In this document: positions 1 through 41,414 of the stretch, one piece after another
How the letters are laid out: every line of letters begins with the position of its first letter
How positions within the stretch are numbered: position 1 is the first letter of the stretch
Virus record (IMG/VR): IMGVR_UViG_3300046787_000399
Coordinates: 1 to 41,414 of that record
Source of the DNA: a virus
Length of the DNA: 41,414 bases
Direction: 5' to 3' (one strand)
Made by a program: the position numbers and the translations under genes
The notes under the pieces: model-generated
The model's input: only the letters and a program-made list of their open reading frames with translations
What the model was told of the DNA's origin: nothing
Database searches by the model: none

Positions 1-2
1 TA

Positions 3-560
3 AATGAGTATCAAGGCGAACTTCACTTGGAAGTACAGGGTACTGATTTATCTGGCTTACTAAACGAAGCCGGTGGACACCGAATACAGCGTGTTCCGCC
101 AACTGAGCGCAAAGGTCGCGTTCATACGTCAACTGTGACAGTTGCAGTTGTTGATCCCCACGTTATATCTACTGTAATCCGAGACCATGATCTCACAATA
201 GAATGGTACAGTGGCACTGGAGCCGGGGGCCAGCATCGCAACAAACATCAAAACAGTTGTCGCATAACTCATATTCCCACAGGTATCACAGCCAAATCTG
301 AATGCAGAGCAAGATCAAACAGTCTTGCTGAAGCTACAGAAGCAATACAAAAAAGAGTTGACCAGTTATTGCAAAGCAAGTATAATGATAGTGTAGCAAG
401 TGATAGAAAAGCACAAGTAGGCACAGGCATGCGAGGAGACAAGATACGCACTTACCGTTTTCAAGACGACCAAGTGCAGGATCATGTAACAGGAAAGCGA
501 GCCAGTACCAAGAAAGTGCTAGCAGGCAACTTTGATTTGTTGTGGGATCGACCTGTGTAA
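3..560 (+). CDS. Peptide chain release factor, RF1-like (5' end outside window)
   Basis: Class-I release factor that reads stop codons on the ribosome and hydrolyses peptidyl-tRNA. The reading frame is open from base 3, so the N-terminal part lies outside the window. What is visible is RF domain 2 to the end: GGHRIQRVPPTE followed by GR.HTS, then the catalytic GGQ motif in GTGAGGQHRNK and RITHIPTGI. The tripeptide at the RF1 'P-x-T' position reads PPT, which in the family goes with UAA/UAG recognition; RF2 has SPF there. The residues after GGQ (HRNK) differ from the usual HVNT/HVNK of bacterial RFs. It ends 8 bases before a tRNA gene. Large phages are known to carry RF genes. The family is certain; UAG specificity is inferred. 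Confidence 0.9.
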   Translation, partial: NEYQGELHLEVQGTDLSGLLNEAGGHRIQRVPPTERKGRVHTSTVTVAVVDPHVISTVIRDHDLTIEWYSGTGAGGQHRNKHQNSCRITHIPTGITAKSECRARSNSLAEATEAIQKRVDQLLQSKYNDSVASDRKAQVGTGMRGDKIRTYRFQDDQVQDHVTGKRASTKKVLAGNFDLLWDRPV

Positions 561-568
561 GTAATCAA

Positions 569-645
569 GCTCTGGTGATGGAATTGGTATACGTGCTGGA
601 TTCAAAATCCAGATTTTGTGGGTTCGAGTCCCACCCGGAGCACCA
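569..645 (+). tRNA. tRNA-Leu(CAA), short variable loop, CCA encoded
   Basis: Cloverleaf folded by eye: acceptor 569-575 with 635-641 (one T-G pair); a three-pair D stem with the long D loop typical of leucine tRNAs; anticodon stem CTGGA/TCCAG around loop TTCAAAA, giving anticodon CAA (codon UUG); T arm GTGGG-TTCGAGT-CCCAC; discriminator A at 642 and encoded CCA at 643-645. The D and anticodon arms resemble bacterial tRNA-Leu(CAA), but only five bases (ATTTT) lie between anticodon stem and T stem, where leucine tRNAs normally have a long extra arm. The gene sits directly between the release factor and the RNase H-like gene. Confidence 0.88.
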
Positions 646-666
646 AGTTTTTTTGAAAGAAGTAGT

Positions 667-1137
667 ATGAAGAAAATCAACCTAGAAGAAGTCAAGGCAT
701 TTATCGAAGCGCAAGGCCCGGATACCAAGATCTATCTGGGCTGTGACTCAGAACGACTCAAGATCGACGGCCGTTGGCATGCTGACTATGTGTTGGCCAT
801 TGTGGTTCACATCAACGGCAACAACGGTTGCAAATTGTTTGGTGAAGTACAACGCGAATTGGTATACGACCAAAAGCCCGGCAAGCCTGCTATGCGGCTC
901 ATGACCGAAGTTTACAAGGTTTCTGAACTGTATCTCAAACTGGCCGAAGTGCTGGAAGGTCGCCAAGTTGAAGTTCACTTGGACATCAACCCCAACGAAA
1001 TGCACGGTTCCAGCTGTGTTATTTCACAAGCTGTGGGCTACATCAAGGGCGTGTGCAACGTGATTCCGTTTGTGAAGCCAGACGCCTTTGCTGCCAGCTA
1101 TGCAGCCGACAGATTCAAGAGCCTGAAAGTTGCTTGA
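667..1137 (+). CDS. YkuK/DUF458-type RNase H-like protein
   Basis: 156 residues, starting at the ATG after a GAAAGAAG ribosome-binding site 22 bases downstream of the tRNA. The pattern IYLGCDSE near residue 22, VEVHLDINPNE near residue 107 and a C-terminal SYAADRF fit the YkuK family (DUF458), a small predicted RNase H-fold protein with acidic residues in the expected places. The family's biochemical role is poorly known, so nuclease activity is inferred only. Such proteins are common in large phages. It may be co-transcribed with the upstream release factor and tRNA. Confidence 0.7.
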   Translation: MKKINLEEVKAFIEAQGPDTKIYLGCDSERLKIDGRWHADYVLAIVVHINGNNGCKLFGEVQRELVYDQKPGKPAMRLMTEVYKVSELYLKLAEVLEGRQVEVHLDINPNEMHGSSCVISQAVGYIKGVCNVIPFVKPDAFAASYAADRFKSLKVA

Positions 1138-1500
1138 GTTTGCTCAGAACAGTTGCTCAAGCGCAACTGTTCTGCTATAATAAGTTTTTGCCAGCGTAGA
1201 AATACACTGGCCGGTAAGGTAAGAGTAGATTAGGATAGACCCGTTTGGCTTCATGCCAAACTCAGCCCATAAAGCTGAATTATACAATGGCAATCGTCTC
1301 AACAACGATCGTGCTTGTGTGTTCCGGTCCACTAAAATACTGCATTTTGATAACTGGATGTATACAGGCCCCTGTGCTTTGAATTTTGTTTTTTGCTTGT
1401 GAAATCCCTCAACCGGGTATCAATGCATTTTGCACAGTCTGTTACTTGACTTTTATCTTACCACCCCTCATTGAATATTGAAAAATTGAAAGGCAACAAA
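1138..1500 (+). other. Non-coding stretch with hairpins; possible leader or small RNA
   Basis: About 360 bases with no convincing plus-strand gene. It contains a 12-bp perfect inverted repeat (1145-1156/1163-1174), an extended -10 promoter overlapping it (TATAAT at 1176), a second hairpin GTTTGGC-TTCAT-GCCAAAC near 1232-1250, and a T-rich stretch near 1384-1395 after a weak ACAG/CTGT stem. A transcript from 1188 would carry a leader of roughly 310 bases before the next gene, or could be a separate small RNA. The minus strand has a protein-like open frame (about 1144-1416) without an ATG. Confidence 0.4.
1145..1181 (+). promoter_or_regulatory. Extended -10 promoter overlapping a 12-bp inverted repeat
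   Basis: TGCTATAAT at 1173-1181 (TATAAT at 1176-1181) with a weak -35 (TTGCTC, 1153-1158) at 17-base spacing. A perfect 12-bp palindrome with a six-base loop covers 1145-1174, so it overlaps the -35 and spacer. It could be an operator, or a processing or termination hairpin for the upstream gene; no T-run follows immediately. Confidence 0.55.
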
Positions 1501-2073
1501 ATGAACATTACCCTACGTAAAGCAAACGCACTGCAACTCGCAATCGGCGAGGCAGTCAAAAACATTGACGTTGAAACCGACGTCAAGATCAACGAGTTCC
1601 AAAACGGCGAAGCTGAAATTGCCCGTGTGGCCGCCGAACTCCAGAGCAACATCGCTCGTCGCAACCAGTTGCTGGGTGCCATGTACGAGATTCGTCAAGC
1701 AGTTAGCACTGCCAATGCTGGTGCTGGCGTTGACATCAAGTTGGCCGGTGTAGCACGTCTCGAAAAAGACATCCAGTTCTACAATGGACTGGCAGGCAAA
1801 AAGGTTCGCGAAGCTGCGAACGTGGTCGAAGGCCAATTGGCCAAGTTGCGTGAAAGCAAAGACGACTCGCGCCGTAGCATTTACGGTTACGCAACCACTG
1901 TTGACACCAGTGTGTTGACTGCGGAAGACCTTAAAGGCTTCCGAACAGCGGCTGCTACAGCCAAGAAAGCCAAGCAGAAACTGCAAGACGAACTGTTGGA
2001 GATCAACGTTCGCACCGAGATTGCAATTGCACCCGGTGATGTAGAGTTTTTGACTGCAGAAGGCTTGCTGTAA
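1501..2073 (+). CDS. Conserved-looking phage protein, helical/coiled coil, function unknown
   Basis: 190 residues. Start chosen at the ATG at 1501, preceded by AAAGG at about 8 bases; an upstream TTG at 1471 is in frame but less likely. The sequence is charged, Ala/Glu/Lys-rich and predicted helical through most of its length (residues 5-60 and 75-120), with a further helix near 140-165 rich in Ala and Lys. No catalytic motif or membrane segment is seen. Codon use is well ordered (frequent GCC, AAG, CGT), like the other promoter-driven genes in the window, suggesting high expression. It is followed by a hairpin and the tRNA-Thr gene. I do not recognise the family. Confidence 0.8.
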   Translation: MNITLRKANALQLAIGEAVKNIDVETDVKINEFQNGEAEIARVAAELQSNIARRNQLLGAMYEIRQAVSTANAGAGVDIKLAGVARLEKDIQFYNGLAGKKVREAANVVEGQLAKLRESKDDSRRSIYGYATTVDTSVLTAEDLKGFRTAAATAKKAKQKLQDELLEINVRTEIAIAPGDVEFLTAEGLL

Positions 2074-2077
2074 AACT

Positions 2078-2100
2078 TGCCCTGGTGCAACGCCAGGGCA
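2078..2100 (+). other. Hairpin between coding gene and tRNA
   Basis: TGCCCTGG (2078-2085) pairs perfectly with CCAGGGCA (2093-2100) around a seven-base loop. No T-run follows, so it is a poor intrinsic terminator; it may protect the mRNA 3' end or mark the processing site just upstream of the tRNA. Confidence 0.5.
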
Positions 2101-2104
2101 CATG

Positions 2105-2178
2105 GCTCTCATAGTATAACGGCAATACACGTCCTTGGTAAGGACGAGCACCAAGTTCGATTCTTGGTGGGAGCACCA
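2105..2178 (+). tRNA. tRNA-Thr(GGT), CCA encoded
   Basis: Acceptor 2105-2111 pairs with 2168-2174 (one T-G pair); D stem GTAT/ATAC; anticodon stem CGTCC/GGACG with loop TTGGTAA, anticodon GGT at 2137-2139 (codon ACC, and ACU by wobble); four-base variable loop; T arm CCAAG-TTCGATT-CTTGG; discriminator A and encoded CCA at 2175-2178. It begins five bases after a hairpin and ends 13 bases before the next coding start, so it must be processed from a longer transcript. Confidence 0.9.
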
Positions 2179-2191
2179 TTATAATTTTGTC

Positions 2192-3343
2192 ATGTTAAAC
2201 AAGAATTTAGGATACTACAGGTGCGATGGTATTGACTTTCAATCCAAGGTCAATGCCATGTTACACGGAAAAACAGTTGGTAAACCAGTTGAGTGGATGT
2301 TCCATCAAGACTTGTTCGAAGCCTACCCTTGGCACATAGAGCCTTCAGAAACACTAGATCAACTGTATGATCGACGTGCTAAAGAACTTAGGGAACAATA
2401 CGATTATGTTATTCTCAGCTACAGTGGTGGTGCTGATAGCCATAATATTCTTGAAAGCTTTATCAGACAAAAACTTCATATTGACGAAATCGTAATTAAC
2501 CACATATCTCGTGCCACTCAGCAATCAACTGTGCTTGATTCAAAAATCAAAGACAGTTGGAACTTTGCTGCCGAATACCAATTGCAAGCAGTGCCCAGGT
2601 TGCAATACATCTACACAAACTTACCCAACACCAAAATAACAGAATTAGACGTTAGCGATACAGTAGTAAGTTCTTTGCAAAACTACAGTGACGCTGACTG
2701 GGTTCTCAATCACAGTGATGCATTGAGTGTGGGACAATTGTATAGATACAACTATTTCCATTTTGGGGCAATCAAGAAAAACTTTGATCAAGGACAAAAA
2801 GTAGCAATTGTAGTGGGACTTGACAAACCCAAAACTGCTGTTATAGATAACAAGTTTTATCTGCGGTTTATTGACACAGTTGCAAACATTACTGGTATTA
2901 ATGATTTCAACCAAGATTATACCAACGTAACTACAGAGTTTTTTTACTGGAGTCCAAACTGTGTTGATATGCTGTGCAAGCAAGCACATGTTATCAAACG
3001 ATGGGTAGAATCAAACCCGCAGAGACGAAAATTTTGGGACAAACCCAGCATGGCCACAGTTAGGCTATATCATGAAAGATGGTTGCGAAGTATATTGTAT
3101 ACCACTTGGGATGATTCATGGTTTCAAGTTGACAAAGCAACCAGTTGGTGGAATACAGAATTTGACACATGGTTCAGAACCAATCCTGACTTTGCTAGAG
3201 AATTCCATGTTTGGAAAACTGGTGTTGGTTATCTGGCTCAACAACTTCCTGACTTTGTTGAATACAACAAAAACGGCCAAGCTGATAAGTTACGGGCATT
3301 CTCTAAAGAATACTGTATTGGAACAATGTCGTTTGGTAAATAA
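2192..3343 (+). CDS. PP-loop ATP pyrophosphatase, asparagine-synthetase-like
   Basis: 383 residues, start at the ATG at 2192. The motif SGGADS at residues 78-83 after a hydrophobic strand (YVILSY) is the PP-loop of the N-type ATP pyrophosphatases, which adenylate a carboxylate or carbonyl for attack by a nitrogen or sulphur donor. There is no N-terminal glutaminase Cys-2 domain as in asparagine synthetase B, so it is a stand-alone synthetase domain. The C-terminal half is rich in Trp and Tyr. It is the first gene of an operon that also contains a second PP-loop enzyme (3879-5027). Substrate unknown. No sigma70 promoter is visible in front of it; it follows tRNA-Thr. Confidence 0.65.
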   Translation: MLNKNLGYYRCDGIDFQSKVNAMLHGKTVGKPVEWMFHQDLFEAYPWHIEPSETLDQLYDRRAKELREQYDYVILSYSGGADSHNILESFIRQKLHIDEIVINHISRATQQSTVLDSKIKDSWNFAAEYQLQAVPRLQYIYTNLPNTKITELDVSDTVVSSLQNYSDADWVLNHSDALSVGQLYRYNYFHFGAIKKNFDQGQKVAIVVGLDKPKTAVIDNKFYLRFIDTVANITGINDFNQDYTNVTTEFFYWSPNCVDMLCKQAHVIKRWVESNPQRRKFWDKPSMATVRLYHERWLRSILYTTWDDSWFQVDKATSWWNTEFDTWFRTNPDFAREFHVWKTGVGYLAQQLPDFVEYNKNGQADKLRAFSKEYCIGTMSFGK

Positions 3344-3367
3344 CTGATTATTACAAAAGGATTTATC

Positions 3368-3610
3368 ATGTACCACACTATTGGAAGCTGGACCGCAGTA
3401 CCCTCAGAAGAGGTTGTAACTCTTTTCCGTGAAAAAGTACAAACATATGCAGCGCCAAACGGCAAGCTTGTTTCAATAACTGAAAAGGACGACGGTACGT
3501 TCGAGGTAATTCGCCAATGGTCTACTCTTGAAGATGCCAACAGTTGGGCCGAGTTTTCAGCAACAAGCGATATATCGGGACCAGTAACTGTGGTTCAAGT
3601 ACCAGAATAA
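3368..3610 (+). CDS. Small protein, possibly alpha+beta barrel fold
   Basis: 80 residues. ATG at 3368 follows AAAAGGA with good spacing. Alternating strands and one helix (EVVTLFREKVQTYA; TFEVIRQWSTLEDANSW) look like a small ferredoxin-like or ABM-type dimeric alpha+beta barrel domain, but this is only a visual impression. It lies in the PP-loop operon, 24 bases after the first PP-loop gene. Function unknown. Confidence 0.65.
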   Translation: MYHTIGSWTAVPSEEVVTLFREKVQTYAAPNGKLVSITEKDDGTFEVIRQWSTLEDANSWAEFSATSDISGPVTVVQVPE

Positions 3611-3611
3611 C

Positions 3612-3866
3612 ATGAGCGAAAAGTTCTTCAAGATCAGGCTACTAAAGCAATGTCTAGATGAATCACGTGAGGCCAAAGAACTGTTGTTTACTGAGTTGGT
3701 AGCCAATGCTACCAACAGTGAATGCTTTAAAAAACAGTTTGAAACATTCAAGTATCTCAGTCTAAGAGAGTCAACTCTAATCGAAAAAATTCTTGCATTT
3801 GAAACAGAAGATATTTCTGATTACGAAATTCAATCTTTTCAATTTGATCAAATTGTCAAGACCTAG
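3612..3866 (+). CDS. Small helical protein, unknown
   Basis: 84 residues starting one base after the preceding stop codon (TAACATG), which suggests translational coupling. Predicted mostly helical and charged, with no Cys or membrane segment of note. It ends with TAG, a rare stop in this window. It lies between the small 80-residue protein and the second PP-loop enzyme. Function unknown. Confidence 0.6.
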   Translation: MSEKFFKIRLLKQCLDESREAKELLFTELVANATNSECFKKQFETFKYLSLRESTLIEKILAFETEDISDYEIQSFQFDQIVKT

Positions 3867-3878
3867 CAAATAGCCATT

Positions 3879-5027
3879 ATGACCTTACCTAACATGCTGT
3901 TGTTTAACAAACATTTTCAAAAAACGCTGTTAGATTGGCAACAATGTGAAACTACACCAGTTAGCAATACCTTGAAAGTCTCTGGGTTTGATGCTTACAA
4001 TTACCTAGTAGACCTGAATCTGTTGGTTGATCCTGAGTGGATCACTTGCCCCTTGAATGATCGATCACAGTTTATTACTTCTCCCTTCAAGGTAGATATT
4101 GTGCGTCCATGGAGGCCGCCTGTTGCTGAAATGGCACTATCGCAATTCTTCAAGAACAGAGTGTTAGGCTACTGCAACCACAATGTCAAACTAAACATAT
4201 GCTGGAGTGGTGGTATTGATTCAACTGCTATTGTGGTTGCGTTTTTGAAACATGCTCCCAATTTGGAGCAGATTAGAATAGTTTATTCAAATACCAGTAT
4301 TCACGAGCATGCTGATTTTTTAACTTTTCTCAACAGCAATTACCCACAAATAGAAAAAATCAACATTGATATACGCAGTACAGCATTGCCAATTCAGTTG
4401 GACGGAATAGCAATTACCGGCGACCCTTGCGATGAGCTAACTGGATGTTTGGATCCTGACTCTGCATATCGTTATGACGTAAATGTATTACAACAATCCT
4501 GGAAAACAGTAGTTTACGATAAAACCAAAGATCCCAAGTTTGTTGAATTTTTAGAAAATTGGTTTGCTCTAGCACAAAAGCCCATAGAGACCATGGCCGA
4601 TGCAAGATGGTGGATGTTTATGCAGACTCATGTGCAAGGTGGAGTGGTGCAAAATTTGATACATTTAAAAAACATGTTTCCCGAAACCATAGCGGACATT
4701 GGGTTTTATGATTGTTACGATTTTGAAGATTATATCTACTATCACACACATGTGCTGAGCGACTTTGATCATTACAAAGACTTTTTGAAAGCATACATTT
4801 TTGAATTTGATCAGGATCGCAGCTACTTGGATACTGCAAGAAAAGTACGTAGCAAATATCTAACACGTACCAACATCAAGTCAGGACTGATCAACGACTC
4901 GGATTGGCTGTTTATTTTAGACAACAACACTATTTTGAAAACAAAAAATTTGCCTTTACTAAGTGTCAAAGAGCTTGATAACACGTTTGGTAGTAGTATC
5001 AACCATTTTTTTAATCGTGCGTCTTGA
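3879..5027 (+). CDS. Second asparagine-synthetase-like PP-loop enzyme
   Basis: 382 residues. SGGIDST at residues 110-116 is a canonical PP-loop, and GDPCDELTG around residue 188 resembles the GxGADELFGG loop of asparagine/beta-lactam synthetases, which binds ATP and metal. As with the gene at 2192 there is no glutaminase domain; residues 1-100 are an unrecognised N-terminal region. The expected reaction is ATP-dependent amide or amidine formation on an unknown acid. It is in one operon with the other PP-loop gene, and the next gene starts around its stop codon. Two divergent copies in one operon suggest two steps or two substrates. Confidence 0.7.
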   Translation: MTLPNMLLFNKHFQKTLLDWQQCETTPVSNTLKVSGFDAYNYLVDLNLLVDPEWITCPLNDRSQFITSPFKVDIVRPWRPPVAEMALSQFFKNRVLGYCNHNVKLNICWSGGIDSTAIVVAFLKHAPNLEQIRIVYSNTSIHEHADFLTFLNSNYPQIEKINIDIRSTALPIQLDGIAITGDPCDELTGCLDPDSAYRYDVNVLQQSWKTVVYDKTKDPKFVEFLENWFALAQKPIETMADARWWMFMQTHVQGGVVQNLIHLKNMFPETIADIGFYDCYDFEDYIYYHTHVLSDFDHYKDFLKAYIFEFDQDRSYLDTARKVRSKYLTRTNIKSGLINDSDWLFILDNNTILKTKNLPLLSVKELDNTFGSSINHFFNRAS

Positions 5028-5032
5028 ACAAC

Positions 5033-5569
5033 ATGTATCAACTTCCAGTAACAATTCCCGTCAACTATGCAACCATTTGTGTGGAATTCTCTGTTGGTAC
5101 CATGATCAATTATGCTACCTGGATTCCGGCTTGCCAAGACACAGCACTTGCCATGCAGTACAGCGACCTGGCTGTGCAGATACTATTTGATGATCAAGTA
5201 ATATTTGATCAATCAGTTGATCACAGTGTCATGCAGTGTACTCACAGATTTTTAGATTCTGATGAACTGCATCTTAAACAATTAAAAATAATACTAACAG
5301 GATTGCAAGATCATCACCGCACAACCATCAACAACACAGAACATGCCGCGGTTATGCTAAGGATACACAGTGTACGTCTAGAAGGACTAAACTTAAGAAT
5401 GGCCTTGGAAGACCATGGAGTTTGTGTGTACGATGAATTGCCCGAAGAAACAAGTATTCCTTCAGAATACATGGGACGCAATGGATACCAACTGCTGGAG
5501 TTTACTACTCCGGTATATCAATGGTTGCTGGATACCGAGCAAAAGAACTCATACTATTACGATGCATAA
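5033..5569 (+). CDS. Beta-rich protein of unknown function
   Basis: 178 residues from the ATG at 5033; a TTG at 5024 overlapping the upstream stop is also possible. Alternating short hydrophobic stretches (VTIPVNYATICVEFSV; LKQLKIILTGL; AVMLRIHSVRLEGL) suggest a beta-sandwich, as in carbohydrate-binding modules. The order resembles the small protein at 17084-17479, which follows a radical SAM gene, so the two may be related. It is last in the PP-loop operon and is followed by a strong terminator. A binding or accessory role is inferred only. Confidence 0.65.
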   Translation: MYQLPVTIPVNYATICVEFSVGTMINYATWIPACQDTALAMQYSDLAVQILFDDQVIFDQSVDHSVMQCTHRFLDSDELHLKQLKIILTGLQDHHRTTINNTEHAAVMLRIHSVRLEGLNLRMALEDHGVCVYDELPEETSIPSEYMGRNGYQLLEFTTPVYQWLLDTEQKNSYYYDA

Positions 5570-5572
5570 CAC

Positions 5573-5630
5573 GGCCCCGGGCAACGGTGCATGACCTCTT
5601 TTAATGTCATGTACTGCCCCGGGGTTTTTC
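5573..5630 (+). terminator. Strong intrinsic terminator
   Basis: An outer stem of CCCCGGGCA (5575-5583) with TGCCCCGGGG (5615-5624, one bulged C) and an inner 9-bp stem 5587-5595/5606-5614 (one G-T pair) with a ten-base loop, followed by TTTTT. It closes the PP-loop operon before a new promoter. Confidence 0.88.
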
Positions 5631-5646
5631 TTTGGGCAAATCTAGG

Positions 5647-5675
5647 TTGACTAACTATAGTTGTTAATGTACAAT
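5647..5675 (+). promoter_or_regulatory. Sigma70-type promoter
   Basis: TTGACT at 5647-5652, 17-base spacer, TACAAT at 5670-5675, right after the terminator and 20 bases before the next ATG. It drives the zinc-motif/omega/SAH-hydrolase operon. Confidence 0.85.
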
Positions 5676-5694
5676 ACATGATCAAGGACACAAC

Positions 5695-5982
5695 ATGAGC
5701 ACTGAACAAGACCGATTTAAAAATTCCCGTCGCAGACTCAAAGATGATGCTGCCATAGCAAAACAAACCAAAATTGCCAAAGCGCACGGTTTCCCCACAG
5801 GGCCCGAACATCGTCTAGCCAAAGTTCATGCTACCACATGCGGAGATTCTAACTGCGTCATGTGTGGCAATCCTCGAAAGTTTTTCGGGGAGAAAACAAT
5901 TCAGGAACAGAGATTGTTCCAGGATACAGAGAAAACTTCAGATCGACATAGTAACGGTATTATACCAAAGGACCAAGAATGA
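5695..5982 (+). CDS. Small Cys-motif (probable zinc-binding) phage protein
   Basis: 95 residues, ATG after an AAGGA site. A basic N-terminus is followed by TTCGDSNCVMCGNPRK, giving C-x4-C-x2-C, and then GEKTIQEQRLFQD. Proteins with this HAxxCGxxxCxMCxNPR-type signature and a trailing E/K-rich segment occur in many T4-like and cyanobacterial phages; no function is established that I know of. The cysteines probably bind zinc or iron. It overlaps the omega-subunit gene (ATGA), so the two are translationally coupled, which may hint at a transcription-related role. Confidence 0.75.
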   Translation: MSTEQDRFKNSRRRLKDDAAIAKQTKIAKAHGFPTGPEHRLAKVHATTCGDSNCVMCGNPRKFFGEKTIQEQRLFQDTEKTSDRHSNGIIPKDQE

Positions 5983-6248
5983 CACACTCTCCCAAAGATC
6001 CCACTACTGGATTAACCAGCGAAGGCGCAGTTGCTGCGGTAGGCAACAGGTATGACCTAGTGTTGATTGCCGCACGCCGTGTACGAGAATTGCATCGCGG
6101 TGATGCTCCACGCATTAGCGAAACACGACACGGTAGTGTTTTGACAGCACTGTTGGAAATTGAACAGGGCAAGGTAGGACGTGACTACTTGCTCAAAGAC
6201 CCACACGTCGAAGCTCGACGTCAACCACGAATGGCACGAGTTGCCTAA
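5979..6248 (+). CDS. rpoZ: RNA polymerase omega-subunit homologue
   Basis: 89 residues. The core GNRYDLVLIAARRVREL with a following ALLEIEQGKV matches the omega/RPB6 family signature (E. coli omega: IGNRFDLVLVAARRAR... ALREIEEG). Omega clamps the beta' C-terminus and helps RNA polymerase assembly; in bacteria it also takes part in the ppGpp response. The length fits the family (about 90 residues). The start codon overlaps the stop of the zinc-motif gene. A phage copy could replace host omega and retune host polymerase toward phage promoters or away from ppGpp control; this is inference. The same window carries a ppGpp hydrolase. Confidence 0.85.
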   Translation: MTHSPKDPTTGLTSEGAVAAVGNRYDLVLIAARRVRELHRGDAPRISETRHGSVLTALLEIEQGKVGRDYLLKDPHVEARRQPRMARVA

Positions 6249-6266
6249 TAATAAATCAAGGAACAT

Positions 6267-7553
6267 ATGGATTACAAAGTAGCAGATATTGGATTGGCCT
6301 CTTGGGGCCGTAAGGAAATTGCAATTGCCGAAAGCGAAATGCCGGGGTTGATGGCAGTAAGACGTGAGTATGCAGGTCGCAAGCCCTTGGCAGGAGCACG
6401 TATTGCAGGTAGTTTGCACATGACTATCCAAACTGCTGTACTGGTAGAAACCTTGGTAGAACTTGGAGCCAGTGTGCGTTGGAGTAGTTGCAATATCTTT
6501 TCAACACAAGATCAAGCCGCTGCCGCTATTGCTGCCGCTGGTATTCCAGTGTTTGCTTGGAAGGGCGAGACTGAAGCTGAGTACTGGTGGTGTCTTGAAC
6601 AAACCCTAGAAGGTCCTGACGGCTGGCGCCCCAACATGTTACTGGACGATGGTCATGACTTGACCGGATATGTTCATGACAAGCGAGCAGACTTATTGCC
6701 GGGTATTATTGGCGTAACAGAAGAAACCACAACAGGCATTCACAAACTGCTGGAACGCATTGCTGCCGGCACTCTCAAGTTGCCTGCTATCAACGTTAAC
6801 GACTCTGTGACCAAGACCAAGTTTGACAACTTGTATGGTTGCCGCGAAAGCTTGGTAGATGCTATCAAACGTGCAACCGACGTTATGATTGCAGGCAAAG
6901 TTGCAGTTGTTTGTGGTTACGGTGACGTGGGCAAAGGATCTGCACAAGCATTGCGAGCACTCAGCGCCCAAGTTTGGGTTACTGAAGTTGATCCTATCTG
7001 TGCATTGCAAGCTGCCATGGAAGGCTATCGTGTGGTCACAATGGAATACGCTGCCGACAAAGCAGATATTTTTGTAACTGCAACCGGCAACGTTGATGTA
7101 ATCACTCGTGCTCACATGGATGCCATGAAGAACAATGCCATTGTGTGCAACATTGGTCACTTTGATACCGAGATTGATGTTGCTGGCATCAAGAACTGTG
7201 TATGGGAAAATATCAAGCCCCAGGTTGATCACATCATCTTCCCCAGCGGCAAACGTATTATTCTACTGGCAGAAGGTAGACTGGTAAACTTGGGTTGCGG
7301 CACAGGACACCCCAGCTTTGTGATGTCGAACAGCTTTACCAACCAAGTGCTGGCGCAGATTGAACTGTTTAGCAATTCCTCTGCATACCAGTCAGGTCAA
7401 CTGTATTTGTTGCCTCGACACATTGATGAAAAAGTTGCACGATTGCACCTAGACCAAATTGGTGCTAACCTTACTCAACTGAGTGAAAAGCAAGCGTCAT
7501 ACATTAGTGTTACTGTTGATGGCCCTTACAAAACTGACACCTACAGATATTGA
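6267..7553 (+). CDS. ahcY: S-adenosylhomocysteine hydrolase
   Basis: 428 residues, ATG after a CAAGGAAC ribosome-binding site. NAD-dependent reversible hydrolysis of S-adenosylhomocysteine to adenosine and homocysteine, which removes product inhibition of SAM-dependent methyltransferases. Seen: N-terminal [49 protein letters not shown], the NAD-binding GYGDVGKG near residues 215-222, [10 protein letters not shown], and the ending [10 protein letters not shown] typical of the family. The roughly 40-residue insert of many bacterial enzymes is absent, so the length is closer to the short form. It lies in an operon with the omega homologue. It appears intact and active. Confidence 0.96.
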
Positions 7554-7555
7554 GC

Positions 7556-7585
7556 TTGACCAATAAATCCCGGGTGTGTTATAAT
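7556..7585 (+). promoter_or_regulatory. Sigma70-type promoter with extended -10
   Basis: TTGACC at 7556-7561, 18-base spacer, TGTTATAAT (TATAAT 7580-7585). It is followed by an AGGAG site and the phosphatase ATG at 7605. The -35 starts two bases after the ahcY stop. Confidence 0.85.
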
Positions 7586-7604
7586 GCTGTATTAGGAGAA
7601 CAAC

Positions 7605-8078
7605 ATGCCTTGGATTGAAAACGTAGCTGCCGCAGATGTGCCCATGAGGTTTCATCACGAAGCTGGTGAAAACTCTATGCTGATTCAGATCATGGATCCT
7701 GCCCCTACTTGGTGGCCCACTCCGGCGCACGAGTTCCGGGAAGTTCACAAGTTTGAATTCATGGACGTGGAGCGAGATGACAAGTGGCCCGACGAAGCCA
7801 AGATTACTCCTGCTCAAGCAGAAGAAATTGTGCGTCTGCTCAAGCATGCGTTAGAGAACCGAATGAACGTTGTGGTGCATTGCATGGCAGGTTTGTGTCG
7901 TTCAGGTGCTGTGGCAGAAGTTGGAGTCATGATGGGCTTTGAAGACACAGAGCGTTTTCGTAGTCCCAACTTACTGGTCAAGCATAGCCTAATGAAGGCG
8001 CTGGGCTGGACTTACGATGCTGACGAAAAGCCAAATGTGGAAAGCTGGAGAACAATGAAACTGGGATGGGAACAATAA
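7605..8078 (+). CDS. Protein phosphatase of the Cys-x5-Arg (dual-specificity/PTP) type
   Basis: 157 residues. The P-loop HCMAGLCRSG (Cys-93, Arg-99) is the CX5R signature of tyrosine and dual-specificity phosphatases; a general acid Asp is expected in the loop near residues 52-64 (FMDVERDDKWPD). The length is that of a minimal catalytic domain. It sits directly before a P-loop kinase gene with a TAATG overlap, so a kinase/phosphatase pair acting on a protein or on nucleic-acid ends is possible. The substrate cannot be told from the sequence. Expressed from the promoter at 7556. Confidence 0.85.
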   Translation: MPWIENVAAADVPMRFHHEAGENSMLIQIMDPAPTWWPTPAHEFREVHKFEFMDVERDDKWPDEAKITPAQAEEIVRLLKHALENRMNVVVHCMAGLCRSGAVAEVGVMMGFEDTERFRSPNLLVKHSLMKALGWTYDADEKPNVESWRTMKLGWEQ

Positions 8079-8542
8079 TGCCAACTTTGTATGTGTTAGT
8101 AGGTGTGCCGGGCTCGGGCAAGAGCACTTGGATTGCTCAACAAGATTGGGCCAAGGATTGTGCAGTAGTTAGTACTGATGACTTTGTAGAAGACTATGCA
8201 AAGGAAGTGGGTTCCACCTACTCGGAAGTTTTTGACGACTACATGCCTACTGCTGTCAAGCTCATGGCCGAAGCTGTGGTCCGTGCTCGTGAAGCTGGTC
8301 GAGATATCATATGGGATCAGACCAGTACTACCAAGGGTTCTCGGCGCAAGAAGTTTGCTATGTTGCCCAACTATCATGCTGTGGCAGTGGTGTTTCCTAC
8401 TCCAGACAAGGCAGAGCATGATCGCAGGCTTGCAAGCCGTCCGGGCAAGAAGATTCCGTGGAACGTGCTGAATGGCATGATTTCAGGATTCCAAATGCCA
8501 ACTGAAGACGAAGGATTTGACGAAATCTGGACAGCCAGCTAA
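8078..8542 (+). CDS. Polynucleotide-kinase-like P-loop kinase
   Basis: 154 residues, start at the ATG overlapping the upstream stop. Walker A GVPGSGKST at residues 9-17; VVSTDDFVEDY, IIWDQTSTTKGSRRKK and the C-terminal GKKIPWNVLNGM follow the layout of the kinase domain of T4 polynucleotide kinase (AAA_33 type), where the 'D' and 'R' motifs bind phosphate donor and acceptor. It lacks the T4 phosphatase domain; the neighbouring gene is a CX5R phosphatase, not a HAD enzyme. It probably phosphorylates 5'-OH ends of RNA or DNA. An RNA ligase lies 1.9 kb downstream. Confidence 0.75.
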   Translation: MPTLYVLVGVPGSGKSTWIAQQDWAKDCAVVSTDDFVEDYAKEVGSTYSEVFDDYMPTAVKLMAEAVVRAREAGRDIIWDQTSTTKGSRRKKFAMLPNYHAVAVVFPTPDKAEHDRRLASRPGKKIPWNVLNGMISGFQMPTEDEGFDEIWTAS

Positions 8543-8565
8543 CTGTTGCAAACGTGCAACATTCA

Positions 8566-8593
8566 AAAACCCAGCTTGACTGGGTTTTCTTTT
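8566..8593 (+). terminator. Intrinsic terminator whose loop holds a -35 box
   Basis: AAAACCCAG (8566-8574) pairs perfectly with CTGGGTTTT (8580-8588), loop CTTGA, then CTTTT. It ends the phosphatase-kinase operon. The TTGACT -35 of the next promoter occupies the loop and the descending stem start. Confidence 0.85.
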
Positions 8594-8613
8594 GAGTGTA
8601 TAATACTATTATG
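8576..8613 (+). promoter_or_regulatory. Sigma70 promoter for a probably leaderless mRNA
   Basis: TTGACT 8576-8581, 17-base spacer, TATAAT 8599-8604. The ATG of the next gene is at 8611, about where transcription should start, and no Shine-Dalgarno sequence can fit between. It overlaps the preceding terminator. Confidence 0.8.
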
Positions 8614-9159
8614 AAAACATATATCACAAGCGACCTGCATTTTGGTCATAAAAACATCATGAAGTTTTGTCCTGCGACACGGGCACGGTTCCGTGACGAT
8701 GTGGACTACATGAACGAAGCCATGGTTAAAGAGTGGAACGAAATCGTCGAGCCCGAAGACTTGGTTTACATACTGGGCGACGTGGCATTCTTGCCTGCTC
8801 AGAAAGCAGCCGAATTCATGCGGCGTTGCAATGGTCGCAAGATCCTGGTACAAGGCAATCATGATCGCAAGACCTTGAATGACCCTGTGTTCCGTGGTTG
8901 CTTTGAAGAAATTCATCACTACCTGGACATCAACTACAACGGTACCAAGGTATGCATGTTTCACTATCCTATTGCAGAGTGGGATCAGATGCATCGAGGC
9001 AGTGTTCACTTTCACGGTCACCTGCATGGTGGCGAGAGTGGTTTGGAAAAGTATCGTGCCCGGGACATGGGCATGGATGCAACTGGATTCATTGTAGTGG
9101 AAATGGAACGTGCCATTGCAGACGCTATGAAAGGCGAGATCAAAGGGCATCACAAGTAA
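8611..9159 (+). CDS. Calcineurin-like metallophosphoesterase
   Basis: 182 residues. All five metallophosphoesterase motifs are visible: DLHFGH (residues 8-13), GDVAF (56-60), GNHD (82-85), H118 in MFHYP, and HGHLHG (135-140). The family uses two metals to hydrolyse phosphomono- or diesters; phage members may act on nucleotides, RNA ends or 2',3'-cyclic phosphates. No upstream ribosome-binding site is present: the ATG appears to be at or next to +1 of its promoter. Together with kinase and ligase it could be part of RNA end processing, but it may equally be a nucleotide enzyme. Confidence 0.85.
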   Translation: MKTYITSDLHFGHKNIMKFCPATRARFRDDVDYMNEAMVKEWNEIVEPEDLVYILGDVAFLPAQKAAEFMRRCNGRKILVQGNHDRKTLNDPVFRGCFEEIHHYLDINYNGTKVCMFHYPIAEWDQMHRGSVHFHGHLHGGESGLEKYRARDMGMDATGFIVVEMERAIADAMKGEIKGHHK

Positions 9160-9183
9160 TACTTTTGTAGTACTTGATTTTGG

Positions 9184-9240
9184 TTGACTCAAATTGCCCA
9201 ATTTGCTATAATATACACATAGCAAAGCAAAACAGGAGTT
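9184..9240 (+). promoter_or_regulatory. Sigma70 promoter, copy 1 of a repeated promoter-leader cassette
   Basis: TTGACT 9184-9189, 17-base spacer, TATAAT 9207-9212 with extended TGC. From 9197 to 9240 (spacer, -10, leader, AGGAG site) the sequence is identical to 17966-18009 and, for 43 bases, to 18314-18356. TTTGCTA and TAGCAAA form an inverted repeat flanking the -10/+1 region, a possible operator. Confidence 0.9.
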
Positions 9241-9244
9241 GGAT

Positions 9245-9358
9245 ATGTTGGTTACTTGCAGAAAAACTGGTCGACAATATGATCCAGATGTTGAGTTCCA
9301 ACGTGTTCTCAAGGAGCACTGGTTTGTGGCAATTATGAAGAGACTCAAGGAGCGGTAA
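9245..9358 (+). CDS. Micro-protein, 37 residues, unknown
   Basis: ATG correctly spaced after the AGGAG of the promoter cassette, stop at 9356-9358, one base before the next start. Basic sequence (MLVTCRKTG at the start, MKRLKER at the end) with a single Cys. It is the first gene of the operon leading to the ppGpp hydrolase. Too short to assign; its position and ribosome-binding site support translation. Confidence 0.65.
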   Translation: MLVTCRKTGRQYDPDVEFQRVLKEHWFVAIMKRLKER

Positions 9359-9359
9359 A

Positions 9360-9896
9360 ATGGAAAACTTTACAATGGATCAAAGTGGCATGGACGTTGT
9401 TCGTAAGGCACAAGTCTATGCTATGGCTGCTCACGCCGCAGTAGGCCAAAAGCGCAAGTACACCGGTGAGCCCTACATTGTTCACCCTGCAGAAGTTGCA
9501 AGGATCGTAGCAGGTGTTCCCGGTAGTACTCCTGACATGGTTGCTGCCGCTTGGTTGCACGATGTTGTGGAAGACACTGGCTGTACATTCACTGATATCC
9601 ACATGGCGTTTGGCATTGACATTGCTACCTTGGTTGGATGGTTGACTGACGTTTCCAAGCCCGAAGACGGCAATCGTGCAGTTCGCAAGGCAATGGATCG
9701 TGCTCACACTGCCGAAGCGCCCGCAGAAGCGCAGACCATCAAGTTGGCAGATTTGATCTCCAACAGCAAGAGCATCATGGCGCATGATCCTGCTTTCGCT
9801 AAGACTTACTTGGAAGAAAAGAGATTGTTGTTGGCTGTGATGACCCGGGGTGATCGTGGCTTGCACGCCGAAGCTAGTAAGTACATCGGAGTTTGA
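9360..9896 (+). CDS. HD-domain (p)ppGpp hydrolase, MESH1/SAH-like
   Basis: 178 residues: the hydrolase domain of RelA/SpoT proteins alone. Seen: RKYTGEPYIVHPAEVA (residues 32-47) with the first metal-binding His, HDVVEDT at 67-73, and TIKLADLISNS near 127-137 with the late Asp. No synthetase, TGS or ACT domain, so it fits the small alarmone hydrolases (MESH1-like). It would remove ppGpp and keep growth-rate transcription high during infection. HD proteins of this layout can have other pyrophosphate substrates, so activity is inferred. The phage omega homologue in the same window touches the same response. Confidence 0.85.
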   Translation: MENFTMDQSGMDVVRKAQVYAMAAHAAVGQKRKYTGEPYIVHPAEVARIVAGVPGSTPDMVAAAWLHDVVEDTGCTFTDIHMAFGIDIATLVGWLTDVSKPEDGNRAVRKAMDRAHTAEAPAEAQTIKLADLISNSKSIMAHDPAFAKTYLEEKRLLLAVMTRGDRGLHAEASKYIGV

Positions 9897-9897
9897 T

Positions 9898-10119
9898 ATG
9901 AATGAACGAGTATACCAACTGTACGCACAAGCATTTCAAGTGTTTGACAAGCGTGATGAAAACTATCGTGAAATGATGGAAAAGTTTGCCGAGTTGCTGA
10001 TTAAGGATTGTGCCACTGCCATTGCCCAGGATCAACGTTTGAATGATGTTCGTAGCGCAGCCAATGGGTGTATGCGAACGATTCGAGAACATTTCGGAGT
10101 TGAAGATGGCAAAGCGTAA
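9898..10119 (+). CDS. Small helical protein, unknown
   Basis: 73 residues, ATG directly after the hydrolase stop (TGATATG), so coupled. Predicted fully helical (YQLYAQAFQVFDKRDENY; MEKFAELLIKDCATAIAQ), charged, no motif. The next gene starts inside its end. Function unknown. Confidence 0.7.
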   Translation: MNERVYQLYAQAFQVFDKRDENYREMMEKFAELLIKDCATAIAQDQRLNDVRSAANGCMRTIREHFGVEDGKA

Positions 10120-10450
10120 AGAAATTACTGTGAAGTTGGGCACTGAATCGTTCTACGATGTTCTTGACCAAAAGACTCCCGAAGAAGTTATTGCTCGTAT
10201 GCAAGAACTGCGGGCAGAGTATCCTGGTCGTAAGATCAGCTTCAATGTCGAGCCTTACGGCTACGATGGTGGCACTGAACTTGAACTGTGGGAACACCGT
10301 TTGGAGAACGACAAAGAGTTTGCCAAGCGGCGTGAAGCAGAAGCCAAGGACCGTGAAAAGGAAAAGTTGCGTAAGCGTACAAACGCTGAAAAAGAATTTG
10401 CCGAGTATCAACGACTTCAAAAGAAGTTTCAAGGAAAGACGGTGTTTTAA
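10106..10450 (+). CDS. Coiled-coil protein, unknown
   Basis: 114 residues, start overlapping the upstream gene by 14 bases; a GGAG site lies just upstream. The first 60 residues are mixed (KEITVKLGTESFYDVLDQKT), the last 50 a strongly charged helix (KRREAEAKDREKEKLRKR) with coiled-coil character. Its stop overlaps the RNA ligase start (TAATG), so it is co-translated with the ligase and may bind it or RNA; this is inference from position. Confidence 0.7.
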   Translation: MAKRKEITVKLGTESFYDVLDQKTPEEVIARMQELRAEYPGRKISFNVEPYGYDGGTELELWEHRLENDKEFAKRREAEAKDREKEKLRKRTNAEKEFAEYQRLQKKFQGKTVF

Positions 10451-11352
10451 TGTTTAAAGAAGAATTGAAAAAGTATGTAGAGACTTCAGGCCTTGTGAAC
10501 ATGAAAGAGGCTGGCGAAGGTATCTATGTGCTCAAGTACAAGAAGAAAGTGTTCTACGATAACCTGTGGAACGAGTACATTGCTGAATGTCGTGGAAGTA
10601 TTGTGGATCGGGATTTCAACCTAGTGTCGTATCCTTTCACAAAAATCTACAACTATGGCATCGAGAAGGAAGCACCTGTATTTTCCGAAATTGATACTAT
10701 TGTGACTGCTTTCCGTAAGGTAAACGGTTTCATGGTGAGCTTGACTTGGCATGCAGGTGACGTTCTAGTGAGCACAACTGGTTCTACCTCAGGTGACTTT
10801 GTTGCTATGGCCAAGGAAATGATGCTCAAGCACATGTGCTGGGCAGACTGGCAAATGGCACTGATGGCTGATGACTGCCGCGACATGACTTTCATGTTTG
10901 AGTGCGTACATCCTAACGATCCTCATATCGTGGTTGAAAAGCCTGGTATGTACATCTTGGGGTATCGTGAAAAGACTTGGAAGTCAGAAGTAGGACATGA
11001 ACCTGCTGTGTTAGAGCAACTGGGTGAAATGTTCAAGTGCTTTGTTCCTGAGTGTTTCCATGTAACAGTGGCAGCATTGAAGAACATGGTCAAGGCGGTC
11101 AAGCACGAAGGCTTTGTGTTCTATGACGAAAACGGCGTAGGTGCAAAGATCAAGAGCCCTTACTACCTGACTGCAAAGTGGGTTGCTCGCAATCCTCGTA
11201 CAGACAAGTTGTTGACCAAAGAGTTCAAGGAACAGATCGACGAAGAGTATTACCCATTGTTGGAGCACATCCGTGCCAACATTGAAGCTTACACTGCCTT
11301 GGACGAGCAAGCTCGCTTGACATGGGTACGCAACTACATGGAGGCGGCCTAA
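10450..11352 (+). CDS. RNA ligase (T4 Rnl1-like nucleotidyltransferase)
   Basis: 300 residues. ATP-dependent sealing of 3'-OH and 5'-phosphate RNA ends by way of a lysyl-AMP. Seen: AECRGSIVDRD (46-56), a block typical of Rnl1-type ligases; motif I FRKVNG with Lys-90 as the AMP acceptor (Asn replaces the usual Asp of KxDG); motif IIIa TFMFECVHPNDPH; motif IV EGFVFYDENG; motif V KIKSPYY near 235. T4 Rnl1 has 374 residues; this protein is shorter at the C-terminus, where an open frame without a start follows. With the kinase at 8078 it could repair host-cleaved tRNA. Confidence 0.85.
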   Translation: MFKEELKKYVETSGLVNMKEAGEGIYVLKYKKKVFYDNLWNEYIAECRGSIVDRDFNLVSYPFTKIYNYGIEKEAPVFSEIDTIVTAFRKVNGFMVSLTWHAGDVLVSTTGSTSGDFVAMAKEMMLKHMCWADWQMALMADDCRDMTFMFECVHPNDPHIVVEKPGMYILGYREKTWKSEVGHEPAVLEQLGEMFKCFVPECFHVTVAALKNMVKAVKHEGFVFYDENGVGAKIKSPYYLTAKWVARNPRTDKLLTKEFKEQIDEEYYPLLEHIRANIEAYTALDEQARLTWVRNYMEAA

Positions 11353-11356
11353 GGAA

Positions 11357-11572
11357 ATCACTGATCGCTTCCGCCAGGGCGAATACGTTGCTAGAAAGAT
11401 CGAGAAGGGTGCCTGGCAAAAATGGTTCGCTTGGCGTCCGGTAAAGATACACGGCAAAAGGGTATGGGGAGAAACTGTATACCGCCGTTGTATCAATACC
11501 TATGTTGACTTTGATGATTGGAGTCGTTATGAATACGGAACTTTGTTTGATGTAATAAAGGGTGAAGAATGA
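11357..11572 (+). CDS. Small basic/aromatic protein, no canonical start codon
   Basis: The frame is open from 11321 and clearly protein-like (ARKIEKGAWQKWFAWRPVKI; VDFDDWSRYEYGTLFDV), about 72 residues from 11357, and ends in an ATGA overlap with the next gene. There is no ATG, GTG or TTG at its beginning. Options: a rare ATC start at 11357 after AAGGA, a +1 frameshift at the ligase stop codon (a GGAGG lies six bases before TAA), or an assembly error. Similar short proteins ending in 'WxRYExGxxFDVxK' occur as separate genes in other phages, so an independent gene is most likely. Start uncertain. Confidence 0.5.
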   Translation: MTDRFRQGEYVARKIEKGAWQKWFAWRPVKIHGKRVWGETVYRRCINTYVDFDDWSRYEYGTLFDVIKGEE

Positions 11573-11913
11573 GATTGATGTTAGGCACCAAAGACGATCC
11601 AAGTTTGCTAGTTGATATCCAGCAAGAGTTTTCGCCAACTCATTTTGAGTTCTGGGTAGTCAACGGCTGCTGGGAAGGCACGTACACGAATGGGTATGTC
11701 ACTGTTTGGCATCCTGACAACCCATGGTCTAACTTAGACAAAACTGAAATCCTATGCGACAATCAGGATCGGTTGCGTACTACCGGCTGGTACAGTGATG
11801 TGGATAAAGGATACCAAGCGGTGTTTGATAACTTCCACAACCCTGACTATGTTGCACCCAAGCACAAAAAAGTTGACCTGTCCATATACTGGGACGATGA
11901 CATTCCATTCTAA
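11569..11913 (+). CDS. Unknown phage protein, 114 residues
   Basis: ATG overlaps the preceding stop (ATGA); GGGTGAAG just upstream acts as ribosome-binding site. Mostly beta-like with many aromatic residues (FEFWVVNGCWEGTYTNGYVTVWH) and an acidic end (YWDDDIPF). No catalytic motif seen. It belongs to a chain of five coupled small genes behind the RNA ligase. Confidence 0.75.
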   Translation: MRLMLGTKDDPSLLVDIQQEFSPTHFEFWVVNGCWEGTYTNGYVTVWHPDNPWSNLDKTEILCDNQDRLRTTGWYSDVDKGYQAVFDNFHNPDYVAPKHKKVDLSIYWDDDIPF

Positions 11914-11921
11914 GGACTATT

Positions 11922-12101
11922 ATGTCTTTTAAAATCATCCCGCGCTACATAGATCATTTATGGTATCCCATCCTAGTAAAGACCGGAGGTGGACATGTCA
12001 TTCGTGAAATGCAGGGTAAGAAAGTTAACGAGTGGAATGACATGGTAAGAGAACAGTGGCGAAAAGATACAAAGGATCATCCGAGAGGTTGGAGAATATG
12101 A
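11922..12101 (+). CDS. Small protein, 59 residues, unknown
   Basis: ATG at 11922 after an AAGGA site; the stop overlaps the next start (ATGA at 12098). Sequence begins MSFKIIPRYIDHLWYP and has a basic, Trp-containing second half (EWNDMVREQWRKDT). No recognisable domain. Position, ribosome-binding site and coupling support a real gene. Confidence 0.6.
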   Translation: MSFKIIPRYIDHLWYPILVKTGGGHVIREMQGKKVNEWNDMVREQWRKDTKDHPRGWRI

Positions 12102-12325
12102 ATTGCAATCACACAATAGAAACTAGTCGTTGGGTTACTACCGACTACTTTGGAGAAGAAATTGACGGAGAGTGGGAATACAAGACAGAATCTACTACGG
12201 TTGACATTGACCTGCATCGTTATAAATGCACTCAATGCGGTGAAGTAATGTATTACTCAGGTCGTGCTAGAGATTACTATGAAAAGGGTATCAAGAGCGA
12301 CTGGATCACAGGACTAGGCAAATGA
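12098..12325 (+). CDS. Small zinc-ribbon-like protein
   Basis: 75 residues. C-x-H near the N-terminus (MNCNHTIET) and C-x2-C in YKCTQCGEVMYYSGRA form a plausible CH/CC zinc site. The second half resembles short phage zinc-ribbon proteins. ATG overlaps the upstream stop, and its own stop overlaps the next start (ATGA). Function unknown; nucleic-acid binding is possible. Confidence 0.65.
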   Translation: MNCNHTIETSRWVTTDYFGEEIDGEWEYKTESTTVDIDLHRYKCTQCGEVMYYSGRARDYYEKGIKSDWITGLGK

Positions 12326-12510
12326 TTGACGAATCACATTTACCAGTATCAGAACAAAGTTTAGTGTTTCGTTTACGTAAGCGAGCTGAGATTCGCCGCA
12401 ACATCAAGGACCGCAAATCAGTACAAGAAGGCACCCCAGACCGCATTGCTGATTTGTTGGAAGAAGCTGCTGCTCGAATAGAGCAACTAGAAGGTGTCGT
12501 CACACCTTGA
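12322..12510 (+). CDS. Small helical protein, 62 residues, unknown
   Basis: ATG overlaps the upstream stop. Charged helix-forming sequence (LRKRAEIRRNIKDRKSV; ADLLEEAAARIEQLE) with coiled-coil pattern at the C-terminus. Last gene of this plus-strand operon; the next gene is on the other strand. Function unknown. Confidence 0.65.
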   Translation: MIDESHLPVSEQSLVFRLRKRAEIRRNIKDRKSVQEGTPDRIADLLEEAAARIEQLEGVVTP

Positions 12511-12610
12511 CCTCTGCGCAAGCATGTTGAAGTAGCCGACGGGTGAAAGGAGGGCGCATAGCGTCGAGCGGCAAGAACCATATGCTTGCACCGTATTCGT
12601 AAGCGGTAAC
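12511..12610. other. Gap between convergent genes
   Basis: 100 bases between a plus-strand and a minus-strand gene end. An 8-bp inverted repeat (GCAAGCAT near 12518, ATGCTTGC near 12583) brackets about 58 bases, but there is no T-run on either side, so no clear intrinsic terminator. Confidence 0.3.
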
Positions 12611-13777
12611 TTATCTCAACAACACTTGCTTGACCTGCGCAAGGTTGATATTTTGCAAGGGTAATTCTCTACCATCCACACGACCGTTGTTCCATATGCG
12701 AATGCACTTTTCAAAGTTGTTGACTAGTTCGTTTACAATTTGTTGTCTAAACCCAGTCCACAAGTGATTGAAATTGTGCTCTAGTACTGGCTGCATTTCC
12801 CGGTGCATTTCTCGCAGCTCACTATCGCTCATGGCACATAGCTTGCTGGTTTGGTCTACTATGGCTTGTAGTCTTAGATCTGGATCTTGAATGGTGTCAT
12901 AACTTTCGTCAATCCACCGATCAAAGGTTTGGAATCCGTAGCTTTTTAAATAAGCAAGATTGCCCGGTGCCGCTGCCAACATGAAAGGGCGTTGAGCCAC
13001 AATAGGCTTGAATATTTTTTCTGTCAGATGCAACTTGTCATGATAGAAAACTGTTTCAGTAACAATATGCCACAACCCTGACTTCCAAAGTGCAAACTCT
13101 TGATCTCCAAAATCTGCGCTTAGACTACCAGTAGTGTTGTCTCTATCAAGTATCATGGGCTTGCCCAGGTGCTGTGCAATCAGTTCACGAGCCTGAGCAC
13201 TGAGTCGAGTGTCAGGGTTGCTTATTTCTTGTTGCCAAGTACCGTGCTCGGCGTGCCCAAGATGCAAGCTCACGTGCCCGCGATCCAACAAGTCTTGTTC
13301 TGCCAATCGTGCTACTAGATTAAGACGATAACTACGATCGTTCACATGCAGGCGGTTTAACGAAACATAAGGACGAGTCCAGTCAACGTCTTGATCAAAA
13401 TACTGAGCATCACGGTACCAATCAAGAGCAGCGAATCCATGAAAAAAGTAATACCAATCTAGGTAATGATTTTCTTTGAGTAGGCGTTTTTTCAATTCTG
13501 AGTGTTCACTATTGGCCAGCAGTTTGAGTTGACTAAAAAAGTATGTGAACGGGCAGTCATAAACACTTTGCGCATTGATGGGCTCTTGGTCGAAAAAATA
13601 ACAAACTTTATTTCTAATAACAGCCTGGCCGCTTTGCGGACTAAGGGGCAAGTATCTTCCAAAGAAAAGGTCATCAAGACTTACTGACCCAAATTTGGTG
13701 TACATTATATCATGTACGCACAGTGGCGCCAAAAGGTGGCGGTGCAAGATGTAGTAAAAATTCTCAATGGAAAACAT
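12611..13777 (-). CDS. Glycosyltransferase-like protein, paralogue 1
   Basis: 388 residues. The C-terminal half has LWHIVTETVFYHDK, LHLTEKIFKPI, then a Gly-rich stretch and LKSYGFQTFDRWIDESYD. This order resembles the donor-binding part of GT10 (fucosyltransferase-like) enzymes, where a TEK motif is invariant. CYFFDQEPI and YYFFHGFAALDWYRD in the N-terminal half recur in the gene at 30286, and the C-terminal block recurs in both 30286 and 31400, so the three are paralogues. It is a single inverted gene between plus-strand operons, which suggests insertion. Donor and acceptor unknown; virion or host glycan modification is inferred. Confidence 0.65.
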   Translation of the reverse strand: MFSIENFYYILHRHLLAPLCVHDIMYTKFGSVSLDDLFFGRYLPLSPQSGQAVIRNKVCYFFDQEPINAQSVYDCPFTYFFSQLKLLANSEHSELKKRLLKENHYLDWYYFFHGFAALDWYRDAQYFDQDVDWTRPYVSLNRLHVNDRSYRLNLVARLAEQDLLDRGHVSLHLGHAEHGTWQQEISNPDTRLSAQARELIAQHLGKPMILDRDNTTGSLSADFGDQEFALWKSGLWHIVTETVFYHDKLHLTEKIFKPIVAQRPFMLAAAPGNLAYLKSYGFQTFDRWIDESYDTIQDPDLRLQAIVDQTSKLCAMSDSELREMHREMQPVLEHNFNHLWTGFRQQIVNELVNNFEKCIRIWNNGRVDGRELPLQNINLAQVKQVLLR

Positions 13778-13849
13778 AGTGTAGGCAGTATTTACAACAG
13801 TACTACTTGAGTATTACATTCATTCCCTTTCAACATGTAGGGTTTTTGC

Positions 13850-13903
13850 TTGACTGAAATTTTGTCTTTTGCTATAATAAACACTTGTTAACGCAAAAGG
13901 AGA
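13850..13903 (+). promoter_or_regulatory. Sigma70 promoter with extended -10
   Basis: TTGACT 13850-13855, 17-base spacer, TGCTATAAT (TATAAT 13873-13878), AAGGAG site before the ATG at 13909. TTTTGC upstream of the -10 and GCAAAA in the leader form an inverted repeat like that of the repeated cassette at 9184. Confidence 0.88.
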
Positions 13904-13908
13904 CTGCA

Positions 13909-14073
13909 ATGAGCAAGATGAGTGAATTGGCCCTGGACGTCAAGTACTTGCTGGATGAAGGCAAAAGCTTTGCCGAAGTTGCCCGTGAGCTGGAAATCCC
14001 GGTAAACTTTGTGGTTGAAGCAGCCGAAATCATGCAAGAAGATTGTGGCCCTTTTGCAACAATCAACAGTTAA
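13909..14073 (+). CDS. Small HTH-like protein, 54 residues
   Basis: ATG 6 bases after AGGAGA. The segment LLDEGKSFAEVARELEIPVN (residues 14-33) followed by FVVEAAEIM has the helix-turn-helix spacing of small DNA-binding proteins (sigma region 4-like). It could be a transcription regulator of neighbouring early promoters; not tested. It is a one-gene unit, as a new promoter starts eight bases after its stop. Confidence 0.65.
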   Translation: MSKMSELALDVKYLLDEGKSFAEVARELEIPVNFVVEAAEIMQEDCGPFATINS

Positions 14074-14080
14074 AAAATTG

Positions 14081-14109
14081 TTGACCAATAAATCCAATAC
14101 TGTTACAAT
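14081..14109 (+). promoter_or_regulatory. Sigma70 promoter with extended -10
   Basis: TTGACC 14081-14086, 17-base spacer, TGTTACAAT (TACAAT 14104-14109). It drives the MoxR-type ATPase at 14147. The -35 and its flank (TTGACCAATAAATCC) are the same as at 7556. Confidence 0.85.
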
Positions 14110-14146
14110 AACAGCTTAGTTAGTTAAACAACCCGAAAGGTACTTC

Positions 14147-15229
14147 ATGTCAGATAGTCGCACAGTTACTTCCGCCCAGGCACGCAAGAGCCTGCTCAAA
14201 GCTTTCCAAGTCAAGCGTCCCTTGTTCCTGTGGGGCCCTCCTGGTATTGGTAAGTCAGAATTGGTTGAAGGCATTACTCGAGACCTTAACGGTCTCATGA
14301 TTGACCTGCGTTTGGGTCAGATGGAACCCACAGACATTCGTGGTATCCCTTTCTACAACAAAGACAACGGCAAGATGGATTGGGCTCCCCCAGTTGAACT
14401 GCCTGATGCAGAAACTGCATCTCAGTACCCTGTTGTGGTGTTGTTCTTGGACGAGCTGAACTCGGCTGCTCCTAGTGTGCAATCAGCTGCCTACCAGCTG
14501 ATCTTGAACCGACGCATTGGCAAATATGTGTTGCCTGATAACGTTGTGATGGTTGCTGCCGGTAACCGTGAAAGCGACAAAGGTGTTACTTACCGCATGC
14601 CAACTCCGCTGGCAAACCGCTTTATTCACCAAGAGATGAAGGTGGACTTTAACTCCTGGCAAGAGTGGGCTGTGCAAAACAAGATCCACAAAGACGTTGT
14701 GGGTTACTTGAGCTTTGCCAAGCAGGACTTGTACGACTTTGACGCCAAGTCAGCTTCGCGAGCCTTTGCTACTCCACGTTCATGGAGCTTTGTGAGCCAG
14801 TTGCTGGACGACTCAGTTGAGGACGAAACACTGACCAACTTGATTGCTGGTACTGTGGGTGAAGGCCTTGCAGTTAAGTTCATGGCGCACCGCAAGATTG
14901 CAAGCCGCATGCCCAACCCTGTGGACATCTTGAAGGGCAAGGTAACTGACTTGCAAGTCAAAGAAGTGTCGGCAATGTACAGCTTGGTGATCTCCATGTG
15001 CTACGAACTCAAGGCCACTGTGGAAAACAAGCCTGCAGACAAAGAGTTCCATGAGATGGCAGACAACTTCCTGGGCTACATGATGAAGAACTTTGAGACT
15101 GAACTGGTTGTGATGGGTGCTCGTATTGCATTGACAACATACGACTTGCCATTCCTCCCAACCAAGCTCAAGAACTTTGACGAGTTCCACAGCCGATACG
15201 GCAAGTACATCCTGCAAGCTTCTGCTTGA
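14147..15229 (+). CDS. MoxR-type AAA+ ATPase
   Basis: 360 residues. Walker A GPPGIGKS (residues 30-37), Walker B VVLFLDELNSA (97-107), sensor 1 VAAGNRE near 141, and RMPTPLANRFIH with the arginine-finger region. DLRLGQMEPTDIRGIP and the AAPSVQSAAYQLILNRRIG helix mark the MoxR/dynein-related AAA_5 group. MoxR proteins act as chaperones on a VWA-domain partner; the obvious partner is the HExxH/VWA protein at 18786. The two are separated here by 3.5 kb of other genes. Ends 12 bases before a terminator. Confidence 0.88.
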   Translation: MSDSRTVTSAQARKSLLKAFQVKRPLFLWGPPGIGKSELVEGITRDLNGLMIDLRLGQMEPTDIRGIPFYNKDNGKMDWAPPVELPDAETASQYPVVVLFLDELNSAAPSVQSAAYQLILNRRIGKYVLPDNVVMVAAGNRESDKGVTYRMPTPLANRFIHQEMKVDFNSWQEWAVQNKIHKDVVGYLSFAKQDLYDFDAKSASRAFATPRSWSFVSQLLDDSVEDETLTNLIAGTVGEGLAVKFMAHRKIASRMPNPVDILKGKVTDLQVKEVSAMYSLVISMCYELKATVENKPADKEFHEMADNFLGYMMKNFETELVVMGARIALTTYDLPFLPTKLKNFDEFHSRYGKYILQASA

Positions 15230-15241
15230 TAGGCGTTCAAC

Positions 15242-15265
15242 AAAAGGGGCTTAAAGCCCCTTTTC
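15242..15265 (+). terminator. Intrinsic terminator after the MoxR gene
   Basis: AAAAGGGGC (15242-15250) pairs perfectly with GCCCCTTTT (15256-15264), loop TTAAA. Symmetric, so it could work on both strands. The next ATG is only five bases after it. Confidence 0.85.
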
Positions 15266-15269
15266 AGCT

Positions 15270-15599
15270 ATGCGATACAAAATCACAAAAATGGATGGTA
15301 GGCATAGTCACTATGGCTACACTTACCTGTTGGAGTTTTCAAGATCGGTGCAACACGGCACTGGTGTGTTAGACTTTGATCGAGCACGCCGTTGGTTCAA
15401 TACCACTTTTGGCTGGAGTCAGGATGTTGAGACTCGTGCGAAACTTTTTGAGAATCAAGTCTACAACAAAGAAGCATACACACCCGACGACATCAGTCAC
15501 ATCTGGGCCTATGCGGTTAAATACGGCGACTATCGAATCTATATTGACAATGACCAAACTCTAAGTTGGTTTGTATTAGCCCATCCAAATGACGCCTAA
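15270..15599 (+). CDS. Unknown phage protein, 109 residues
   Basis: ATG at 15270 follows the terminator at once (TTTTCAGCT), with no good ribosome-binding site, so the mRNA must enter from upstream read-through or start very near the ATG. Aromatic-rich sequence (YGYTYLLEFSRSVQHG; WFNTTFGWSQDVETRAKLF; ISHIWAYAVKYGDYRIYID). No motif known to me. It overlaps the radical SAM gene start by 11 bases. Confidence 0.7.
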   Translation: MRYKITKMDGRHSHYGYTYLLEFSRSVQHGTGVLDFDRARRWFNTTFGWSQDVETRAKLFENQVYNKEAYTPDDISHIWAYAVKYGDYRIYIDNDQTLSWFVLAHPNDA

Positions 15600-17124
15600 C
15601 ATAACAACTGTTGCCATTATTTCTGTACCCTATTGTGAACCTTATCCACTGGTTGCTCCGGTACTGTTAAGCGCCTGCTTGAATCAAGCAGGTATACCTG
15701 CTGTGGGTATAGACTTCAACGCCAAGTTTATTGCAGAGTTTCACAATAAATCTTATTATGCCAATCTCAAGACTTTCTTGTGCATGGGACACTTGGTTCA
15801 CGAACAACTTGAACCTCGGATGTTTCGAGAGGTGTATAGATTTACCAAGAGATTTTTGCAAAAATTACATCAAGAGCACAATCCAGAGTACATAGGTCTT
15901 AGTATTTTTACATCCGAAAGTTTGGATTTTGGATTGGTATTAAGCTACATGTTACGCAAGTATTTTCCCAAAACCAAAATACTAGCTGGCGGTAAAGGAC
16001 TAGAAGTTAATCACAGCGCTGGTCTCAAACAGTATCAACGATGGGCTGATAACAAGATTGCTGACTTGATAATTGTGGGAGATGCTGAATCTGAAGTTGT
16101 TGCCAGTATCAAGGAACACAAAACAGGGTTAGTAAATAGTGCTCTTCAGACCAAGGAAGATCTGGATCGCATTCCTGTACCAGCATGGCAAAACTACGAC
16201 CTTGATTTCTATTCACAACTGGCTGACACTCAAGATCGTCAAAACAAAACCACTGAACCTTATATGACCATTACTGGCAGCAAAGGGTGTGTTAGACAAT
16301 GCACCTTTTGTGATGTTGCTAGTTTTTGGCCAAGTTTTATCTATAGAGATCCAGTACGAGTAGCAGACGAGATTATTCACAACTACACACATACTGGAAT
16401 CAAGCATTTTCATTTTACTGATAACTTGATCAACGGTAGTATACCCAGCTATCGTGCTATGAATCAAAGACTGATTGAAAAAATTCCCGGTGAGATTAGT
16501 TATCAAGGATATGCTATATTCCGAGGGCGTGAACAAATGCCCGATGAAGATTTTAGGTTGGCCGCTGCCGCTGGTTGTAGATCATGGACTGTGGGAGTAG
16601 AATCAGGTAGTGAAAAAATTCGCTACGACATGAAAAAGAAATTCAATAATGACGATCTTGATTGGTCTGTATTGGCATTGCACAAATACAATATTGCACA
16701 GTCTTGGTTGTTGATTGTGGGTTACCCTAGTGAGACCGAAGCTGATTTTGATCAAACCAAACAGTTACTGGTACGATATGCACACTTGGCCAATAATCGC
16801 ATGATTCAGATTGGTATTACTCCTACGTTTTCATTGTTGTCAAACTCGCCATTGTTGAACAATACTGACCTGATACAACAATACGGACTTGAACATCATG
16901 AACATTCTCAACTGACTGAGAAATTCTGGACCAGTTCGCGATATCTTGATAACGATTATCCCACCAGGTCTCGACGATGGAAACAACTGGTGTCATTGGC
17001 AAAGGACCTAGGGTATACATTTCATACCAGTATGCCCGTGGACAAATGGCAAAAAGAAATTGATAGCCTAGATGAGATATACCATGCATCAAAAACTAAA
17101 ATTTTCCCTATCCGTACAAGTTAA
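15589..17124 (+). CDS. Radical SAM enzyme with N-terminal B12-binding-type domain
   Basis: 511 residues. The first 200 residues have the Rossmann-like layout of the cobalamin-binding domain (VAIISVPYCEPYPLVAP; YIGLSIFT; KILAGGKG; IADLIIVGDAE), but the DxHxxG motif is not seen, so cobalamin binding is uncertain. GSKGCVRQCTFCDV carries the CxxxCxxC cluster (Cys-234, -238, -241); GVESGSEKIRYDM and LLIVGYPSET are standard for this class (BchE/YgiQ/HpnR-like). Substrate unknown. The following small beta-rich gene overlaps its end. It is one of six radical SAM proteins in the window. Confidence 0.88.
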   Translation: MTPNITTVAIISVPYCEPYPLVAPVLLSACLNQAGIPAVGIDFNAKFIAEFHNKSYYANLKTFLCMGHLVHEQLEPRMFREVYRFTKRFLQKLHQEHNPEYIGLSIFTSESLDFGLVLSYMLRKYFPKTKILAGGKGLEVNHSAGLKQYQRWADNKIADLIIVGDAESEVVASIKEHKTGLVNSALQTKEDLDRIPVPAWQNYDLDFYSQLADTQDRQNKTTEPYMTITGSKGCVRQCTFCDVASFWPSFIYRDPVRVADEIIHNYTHTGIKHFHFTDNLINGSIPSYRAMNQRLIEKIPGEISYQGYAIFRGREQMPDEDFRLAAAAGCRSWTVGVESGSEKIRYDMKKKFNNDDLDWSVLALHKYNIAQSWLLIVGYPSETEADFDQTKQLLVRYAHLANNRMIQIGITPTFSLLSNSPLLNNTDLIQQYGLEHHEHSQLTEKFWTSSRYLDNDYPTRSRRWKQLVSLAKDLGYTFHTSMPVDKWQKEIDSLDEIYHASKTKIFPIRTS

Positions 17125-17479
17125 TCATGTGGACAGTGAGATAAACTACACTGTTTCTCCTGGCGCAAGAACATGGCAAGATCAAGGACTGGATTGGTAC
17201 GAATGGTCATACGATCCCACAACTACTTTTGTGGCACAGGTAACCATGACCAAAACACCAGATACACAGTCGCATATTATAATATCTAATCTTTCTGCAA
17301 ACGGTATTGCAATAGATCAATTTGATCTCACTGGAACCTATATTCGATCAGACACAAAACAACCAGTAAAAAATGCATATGGATATATGGCGTGGTCTGG
17401 GACATATTCATTTAAAATACGATATGCTCCACAGGTACACAATTACATTACCTATTTGGCTAAACTAGCAATGTCATGA
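17084..17479 (+). CDS. Small beta-rich protein, unknown
   Basis: 131 residues; ATG at 17084 chosen, 40 bases inside the radical SAM gene; an ATG at 17072 is possible. Alternating strands (FSLSVQVNH; FVAQVTMTK; HIIISNLSANGIAI; YSFKIRYAPQV) suggest a beta-sandwich. Order and some residues resemble the protein at 5033, which ends the PP-loop operon. Both follow modification-type enzymes and may be binding partners. Function unknown. Confidence 0.6.
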   Translation: MHQKLKFSLSVQVNHVDSEINYTVSPGARTWQDQGLDWYEWSYDPTTTFVAQVTMTKTPDTQSHIIISNLSANGIAIDQFDLTGTYIRSDTKQPVKNAYGYMAWSGTYSFKIRYAPQVHNYITYLAKLAMS

Positions 17480-17781
17480 AAGTAATAATCAAAAAGAATC
17501 TAGTTACATTTTGCAAGCCACAAGAGTGGCAAACCATTATGGACCGATTGGTAGAAGAACACGGACCCAAAATTGGTATCAGTTGGGTTATGCGCCGTGA
17601 ACTGGGCTTTGTTGTAAGGCATTATCGGGCCTTGGTTCCCAACGAGCATAAACCCAAACCAGGACGTCCCGATATGCATTATGAAGATCATGTGTGCTTG
17701 GATTTTTACAACGAAAGTACACAGAGTTGGTTTGTGTTGCGTTACTTGAATCTCACAGTTTCTTCGCAAGATCTGCAATAA
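17476..17781 (+). CDS. Unknown protein, 101 residues
   Basis: ATG overlaps the upstream stop (ATGA). Begins MKVIIKKNLVTFCKPQEW, with a central MRRELGFVVRHYRAL and a C-terminal CLDFYNESTQSWFVLRYLN. The last segment resembles the WFVLAHP end of the protein at 15270. No motif. Probably translated with the two genes before it. Confidence 0.65.
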   Translation: MKVIIKKNLVTFCKPQEWQTIMDRLVEEHGPKIGISWVMRRELGFVVRHYRALVPNEHKPKPGRPDMHYEDHVCLDFYNESTQSWFVLRYLNLTVSSQDLQ

Positions 17782-17952
17782 CCCCCAAAATCACAGTTTT
17801 TGCAGGTCAAAAGGAGCGCTAAGTTGTTGATTTATATAGGCCTTGATCAAGCTAGAACCCTTGCTTTTGTTGCTGTGAGCACTATAGCAAGATCTTCGTG
17901 AAATATTGCTGTAAAACGTTCAAGACCTCAAAAATGTATACTTGAGTAGTAC
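17782..17952 (+). other. Non-coding stretch before a repeated promoter
   Basis: About 170 bases without a supported gene. It holds an AAAAGGAG followed by a possible 25-codon TTG-started frame (17824-17901), a weak CTTGCT/AGCAAG stem, and the phrase ACTTGAGTAGTACTTGA. A related phrase, GTAGTACTTGA, also stands before the promoter at 9184. Confidence 0.3.
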
Positions 17953-18009
17953 TTGACCAAAATTTCCCAATTTGCTATAATATACACATAGCAAAGCAAA
18001 ACAGGAGTT
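17953..18009 (+). promoter_or_regulatory. Sigma70 promoter, copy 2 of the repeated cassette
   Basis: TTGACC 17953-17958, 17-base spacer, TATAAT 17976-17981 with extended TGC. Bases 17966-18009 are identical to 9197-9240, including the AGGAG site and the TTTGCTA/TAGCAAA inverted repeat. It drives the small membrane protein at 18014. Confidence 0.92.
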
Positions 18010-18013
18010 AGAA

Positions 18014-18304
18014 ATGGAACTGATCGTAGCATACTTGGTGGGTGTCATTGTGTTGAAGGGCTTGTTCGCTATCCGTGCTCCGCACGAAGAAGCGTTAACA
18101 GTGTTCGTGATCTGCTTGTTCTGGCCTGTCAGCATTGTACTGATTGCCCTGATGTTCCTGTTGGGCGCTGTGAACTGGGACTTTGATGTAGCAGAAAGTA
18201 CTACACGATTTGGCTTCCGCAAGCCCACAAACCCCAACGCCAAGGGCTTTGCTGTCACTGTGTTTGGTACAGAATTCCAGTTCTACAGCATGAAAAAGGC
18301 TTGA
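18014..18304 (+). CDS. Small inner-membrane protein
   Basis: 96 residues. Two hydrophobic segments, about residues 2-18 (ELIVAYLVGVIVLKGL) and 30-53 (TVFVICLFWPVSIVLIALMF), then a polar C-terminal tail (residues 60-96) with FGFRKPTNPNAKGF. Strong promoter and ribosome-binding site suggest high early expression. Its stop codon lies inside the next promoter's -35. It might alter the host envelope; no family recognised. Confidence 0.75.
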   Translation: MELIVAYLVGVIVLKGLFAIRAPHEEALTVFVICLFWPVSIVLIALMFLLGAVNWDFDVAESTTRFGFRKPTNPNAKGFAVTVFGTEFQFYSMKKA

Positions 18305-18356
18305 CCAAAAATGCCCAATTTGCTATAATATACACATAGCAAAGCAAAACAGGAGT
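18301..18356 (+). promoter_or_regulatory. Sigma70 promoter, copy 3 of the repeated cassette
   Basis: TTGACC 18301-18306 overlaps the stop codon of the preceding gene; 17-base spacer; TATAAT 18324-18329 with extended TGC. Bases 18314-18356 are identical to the other two copies. It drives the gene at 18362. Confidence 0.92.
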
Positions 18357-18361
18357 CGAAA

Positions 18362-18727
18362 ATGGCACGTGAAACCAAAGCACAACGCGAAGCACGTCTG
18401 GAAGCAGAGACAGCAGCCATGACAGCCGTGGCCAAGGCCAGCTACAATGAACGCATGATGGCAGTGCTGGAGCGAGCAGTCCGGGAGAACTTTGAACTCA
18501 CAGTCAAGGGCAATCAGTTCCTGGTTGCAGACCGTGATGAACGCCGTGCAAGTCCATTCTTTGTGTATGCTGAGTGGACTGTGGTCTCCGATATGGCCTT
18601 GTACGAACTGGAAGTTAACGTGGAGCTGAAGGAAGAAGCTCGTGCCGAGCGTGAGAAAAGAGCCAATGTTCGTGCCACAGCATTGGCCAAGTTGACTACC
18701 GAAGAACGTGCCGAATTGGGCCTGTAA
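18362..18727 (+). CDS. Unknown charged protein, 121 residues
   Basis: ATG just after the AGGAGTCG site of the cassette. N-terminal basic/acidic helix (RETKAQREARLEAETAAM), a central domain (FELTVKGNQFLVADRD; SPFFVYAEWTVVSDMALYEL) and a C-terminal helix (EEARAEREKRANVRATAL). Looks like a compact domain between two helices, perhaps nucleic-acid binding. No family recognised. Confidence 0.75.
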   Translation: MARETKAQREARLEAETAAMTAVAKASYNERMMAVLERAVRENFELTVKGNQFLVADRDERRASPFFVYAEWTVVSDMALYELEVNVELKEEARAEREKRANVRATALAKLTTEERAELGL

Positions 18728-18731
18728 GCGT

Positions 18732-18760
18732 TTGACCATTAATTTACACCGTGTTATAAT
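18732..18760 (+). promoter_or_regulatory. Sigma70 promoter with extended -10
   Basis: TTGACC 18732-18737, 17-base spacer, TGTTATAAT (TATAAT 18755-18760), AAAGGA site before the ATG at 18786. It starts five bases after the preceding stop. Confidence 0.88.
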
Positions 18761-18785
18761 ACACACATTGCAACAAAGGACACAC

Positions 18786-20057
18786 ATGACAACCAGTACA
18801 CAGACCAAAGATGACAAGAAAAAGTTTGCTAACCTGTTGGGCCCTACTGACGCCAAGGTTGACCGCGACGTTCGCGAAAAACTGATCACAGCCCGTGTGG
18901 GACTCTTGCTTCGTGCCAGCTTCTTTGGTAACTTGGCCACTCGCTTGAAGCTGGTCAATGCCGACGAATGGTGCGGCACAGCGGCCACAGACGGTCGTCA
19001 CTTCTATTACAACTCACGCTTTATCCAAATGCTTCGTCCCAAAGAGATTGAGTTCTTGTTTGGACACGAGGTTCTGCACTGTGTTTATGACCACTTTGGT
19101 CGTCGCGGCAATCGCGATCCGCAACTGTTCAACATTGCCAATGACTTTGCTGTGAACGCAGACTTGATCAAGCACCGTGTGGGCGAAAAGATCACCACAG
19201 TGCCTTGCTTGCATGATCCCAAGTATGATGGCTTGAGCTCAGAAGAGATCTACGACAAGTTGATGGAGAACGCTCAAAAGATCTCCATGAGCGACTTGAT
19301 GGACAAACTGATTGACGAGCACTTGGACGGCGAAGGTGATGGTGAAGGTGATGGCGATGGTGACAAAGAAGGTAAGGGTCGCCCCAAGCTTTCAGACGCT
19401 GATCGCCAAGCTATTCGTGACGAGATCAAGGAAGCCATGCTGGCTGCGGCTGCTACCACAGACGGTGCAGGCAACATCCCAGCTGGAGTCAAGCGTCTAA
19501 TCCAAGAGCTTACTGAGCCCAAGATGAACTGGCGCGAACTGCTTCGCATGCAACTGGAAAGCACTATCAAGAGTGACTACACTTGGATGCGAGCCAGCCG
19601 CAAGGGTTGGCACATGGATGCAGTTATGCCAGGCATGAAGCTGGATCCCATGATTGACATTGCTGTGGCTCTGGACGCTTCGGGTAGTATTAGCGAAAAG
19701 ATGTTGAAAGACTTCTTGGGCGAAGTGCAAGGTATCATGGACTCGTTCCCTGCATATCGTATCCATGTAGTAACATTTGACACTGAAGCATACAATCCTG
19801 CACAATACAACTCAGAGAACTTGGACGACATTTGCGACTACGAAGTCAAAGGTGGCGGTGGTACAGACTTTGATTGTGTGTTCAACTACTTGAAAGAAAA
19901 CGAGATTGAGCCCAAGCGCTTGGTTATGTTTACAGACGGCTATCCGTTTGGTTCGTGGGGTGACGAGAACTACACTGACACAGTGTTTATCTTGCACGGT
20001 ACCACTACAATTGTTCCACCATGGGGTCAGTACGCCTACTACGAGGAAAACAAATGA
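18786..20057 (+). CDS. VWA-domain protein with HExxH metallopeptidase motif (MoxR partner)
   Basis: 423 residues. Residues 40-130 form a predicted zinc-peptidase-like domain with GHEVLHCVYDH (HEVLH at 94-98); 181-198 are an acidic Gly/Asp/Glu linker; the C-terminal half is a von Willebrand A domain with the metal-binding DASGSIS (297-303), a conserved Thr region GGGGTDFDCV and FTDGYP. This is the DUF2201-type 'VWA-like metallopeptidase' layout, which commonly pairs with MoxR ATPases. The MoxR gene is at 14147. Function in phages is unknown to me; protein remodelling or proteolysis is inferred. The next gene overlaps by ATGA. Confidence 0.85.
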   Translation: MTTSTQTKDDKKKFANLLGPTDAKVDRDVREKLITARVGLLLRASFFGNLATRLKLVNADEWCGTAATDGRHFYYNSRFIQMLRPKEIEFLFGHEVLHCVYDHFGRRGNRDPQLFNIANDFAVNADLIKHRVGEKITTVPCLHDPKYDGLSSEEIYDKLMENAQKISMSDLMDKLIDEHLDGEGDGEGDGDGDKEGKGRPKLSDADRQAIRDEIKEAMLAAAATTDGAGNIPAGVKRLIQELTEPKMNWRELLRMQLESTIKSDYTWMRASRKGWHMDAVMPGMKLDPMIDIAVALDASGSISEKMLKDFLGEVQGIMDSFPAYRIHVVTFDTEAYNPAQYNSENLDDICDYEVKGGGGTDFDCVFNYLKENEIEPKRLVMFTDGYPFGSWGDENYTDTVFILHGTTTIVPPWGQYAYYEENK

Positions 20058-20239
20058 TTGAGATGCGTTGGTATGTACCTGTAGAAGGCGAAAAGCGATT
20101 GCAGTATCGTCAGCAGATTGATGTTACTGTGCGAGCTGGCATGTGGGATCAAGAGTCAACCAGTGCCACTGCCAACATGCAATGGAGCCAGTGGCGCGAT
20201 GTGCCCCTGGTAGCCGAACGTGACCCTAGTTATCCTTGA
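20054..20239 (+). CDS. Small protein, 61 residues, unknown
   Basis: ATG overlaps the VWA gene's stop, so coupled to it. Sequence MIEMRWYVPVEGEKRLQYRQ and MQWSQWRDVPLVAERD: looks like a short beta hairpin protein rich in Trp/Arg. Function unknown; co-translation suggests an accessory to the VWA protein. Confidence 0.65.
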   Translation: MIEMRWYVPVEGEKRLQYRQQIDVTVRAGMWDQESTSATANMQWSQWRDVPLVAERDPSYP

Positions 20240-20248
20240 AAGGTTGAT

Positions 20249-20401
20249 ATGGAATTAAAATGGTTGGCTATCATGATGATTGGTCTGTTTGGTTCTATGT
20301 TTATCGGACTGGGATTTGAATCGCATTATCGCCAGCAGTGCCGAATCACTGCTATTCAGGCTAGTATGCCTGTGGAACAAATTGAAAAGGTGTGCAAATG
20401 A
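20249..20401 (+). CDS. Micro membrane protein, 50 residues
   Basis: ATG after an AAAGG site; the stop overlaps the next ATG. One hydrophobic segment at residues 5-23 (WLAIMMIGLFGSMFIGLG) followed by a short polar tail with two Cys. First of three consecutive single- or double-pass micro membrane proteins in front of an SPFH lipoprotein. Function unknown. Confidence 0.65.
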   Translation: MELKWLAIMMIGLFGSMFIGLGFESHYRQQCRITAIQASMPVEQIEKVCK

Positions 20402-20574
20402 TTAAAATGTTTACAATGTGGTTGATCCTGAGTGTCGCAGTTGGCTTTGGGATTATGGCTGTTCGCCAAATGAGCGGTAAAGAGCAATGGCAGTTGACAA
20501 AATTACTTGCCTATGCTACAATGTGTTCACTGGTGGCAGTTGTGCTACTGGCCGGATTAGTGGTTGTTTTTTAA
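20398..20574 (+). CDS. Micro membrane protein, 58 residues
   Basis: ATG at 20398 overlaps the previous stop. Two hydrophobic segments (about residues 4-21 and 38-57) linked by a polar loop (RQMSGKEQWQL). The coding sequence contains a near-perfect promoter at 20494-20522. Function unknown. Confidence 0.65.
   Translation: MIKMFTMWLILSVAVGFGIMAVRQMSGKEQWQLTKLLAYATMCSLVAVVLLAGLVVVF
20494..20522 (+). promoter_or_regulatory. Internal sigma70 promoter
   Basis: Consensus TTGACA at 20494-20499, 17-base spacer, TGCTACAAT (TACAAT 20517-20522), inside the 58-residue gene. It would start transcripts near 20529 and serve the 28-residue membrane protein and the SPFH lipoprotein. Confidence 0.75.
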
Positions 20575-20583
20575 AGGAATCAT

Positions 20584-20670
20584 ATGATCAATGATCGTTG
20601 GCTCAGGCCTTTGTACTTTGCCCTGGGTTTTGCTGTGTGTTTTTATCTTTTTTCTACTGGAGTTATCTAA
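20584..20670 (+). CDS. Micro membrane protein, 28 residues
   Basis: ATG after AAAGGAATC, stop directly abutting the SPFH gene's ATG (TAAATG). A short polar start (MINDRWLRP) then one hydrophobic segment. Too short to assign; ribosome-binding site and tight junction support translation. Confidence 0.55.
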   Translation: MINDRWLRPLYFALGFAVCFYLFSTGVI

Positions 20671-21468
20671 ATGAATCGTGTTGTTAAACTTTCTATCGTG
20701 GCTGCTGCCGTTGCACTGACTTCTGCTTGCACTCGTATTGAGACCGGTGAAGTTGGTGTTCGAATCGACGCCTACAAACAAGTTCAGAGTGGCGAATTGC
20801 TGCCTGGCACAGTTAACCAAACTATCATTGGTGATGTGTTGACCTTCCCGGTCAAGGATGTGAACGTGAGCTTGGAGAACATGACTCCTGTGGCCAAAGA
20901 CAACAGTACCATGAAGGACTTTGATGCTGTGGTTGTTTACAACATCAACTCACAATCAGTTGCTGAGTTGTATTCAACCAAGAACAAGAGCTTCCATGCT
21001 GAGTTCAAAGGCGACACTTATGTGATGTACAACTATGTGGTGCAAAATGCTCGTAACGCCATCTACAAGGCGGCACGAAAGTACGAAGCCCTGGACATGG
21101 CAGACAATCGCACTGACATGGAGAACTACATCAAGGACGAAATCACTCGAAACCTTGCTGAAGAAAAGCTGGATGGCAGTATTAGCATCACACAGGTCAT
21201 GGTTCGTAACGTAGTGCCTGCAGACTCAGTTGTGGCAAGTGCCAACGATTTGGTACGTTCAAAGAATGAATTGAAGCAGAAGGAAGTTGAAGTTAAAACT
21301 GCCGAAGCTGAATCGCGTCGTATGGCAGCACTGGCCAACAACTCCGGTAGTTCAATTGCATTCATGCAAGCACAGGCCATGTTGAACATCTCGGAAGGTA
21401 TCAAAGCCGGCAAGGTGCAGACCATTGTTGTTCCCAGCAACTTCAATGCACTCATGATGCCCAAGTAA
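20671..21468 (+). CDS. SPFH/prohibitin-like lipoprotein
   Basis: 265 residues. A lipoprotein signal peptide with lipobox LTSAC (Cys-20) is followed by GEVGVRIDAYKQVQSGELLPG, the typical start of an SPFH (stomatin/prohibitin/flotillin/HflK) domain, and continues to about residue 190 with a long helix rich in Glu/Lys/Ala (ELKQKEVEVKTAEAESRR). SPFH proteins form large ring-like membrane assemblies and regulate proteases. Here the anchor is a lipid instead of a transmembrane helix, so it probably faces the periplasm. It could protect the envelope or block superinfection; inference. Driven by the internal promoter at 20494. Confidence 0.8.
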   Translation: MNRVVKLSIVAAAVALTSACTRIETGEVGVRIDAYKQVQSGELLPGTVNQTIIGDVLTFPVKDVNVSLENMTPVAKDNSTMKDFDAVVVYNINSQSVAELYSTKNKSFHAEFKGDTYVMYNYVVQNARNAIYKAARKYEALDMADNRTDMENYIKDEITRNLAEEKLDGSISITQVMVRNVVPADSVVASANDLVRSKNELKQKEVEVKTAEAESRRMAALANNSGSSIAFMQAQAMLNISEGIKAGKVQTIVVPSNFNALMMPK

Positions 21469-21477
21469 GGAGCAACC

Positions 21478-21711
21478 ATGCCAACAGTGTACGTAGAAAC
21501 TGAAGTTGATGTAGAGCTTGATGACTTTGACGATGACGATCTCATTGAAGAACTAGAACGCCGCGGGCTTGATTACAACACTCGCGGAGTAGATCCTGAC
21601 GAAATGCGAACACTGTTGGAACGCATCTGGATGAAACGCAGAAACGGCAACCCAGATTATCAACGTGAACTGGATGCACTGATCTGGGGTGTGTTGGGGC
21701 GAGTGGTATGA
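21478..21711 (+). CDS. Very acidic small phage protein
   Basis: 77 residues, ATG after AAGGAG. The first 35 residues are strongly acidic (VDVELDDFDDDDLIEELE), the rest mixed with helix (EMRTLLERIWMKRRNGN). Similar short proteins starting with acidic 'DLDDFDDDDLIEEL' blocks are known in many phages. They may mimic nucleic acid or bind basic proteins, but no function is established. Overlaps the next start (ATGA). Confidence 0.75.
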   Translation: MPTVYVETEVDVELDDFDDDDLIEELERRGLDYNTRGVDPDEMRTLLERIWMKRRNGNPDYQRELDALIWGVLGRVV

Positions 21712-21836
21712 GAGAATTCGTAGATGCCCTTGCTCCGCTAGTGTACGGCTTTGTTATAGGCTACTTTGCTTACCCAATCTGGAACATAATGAAAAAGATT
21801 TGGTCCGAAGCAAAAAAAGCAAGGAAAGAATGGTAA
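21708..21836 (+). CDS. Micro membrane protein, 42 residues
   Basis: ATG overlaps the previous stop; the stop overlaps the next ATG. One hydrophobic segment (residues 7-25) then a basic amphipathic helix (MKKIWSEAKKARKEW). Inside-positive topology suggests the C-terminus is cytoplasmic. Function unknown. Confidence 0.6.
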   Translation: MREFVDALAPLVYGFVIGYFAYPIWNIMKKIWSEAKKARKEW

Positions 21837-21892
21837 TGACCAATCCTGGAACATGGTCGATGATATCAAACACAAGAAAGAAAATTGTATGA
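21836..21892 (+). CDS. Possible 18-residue micro-ORF
   Basis: ATG overlaps the upstream stop (TAATG) and its TGA overlaps the downstream ATG (ATGA at 21889). The peptide is MTNPGTWSMISNTRKKIV. Its likely role is to carry ribosomes from one gene to the next; a functional peptide is possible but unproven. Alternatively the next gene starts at 21853 and this frame is fortuitous. Confidence 0.35.
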   Translation: MTNPGTWSMISNTRKKIV

Positions 21893-22065
21893 ATAAATTT
21901 AAACAATGGTATGTGACTCACCAAGATGCTATCACTTGGTTCTTGATCGGAGTGTTGTTGGCGCAGGGCTTGGGTGCGCTTGCAAAGGGCGATTATTTCT
22001 GGGCCGGAATCTCTTTTGCTTTTGCAGTTTCAAACTTTGCACTAAGTCGAGTGCGATTGACTTGA
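21889..22065 (+). CDS. Small membrane protein, 58 residues
   Basis: Start at 21889 by stop/start overlap; an in-frame ATG at 21853 would add 12 polar residues. Two hydrophobic segments (AITWFLIGVLLAQGLG and YFWAGISFAFAVSNFAL) after a polar N-terminus. Function unknown. Next ATG is one base after the stop. Confidence 0.65.
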   Translation: MNKFKQWYVTHQDAITWFLIGVLLAQGLGALAKGDYFWAGISFAFAVSNFALSRVRLT

Positions 22066-22066
22066 C

Positions 22067-22306
22067 ATGGGCAATCAAACTGATTACTTCAATCGAATTG
22101 GTTACAAACATGTGTACGACATCGGTGATAGAGTGATCGGCAAGTGGAACAAGATACCGTTTGTGGGCAGTGTGGGGAATGATCGACTGATCAATCATGT
22201 GACTGGACCTGAAGTAACTGTGCATGTTGACCTTCCAATCAAATATCAAGATGTTTGGTACAGTGTGATAGTGGTCAAGCATCGAGATATCAAGGCGTAC
22301 AAATGA
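22067..22306 (+). CDS. Small beta-type protein, 79 residues
   Basis: ATG one base after the previous stop. VYDIGDRVIGKWNKIPFVG with later VWYSVIVVKHRDIKAY has the look of an SH3- or KOW-like barrel (a 'GDxVxG' turn followed by strands). No function can be given. Stop overlaps the next ATG. Confidence 0.65.
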   Translation: MGNQTDYFNRIGYKHVYDIGDRVIGKWNKIPFVGSVGNDRLINHVTGPEVTVHVDLPIKYQDVWYSVIVVKHRDIKAYK

Positions 22307-22500
22307 CTCGAGAACAAATCATTACCAGCATGTGTTATACCTACAGGCACGATTACGGACTTGATCGAAAAGACACAGACCCATCTTGGGTAGCGGGTAT
22401 GACTCCAAGTGAACGACAAAGCCTGTGGAATACCATGGCACAAATCTTTGACAACGACATTACGCCCAATGTAAAAACTTGGACACCTAGCAAGAAATAA
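22303..22500 (+). CDS. Small protein, 65 residues, unknown
   Basis: ATG overlaps the previous stop (ATGA). Begins MTREQIITSMCYTYRHDYGL, followed by GMTPSERQSLWNTMAQIFD: a compact helical protein. Family not recognised. Ends 32 bases before the next ATG. Confidence 0.65.
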   Translation: MTREQIITSMCYTYRHDYGLDRKDTDPSWVAGMTPSERQSLWNTMAQIFDNDITPNVKTWTPSKK

Positions 22501-22532
22501 AATTGTCCAGTGTATCTACATTAAATATCTAC

Positions 22533-22739
22533 ATGGAAAACGCTCAACTAACCCTCAATGACATGATTTCGGTCAAGAATTTGATCGATGCTGCTTGCAC
22601 ACGTGGAGCATTCAAAGCCCACGAAATGCAATCAGTTGGAGAACTGTACAACAAAATCACTCGCTTTGTTGACGAAACTCAAGCACAGATTCAGGCTCAA
22701 CAGCCCACAGAATCTACCCCAACCCCCGAAGGAGAATAA
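22533..22739 (+). CDS. Small protein, 68 residues, unknown
   Basis: ATG at 22533 chosen; no strong ribosome-binding site, and a TTG at 22503 is in frame. Sequence MENAQLTLNDMISVKNLIDA then AHEMQSVGELYNKITRFVDE and a Gln/Pro/Thr tail. The helix-rich core resembles short proteins seen in T4-like cyanophages. It precedes two other phage-family genes with one-base spacing. Confidence 0.7.
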   Translation: MENAQLTLNDMISVKNLIDAACTRGAFKAHEMQSVGELYNKITRFVDETQAQIQAQQPTESTPTPEGE

Positions 22740-22740
22740 C

Positions 22741-23466
22741 ATGCTCAAGCATATTGGACGTCACGGCGATCGCAAGGTTGCAATCTTATTTAGAGAAGTA
22801 CCTGGTGAAGACCACATGTGTCTGGTAATTTATCCAGAAACATTGCCCACACACATTCATGATTCAATCATGAAAACCCTGGAAAGCCCTGTGGGCCAAC
22901 AAGCCACCAACTTGGCAGATGCTCTGCACCGCGGAGTATTGCCCGACGGTCGTCCACAACTGGAAGCCCTGCACCGCGAAGGCATGATCAAGAAGGTTCC
23001 TAGCAACCAAGTGATTGTTACACCCAATGCTACCAGTTCAGTCAAGCTAGACGAACTCAATCGTATCATTCGCGAAATGGAAACTGGTGACGATGCTCGT
23101 GCTCGCTTGCAACAATTGGACAACAGTAAAGGCATGGTTGCTCCGGATGTCAAACGCAGTGCCGAAGCTGAATTCAAACGTGGACAACAGGCTCCCATGA
23201 GCAAGAATCTTGCTGCCAATCTGGACAGTGCTCTGGATGACAAGACTCTGGCTATCAACATGCTGGCACAGGCCAAGAAGATGGAGTCTGAAGCCAAGGG
23301 CATGATTGCAGAAGCTGCTAGAATGAAGAAAGATGCACAACGTATGCACCCCAGTGTGAGAGTTGATGCATACGAGCAGTCAGTTGCTGCCGCGGCAGCG
23401 CCAGCTGAACCAGCACCACGGCGCGGTCGCAAAGCCAAAGTGGCAGCGTCTGATGCAGTTCAGTGA
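22741..23466 (+). CDS. Conserved T4-like-phage protein, unknown function
   Basis: 241 residues, ATG after GAAGGAG. N-terminal domain (residues 1-60: RKVAILFREVPGEDHMCLVI), then a helical middle (DELNRIIREMETGDDARA), coiled coil (AQAKKMESEAKGMIAEAARM) and an Ala/Pro-rich basic tail (PAPRRGRKAK). The N-terminal block is, from memory, shared with proteins of T4-like phages of aquatic bacteria; role unknown. Start of the following gene overlaps its last codons. Confidence 0.75.
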   Translation: MLKHIGRHGDRKVAILFREVPGEDHMCLVIYPETLPTHIHDSIMKTLESPVGQQATNLADALHRGVLPDGRPQLEALHREGMIKKVPSNQVIVTPNATSSVKLDELNRIIREMETGDDARARLQQLDNSKGMVAPDVKRSAEAEFKRGQQAPMSKNLAANLDSALDDKTLAINMLAQAKKMESEAKGMIAEAARMKKDAQRMHPSVRVDAYEQSVAAAAAPAEPAPRRGRKAKVAASDAVQ

Positions 23467-23755
23467 TGAGTTCCTGGACCGATGGGAAGACATCATTAAC
23501 GAAGTCAACAAGACTGATGTCCCATTGGAGTGTATTAAAAAAGTGATTGTGCGCCTGGCTGGTAAAAAGCAACGCACAATCAACTTGCATACTTTGCGCA
23601 AACAAGGGTTAGACATGGACGAAATTGAACATGTGCTGACCCGAACTTTAGCAGAGTTTGAAGATCAAATACGCGATGTCGACTTTGTTGTGGACATTGC
23701 CGCTGTTGCCCAAATTGTACAACCTGAAACTGACAAGCTATTAAACGGCCTTTAA
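23453..23755 (+). CDS. Conserved phage protein, unknown function
   Basis: 100 residues, ATG 14 bases inside the previous gene. RWEDIINEVNKTDVPLECIK, RTINLHTLRKQGLD and VQPETDKLLNGL are, from memory, a conserved pattern of a small T4-like/cyanophage protein with no assigned role. Helical, acidic. Ends three bases before thyX. Confidence 0.75.
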   Translation: MQFSDEFLDRWEDIINEVNKTDVPLECIKKVIVRLAGKKQRTINLHTLRKQGLDMDEIEHVLTRTLAEFEDQIRDVDFVVDIAAVAQIVQPETDKLLNGL

Positions 23756-23758
23756 AAC

Positions 23759-24448
23759 ATGAATGTTACCCTTTTATCCTACAGTCAGCCAACTGAGGAA
23801 TTTAGATCTCAGGGAGTTGACGACGCACAAGAACTTATCGCGTACTGTGCCCGTGTGTCCAATCCTGCCAACCAGTTCAACACTGAAACAAGTGAAAAGC
23901 TCATCCGGTACTTGGTCAAGCACCAGCACTGGAGCCCACTCGAAATGGTGTCAGCCTGCTTGGAGATCGTCACCACACGAGACATTGCCCGACAGATTCT
24001 ACGTCACAGAAGTTTCAGCTTCCAAGAGTTCAGTCAGCGATATGCTGATCCTACAGCTGAACTCAGCCAATCGTTTGTGTTACGTGAGGCAAGACTGCAG
24101 GACACAAAGAATCGACAAAACAGTGTAGAGCTTGGAAACGAAACTGAGGATGATCGTTTTCTTGCTGCTGAGTGGGCTCGACGACAGCAACAAGTGATTG
24201 ACTTGGTCAAGGAGAACTACTCCTGGGCACTTGGTGCTGGCATTGCCAAAGAGCAAGCTCGTTGCATGCTGCCCGAAGGTAATACTGTTAGCCGTATGTA
24301 CATGAACGGTACCATCCGATCATGGATCCACTACATCCTGTTGCGCAAAGAAAACGGTACACAAAAAGAGCATGCTGATATTGCTCTAGCATGTGCTCAG
24401 GCCATTGCTGCAATCTTTCCAATGGCTACCGATATGATTGCAAAATAA
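23759..24448 (+). CDS. thyX: Flavin-dependent thymidylate synthase
   Basis: 229 residues. Makes dTMP from dUMP using FAD, NADPH and methylene-tetrahydrofolate. The ThyX signature RHRSFSFQEFSQRY is at residues 82-95 (RHRx7S); HWSPLEM near 57-63 and the late EGNTVSRMYMNGTIRSW are the other conserved blocks. Length is normal for the family. It supplies thymidylate for phage DNA synthesis independently of host ThyA. Intact. Confidence 0.96.
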   Translation: MNVTLLSYSQPTEEFRSQGVDDAQELIAYCARVSNPANQFNTETSEKLIRYLVKHQHWSPLEMVSACLEIVTTRDIARQILRHRSFSFQEFSQRYADPTAELSQSFVLREARLQDTKNRQNSVELGNETEDDRFLAAEWARRQQQVIDLVKENYSWALGAGIAKEQARCMLPEGNTVSRMYMNGTIRSWIHYILLRKENGTQKEHADIALACAQAIAAIFPMATDMIAK

Positions 24449-24474
24449 TCAATTGCATGCTATAATACAGCATG
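24438..24474 (+). promoter_or_regulatory. Sigma70 promoter for a second probably leaderless mRNA
   Basis: TTGCAA 24438-24443 (inside the thyX end), 17-base spacer, TGCTATAAT (TATAAT 24461-24466). The next ATG is at 24472, about +1, with no room for a Shine-Dalgarno site. Confidence 0.75.
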
Positions 24475-24807
24475 GCAATAGTTCGCAATCAAGCAGCAGA
24501 ATGGAATCACTGGACGCCGTCAGAAGTTAAAATCCTTGACGGCGTTCCTGTGAAGTATTCAGACATTATAGTACACACTTTTAGATTGAGTGATGTAGAA
24601 GATCCTGAAATTTATGCAGCCGCACCCATCTGGGAATGGCAACAAAGTGCAGCAGGGCAATGGGTGATGAAGCATGCTGTGAATCAGCCTTGGTGGACCA
24701 AACGAGTGGACTATTACACTTATGGATATGAGTTCAATATCGTTGCTAGGCTCAGTGAAGCAGATCAAATATTTTTCAAGTTAAAGTATGTGGGCACAAA
24801 ACATTGA
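24472..24807 (+). CDS. Unknown protein, 111 residues
   Basis: Starts at or next to the predicted transcription start. Aromatic-rich sequence (AEWNHWTPSEVKILDG; IWEWQQSAAGQWVMKH; YYTYGYEFNIVARLSEAD) typical of small beta-rich phage proteins. No motif recognised. Overlaps the next gene by 20 bases. Confidence 0.7.
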   Translation: MAIVRNQAAEWNHWTPSEVKILDGVPVKYSDIIVHTFRLSDVEDPEIYAAAPIWEWQQSAAGQWVMKHAVNQPWWTKRVDYYTYGYEFNIVARLSEADQIFFKLKYVGTKH

Positions 24808-25069
24808 GTATGTAGATGCAGAGGCTGTGCCACCACCACTAGTAAAAAAACAAGTGTGGGATGCAGACAATCAAGTGTTTGTGCCTGTATCAATGTATCG
24901 GTTTCAAGGTGTGCTCAATAGCATAAAGTTGGACTGGTTAAAAGAAACATACGGACCGCCGGGTGTGTACAAACATGGAAGATTTTGGGATTACAGCAAA
25001 GGCGGAAACTTTACTGTGATGGATGAAAAAGTTTATATGTGGTATCAAATGAAATGGGGAAATAAATGA
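24788..25069 (+). CDS. Unknown protein, 93 residues
   Basis: ATG inside the end of the preceding gene; TAA-less ATGA overlap with the epimerase start at 25066. Begins MWAQNIEYVDAEAVPPPLVK; contains LDWLKETYGPPGVYKHGRFW. No known motif. Probably translated with the epimerase gene. Confidence 0.65.
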   Translation: MWAQNIEYVDAEAVPPPLVKKQVWDADNQVFVPVSMYRFQGVLNSIKLDWLKETYGPPGVYKHGRFWDYSKGGNFTVMDEKVYMWYQMKWGNK

Positions 25070-26037
25070 GCAAGTTTTTAGTAACAGGTGGGCATGGCCT
25101 AATTGGGCACAATGTGGTGCAACGATTGCAAGCACGTGGGGAAACAGTTAGTGTAGTAGACACTCACACCACATACGGAATTATCCCGCAAGCGGAGATT
25201 GATTACTTGATCAGTGAGCGACTCAACAAGATCACTGACCACACATATTACAATCAGTGTATCACAGACGGGTATGAGATTGATCATATTGTAGAAAAAG
25301 AGCAGCCCAAGGTGATCATTCATTGTGCCAGCTTTCCCAGACAGAAAGTGGTCAATGCCAACCCTGCACATGGTGCTGACGTCATGATGCGTGGTTTGAT
25401 CAACTTGTTGGAGAGTGCCAAAAAGCACGGGGTAGAACGTTTTGTGTACATCAGTAGCAGCATGGTGTACGGGGACTTTGAAGATCAAGTGTTGGAAGAT
25501 GATCCTTGTGCGCCACAAGGACAATACGGCATCATGAAGCTGGCAGGAGAATGGCTTGTTAAAGATTATGCAAGAAGAACAGGTATGGAATATGTTATCA
25601 TCCGTCCGTCGGCAGTATATGGGCCTTTGGACGTGGAAGATAGGGTTGTTGCAAAGTTTATGCTCCAAGCCATGCGTGGTGGTGTTCTCCGGGTCAACGG
25701 TGCGTCGGAGACGCTGGACTTTACATACGTCGATGATGCTGCAGATGGCATTGTTGCGGCTGCGACTAGGATCATGTGTCGCAACATGGTATTCAACATC
25801 ACCAAGAGTCATAGTGTTACGCTCCTCGAAGCGGCAGAAATGATTGTGAAGATTGTGGGCAAGGGCACTATTGAAACACGAGACAAGGATGCAGATTTCC
25901 CAAGCCGTGGCGCACTCAACATTGATCGTGCTCGAACTATTCTGGGCTTTGACCCCAAAGTTGATGTAGAACAAGGATTCCGTGAATACTATGACTGGCT
26001 TTCGAATTCCGTTTACTGGTCTCCCAAGACAGTATAA
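25066..26037 (+). CDS. NAD(P)-dependent sugar epimerase/dehydratase (extended SDR)
   Basis: 323 residues. Rossmann TGGHGLIG at residues 7-14, catalytic Ser region YISSSMVYGD (128-137) and YGIMK (Tyr-154, Lys-158), then IIRPSAVYGP and FTYVDDAADGI: the NDP-sugar epimerase/dehydratase family (GalE, RmlB, WbpM-like). It acts on a nucleotide-bound sugar; the exact reaction cannot be read off. The aminotransferase gene overlaps its end, so the pair probably makes an amino or deoxy-amino sugar. Confidence 0.92.
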   Translation: MSKFLVTGGHGLIGHNVVQRLQARGETVSVVDTHTTYGIIPQAEIDYLISERLNKITDHTYYNQCITDGYEIDHIVEKEQPKVIIHCASFPRQKVVNANPAHGADVMMRGLINLLESAKKHGVERFVYISSSMVYGDFEDQVLEDDPCAPQGQYGIMKLAGEWLVKDYARRTGMEYVIIRPSAVYGPLDVEDRVVAKFMLQAMRGGVLRVNGASETLDFTYVDDAADGIVAAATRIMCRNMVFNITKSHSVTLLEAAEMIVKIVGKGTIETRDKDADFPSRGALNIDRARTILGFDPKVDVEQGFREYYDWLSNSVYWSPKTV

Positions 26038-27094
26038 CAACCTACGCCAAGAGATACTGGACTCAACTGACCAGGTGTTGCAATCTGGTCAGCTCATGAA
26101 CGGGCCCTGGACTCGTAAGTTTGAAAACTGGCTGGCAGTTAGGAACGGGGGCAAAAATGCAGTAACCTGCCACTCGGGTACGCAGGCTCTGGAAATCATT
26201 GCCGAATACTGGCGTGGACTAGAACTAACCAACCGGCAACCGCGAGTGTTGATTCCTAGCTTGACGTTTGTGGCAACGGCCAATGCGTTTTTGCGAGCCG
26301 GCTGGGACGTACACTTTATAGATGTAGATATCAACGGTTTGTTTGACCCTGACAAAATTCCGCAGGATCTTGATTATCAGGCCGTGGTCCTGGTAGGATT
26401 GTATGGTGCTGCTATTTCTCATGCCCACTCAGTCAAAGCCTGGACACATTGGCTACACAACAATGTCACTGTGATCGAAGATGCTGCACAACACTGGTTG
26501 GGTAACAACAGTCTTCGAGTTGGCGAGGGTAGTGCTATCAGCTTTGACCCTATGAAGAACTTGGCTTGCTATGGCAATGGCGGTGCAGTGGTCACAGACA
26601 ATCAAGATCTAGCAGACTTTGCACGGGCCTGGGGCAATCACAACAAAGGTGACTACAAGGCAGAACGTGGTGGCAGTAACAGTCGCATGAGCGAGCTAGA
26701 CTGTGCTCACATGATGGTCAAGACACAGTACATTGATCAGTGGCAAGGGAGGCGTCGAAAGATTGCTGCTTACATGTGTGAGCGTTTTGCAAATACCAGC
26801 ATACGTTGTTTGATCAATGAACAAAACGAACACAACCATGCGTTTCATAAGTTTGTGATTGATGTTGATCACCGCAATCGACTACGAGAAAAGCTGTGGG
26901 ATGCCAGCATCGAAACCAATATACATTATGCTCAGCCCTTGCATTATGATTCTGTGCTGCGCCAATTTCCCGGGCCCAATATGTTGAGTGTAGCGTCTGC
27001 ACTGTGTCAGCGTGTGCTGAGCCTGCCTATCTACCCCGAGCTGTCTGACTCAGAGGTAGAATATGTTACTGATCAGGTACTAAAGAACGTTTGA
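25991..27094 (+). CDS. DegT/DnrJ/EryC1-type sugar aminotransferase
   Basis: 367 residues from the ATG at 25991; a GTG at 25982 is also in frame. PLP-dependent amino transfer to a keto sugar. Seen: GPWTRKFENWLA, CHSGTQALEI, PSLTFVATANAFLRAG, EDAAQHWLG (Asp-164) and the PLP-binding Lys-189 in SFDPMKNLACYGNGGAVVT; QQR-type C-terminus with IYPELSDSEVEYV. Overlaps the epimerase by 47 bases. Tail-to-tail overlap of 29 bases with the next, minus-strand gene. Confidence 0.93.
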   Translation: MTGFRIPFTGLPRQYNNLRQEILDSTDQVLQSGQLMNGPWTRKFENWLAVRNGGKNAVTCHSGTQALEIIAEYWRGLELTNRQPRVLIPSLTFVATANAFLRAGWDVHFIDVDINGLFDPDKIPQDLDYQAVVLVGLYGAAISHAHSVKAWTHWLHNNVTVIEDAAQHWLGNNSLRVGEGSAISFDPMKNLACYGNGGAVVTDNQDLADFARAWGNHNKGDYKAERGGSNSRMSELDCAHMMVKTQYIDQWQGRRRKIAAYMCERFANTSIRCLINEQNEHNHAFHKFVIDVDHRNRLREKLWDASIETNIHYAQPLHYDSVLRQFPGPNMLSVASALCQRVLSLPIYPELSDSEVEYVTDQVLKNV

Positions 27095-30000
27095 CAAACG
27101 CATAACTTGCCAGCCAATCCCACTCGTAGCTCTTGCGGAGTTCAGTGGGATCACCTTTGACTTGCTCGTAATACTCCACAGCATCTTCTGCACCTCGAAT
27201 GCTCCACTCTCCGTTCCAGCCGTCGCCTTTGGTGAGCCATTGACTTAGTCTATATTCGCTTTCAACATCAGGCTTGGATGCTTCAAGTTTGATTACTTCC
27301 CGGAATGCTGTTCTCCATGCTGACCAAGCAGTATCAGTGTACCATGCTGTGCCTGAGTCAATAGGAACAACTTCGTGCGCACTGTCCAGAGTAAAGTCCA
27401 GCCCTTGGCCTGTATTGGCCAACACCAATTCTCGATTGTAGGCAATCATGGCCTGATGGCCATAGATCAGACCATTGCAGGGATTGTAGGCATGAAAGAT
27501 ATAGTGCTTGGGTTGCTGCATACGGTCAGGTTGCCACGACCAGTCAAATTTTTTGTTGACTTGTAACTTGGCAAATACTGCAAAGAACCAAGGTGTAGTG
27601 GACTTTTGAGCAGCCGCATGATATGCTGCCACACGACCTTTTACCCCATCAACACGATACACATGATTGTTTCGATTGTAGGTACTGTCTTTTAGACGCT
27701 GATAATTTTGATCTGCGTTTTTCTCTCCGTTTGAGATGAACACAATGTCCAAAGGATTATCGCCGTGTCGTTTTCGTTGTGTTTTGTCAATGTAAGGGTA
27801 GTCATATAGTTGTGTTTTGACACTGCCTTTGGCTGTTTTTGGCACAACAACTGCACTGGCACCAGCACTCAATGGCACAACAACCTTGGTCTCTTGGCGC
27901 CACAGTGGGATAGCAGGAATAGTAATTGGCATGCCATTTGTGGTAAACAATGCAACTGGCCCGGCCCAGTCTGTATTTTTTACTGCATCAACATGCGAAT
28001 CAGCGCTGTGTTCGATCACTGGCATGCTGCGTCGAGGTACAGATATACGTGGCACATAGTTCACACTATACCATTCCAGCAAGGCCTTTTTCTCTGCACG
28101 TTCAGCAAAGGTAGGCACATGCATGTAGAATGTGTCCCCAAACTTTTGTTCGTTAGATGCAAACACATGCAGCATTGTGGTTTGCCAACGTTCAGGGTGC
28201 CACGAGAAGTCAAATCCTGAGTAGTCACAGATACTACTGCATACCCATACCCACTCGTGCTCGCCTACTAGACTTTTGGCCAGGCGGATCAAGGTGTCTC
28301 TGTAGTTGTCAAAGTAACGTATGCGTTTGAGTGTGTTGGGAATGTTGCCTGCGTTTCCATCCAAATGATCAATTTCAATGATAGGAACTGTGGCTGTTTT
28401 TATTTCCACTTGCACATGCTCAAGGTACTTGATTTCTGTGGCACCAGGCACAGTATACACAGGACCACCTGTCTTTTGATGCTGTGTAGCAAACTGATAG
28501 ATGTAAGGAGGTTCGCCTGGATCAGGCACCCAGGTGTAATCCACTTGGTCTTCTTTGACGTTGGGCGGAACAGTCCATAGTGTAGTGTTGGGCAACAACG
28601 TTGCGTGTGGGTAGTCCATGTATTTGACGGCACTAGACTCATCTGCGTTGTCAGCACAATACCTCAAGGTAGGCATCTTTTCTGCTGGCCAGTGTTGATT
28701 GCCAAACACATATACCATGGGAGGTTCGCCTGGGTCAGGTTGCCATGAGTAATCAAACTCGTAACGATGCTCGCTTAAATTGTCCCAGTTCTTGGTAGAC
28801 TCCAGTAACTGAGCACGTGGATAATCCATGTACTTGCGTTCTGTTGCACCCGGTACTGTGTATGTTAGTGTAGGCATCACTTCTGCAGAGTGCCATTGAT
28901 TGCCAAACACGTATATGTAGGCAGGATCTCCTGGGTCAGGAATCCAACTATAATCCCACTCGCAGTCAATTAGTGTGTGCCAGCGATTATCATGTCGTTC
29001 TGGTAACTGAGCTCGAGGATGATCCATGTACTTGAGTTCACTAGCACCATCTACACGATACTCTAGTGTGGGCATGATCTCTGCGGTATGCCATTGATTG
29101 CCAAACACGTATATGTAAGGAGGTTCTGTAGGATCTGGCCTCCAAGAGTAATCAAAGTCTGCTACTGGCGCTAGGCTAGTGAACTTGGCAGGCGCTGCCT
29201 GCACCTTTGCAATTATTTCATCAATATACTTGGTTTCGCTAGCACCATCAACATGATACACAATCGTGGGTTCAATAACACCTGAATTCCATTGATTACC
29301 AAACACATAGTCCATTGGAGGATCAAACGGGTTGGGTTCCCAAGAATAATCAAATTCTTCTATGTTGATATTCACCCGCCACTGATTGCCGTAGTTGGGC
29401 AAACGAGTGGTACGTTGATCCATGTACTTGATTTCTGTAGCACCCGGGACCACATAACGAACACTGACTTTGTGTTCAGGTGGGTTCCATTGATTGCCCC
29501 ACACGTATATGTAAGGCGGATCTTTGGGGTTAGGCACCCAGGTCCAGTCCCACGCTGTTTCGTCTATGGATTCAAGTATTTCCCAGTTATCTCTTGTGGG
29601 CAACAAAGGCACTACAGTATCTACAAACTTGTCTTCTGTGGCGCCAGGCACATGATAAGTTGCTGTGGGCATGATCTCAGCCGGATACCATTGATTGCCA
29701 AACACATAGTTATAAGGTGGCTCGCACGGATCTGGCACCCAGCTAAAGTCTATGCTGCCAACATCTGCGTTGGCTGTTATTGACCAGTTTTGCTGATTGG
29801 GCATTAACTGTGCTGGCATCTGCATAAACTTGATATCAGTTGCTCCTGGCACCTGGTACTCTACTGTGGGCATTTGTTCAGCAGGCCAATGTTGATTGCC
29901 CCATACGTATATGTAAGGAGGTTCTAGTGGGTGCGGTGCCCATGTCCAGTCCCATTGATCTTGTGCAATAGGGTGCAACACCTTCCAGTTGTCTTGGCTA

Positions 30001-30287
30001 GACTTGTTTGGTACTACTGTGGTGTGAAAATTGATTTGGTCAGTTGGAGTTTTAGGCACCAGATATGTGCCAGAATATTCGTGATGCTGATTGGGCCAAA
30101 CATGCAATTGATGCGCTTGCCACGGTGCTGGCTCCCAAAGAAAGTCAAAGCCACTGTAGTCCGCTAAGTAGTTTACAACCCAACAAAACCTAGTGCGACT
30201 CAATTGCTGTGCATGCTCAACACTGTTTGCACACTGCTCATGAGCAAACAAGCTTGGCTTTTTTCCAATATAAAATACGTCAAACAT
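27066..30287 (-). CDS. Giant tandem-repeat protein with glycosyltransferase-like ends
   Basis: 1073 residues. About eight consecutive units of 65-70 residues occupy roughly residues 110-620. Each begins with FDYSWxPDPxEPPYxYVFGNQW and continues MPTxxYxVPGATExKYMD. Diverged versions stand at the N-terminus (DYSGFDFLWEPAPW) and near residue 700 (DYSGFDFSWHPERW). A C-terminal segment (LDIVFISNGEKNADQNYQRL, later TPWFFAVFAKLQV, FDWSWQPD) resembles the start and metal-site region of a GT-A glycosyltransferase, but the DxD is not evident. Its start codon overlaps that of the divergent gene. Glycan binding or transfer is inferred; the family is not one I can name. Confidence 0.7.
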   Translation of the reverse strand: MFDVFYIGKKPSLFAHEQCANSVEHAQQLSRTRFCWVVNYLADYSGFDFLWEPAPWQAHQLHVWPNQHHEYSGTYLVPKTPTDQINFHTTVVPNKSSQDNWKVLHPIAQDQWDWTWAPHPLEPPYIYVWGNQHWPAEQMPTVEYQVPGATDIKFMQMPAQLMPNQQNWSITANADVGSIDFSWVPDPCEPPYNYVFGNQWYPAEIMPTATYHVPGATEDKFVDTVVPLLPTRDNWEILESIDETAWDWTWVPNPKDPPYIYVWGNQWNPPEHKVSVRYVVPGATEIKYMDQRTTRLPNYGNQWRVNINIEEFDYSWEPNPFDPPMDYVFGNQWNSGVIEPTIVYHVDGASETKYIDEIIAKVQAAPAKFTSLAPVADFDYSWRPDPTEPPYIYVFGNQWHTAEIMPTLEYRVDGASELKYMDHPRAQLPERHDNRWHTLIDCEWDYSWIPDPGDPAYIYVFGNQWHSAEVMPTLTYTVPGATERKYMDYPRAQLLESTKNWDNLSEHRYEFDYSWQPDPGEPPMVYVFGNQHWPAEKMPTLRYCADNADESSAVKYMDYPHATLLPNTTLWTVPPNVKEDQVDYTWVPDPGEPPYIYQFATQHQKTGGPVYTVPGATEIKYLEHVQVEIKTATVPIIEIDHLDGNAGNIPNTLKRIRYFDNYRDTLIRLAKSLVGEHEWVWVCSSICDYSGFDFSWHPERWQTTMLHVFASNEQKFGDTFYMHVPTFAERAEKKALLEWYSVNYVPRISVPRRSMPVIEHSADSHVDAVKNTDWAGPVALFTTNGMPITIPAIPLWRQETKVVVPLSAGASAVVVPKTAKGSVKTQLYDYPYIDKTQRKRHGDNPLDIVFISNGEKNADQNYQRLKDSTYNRNNHVYRVDGVKGRVAAYHAAAQKSTTPWFFAVFAKLQVNKKFDWSWQPDRMQQPKHYIFHAYNPCNGLIYGHQAMIAYNRELVLANTGQGLDFTLDSAHEVVPIDSGTAWYTDTAWSAWRTAFREVIKLEASKPDVESEYRLSQWLTKGDGWNGEWSIRGAEDAVEYYEQVKGDPTELRKSYEWDWLASYAFVKRSLVPDQ
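28440..29960 (-). repeat. Tandem protein-coding repeats of about 200 bases
   Basis: Eight units. The DNA coding for the 'GNQW/GNQH' core appears at about 28480 (diverged), 28690, 28905, 29097, 29292, 29490, 29693 and 29893, so the period is 192-215 bases (64-71 codons). Units share words such as TTGATTGCCAAACACGTATATG-like blocks but have drifted at the DNA level, so the duplications are old. Indels between units are whole codons. Confidence 0.85.
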
Positions 30288-31422
30288 GCTTAGAATAGAT
30301 GAAATTTACAACAATACCTTTTGGCCTTGGTTAAGGGCCAACCGCCCTGGATTCAGAGCATTTTTTTGCGAACCATTTGGTAGAAGTGACGCAGACAGCG
30401 TCATGAACTACGGCAGAGATGATATACACGAACACAATTATATATTCTTTTTTGACCAAGAGCCAATACATTTGAACATACACATGCCTACTTTTTTAGC
30501 AGTTCAAGGCCACAATGCGGATCTTATCAAGAATGAGCCAGTAACCTATTCTTTTCAACGGTGTGGGTGGCCAACACCAGGATATTTGCTTACCAGTGAG
30601 CAAAATAGTGAATATGTTGATTTAGTGTGTACAAGATTCAAGTGGAAGCCTTTGTATTATTTCTTTCACGGGTGGGCTGCACTAGACTGGTATCGTGGAT
30701 ACGACAAGACGTTTTTGATTACCCCTCTGGCTCAACGTAAAATTACAAAAACGTTTATAGCCCCAAATCGTATTGTGGCCGGCGAACGGTTGCACAGGTT
30801 AGAAATGCTGTACCACATATTCAAAAACAACATGACCAACAATCATATTAGTTGTCCAGCAGTGTGTCCAGCAGAGAACATCAGCATCGAAGCCGCGGCT
30901 GAGCCATTGTTGCAAAAGTATCCAGACATTCAACAAGTGTTTGCTGCACAGACCTTGCCCATAAACTTTGAGGGAGAAACAGACCACCCCATGCATTCAT
31001 GCTGGCTCAGTTTGTTTGACCAAGCAGGCGAAAGTCTGTTATACTTGGTAACAGAAACTGTGGCTTCTGGTCGCAGACATCATCTTACTGAAAAAACATT
31101 CAAGCCCATTGCCTTGGGCATGCCCTTTGTACTTGTGGGCACAAAAGGCAGTTTGAAGTATTTGCGTAGTTATGGATTCCGAACATTTGACGGTATCTGG
31201 GACGAGAGTTATGATGACGCTGAAGATCATGACAGAATTGAGCGTATTGCTAGTCTATTGAATAGTCTAGACAAATTATCCGACCTTGCTAAACAAACGT
31301 TGTTTGAGCGATGTCGTGAAGTTATAGAACACAATTGGAATCACTTCTATGGGGGAGGATTTGAAGCTGTTCTATGGCAAGAACTAAATGAGATGTTAAA
31401 TGGAATTGAATCTAATAGCTGA
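30286..31422 (+). CDS. Glycosyltransferase-like protein, paralogue 2
   Basis: 378 residues. FFFDQEPIH and YYFFHGWAALDWYRG (N-terminal half) and LVTETVASGRRHHLTEKTFKPI ... LRSYGFRTFDGIWDESYDD (C-terminal half) match paralogue 1 at 12611. The TEK-containing block resembles the donor site of GT10-like enzymes. The ATG at 30286 overlaps the divergent gene's ATG (CATG). The next paralogue starts 23 bases before its end. Probably attaches a sugar to a phage or host surface structure; substrate unknown. Confidence 0.68.
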   Translation: MLRIDEIYNNTFWPWLRANRPGFRAFFCEPFGRSDADSVMNYGRDDIHEHNYIFFFDQEPIHLNIHMPTFLAVQGHNADLIKNEPVTYSFQRCGWPTPGYLLTSEQNSEYVDLVCTRFKWKPLYYFFHGWAALDWYRGYDKTFLITPLAQRKITKTFIAPNRIVAGERLHRLEMLYHIFKNNMTNNHISCPAVCPAENISIEAAAEPLLQKYPDIQQVFAAQTLPINFEGETDHPMHSCWLSLFDQAGESLLYLVTETVASGRRHHLTEKTFKPIALGMPFVLVGTKGSLKYLRSYGFRTFDGIWDESYDDAEDHDRIERIASLLNSLDKLSDLAKQTLFERCREVIEHNWNHFYGGGFEAVLWQELNEMLNGIESNS

Positions 31423-32572
31423 TCAAGTGATCAAAGGGCGTATATACCCTTCATTGGCGCAGCATCAAGCACGACCTTACACACCCGCCTGGCGCGAGTT
31501 TGGCTCCTACTTTCCTTATACTATACCGTTAAGGCTGCAGGAATATTGTGAACAGCATGGTGTAAAAATCAATATTCACCACATTCACAATAAACTGCCT
31601 GCTAACACTTTTTATCCTGTGGGCCTAGGGTTCTTTAACTTTGGTATTGATTATTTTACCTTGCTGCCCGCCGCAGTGTTTACTGCTGTGTACGAAGGTA
31701 AAGTTCGAGTACTGTTTTACTATCACGAAGGAGACAATCCAGCTAGGATCAAGCAGCGTCTTGACCAACTGGCTTTTAATGTTCGGCTTCCGCAAAACTG
31801 TTATGTATTTGTAAGCGCAAATTCAGCTGCTGACTCTGTTCCGGGGTTTGTGTATTTTAACGACTTTGAGTTATGGTATTACCAACGCAACTGTGATCAG
31901 CCTGCATTACCAGTTCATGCACAGCCACGTGAGCGAGAATTCACAGCACTGAATCGACTGCACAAGTCGTGGCGTGCTACTGCCATGGCAGATCTATTAC
32001 GGCACAAAGTACTGAATAACAGTTACTGGAGCTATTGCGAAACTGGTAGCGTGGGTACTGACAATCCTATTGAGATCAACAATATTGATGGGTTAAGTGA
32101 AGCTACTGACAAGTTCTTGCAAAATGCCCCGTATATTAGTGATGAATCAGATCAAGATCAACGCAACAATCACTCAGTAACCGATTTCAAATATCATGTC
32201 AACAGCTACTGTAACATAGTGTTGGAAACGCACTTTGATGCTGACCAAAGCGGCGGTGTATTTCTAACAGAAAAAACATTCAAGCCTATCAAACACGGTC
32301 AATTGTTTTTTATTGCTGGACCTGCAGGTAGTTTGCAAGCCTTGCGTGACTTGGGCTATAAAACGTTTGACTCAGTACTGGATAACACCTACGATCGTAT
32401 TGTGGACAACACTCAACGTTGGTTACGATTGTGCGAAGCTATACAACAATCTCAACACAGGTTGGCTGACCGATTTGAAGCTGCTCGTGCTGATATTGAA
32501 CATAACCAACAGTTATTTTTGGCCAACAAAGCCAACCGTTTAAATACTTTATTCACTAAACTAAACACATGA
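31400..32572 (+). CDS. Glycosyltransferase-like protein, paralogue 3
   Basis: 390 residues. Shares the C-terminal block NIVLETHFD, VFLTEKTFKPIKHGQ, GSLQALRDLGYKTFDSVLDNTYD with the other two paralogues, while its N-terminal half is different (FYYHEGDNPARIKQRL; FVYFNDFELW). Could use another acceptor. Its stop overlaps the amidinotransferase start (ATGA), so the two are co-translated. GT assignment by motif resemblance only. Confidence 0.65.
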   Translation: MELNLIADQVIKGRIYPSLAQHQARPYTPAWREFGSYFPYTIPLRLQEYCEQHGVKINIHHIHNKLPANTFYPVGLGFFNFGIDYFTLLPAAVFTAVYEGKVRVLFYYHEGDNPARIKQRLDQLAFNVRLPQNCYVFVSANSAADSVPGFVYFNDFELWYYQRNCDQPALPVHAQPREREFTALNRLHKSWRATAMADLLRHKVLNNSYWSYCETGSVGTDNPIEINNIDGLSEATDKFLQNAPYISDESDQDQRNNHSVTDFKYHVNSYCNIVLETHFDADQSGGVFLTEKTFKPIKHGQLFFIAGPAGSLQALRDLGYKTFDSVLDNTYDRIVDNTQRWLRLCEAIQQSQHRLADRFEAARADIEHNQQLFLANKANRLNTLFTKLNT

Positions 32573-33588
32573 TTAATTCTTACACCAGCTGGCAACCTCT
32601 TGAAGAGGTCATTGTGGGTCGCGCCTACAGTCCTGATTATTTTGACTTTATTGATAATCCACAGGTACGTAATCAACTGCAACAAATTCTTGCTGAAACT
32701 GAAGAAGACCTAGATAACTTGAGCAAGACTATTGAAAAGTACGGTGCTCGAGTTCGACGTCCTAACTTGCCCAGCAAGGACAGTTTTGTATGGCATCAGA
32801 CTGAAGGTGGTGGTGCTCCGTTGCCCCCACTAACCCCACGCGACTGGCAAATCACACTAGGCGACAAGCTGTTGCGTGTACTCAACATGGAAGAACTAGA
32901 TGAAATTTGTGCAGACTTCAAGGATCAAGTTGTTAACCCTCATCAAGGTCGTTGGGACGAAAACTGTATCCTTAATGGTGCCAGTGCCAGTTGCATTGTG
33001 CGTGTGGGCCGTGATGTGTTTTTTGATAACTCAGACTTTTTACGACCTGACCAAACACGATGGATTGTGGACAATGTACTGGGTCCAGAATATCGAATCC
33101 ACGAAGCTATCACCGACGGACATGGCGATGCAGTATTTGCAATTCTCAAGCCTGGTGTACTACTAAGCAGCAAACACGATGTTAACTTGGATCTAGCCAA
33201 AGACTTCCCAGGGTGGGATGTGTGCAAGATCTGGGATAGCAGTATCTGGGCAGCAATGGAAGTAGGCAAGTTCAAGTATGAACAATCACCAGGTGCTTGG
33301 TATGTACAAGGACAAACACCCACAGCTGAGTTTACTGACTTTGTGGACACATATCTAAACAAGTGGACAGGCTTTGTGGCCGAAACTGTGTTTGATGTTA
33401 ACTGTCTTGTGTTGGACGAAGAAAACGTTATCTTTAGTGCCTACAACAAACAGGTGTTTGACTACTGCAAAAAGCACAGAATCAATCCTATCATTAGTGA
33501 ACTGCGTCACAGCTATTTCTGGGATGGCGGAGTATCCTGCTGTACTCAAGACCTGCGTCGTCGTGGTGGTCTTGAAACATATTTGTAA
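32569..33588 (+). CDS. Amidinotransferase (arginine:glycine / inosamine-phosphate type)
   Basis: 339 residues. Transfers an amidino group from arginine to an amine through a Cys-amidino intermediate. Seen: WQPLEEVIVGRAY at the N-terminus, DGHGDAVF with the catalytic His-185, and GGVSCCTQDLRRRGG with Cys-324/325 near the C-terminus, as in StrB1 and AGAT. An amine made by the DegT aminotransferase could be the acceptor, giving a guanidino sugar as in streptomycin-type pathways; this is inference. Stop overlaps the next radical SAM start (TAATG). Confidence 0.9.
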   Translation: MINSYTSWQPLEEVIVGRAYSPDYFDFIDNPQVRNQLQQILAETEEDLDNLSKTIEKYGARVRRPNLPSKDSFVWHQTEGGGAPLPPLTPRDWQITLGDKLLRVLNMEELDEICADFKDQVVNPHQGRWDENCILNGASASCIVRVGRDVFFDNSDFLRPDQTRWIVDNVLGPEYRIHEAITDGHGDAVFAILKPGVLLSSKHDVNLDLAKDFPGWDVCKIWDSSIWAAMEVGKFKYEQSPGAWYVQGQTPTAEFTDFVDTYLNKWTGFVAETVFDVNCLVLDEENVIFSAYNKQVFDYCKKHRINPIISELRHSYFWDGGVSCCTQDLRRRGGLETYL

Positions 33589-34589
33589 TGTACCGGCTCA
33601 GTGACATTGTTGCGTTGGATATTGAATTGTCCAGCAAGTGCAATGCAGAGTGCCCGTTGTGTCCACGTAACTTTCACGGGTATCCTGAAAATCGTGGATA
33701 CACTGAACACAACATGACCTTGGCTGAGTTTCAACACATAGCCAAGCCTGAGTTTCTGAGTCAATTGAAGTCGGTTTGGATCAATGGCAACTTTGGCGAC
33801 ATGTTGATGAATCCCGACACTGTGAGCATTGTTAGATATATCACACAACACAGTACAGCACAGATTGCTGCATCAACCAATGGCGGAGCACGAGATAAAC
33901 AATTCTGGCAAGATTTAGCAACACTAGGAGTAATAGTTCATTTTTGCATTGACGGACTTGAGGACACTCACAGTATCTATCGTAAAAACACAGTGTACAG
34001 TGTAGTGATGGCCAATGCACAAAAATTCATTGCAGCTGGTGGTCATGCTGTGTGGAAAATGACACGGTTTGATCACAATGCTCATCAAATTGATCAAGCC
34101 CGACAACTGGCTCAGGACTTGGGTTTTCGGTCTCATGATCTAATAGATCACGGTCGTAGTAATAGTCCAGTATACAACAAAGAAAAAAAACTAGTAAATG
34201 TGATAGGAAATGTTCCGCACACTGAGTTTGAAGTATTATGGCACAGCAGGTTCAACAACACTGTGCAACACAAAAAACAACAACTTGGTCCTGTTTCGTG
34301 CAAGGCACAAAACAAAAAAGAACTTTACATCAGCAGTGTTGGCGATGTTTATCCTTGTTGTTTTTTAGGTTACAATCCTGAAACGTTTGAACGTGGTATG
34401 AACACGTACTACAACAAAATCAATCAAGAACTTGCACCAATGATTGCTAACAACAATGCACTAAAAAATACTCTGGAACAATGCATTGAATGGTTCAATC
34501 AAATACCCCCAACTTGGGACACTGATCCCTTGCTGGCGTGCAATGACTTCTGCGGCAGCAGTAGTCTTTATTCAAAGGCGCCCACATGA
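33588..34589 (+). CDS. Radical SAM/SPASM-type protein
   Basis: 333 residues. ELSSKCNAECPLCPRN gives the CxxxCxxC cluster at Cys-18, -22, -25, very close to the N-terminus. Three further Cys groups (VSCKAQ; VYPCCFLG; LLACNDFCG) in the last 100 residues fit a SPASM-type auxiliary iron-sulphur domain, as in peptide- or sugar-modifying enzymes. Starts on the stop of the amidinotransferase; the next radical SAM gene overlaps its end (ATGA). Confidence 0.88.
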   Translation: MYRLSDIVALDIELSSKCNAECPLCPRNFHGYPENRGYTEHNMTLAEFQHIAKPEFLSQLKSVWINGNFGDMLMNPDTVSIVRYITQHSTAQIAASTNGGARDKQFWQDLATLGVIVHFCIDGLEDTHSIYRKNTVYSVVMANAQKFIAAGGHAVWKMTRFDHNAHQIDQARQLAQDLGFRSHDLIDHGRSNSPVYNKEKKLVNVIGNVPHTEFEVLWHSRFNNTVQHKKQQLGPVSCKAQNKKELYISSVGDVYPCCFLGYNPETFERGMNTYYNKINQELAPMIANNNALKNTLEQCIEWFNQIPPTWDTDPLLACNDFCGSSSLYSKAPT

Positions 34590-35605
34590 TTATCCCTATC
34601 GCCAATCAACATTCATTTAACACAATTCCTCGTAATGCACAGCTAGGCCACAAGATAGACTACCGTTGTAATGCACCTAGCAAGCAACTGGTAATAGACT
34701 GGAAGGGAGATTGCTTTGTATGCGGTTGTGAAGCATGGTTACCTATAAGTCCCGGAAAGATAACAGACTTTGAAAAGCTAGCAGATGTTTGGTTGCATCC
34801 TACCTCTACAGCATTACAAAAAGATATTGATTCAGGTGCATTTACTCATTGTGCTGTGGACCGTTGCGGTGTAATGAATAATGATTTATTTGATACTCGT
34901 TATGTAGTAAGCATCAACATAGACGAAAGCTGTAATCTAGCCTGCCCCAGCTGTAGAGATCACAGCATAATGATTTCATCCGGGGCCGATTACGAACTCA
35001 AACTAGCCCAGGTACAGCACACACGCAAGCTACTGGAACAGTTTGATCAACCTTGTCACATTGTAATGAGTGGCAATGGCGATCCGTTAGCGTCAGCTAT
35101 TATGCGTCCGTTGATTCGAGAATTTCAACCTGGGCCCAATCAAACAATTCGATTGTTTACCAATGGCTTGCTAATGGAAAAACAATTAAGTGACTCGCCT
35201 ATACTGGAACACATTACTCAATACTTTATCAGCATTGATGCAGGCTCTGCGGCAGTGTATCATGACGTTCGTAGGCCCGGAAACTGGAACGTGTTGATGC
35301 GCAACTTGGAATGGCTCAAGCTGGTACAGCAACGCACTGGCGCAGAAGTGCTGTTGAAGTTTGTTTTGCAACAAGCCAACTACCGAGACATACAGAACTT
35401 TTGTGAACTGTGTATAGACTTTGGATTCAATGGTGTTGTAAACAGACTAGAAGACTGGGGCACATGGACCAGCTTCACAGCGCAAGATGTTGTGGGTAAC
35501 ACTGCACACCCTGAACACAGCGCTGCAATAGAAAATCTGCGTACAGCACATGGCCTGTACGCAGATCAAATTCAATTCAACGCCAGCTTAGTTGAGCTCT
35601 GCTAA
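34586..35605 (+). CDS. Radical SAM protein with SPASM-like cluster at the N-terminus
   Basis: 339 residues. The radical SAM cluster CNLACPSC is at Cys-116, -120, -123, preceded by a Cys-rich segment: Cys-28, then GDCFVCGCEAW (43, 46, 48), KITDFEKLADVWLHP and FTHCAVDRCG (89, 94). That order (C...G-x-CxxC...IW-S/H...C...C) is what a SPASM/twitch domain shows at the C-terminus of ordinary enzymes; here it comes first. Coupled to the preceding radical SAM gene. Convergent 18-base overlap with the next, minus-strand radical SAM gene. Substrate unknown. Confidence 0.88.
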   Translation: MIIPIANQHSFNTIPRNAQLGHKIDYRCNAPSKQLVIDWKGDCFVCGCEAWLPISPGKITDFEKLADVWLHPTSTALQKDIDSGAFTHCAVDRCGVMNNDLFDTRYVVSINIDESCNLACPSCRDHSIMISSGADYELKLAQVQHTRKLLEQFDQPCHIVMSGNGDPLASAIMRPLIREFQPGPNQTIRLFTNGLLMEKQLSDSPILEHITQYFISIDAGSAAVYHDVRRPGNWNVLMRNLEWLKLVQQRTGAEVLLKFVLQQANYRDIQNFCELCIDFGFNGVVNRLEDWGTWTSFTAQDVVGNTAHPEHSAAIENLRTAHGLYADQIQFNASLVELC

Positions 35606-36853
35606 CCAAGGAAATAGATCCGGCCAGTGTGTACCGCGGCGACGATCTATTTCAGTCAAATAAACCTTTAGGTCATCTATGCGTGATTGATCACGTGGCC
35701 CTGCTTGTATCTGTCGCATGATACCTGCCATGTGTTCACGTGCATCTAGAGACCCTGGTTTGTCTGTGGGCATGGCTGCTAGCACACGTTCAAAGTCTGC
35801 ATCAAACACACCTGCACCAAAGATATCCGGCACCATTTCAGGCGGTGTCATTACTGACATAAAGCTGAAGCTGATAGGATTCCAAGGGTTACGGCGTGCG
35901 TTCCATCCATTAATACGTTCCACTAGATCAGGCAGTGTTTTAATTGTCAGCGCTGAGATAGCTGTATTCATGCACATAACAACCCAGTCTTTATCCAGTA
36001 GATATTCCCAGTTCTCTTGCCATTCAGCAAGATCCAAGCCCCAGCGTACATATTCTTCTTGTGGCCCCCATGCATCCAAGCTACCTGTAATTTGTAGACG
36101 CTTTAACGCACCAGCATTAACCATTGCGCCAAAGCGATCAATATATGCTTTGAACTTCTTGGTGGGCACTTTCAAGTTGGTAATGATATTGAATGTTAGC
36201 TCAGGATTAGGATGTGCTTCCCAGAAGTCCAAGCTGGTATCAAATTCCTTTTGAAAGAAAGGTTCCCCGCCTAGGATCTGATAGTAGCGTATGTGCCGGT
36301 AACGATCTTTATCTTCAAGATACTGCCAAAAGTCTGCTAGTTGTTTTTCGTAGTTGGGGTTACTAGGCTGATTAAAACCAAATTTAACACGCCCTTGTTC
36401 AAATATGCCAAAGCGTTTGTTTTCTTCTTCCCATTTAGTTGAGAAGTGTGATCCACAGTACAAGCAGGCCATGTTACACACATTGCTAAAGTACACTTCC
36501 AGGATAGTGGGTACTACTTCATTTGTTTCGGGATCAACGACTAATTCTTCTGGCGTACGATCTTTTTCGTGCCCGGCTTTTAGTTGATATTGTCTATCAC
36601 TTAGTCCACCTGCTGCTTCGATCTTTTCACAGTATTGACAGCCTTCTTGCGGCCATTCTCCACGGCGCATCATTTCTCTAGCACGTACTTTGTTGGGCAA
36701 GTTGTGAAAGCTTGCAAAGTTGTCTACAGGAATAGGTGCTTGATCTGTTCTATGGCAGCTTGAGCTTGTGCCCTGTCCCAAGTACACTGTTGACCACGCC
36801 CATTTTAACAAGCAGGCAGTGTCACTCTTTATTGGAAATACTCTATCAGTCAT
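35588..36853 (-). CDS. Radical SAM protein with N-terminal twitch domain
   Basis: 421 residues. N-terminal Cys-14, Cys-33 and GCQYC (72, 75) form the twitch-type domain; the radical SAM cluster CNMACLYC is at Cys-126, -130, -133, followed by ILGGEPFFQKEF. This layout is the known 'twitch domain-containing radical SAM protein' group. The start overlaps the carbamoyltransferase stop (ATGA), so both come from one minus-strand operon running from beyond the window edge. Substrate unknown. Confidence 0.9.
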   Translation of the reverse strand: MTDRVFPIKSDTACLLKWAWSTVYLGQGTSSSCHRTDQAPIPVDNFASFHNLPNKVRAREMMRRGEWPQEGCQYCEKIEAAGGLSDRQYQLKAGHEKDRTPEELVVDPETNEVVPTILEVYFSNVCNMACLYCGSHFSTKWEEENKRFGIFEQGRVKFGFNQPSNPNYEKQLADFWQYLEDKDRYRHIRYYQILGGEPFFQKEFDTSLDFWEAHPNPELTFNIITNLKVPTKKFKAYIDRFGAMVNAGALKRLQITGSLDAWGPQEEYVRWGLDLAEWQENWEYLLDKDWVVMCMNTAISALTIKTLPDLVERINGWNARRNPWNPISFSFMSVMTPPEMVPDIFGAGVFDADFERVLAAMPTDKPGSLDAREHMAGIMRQIQAGPRDQSRIDDLKVYLTEIDRRRGTHWPDLFPWLAELN

Positions 36854-38337
36854 GAGCAGACTTTCACTCCGTATAATTTTTCAAAACGATCTGCATCTGC
36901 ACGATCATTAACCATGGGCTCACCGCGAATGTTCAAGCTGGTATTCAGCAATATAGGACAGCCGGACAACACATACCATTTTTCTAACAGTTCTCTGATT
37001 CCCGATCCATCTTTAGGAACTGTCTGTACACGACTAGTCCCATCAGCATGAATGATAGCAGGAAATAACTCAGGATGCCTGCAACGAGCGATTGACTGCA
37101 TATACCTATTAGTACTGAACCCACGAGGCATATCAAAATACTGATCAGCAAGCTCTTCCAGAATGACTGGCGCAAACGGTCTAAATTGTTGGCGTTTTTT
37201 AATTGCATTAACACGTTCCTTTATATCAGGGCCACGGGGGTCAGCTAACAAACTTCTGTTACCTAGCGCTCGCGGACCAAACTCAGAGCGGCCGCTAGCG
37301 ACACCAACGATACGATTAGTAACAAGCTCGTCCAGAATGGCATGTACAGGGTAAGCACCGCCAATATCATGGCCCAGAAAAGCATTGTGCCAATTAATCC
37401 TACCACCATGAGCCAGCGCGGCGGCGCCCAGACTACTGCCAGCATCACCAGGACAAGGCATAATCCAAATATTGTCAAATAGTTCACCCAGCCTCCTATT
37501 GGCACTACAGTTTAGTGCAACACCTCCAGCATAAACTAGATTTTTGCTCCAACCATGTCCACGTGCTCTACTCATTACATTCATGATCAAGTCTTCCACA
37601 AGATCCTGAGCACCGGCTGCAATATCCACGTCACCAATATGACTAAGGTACTTTTGTTCCAGGCCAGTGTGCAAGTTGTTGCGGAAACGAATTTCCCATT
37701 CATTTGCCACCAAGTCCTGTTTCATTAAATCGCCAAAGCCACGTTCGCCATAAGCAGCCATGCCCATTAGAATGTATTCTTCGTCTAGTGGGCGTAGGCC
37801 AACGCGGCCAGTAACTGCAGAGTAGAAGAGTCCAATTGAATGCGGGTAACGCTGGCTCCAAAGTTTGCGATAATTCGCTTTACCAAGTTTATCATATTCT
37901 GCTGCCCATATTGTTACAGTGTCAAATTCGCCTACAGCATCAATTACTACCACAGTAGCGCGGTCAAACGGTGACGTTTGAAAGCCACCTGCTGCATGGC
38001 TAAGATGATGATTGTGCGTGCTGATGCGTGCTGGCAAGTTGACCATTCCGCTCAGCTGATCATTAATGATGCGTCTAGCCGTCAGCTTGTTCCATTCTAT
38101 GCCTTGCCCTGAATACAATTGTCTTAACTGTTTCAACCATGGGCGTTCATAGTAGGCAATCTGATTGATTTCACCACCATACTCTATAGCGTCTTGAATC
38201 AGTTCAAGACATAGGTTTTCGTCATTTTTTTTCTTGCTGTAACGCTCACTGTGGCTGGCAAACAAAATATCACCTTGCGGTGATATTACTGTGGCTGCTG
38301 CATCATGAAAGCCAGCTGATATTCCTAAGATACTCAT
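36850..38337 (-). CDS. Carbamoyltransferase, NodU/CmcH/TobZ family
   Basis: 495 residues. Carbamoyl transfer from carbamoyl phosphate by way of carbamoyl-AMP to a hydroxyl of a sugar or antibiotic. Seen: GISAGFHDAAATV at the N-terminus, the metal-binding HNHHLSHAAGG (108-118), VVIDAVGEFDTVT, AGGVALNCSANRRL, GSSLGAAA, and the YrdC-like C-terminal part with SEFGPRALGNRSLLADPR and PILLNTSLNIRGEPMV. Slightly shorter than TobZ (about 570). In a minus-strand operon with three radical SAM genes and two unknowns. Confidence 0.95.
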   Translation of the reverse strand: MSILGISAGFHDAAATVISPQGDILFASHSERYSKKKNDENLCLELIQDAIEYGGEINQIAYYERPWLKQLRQLYSGQGIEWNKLTARRIINDQLSGMVNLPARISTHNHHLSHAAGGFQTSPFDRATVVVIDAVGEFDTVTIWAAEYDKLGKANYRKLWSQRYPHSIGLFYSAVTGRVGLRPLDEEYILMGMAAYGERGFGDLMKQDLVANEWEIRFRNNLHTGLEQKYLSHIGDVDIAAGAQDLVEDLIMNVMSRARGHGWSKNLVYAGGVALNCSANRRLGELFDNIWIMPCPGDAGSSLGAAALAHGGRINWHNAFLGHDIGGAYPVHAILDELVTNRIVGVASGRSEFGPRALGNRSLLADPRGPDIKERVNAIKKRQQFRPFAPVILEELADQYFDMPRGFSTNRYMQSIARCRHPELFPAIIHADGTSRVQTVPKDGSGIRELLEKWYVLSGCPILLNTSLNIRGEPMVNDRADADRFEKLYGVKVCS

Positions 38338-38435
38338 TTGTAGATAAACGGATCTCGTTTGCGCAACTCTTTGAGTTTTTTACGATAACGAATTTCCAAT
38401 GTGATTCGTGCCCATAGTCGTTGGATCCAATTCAT
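38334..38435 (-). CDS. Micro-protein, 33 residues, basic
   Basis: ATG on the minus strand at 38435 overlaps the stop of the upstream gene (ATGA), and its TGA overlaps the carbamoyltransferase ATG (ATGA). Sequence starts MNWIQRLWARITLEIRYRKK and ends in KRDPFIYK: an amphipathic, strongly basic helix. Exact overlaps on both sides support translation. Possibly membrane-associated or a partner of the carbamoyltransferase. Confidence 0.65.
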   Translation of the reverse strand: MNWIQRLWARITLEIRYRKKLKELRKRDPFIYK

Positions 38436-39475
38436 TTCAATTCCTTTATTTGTTGATCAGCGTAATCTGGATTGCGCCAGTCATATGTGTATGTAGCTGT
38501 TGTTTTGCCTATTTGAATTTTATACACATCCAAGTGCTGTGCTAATTGTGCCCAGATCTTTTGATAGTCCGCAGTACCAAAGCTTTTGATCAAATTCACT
38601 TGTGCTACTTTGGGGTGGCCTATTGTGAGACTTTTGTCTTCAGGATCAAATCCATTGGCAGTTAGCCATTCTCTAAACTCAACTAGTTTCTTTTGTTGCC
38701 ACGGGTACGCACCAGGATCACGGGCCCATTCAATATCAAAGTCGCCTGCGGCTTGTGTTTGTGCTCGCAAGGATGTTGTAGTCAACTCACTAAGTCTTGA
38801 ATCCCTGCCTTCGTCATTGAATACTTCCCAATGCGCTTTGCCTACAGCTTTGTTGACGCCCACATACACTCCGCCCAGTTGTCGATTGATTGTTTCAATA
38901 CCAAACAGTTCATAGTCTTCAGGATCTAGTTCAAATCTTGGTGCTCGTAACCAACACATGAGTTGACTGGGTCGACGCCACTCGGGCGCTTGTACTGCTT
39001 TACGCATACTCAACACTAGACTCTCTAGTTCATGACACAACAAATTCAATTGTCGAATATGCCATCTAGTATGATCGTCAGCTGCGGTGTAGTAAGGACT
39101 CATTGCCCCTGACACGCCCTGTAAATCTTCAAAGTATCTATGCAACCAATTCATGCGTTCATGGTTGATGTCTAGGTCTGGTTGTATTACTGATGCTACT
39201 GTGTATTCAGGACAGTCAATGCGGTATCCCAAATTGGCTTGATTAACTGCATTGATACTACGATTGATTTCACCGCAAATGTATTCTGCAGTTCTTTCAC
39301 TTTCGGTCCAGCCCAGCCAACAATAGTTTTTTTCCAAATGATATTGATTCTCTACCAATTCTGTTAGAGCAGCCAACCATTTTTGGCCTAGGCTGCTGTT
39401 GTACACATCAATGTAAACTGGTAATAAACTACCAGTGCGATTGCTTCGCAATGTAATTGTGATTTTGTTACTCAA
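38432..39475 (-). CDS. Unknown protein, 347 residues
   Basis: The only usable start is TTG at 39475 (no ATG or GTG before residue 100), eight bases inside the preceding radical SAM gene. Soluble, alpha/beta, many Trp/Tyr; no Cys cluster, P-loop or membrane helix. Blocks such as GDFDIEWARDPGAYPW, KLVEFREWLTANGFDPED and VAQVNLIKSFG look conserved in type but I cannot name a family. Position between a radical SAM enzyme and a carbamoyltransferase makes it a candidate member of the same pathway. Confidence 0.65.
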   Translation of the reverse strand: MSNKITITLRSNRTGSLLPVYIDVYNSSLGQKWLAALTELVENQYHLEKNYCWLGWTESERTAEYICGEINRSINAVNQANLGYRIDCPEYTVASVIQPDLDINHERMNWLHRYFEDLQGVSGAMSPYYTAADDHTRWHIRQLNLLCHELESLVLSMRKAVQAPEWRRPSQLMCWLRAPRFELDPEDYELFGIETINRQLGGVYVGVNKAVGKAHWEVFNDEGRDSRLSELTTTSLRAQTQAAGDFDIEWARDPGAYPWQQKKLVEFREWLTANGFDPEDKSLTIGHPKVAQVNLIKSFGTADYQKIWAQLAQHLDVYKIQIGKTTATYTYDWRNPDYADQQIKELK

Positions 39476-40766
39476 TTTGATCCCACCATTCTTTCACCGC
39501 TGGTTTTGCACTCAAAATTTCTGCCATAGAAGTTGAGGCTGTGCGTATGCTTTCTAATTTTAACACACGAGCTTTGCCTTGTACAAGAGCCTGACGATAT
39601 GTATCTGGCCATTGTTCCTCAAACGTGGGTCGTGTTTTTAACTGTGAGAGCACATCACGCATGCTGGCAATAGTACACTCAGCAATTAACTCATCTAACC
39701 AAGGATCCAGCAAGGATCTAGGCAGTGCAAGCGGACTCATTACAATGCTGGGCTCAAAGCTGAATATCACTTTGCTCAGTAACTCTACATCATATTGTTT
39801 TGCCATGCTTTGTATGTTGCCAACTTCAAACATGCCCGGCAGTGTGAGGGTAAAGTCCAGCCGCATTTGTCTACGGTTGCGCTGATGCTTTAATCCTGCT
39901 TCGAAGTTTTGGCAGAATTGTTGATAGTCGAGTCCGGTTCGGATGTATTCTCCAATCGCTCCTGTGCCGTCGATGCTAGCGCAAATCTGCCAATCGCGTA
40001 CATGGTCCAAAATATCCCTATATAGATTAATACCACGATAGTCAATACGGCTAAGATTGGTGTTATATCTTGCATACACACGCCCTCCATCATTTAATTC
40101 AACAATACGCTGCATATAGCGCCAGTGTTGTTCATACATGAGTGGTTCACCACCTACCCAGTACACTTCTTCTACTCGATGCTGTTCTACCGCCTGAGCA
40201 AACTCCTGTTCAACTTGATCCTCTTGAAAGGCTCGAATCTGCGGTCGGATATCTGCTCGCATCCAATTGTTTTTTGGATTTGCCCAATGCACCATGTCAT
40301 GAGATTTTTCTTCAGCTTCCCACGAGCTGGACAACATGTCTCCACAAGTTCTACATTTGAAGTTGCAAAGGTTGCTAAATCTATAATCCCAGCTAACAGG
40401 CTGCATTGTGGTAGCTCCACTGGCATCAGTTGTGGCATACACCTCCGGTAATTTGTGCGCAAACAAGTGTCCAAAGTAATCTCTGTACACTGAGGTATTT
40501 AACAGTTTGCTATTGCACACATCACACTCGGGCAGGGTTTCTCCAGCCATCATTCTTTTACGCACACTCTTCATGTGGTCACTATTCCAGTGCTGTTCTA
40601 GTGTTACAGGAATATAACTGCCTGTGCCAGATGCAGTATCTATGTACTGTTCAAAATTCTGTGCAGGCTCGCGGCTGGCACAGCACAATCGTCGCTCAGT
40701 TTGTGGAGAAAGATATGTGTGTGTCCAAGGCGCAAGGCACAAGGTATCAGGCTTTGGAGTAGTCAT
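39468..40766 (-). CDS. Radical SAM protein with N-terminal twitch domain
   Basis: 432 residues from the ATG at 40766; a TTG two codons upstream is possible. N-terminal LCLAPWTHTYLSP (Cys-10), LCCAS (28, 29) and PECDVC (81, 84) form the twitch-type cluster; the radical SAM cluster CNFKCRTC is at Cys-134, -138, -141, followed by VYWVGGEPLMYE. Same group as the protein at 35588 but clearly diverged. Starts 20 bases inside the upstream radical SAM gene. Confidence 0.9.
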   Translation of the reverse strand: MTTPKPDTLCLAPWTHTYLSPQTERRLCCASREPAQNFEQYIDTASGTGSYIPVTLEQHWNSDHMKSVRKRMMAGETLPECDVCNSKLLNTSVYRDYFGHLFAHKLPEVYATTDASGATTMQPVSWDYRFSNLCNFKCRTCGDMLSSSWEAEEKSHDMVHWANPKNNWMRADIRPQIRAFQEDQVEQEFAQAVEQHRVEEVYWVGGEPLMYEQHWRYMQRIVELNDGGRVYARYNTNLSRIDYRGINLYRDILDHVRDWQICASIDGTGAIGEYIRTGLDYQQFCQNFEAGLKHQRNRRQMRLDFTLTLPGMFEVGNIQSMAKQYDVELLSKVIFSFEPSIVMSPLALPRSLLDPWLDELIAECTIASMRDVLSQLKTRPTFEEQWPDTYRQALVQGKARVLKLESIRTASTSMAEILSAKPAVKEWWDQIE

Positions 40767-41414
40767 AGTCAATTAAGGCAGCAAACTCAGGTTCTACAGT
40801 GGCTAAATTTTGTCCGCGCTTGCGATCCAGATCTCGAATTTTCATTCGCAACATAAAGCCATCTGTTGATGCACCCTTGCGCATGAAATCACATATGCGG
40901 TCAAACTCGTCGCGCCATTGAGCTGGAATGTTGGCTGATTCTAAATGTAATATAATTTCATTCTTGGCTGATTCAGGCAATGTAGCAATGCTAAAGTACC
41001 AAGCATCATGCATCATGTTCCAGTACACAAAATCAAATCCTTGTGTGGCTATCCACTGTGCCAGTTGATCAATGTAGCGCACATTGAATACGTTTACGGT
41101 ACTGCAACACTGCAAACGAATGTTGGTGTGCTGTTCCCTCAGCAGTTTGAATCTAGCTAGATTTTGTTCTACTTCAGCAAACACTGCGTTGGTACGCTGA
41201 TATTCAAATCTAGCACCTAAATCATCAATGCTGAATGCTATTTCCACTGTTTTGAAATGCTTCCAAATTTCAATAGCTTGTTCAGGATACTGTGTACCAT
41301 TGGTGTTGTAGTGGATTTCTACTTGGTGTGCAATACCACGGTCCACAATACCTTGCAACATAGCAAAGTGTTGTTCGATCATGAATGGTTCACCACCAGT
41401 AAATTCAATGTAAC
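40747..41414 (-). CDS. Radical SAM protein, C-terminal part (cut by window edge)
   Basis: The frame runs to the window end: YIEFTGGEPFMIEQHFAM at the edge contains the GGE motif of radical SAM proteins, so the CxxxCxxC cluster lies beyond 41414. Visible part about 222 residues with HYNTNGTQYPE, FSIDDLGARFEYQR and YWNMMHDAWYF, all typical of the barrel. No C-terminal SPASM cysteines are visible. First visible gene of a minus-strand operon of at least six genes. Confidence 0.85.
   Translation of the reverse strand, partial: YIEFTGGEPFMIEQHFAMLQGIVDRGIAHQVEIHYNTNGTQYPEQAIEIWKHFKTVEIAFSIDDLGARFEYQRTNAVFAEVEQNLARFKLLREQHTNIRLQCCSTVNVFNVRYIDQLAQWIATQGFDFVYWNMMHDAWYFSIATLPESAKNEIILHLESANIPAQWRDEFDRICDFMRKGASTDGFMLRMKIRDLDRKRGQNLATVEPEFAALIDYDYSKA

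What the first reader, a model, noticed from the sequence alone, without database searches (positions are those of the whole stretch)
25066..41414. Phage modification cluster: six-member radical SAM set in the window with amidino-, carbamoyl- and aminotransferase plus glycosyltransferases
Within 16 kb lie an epimerase/dehydratase, a DegT aminotransferase, two GT-like paralogues, a 1073-residue repeat protein, an amidinotransferase, five radical SAM proteins (two with N-terminal twitch domains), a NodU-type carbamoyltransferase and a conserved unknown, almost all coupled by overlapping codons. A sixth radical SAM enzyme and two PP-loop synthetases lie at the left. Together these are the enzyme types of aminoglycoside-like or guanidino-sugar pathways. 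I infer a pathway that decorates virion, host glycan, or phage DNA.
Basis: partly seen in the sequence, partly recalled or inferred. Interest (0 to 1): 0.78.

Follow-up and report, generated by a model that had tools for sequence, protein, structure and literature searches.

The report
Jumbo-phage tail-side radical-SAM modification island
A widespread group of uncultured giant phages carries, next to its tail-fibre genes, a conserved block of sugar-, carbamoyl-, amidino- and radical-SAM enzymes that most likely chemically decorates the virion, a richer version of clusters already seen in other large phages.

Summary
All 13 genes are there, 99.4% coding, with only one gap. The amidinotransferase is a true AGAT/StrB1-type enzyme, and the carbamoyltransferase, DegT, epimerase and radical SAM calls are confirmed. 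Four of the five radical SAM proteins, not two, carry an N-terminal twitch/SPASM-like domain. The 'GT-like' pair has no profile support. The 1073-aa protein has eight 66-aa repeats and a GT-A-fold domain whose DxD motif is lost; an intact paralogue (DGD) lies further along the same cluster.

The window is a fragment of a jumbo-phage lineage (contigs up to 364 kb) related to RaK2/CBB/Atu_ph07/Phosso. Gene order is conserved in about 89 environmental loci under purifying selection. In 12 of 12 large contigs the cluster runs on, through more twitch radical SAMs and GT-like genes, into fibre and giant tail genes. Each of 14 contigs encodes 6-17 twitch radical SAM enzymes above the curated cut-off.

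Best reading: a cytoplasmic pathway decorating tail/fibre proteins with a modified amino-sugar glycan, with radical SAM chemistry on glycan or protein. Neither substrate nor product is known. Host-surface modification is weaker; DNA modification has no support. Clusters of this kind are published; this is a new, elaborate variant.

The parts
25066..26037 (+). EPI: NAD-dependent nucleotide-sugar epimerase/dehydratase
   Evidence: PF01370 2e-45; phrog_540 nucleotide-sugar epimerase 1e-60
25982..27094 (+). DegT: DegT/DnrJ/EryC1 PLP sugar aminotransferase
   Evidence: PF01041 2.5e-63; nearest solved relatives scyllo-inositol/nucleotide-sugar aminotransferases 1e-43
27066..30287 (-). REP: 1073-aa repeat protein; eight 66-aa repeats (residues 113-640) and a C-terminal GT-A-fold domain without DxD (pseudo-glycosyltransferase)
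   Evidence: copy number 0-10 among relatives
30286..31422 (+). gt1: GT-like paralogue, family unproven; its ATG overlaps the start codon of REP in CATG
   Evidence: no Pfam or PDB match
31400..32572 (+). gt2: GT-like paralogue of gt1, family unproven
32569..33588 (+). AMD: amidinotransferase (AGAT/StrB1/SxtG superfamily), conserved HGD and GGxxC motifs; most conserved cluster protein (median 86% identity)
33588..34589 (+). rS1: radical SAM protein with C-terminal SPASM-like match (variable cassette)
   Evidence: PF04055 6e-6, PF13186 6e-5
34586..35605 (+). rS2: radical SAM protein with N-terminal SPASM-like match (variable cassette)
   Evidence: PF04055 2.8e-7, PF13186 7e-4
35588..36853 (-). 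tw1: N-terminal-twitch radical SAM protein (variable cassette)
   Evidence: NF033640 226 bits, cut-off 170
36850..38337 (-). CARB: NodU/TobZ/GdmN-type O-carbamoyltransferase
   Evidence: PF16861, PF02543; phrog_1601 5e-91; novobiocin carbamoyltransferase 1.4e-54, GdmN, TobZ in the PDB
38432..39475 (-). unk: conserved 347-aa protein; model (pLDDT 90.7) suggests a cyclophilin-like barrel with a helical insertion
39468..40772 (-). tw2: N-terminal-twitch radical SAM protein; core gene; seven cluster-type cysteines invariant (12, 31, 83, 86; 136, 140, 143)
   Evidence: NF033640 280 bits, cut-off 170; alignment A5
40747..41414 (-). tw3: twitch radical SAM protein cut by the window edge
   Evidence: PF04055 0.001; full-length homologue 88% identical in L166 5448-6659
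12611..13777 (-). gt0: third GT-like paralogue, outside the cluster proper
   Evidence: alignment A3 with gt1 and gt2; orthologue 71% identical near the left end of G001
15589..17124 (+). B12-type radical SAM protein at the left; not adjacent to the cluster
   Evidence: PF04055 3.5e-15; B12-binding radical SAM families
23759..24448 (+). ThyX: left boundary marker of the cluster slot in relatives
   Evidence: PF02511 2.9e-39; synteny

Best explanation
This is the left half of a virion-decoration island of a jumbo-phage lineage. SHOWN: the enzymes, their conserved order, purifying selection, continuation into more twitch radical SAM and GT-like genes, and direct abutment on fibre and giant tail genes. 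INFERRED: EPI and DegT make an amino-sugar nucleotide; AMD puts an amidino group on an amine (giving a guanidino group) and CARB a carbamoyl group on a hydroxyl; the GT-A and GT8-like enzymes further along transfer the sugars, in the cytoplasm, to Thr/Ser-rich fibre or other virion proteins; the twitch radical SAM enzymes each make one C-H functionalisation on the glycan or on the protein. REP, a repeat-expanded pseudo-glycosyltransferase, would act as a non-catalytic scaffold or acceptor/glycan-binding subunit. The decoration would tune receptor binding or shield the virion.
For: Synteny in about 89 loci: tw2 with unk present in 84, gt1 79, AMD 69, gt2 69, against 15 for tw1+rS2 and 4 for rS1, i.e. 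a core plus exchangeable cassettes. In 12/12 large contigs: cluster - REP1dom - GT8a/GT8b - fibA - fibB - h38438 - giant tail protein; in G001 the baseplate wedge protein follows (phrog_10646 6e-282). Named relatives confirm the virion module: homologues of h38438 and fibB in CBB are annotated structural, and the baseplate protein's relatives are Atu_ph07, Phosso, CBB, K64-1, Munch. MoxR and DUF2201 of the window match Phosso and CBB. A distant marine phage contig also links AMD, CARB and a twitch radical SAM; a cyanophage amidinotransferase sits among KdsA, KdsB and glycosyltransferases. No cluster protein has a convincing membrane segment (one in G001, tw6, looks like a mis-set start), and GtrA, Bac_transf and Wzx families are absent in 14 records while ringing in 7, 9 and 13 of 14 controls. 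fibA is 21.5% Thr.
Against: No substrate, product or host is known. Adjacency to fibre genes does not prove that they are the target; host-recognition regions also collect host-surface genes. gt1, gt2 and gt0 lack any family match. GT8a and GT8b are named from a motif and recall, not from a profile hit. Twitch/SPASM radical SAM enzymes of known function mostly act on peptides (established knowledge), and the N-terminal-twitch family has no characterised member known to me. The host could supply the lipid-carrier machinery.
Confidence: 0.5

Rival explanations
1. The island remodels the host's surface glycan (O-antigen or capsule) to exclude competing phages, as proposed for pelagimyophage glycosyltransferases.
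For: Nucleotide-sugar and GT-like genes beside tail fibres match the pelagimyophage host-recognition cluster, whose authors propose O-chain modification (PMC7029224); amidinotransferase beside KdsA/KdsB in cyanophage S-SCSM2R.
Against: No GtrA, polyprenyl glycosylphosphotransferase or Wzx families in 14 records with working controls; no convincing membrane segments. These records may be incomplete.
Confidence: 0.22
2. The radical SAM enzymes act on side chains or backbone of fibre proteins (RiPP-like protein maturation), and the sugar genes are a separate neighbouring function.
For: Twitch/SPASM enzymes of known function mostly modify peptides (established knowledge). In related Atu_ph07 the same slot holds three radical SAM genes beside a glycine-rich protein ending FCHSSCHASCHNSRSRR. 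332-Vera has eight radical SAM genes inside its structural cluster (PMC12390700).
Against: No room for a dedicated precursor gene in the window cluster: the only gap is 94 nt. fibA and fibB are not cysteine-rich. CARB is directly followed by a twitch radical SAM gene even in a distant phage, so sugar-type and radical genes travel together.
Confidence: 0.18
3. The pathway makes a modified nucleotide placed in phage DNA against restriction.
For: Phage glycosyltransferases and carbamoyl- or amino-type additions can modify DNA (general knowledge).
Against: No DNA-hypermodification enzyme was recognised in the window; the ADDT family was not found in 14 records, though that search had no positive control; genes sit with tail, not replication, genes.
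Confidence: 0.04
4. The cluster makes a diffusible aminocyclitol-like or guanidino small molecule.
For: Enzyme types (AMD, CARB, DegT, epimerase, radical SAM) recur in streptomycin-, tobramycin- and saxitoxin-type pathways.
Against: No cyclitol synthase was seen among the annotated cluster genes, and no exporter or resistance gene was recognised (not searched systematically); the cluster abuts virion genes.
Confidence: 0.04

Closest known systems
Host-recognition cluster of pelagimyophages (PMC7029224)
   Same: Tail-fibre region of a large T4-like phage enlarged by glycosyltransferases and radical SAM cassettes, differing between close relatives by cassette gain
   Different: Different phage lineage; here a fixed core with amidino- and carbamoyltransferase, pseudo-GT repeat protein and 6-17 twitch radical SAM genes per large contig
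Aeromonas phage 332-Vera (PMC12390700)
   Same: Eight radical SAM genes inside the tail/baseplate structural cluster of a giant freshwater phage
   Different: Chimallinviridae (phiKZ-like), not this lineage; no amidino- or carbamoyltransferase reported in the passage read
T4-like TARA_ERS488813_N000010 (PMC5332604)
   Same: 12 radical SAM genes in one phage genome
   Different: Marine, 183 kb; genes discussed as Fe-S metabolism, no decoration cluster described in the passage read
Agrobacterium phage Atu_ph07 and Sinorhizobium phage Phosso
   Same: Same tail backbone (baseplate wedge, giant protein, h38438, fibB) and several radical SAM genes in the same slot
   Different: None of their genes in that slot matches the cluster families built here
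Marine virus AG-345-D19 contig MH319727
   Same: Amidinotransferase, SGNH-like genes, carbamoyltransferase (48% identical) and a twitch radical SAM contiguous
   Different: Different orientation; the 8-kb contig shows no REP, unk, DegT or epimerase

Membership tests
N-terminal-twitch radical SAM (NF033640) | Score above the curated cut-off of 170 bits | tested here: met
   tw1 226, tw2 280 bits; 0 of 14 control genomes above the cut-off. rS1 and rS2 score 30-31 bits: not members
N-terminal-twitch radical SAM (NF033640) | CxxxCxxC core plus N-terminal auxiliary-cluster cysteines | tested here: met
   tw2 C136/C140/C143 and C12, C31, C83, C86 invariant in 17 sequences; same layout in tw1 and in full-length tw3
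Amidinotransferase (AGAT/StrB1) | Homology to solved amidinotransferases, with His-Asp and Cys motifs | tested here: met
   2jdx 3.5e-20; H185, D187 and C324 invariant
Amidinotransferase (AGAT/StrB1) | Amidino transfer from arginine to an amine | not testable with these tools
   needs an assay
NodU/TobZ O-carbamoyltransferase | Both N- and C-terminal family domains | tested here: met
   PF02543 and PF16861 above cut-off; NovN/GdmN/TobZ relatives
GT-A glycosyltransferase (REP C-terminal domain) | GT-A fold | tested here: met
   Z 12.2, 2.8 A over 141 residues to B4GALNT1; the rows shown are mostly GT-A enzymes and GT-A-like nucleotidyltransferases; profile match to REP1dom 2.4e-20
GT-A glycosyltransferase (REP C-terminal domain) | DxD metal motif | tested here: not met
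   DGD in 12/12 REP1dom paralogues, replaced by (F/P)(A/G)K in 31/31 REP sequences; a metal-independent enzyme is not excluded
Glycosyltransferase (gt0, gt1, gt2) | Match to any glycosyltransferase family or structure | tested here: inconclusive
   no Pfam glycosyltransferase hit across 24 members, no PDB hit; not modelled
Cyclophilin fold (unk) | Cyclophilin-like beta barrel | tested here: inconclusive
   Z 8.9, 3.5 A over 145 of 347 residues, top rows cyclophilin-like, but Foldseek has no significant match
Host-recognition cluster (pelagimyophage type) | Sugar and radical SAM genes contiguous with tail-fibre genes | tested here: met
   12/12 large relatives; the window itself ends before the fibres
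RiPP cluster | Precursor peptide gene beside the radical SAM genes | tested here: not met
   only one gap, of 94 nt, in the window cluster; overlapping small ORFs and a distant precursor are not excluded

The most novel reading that the evidence does not exclude
A jumbo-phage lineage carries a multi-enzyme assembly line, 6-17 twitch radical SAM enzymes plus amidino- and carbamoyltransferase organised by a repeat-expanded pseudo-glycosyltransferase scaffold, that writes a new kind of guanidinylated and carbamoylated, radical-modified glycan or peptide modification on its own tail fibres, with the cassettes exchanged to change it.
Probability: 0.25. Interest if true: 0.82.

Novelty: new variant of a known kind. 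Interest (0 to 1): 0.56.

Why it matters
No N-terminal-twitch radical SAM enzyme is characterised as far as I know, and these phages carry 6-17 each where none of 14 reference genomes has one above the cut-off. If the island decorates virions, phages have a chemically rich, cassette-exchanged way to vary their receptor-binding surface. Related isolates of the same tail backbone with radical SAM genes in the same slot (Phosso, Atu_ph07) make the general idea testable now.

Tried and rejected
INFORMATIVE NEGATIVES: no INPHARED phage record matches REP, tw2 or REP1dom by tblastn. Pfam and PDB give nothing useful for the gt family, REP by sequence or unk. Homology of the 66-aa repeat with the GT-A domain was suggested by eye (FDWSWQPD / DYSWxPDP) but hhalign gives only 17 columns at 13.6% probability, so it is not claimed. 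Atu_ph07 and Phosso radical SAM genes tested as homologues of the cluster: not found. The ADDT search is uninformative because no control rang. Bacterial homologues of unk: only three contigs in marine MAGs, at least one phage-like. A paper search for 'jumbo phage' + radical SAM + glycosyltransferase found none. TOOL SLIPS: the tw3 row is the truncated window copy (name collision), corrected; one region request was one base too long.
Full report
WHAT IS THERE. The window is a 41,414-base IMG/VR virus record, evidently a fragment. From 25066 to its right end 13 genes fill 99.4% of the sequence; 11 of 12 junctions overlap, the exception being a 94-nt gap. REP and gt1 are divergent with start codons overlapping in CATG at 30285-30288. 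Family assignments are in the parts list. The amidinotransferase is missed by Pfam but clear by profile against solved structures (AGAT 3.5e-20, StrB1, SxtG), with invariant HGD and GGxxC motifs.

CONSERVATION. Scans of IMG/VR found 86 stretches encoding REP relatives and 137 encoding tw2 relatives; 78 and 80 loci were kept. In about 89 loci left after a rough removal of duplicates that hold both CARB and REP, the order tw2-unk-CARB-[AMD]-gt2-gt1-REP-DegT-EPI-thyX recurs. Core genes are common (tw2 with unk 84, gt1 79, AMD 69, gt2 69). The tw1-rS2 pair is in 15 loci and rS1 in 4, so the three middle radical SAM genes of the window are an exchangeable cassette. AMD is the most conserved protein (median 86% identity), gt1 and gt2 the least (52-53%). 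dN/dS against four relatives is 0.03-0.17 wherever it could be computed; dS is often near saturation, so these are rough.

LINEAGE. The largest contigs with the cluster reach 320-364 kb. The baseplate wedge protein of one of them (G001) is closest to Atu_ph07, Phosso, CBB, K64-1 and Munch, and the window's MoxR and DUF2201 proteins match those of Phosso (47%, 44%) and CBB (30%, 37%) side by side. I believe from memory of the IMG numbers that most source samples are freshwater; this was not checked.

THE CLUSTER CONTINUES. In G001 (349 kb) the cluster runs from thyX at 8.3 kb through tw2, an epimerase, an SGNH-like and a gt-like gene, four further twitch radical SAM genes (the tw3 orthologue first), another gt-like gene, REP1dom and two GT8-like genes (named by motif, not by a profile hit) into fibA, fibB, h38438, a 4900-aa giant and the baseplate wedge protein. 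Eleven other large contigs were fetched; all show REP1dom, h33411, GT8a, GT8b, fibA, fibB, h38438 and the giant in that order. Homologues of h38438 and fibB in CBB are annotated as structural or virion structural proteins. Relative to CBB the block is an insertion in the region of the tail fibres.

RADICAL SAM NUMBER. Above the curated cut-off of NF033640, the 14 large contigs hold 6, 7, 8, 8, 8, 8, 8, 9, 9, 10, 10, 11, 16 and 17 genes (counted by hand). None of 14 control genomes holds one. Six contigs have 14-16 matches to PF04055.

REP. The window copy has eight 66-aa repeats at residues 113-640; relatives have 0-10, and length tracks repeat number (r 0.95). The model (pLDDT 87.6, pTM 0.48) places residues about 843-984 on GT-A enzymes (Z 12.2, 2.8 A, 141 residues to B4GALNT1). 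The same cluster in relatives encodes a single-domain paralogue, REP1dom, with DGD intact in 12/12, whereas 31/31 REP sequences checked read (F/P)(A/G)K there. REP is therefore probably a pseudo-glycosyltransferase; that it is a scaffold is inference.

UNK. Confident model (pLDDT 90.7); Foldseek finds nothing significant. The second look gives a block of cyclophilin-like rows at Z 7-9 with a helical insertion at 59-162. This is a lead, not a membership. Relatives occur in three marine contigs.

FUNCTION. Position beside virion genes, soluble enzymes, and absence of GtrA, Bac_transf and Wzx families in 14 records with working controls favour cytoplasmic decoration of virion proteins. fibA is Thr-rich. 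Independent linkage of AMD, CARB and a twitch radical SAM in marine virus AG-345-D19 argues that these act in one pathway. Whether the radical SAM enzymes act on sugar or on protein is open.

KNOWN PRECEDENTS. Pelagimyophage host-recognition clusters with glycosyltransferases and radical SAM cassettes (PMC7029224), eight radical SAM genes in the structural cluster of 332-Vera (PMC12390700), 12 radical SAM genes in a TARA T4-like phage (PMC5332604), and radical SAM plus 2OG oxygenases in jumbo phages FLC6/RSF1 (PMC8066314). The kind is known; the composition, fixed core and scale are new as far as the sources held here show.

Noticed in passing
window 3-560 +: 3' part of a class-I release factor (RF-1 domain 4e-18; GGQ and a PPT tripeptide, which by established knowledge is RF1-type).
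   Followed up: partly
window 6267-7553 +: Phage-encoded S-adenosylhomocysteine hydrolase (PF05221 2.4e-129), absent from relative G001 by blast.
   Followed up: partly
window 2135-3343 + and 3879-5027 +: Two proteins with SGGxDS PP-loop motifs but no Pfam match.
   Followed up: partly
window 30285-30288: REP and gt1 are divergent and share CATG at their start codons, leaving no promoter space between them.
   Followed up: no
L196 33119-34009: Atu_ph07 gp170: glycine-rich protein ending FCHSSCHASCHNSRSRR beside a radical SAM gene, in the slot next to fibB; looks RiPP-like.
   Followed up: partly
L165 18427-19011: In G001 the tw1-rS2-rS1 cassette is replaced by a small protein that looks like a 2OG-Fe(II) oxygenase by eye (no Pfam hit).
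   Followed up: partly
L203 1-7955: Marine virus AG-345-D19 contig with AMD, two SGNH-like genes, CARB and a twitch radical SAM contiguous.
   Followed up: yes
L200, L201, L202: Relatives of the conserved unknown in contigs binned in marine MAGs; L200 lies beside tail-fibre-like genes, L201 near DegT and PP-loop genes.
   Followed up: partly

Follow-up and report, generated by a model that had tools for sequence, protein, structure and literature searches.

O-GlcNAc transferase is a GT-B enzyme in which a helical TPR array holds the protein acceptor. WbdD, a glycan-assembly protein read as a chain-length ruler, would set polymer length through an extended region of its chain. K4 chondroitin polymerase and CHSY3-CHPF carry two GT-A-like domains per chain, and B4GALNT1, WrtF, SpsA and the PBCV-1 capsid glycosyltransferase are glycosyltransferases of the GT-A fold. 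WbdD itself is described as a kinase-methyltransferase with a coiled coil (PMC3482155).

Among the protein-family and solved-structure collections that were searched, nothing quite matches the phage repeat protein analyzed here. The fold of its C-terminal domain is like that of the GT-A glycosyltransferases named above (Z 10-12 over about 135-140 residues), but the protein lacks a DxD, shares only 5-12% identity with them and combines three domains with a tandem array of one segment of theirs. It resembles the chondroitin polymerases in carrying more than one GT-A-like domain, but the domains appear to be placed differently (rmsd 12-13 in joint alignments) and an N-terminal domain and the array are added. 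A repeat array is joined to a glycosyltransferase in O-GlcNAc transferase as well; this is a likeness of working and not of kinship, the phage unit being all-beta and apparently derived from GT-A itself. WbdD too is alike in working only, its extension being a coiled coil with no sequence relation to the repeat protein.

The protein is encoded in a 41-kb virus record of IMG/VR (IMGVR_UViG_3300046787_000399), analyzed over its full length of 41,414 nucleotides (the window). The carrier is a large uncultured virus of bacteria. Judged by the AAA ATPase gene of the window, the nearest named phages are PA5oct-like jumbo phages (51% identity).

Architecture of the repeat protein

The repeat gene lies on the minus strand (27066..30287, read as ORF 30287..27066), begins with ATG and encodes 1073 residues followed by a stop codon. 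An initial annotation that named no strand had placed a 1073-residue protein at these coordinates, which are correct, and had described eight tandem units of 64-71 residues. A profile built from the units recovers all eight at aa 112-645 with E-values of 7e-27 to 9e-36, and no match to this profile was found in shuffled sequences (10 shuffles for each of 113 relatives). The units are 64, 66, 66, 66, 67, 67, 67 and 71 residues in length and are pairwise 30-65% identical (mean 44%). In order along the protein, and all on the minus strand, these are unit 1 (aa 112-178; 29754..29954), unit 2 (aa 179-245; 29553..29753), unit 3 (aa 246-311; 29355..29552), unit 4 (aa 312-377; 29157..29354), unit 5 (aa 378-443; 28959..29156), unit 6 (aa 444-510; 28758..28958), unit 7 (aa 511-581; 28545..28757) and unit 8 (aa 582-645; 28353..28544). 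Unit typing assigns unit 8 to the terminal type, YQFATQHQKTGGPxY, which closes most arrays. The Trp, Pro, Asp and Asn-Gln positions called conserved in the initial annotation are kept across 28 four-unit stretches, 27 of which come from other phages. Divergent copies had also been proposed at both ends of the array. One end does carry a ninth copy, complete but divergent, at aa 47-109 inside the N-terminal domain (E 2e-4), whereas on the other side the profile finds only the first 20 or so residues of a unit, weakly, at aa 692-711 (0.16) and aa 914-932 (0.011).

Three GT-A-like domains accompany the array, also on the minus strand. The N-terminal domain begins with a GT-A-like half (aa 1-46; 30150..30287) of strand, helix and strand with L-A-D at the DxD place, as judged from the model, hhalign and residue counts, and continues into the divergent unit-like segment (aa 47-111; 29955..30149), delimited by the unit profile and hhalign. 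The middle domain (aa 634-735; 28083..28388), placed by hhalign and residue counts, overlaps the end of unit 8 and reads I-C-D at the DxD place. A stretch of predicted mixed alpha/beta structure (aa 736-841; 27765..28082) links it to the C-terminal GT-A domain (aa 842-985; 27333..27764), which was recognized by VIA, profile homology and residue counts and has F-A-K in place of DxD. The full model ends in a helical tail (aa 986-1073; 27069..27332).

The proposed resemblance of the flanks to GT-A glycosyltransferases is supported, with the correction that the C-terminal domain lacks the DxD. In VIA alignments with GT-A structures this domain, a Rossmann-like nucleotide-binding fold, reaches a Z of 12.2 (139 residues), its best matches in structural comparison being the four GT-A enzymes named at the outset. 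Between the N-terminal and middle domains hhalign detects homology (98.8%, 52 columns); the middle domain alone is without a GT-A match of its own. Only the last Asp of the site is kept in the N-terminal domain (LxD; D43 in 51 of the 52 sequences with a residue there) and in the middle domain (IxD; D688 in 51/54), where D718 is also present in 54/54, and the F-A-K lysine of the C-terminal domain, K907, is likewise found in 54/54. A full DxD is absent from all three domains and the repeat protein may therefore not be an enzyme; from these residues it would be at most partly active, perhaps a pseudo-enzyme.

A separate paralogue of the C-terminal domain, about 310 residues long, is encoded in all eight large relatives examined (contigs of 320-364 kb), for example on the minus strand at L178:15096-16022 and also in L173 and L175. 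In the six sequences read, it has D-G-D-N exactly opposite F-A-K. Its homology to the C-terminal domain is clear at the profile level (98.5%, 105 columns), and no Pfam or PHROG family matches it above threshold.

Structure and origin of the unit

Units 4 to 7 were modeled together with AlphaFold2 from an alignment of 28 sequences. Because this model reaches a pLDDT of 95.4 and a pTM of 0.81, the four units are predicted to form one ordered body. The initial annotation had spoken of a rod or array. The ordered array agrees with the prediction; the rod is drawn from the pTM, according to which the array apparently builds a rigid rod. The full-length model has a pLDDT of 88.3 and a pTM of 0.47. 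Compared with the PDB, the four-unit array gave a best Foldseek E-value of 4.9 and nothing at Z >= 2 with VIA, results with which a known fold is still compatible.

The unit aligns with each of the GT-A-like domains of its own protein, namely the N-terminal domain (hhalign 96.4%, 65 columns), the middle domain (95.7%, 30 columns) and the C-terminal domain (72%, 18 columns). Every one of these alignments starts directly behind the strand that bears the DxD equivalent. In the model, the core strands of the unit, YIYVFGN and TLEY, correspond to the two strands behind the DxD site in all three domains. The simplest reading, supported by these comparisons, is that the tandem units arose by amplification of the segment that lies behind the DxD strand in the GT-A-like domain of this family, as the initial annotation had supposed of a glycosyltransferase element.

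Relatives and evolution of the array

Relatives of the repeat gene occur in hundreds of IMG/VR contigs, including jumbo phages of up to 364 kb. A first scan of IMG/VR found the homologous gene in 78 loci (40-73% identity, contigs up to 364 kb), and a profile scan extended this to at least 560 related stretches. Two full-length homologues from uncultured Caudovirales phages are present in BFVD, A0A6J5L5L5 (38% identity) and A0A6J5LK21 (30%), both uncharacterized and without assigned function. A tblastn search of 50,697 phage records, run with the whole protein and with two domains taken singly from a distant member, found no relative, and in 84,980 prokaryote genomes one pattern scan, which very distant relatives could escape, gave no confirmed one. 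The initial annotation knew of no named family, and none fits: the repeat protein has no match at curated threshold in Pfam, PHROGs or NCBIfam and no match to the PDB by sequence. Distant members and the family profile gave only sub-threshold or chance-level matches in Pfam, PHROGs and the PDB, none of them near threshold. Kinesin, the sole PDB match by sequence profile, was at chance level and was rejected. Literature searches on similar repeat glycosyltransferases yielded nothing on this repeat-protein family.

The number of strong units varies from 0 to 20 per protein among 113 distinct homologues. Copy number explains the length of the gene, protein length following 525 + 71 aa for each unit (r = 0.97; 108 homologues with an N-terminus). 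One array-free relative, L077, suggests that the array is not indispensable, although its contig breaks off within the gene, behind the expected array site. Unit number shifts quickly, such that a pair of proteins 96% identical outside the array differs by one unit. Purifying selection acts on the units (dN/dS 0.07-0.20 in sibling pairs), whose types follow a common order between phages, for example ...A-C-A-C-A-A-B ahead of the middle domain. The closest relative of a given unit is found in another phage and not in its own protein for 335 of the 377 units. For some pairs, similarity between the arrays greatly exceeds that across the remainder of the gene, as in L012 and L045 (dS 0.05 in the units and 0.65 in the rest), which suggests that arrays are exchanged between phages as blocks. 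In the distant relatives L152 and L140 the units number 20 and belong mostly to a single type, with more GT-A-like segments behind the array; their arrays are a recent expansion within one lineage. Copy number gave no clear signal against the presence or length of neighboring genes, a comparison confounded by relatedness.

The sugar locus and the role of the array

The repeat gene is surrounded by genes for sugar metabolism, counted here over 79 loci with the window included as one. On the plus strand of the window are an NDP-sugar dehydratase/epimerase of the SDR kind (25066..26037; 56/79 loci), the convergent neighbor of the repeat gene, a DegT/DnrJ aminosugar transaminase (25982..27094; 69/79), and an amidinotransferase related to arginine:glycine and inosamine-phosphate amidinotransferases (32569..33588; 61/79). 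The minus strand carries a carbamoyltransferase in which Pfam recognizes both the N-terminal and the C-terminal domain (36850..38337; 67/79), and a radical SAM protein is found in 62/79 loci. The divergent neighbor (30286..31422, plus strand) encodes an unnamed protein of 378 residues, glycosyltransferase-like by eye only; its ORF cluster, present in 76/79 loci, also includes the following ORF of 390 residues (31400..32572, plus strand). Neither ORF has a match in Pfam or NCBIfam, and a search of annotated phage records with the former found no relative. These two ORFs and a third at 12611-13777, also without a match in Pfam or NCBIfam, are related to one another, have the motif LTEK(I/T)FKPI in common and look by eye like one glycosyltransferase family. 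Within 25066-27094 and 30286-38337 the locus also holds radical SAM/SPASM proteins, and its amidinotransferase is related to StrB1 and SxtG. The locus may make an amidinated, carbamoylated sugar.

The surroundings of the gene extend toward the tail genes. In one relative the repeat gene is followed by radical SAM genes, the DGD glycosyltransferase, two ORFs that are GT8-like by eye and without a Pfam match, and then virion structural and baseplate genes. The order and orientation of repeat gene, DGD gene and baseplate gene are the same in 8/8 phages, with the repeat gene about 40 kb from the baseplate genes on the same strand. In one relative, five radical SAM ORFs are clustered at L178:7445-15095 between a carbamoyltransferase on one side and a glycosyltransferase on the other, and at L179:1779-16226 a 4815-residue ORF matching a virion structural PHROG adjoins a baseplate wedge subunit.

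On the computed evidence, the protein comprises three GT-A-like domains, with the part of the fold behind the DxD strand duplicated in tandem into an apparently rigid array between the first and the second. The best explanation of its function, given a probability of about 0.4, is inferred: the array would act as a glycosyltransferase-derived scaffold or ruler that serves an acceptor while the phage tail or surface, or a cell-surface glycan, is being decorated. On this account the array would keep an extended acceptor in place, either a glycan chain or a tail-fiber polypeptide, and a sugar would be added to it by the middle domain or else by the DGD paralogue together with other glycosyltransferases of the locus. 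This sugar would come from the neighboring transaminase and dehydratase/epimerase, with the amidino- and carbamoyltransferases modifying it, and how many units there are, and in which order, would determine reach or specificity. Counted in favor are the GT-A fold, the homology of unit and domains, the DGD paralogue in 8/8 relatives, sugar genes in 56-69 of 79 loci, the continuity from locus to baseplate genes, the ordered yet variable units, the selection on them, the likeness of arrays between phages and the one-body model. Counted against it are the degenerate DxD sites, the lack of a clear link between copy number and neighbors, array-free L077 and the middle domain without its own GT-A match.

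The degenerate DxD sites would also suit a virion component, a variable-length fiber or whisker with GT-A-like domains turned into lectins that bind host or virion glycans. The position on the strand of the baseplate genes and about 40 kb from them in 8/8 phages and a rigid array, variable in length and, like adhesion modules, exchanged en bloc between phages, point the same way; however, the protein matches no PHROG virion family and its immediate neighbors are sugar-modifying genes, and this reading is a serious but less probable rival of the scaffold. An active multi-domain glycosyltransferase or polymerase, with a catalytic middle domain and an array lending processivity in the manner of two-domain chondroitin and heparosan synthases, is also a serious rival, though a rather unlikely one. 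The best Foldseek match is K4CP (7e-5), a chondroitin polymerase with two GT-A domains, the middle and C-terminal domains jointly align with CHSY3-CHPF and mimivirus R699, and D688 is nearly and D718 fully invariant. Against this, the two-domain rmsd is 12-13 and therefore only single domains appear to fit, and none of the three domains has a full DxD.

The units might themselves be the acceptor, a repetitive protein modified by neighboring glycosyltransferases and radical SAM enzymes, several genes or ORFs of both kinds lying close by and Trp, Tyr and Asn being conserved in every unit. Conservation, however, extends over the whole unit and is common to the GT-A-like domains, which argues for a fold and not for modified sites and leaves this account quite improbable. 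Neutral tandem expansion without function would accord with the fast change in copy number, including the pair that differs by one unit, but is disfavored by the selection result (dN/dS 0.07-0.20), and unit order is common over large distances; its probability is very small.

Beyond the scaffold or ruler reading, the family may, though this is rather unlikely, represent a new class of repeat protein in which half a GT-A fold, freed from catalysis, has become a self-stacking module with ordered types that are lost, gained and exchanged in blocks, their number and order spelling the acceptor or the length of it that is bound. To our knowledge, few repeat proteins seem to have grown by amplification of part of an enzyme fold. 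With the ancestral domains preserved in the same chain and relatives carrying from 0 to 20 copies, how a repeat fold arose and grew can here be traced stepwise. The widespread and uncharacterized locus of large phages in which this has taken place seems to make an amidinated or carbamoylated sugar and to attach it near the tail genes.
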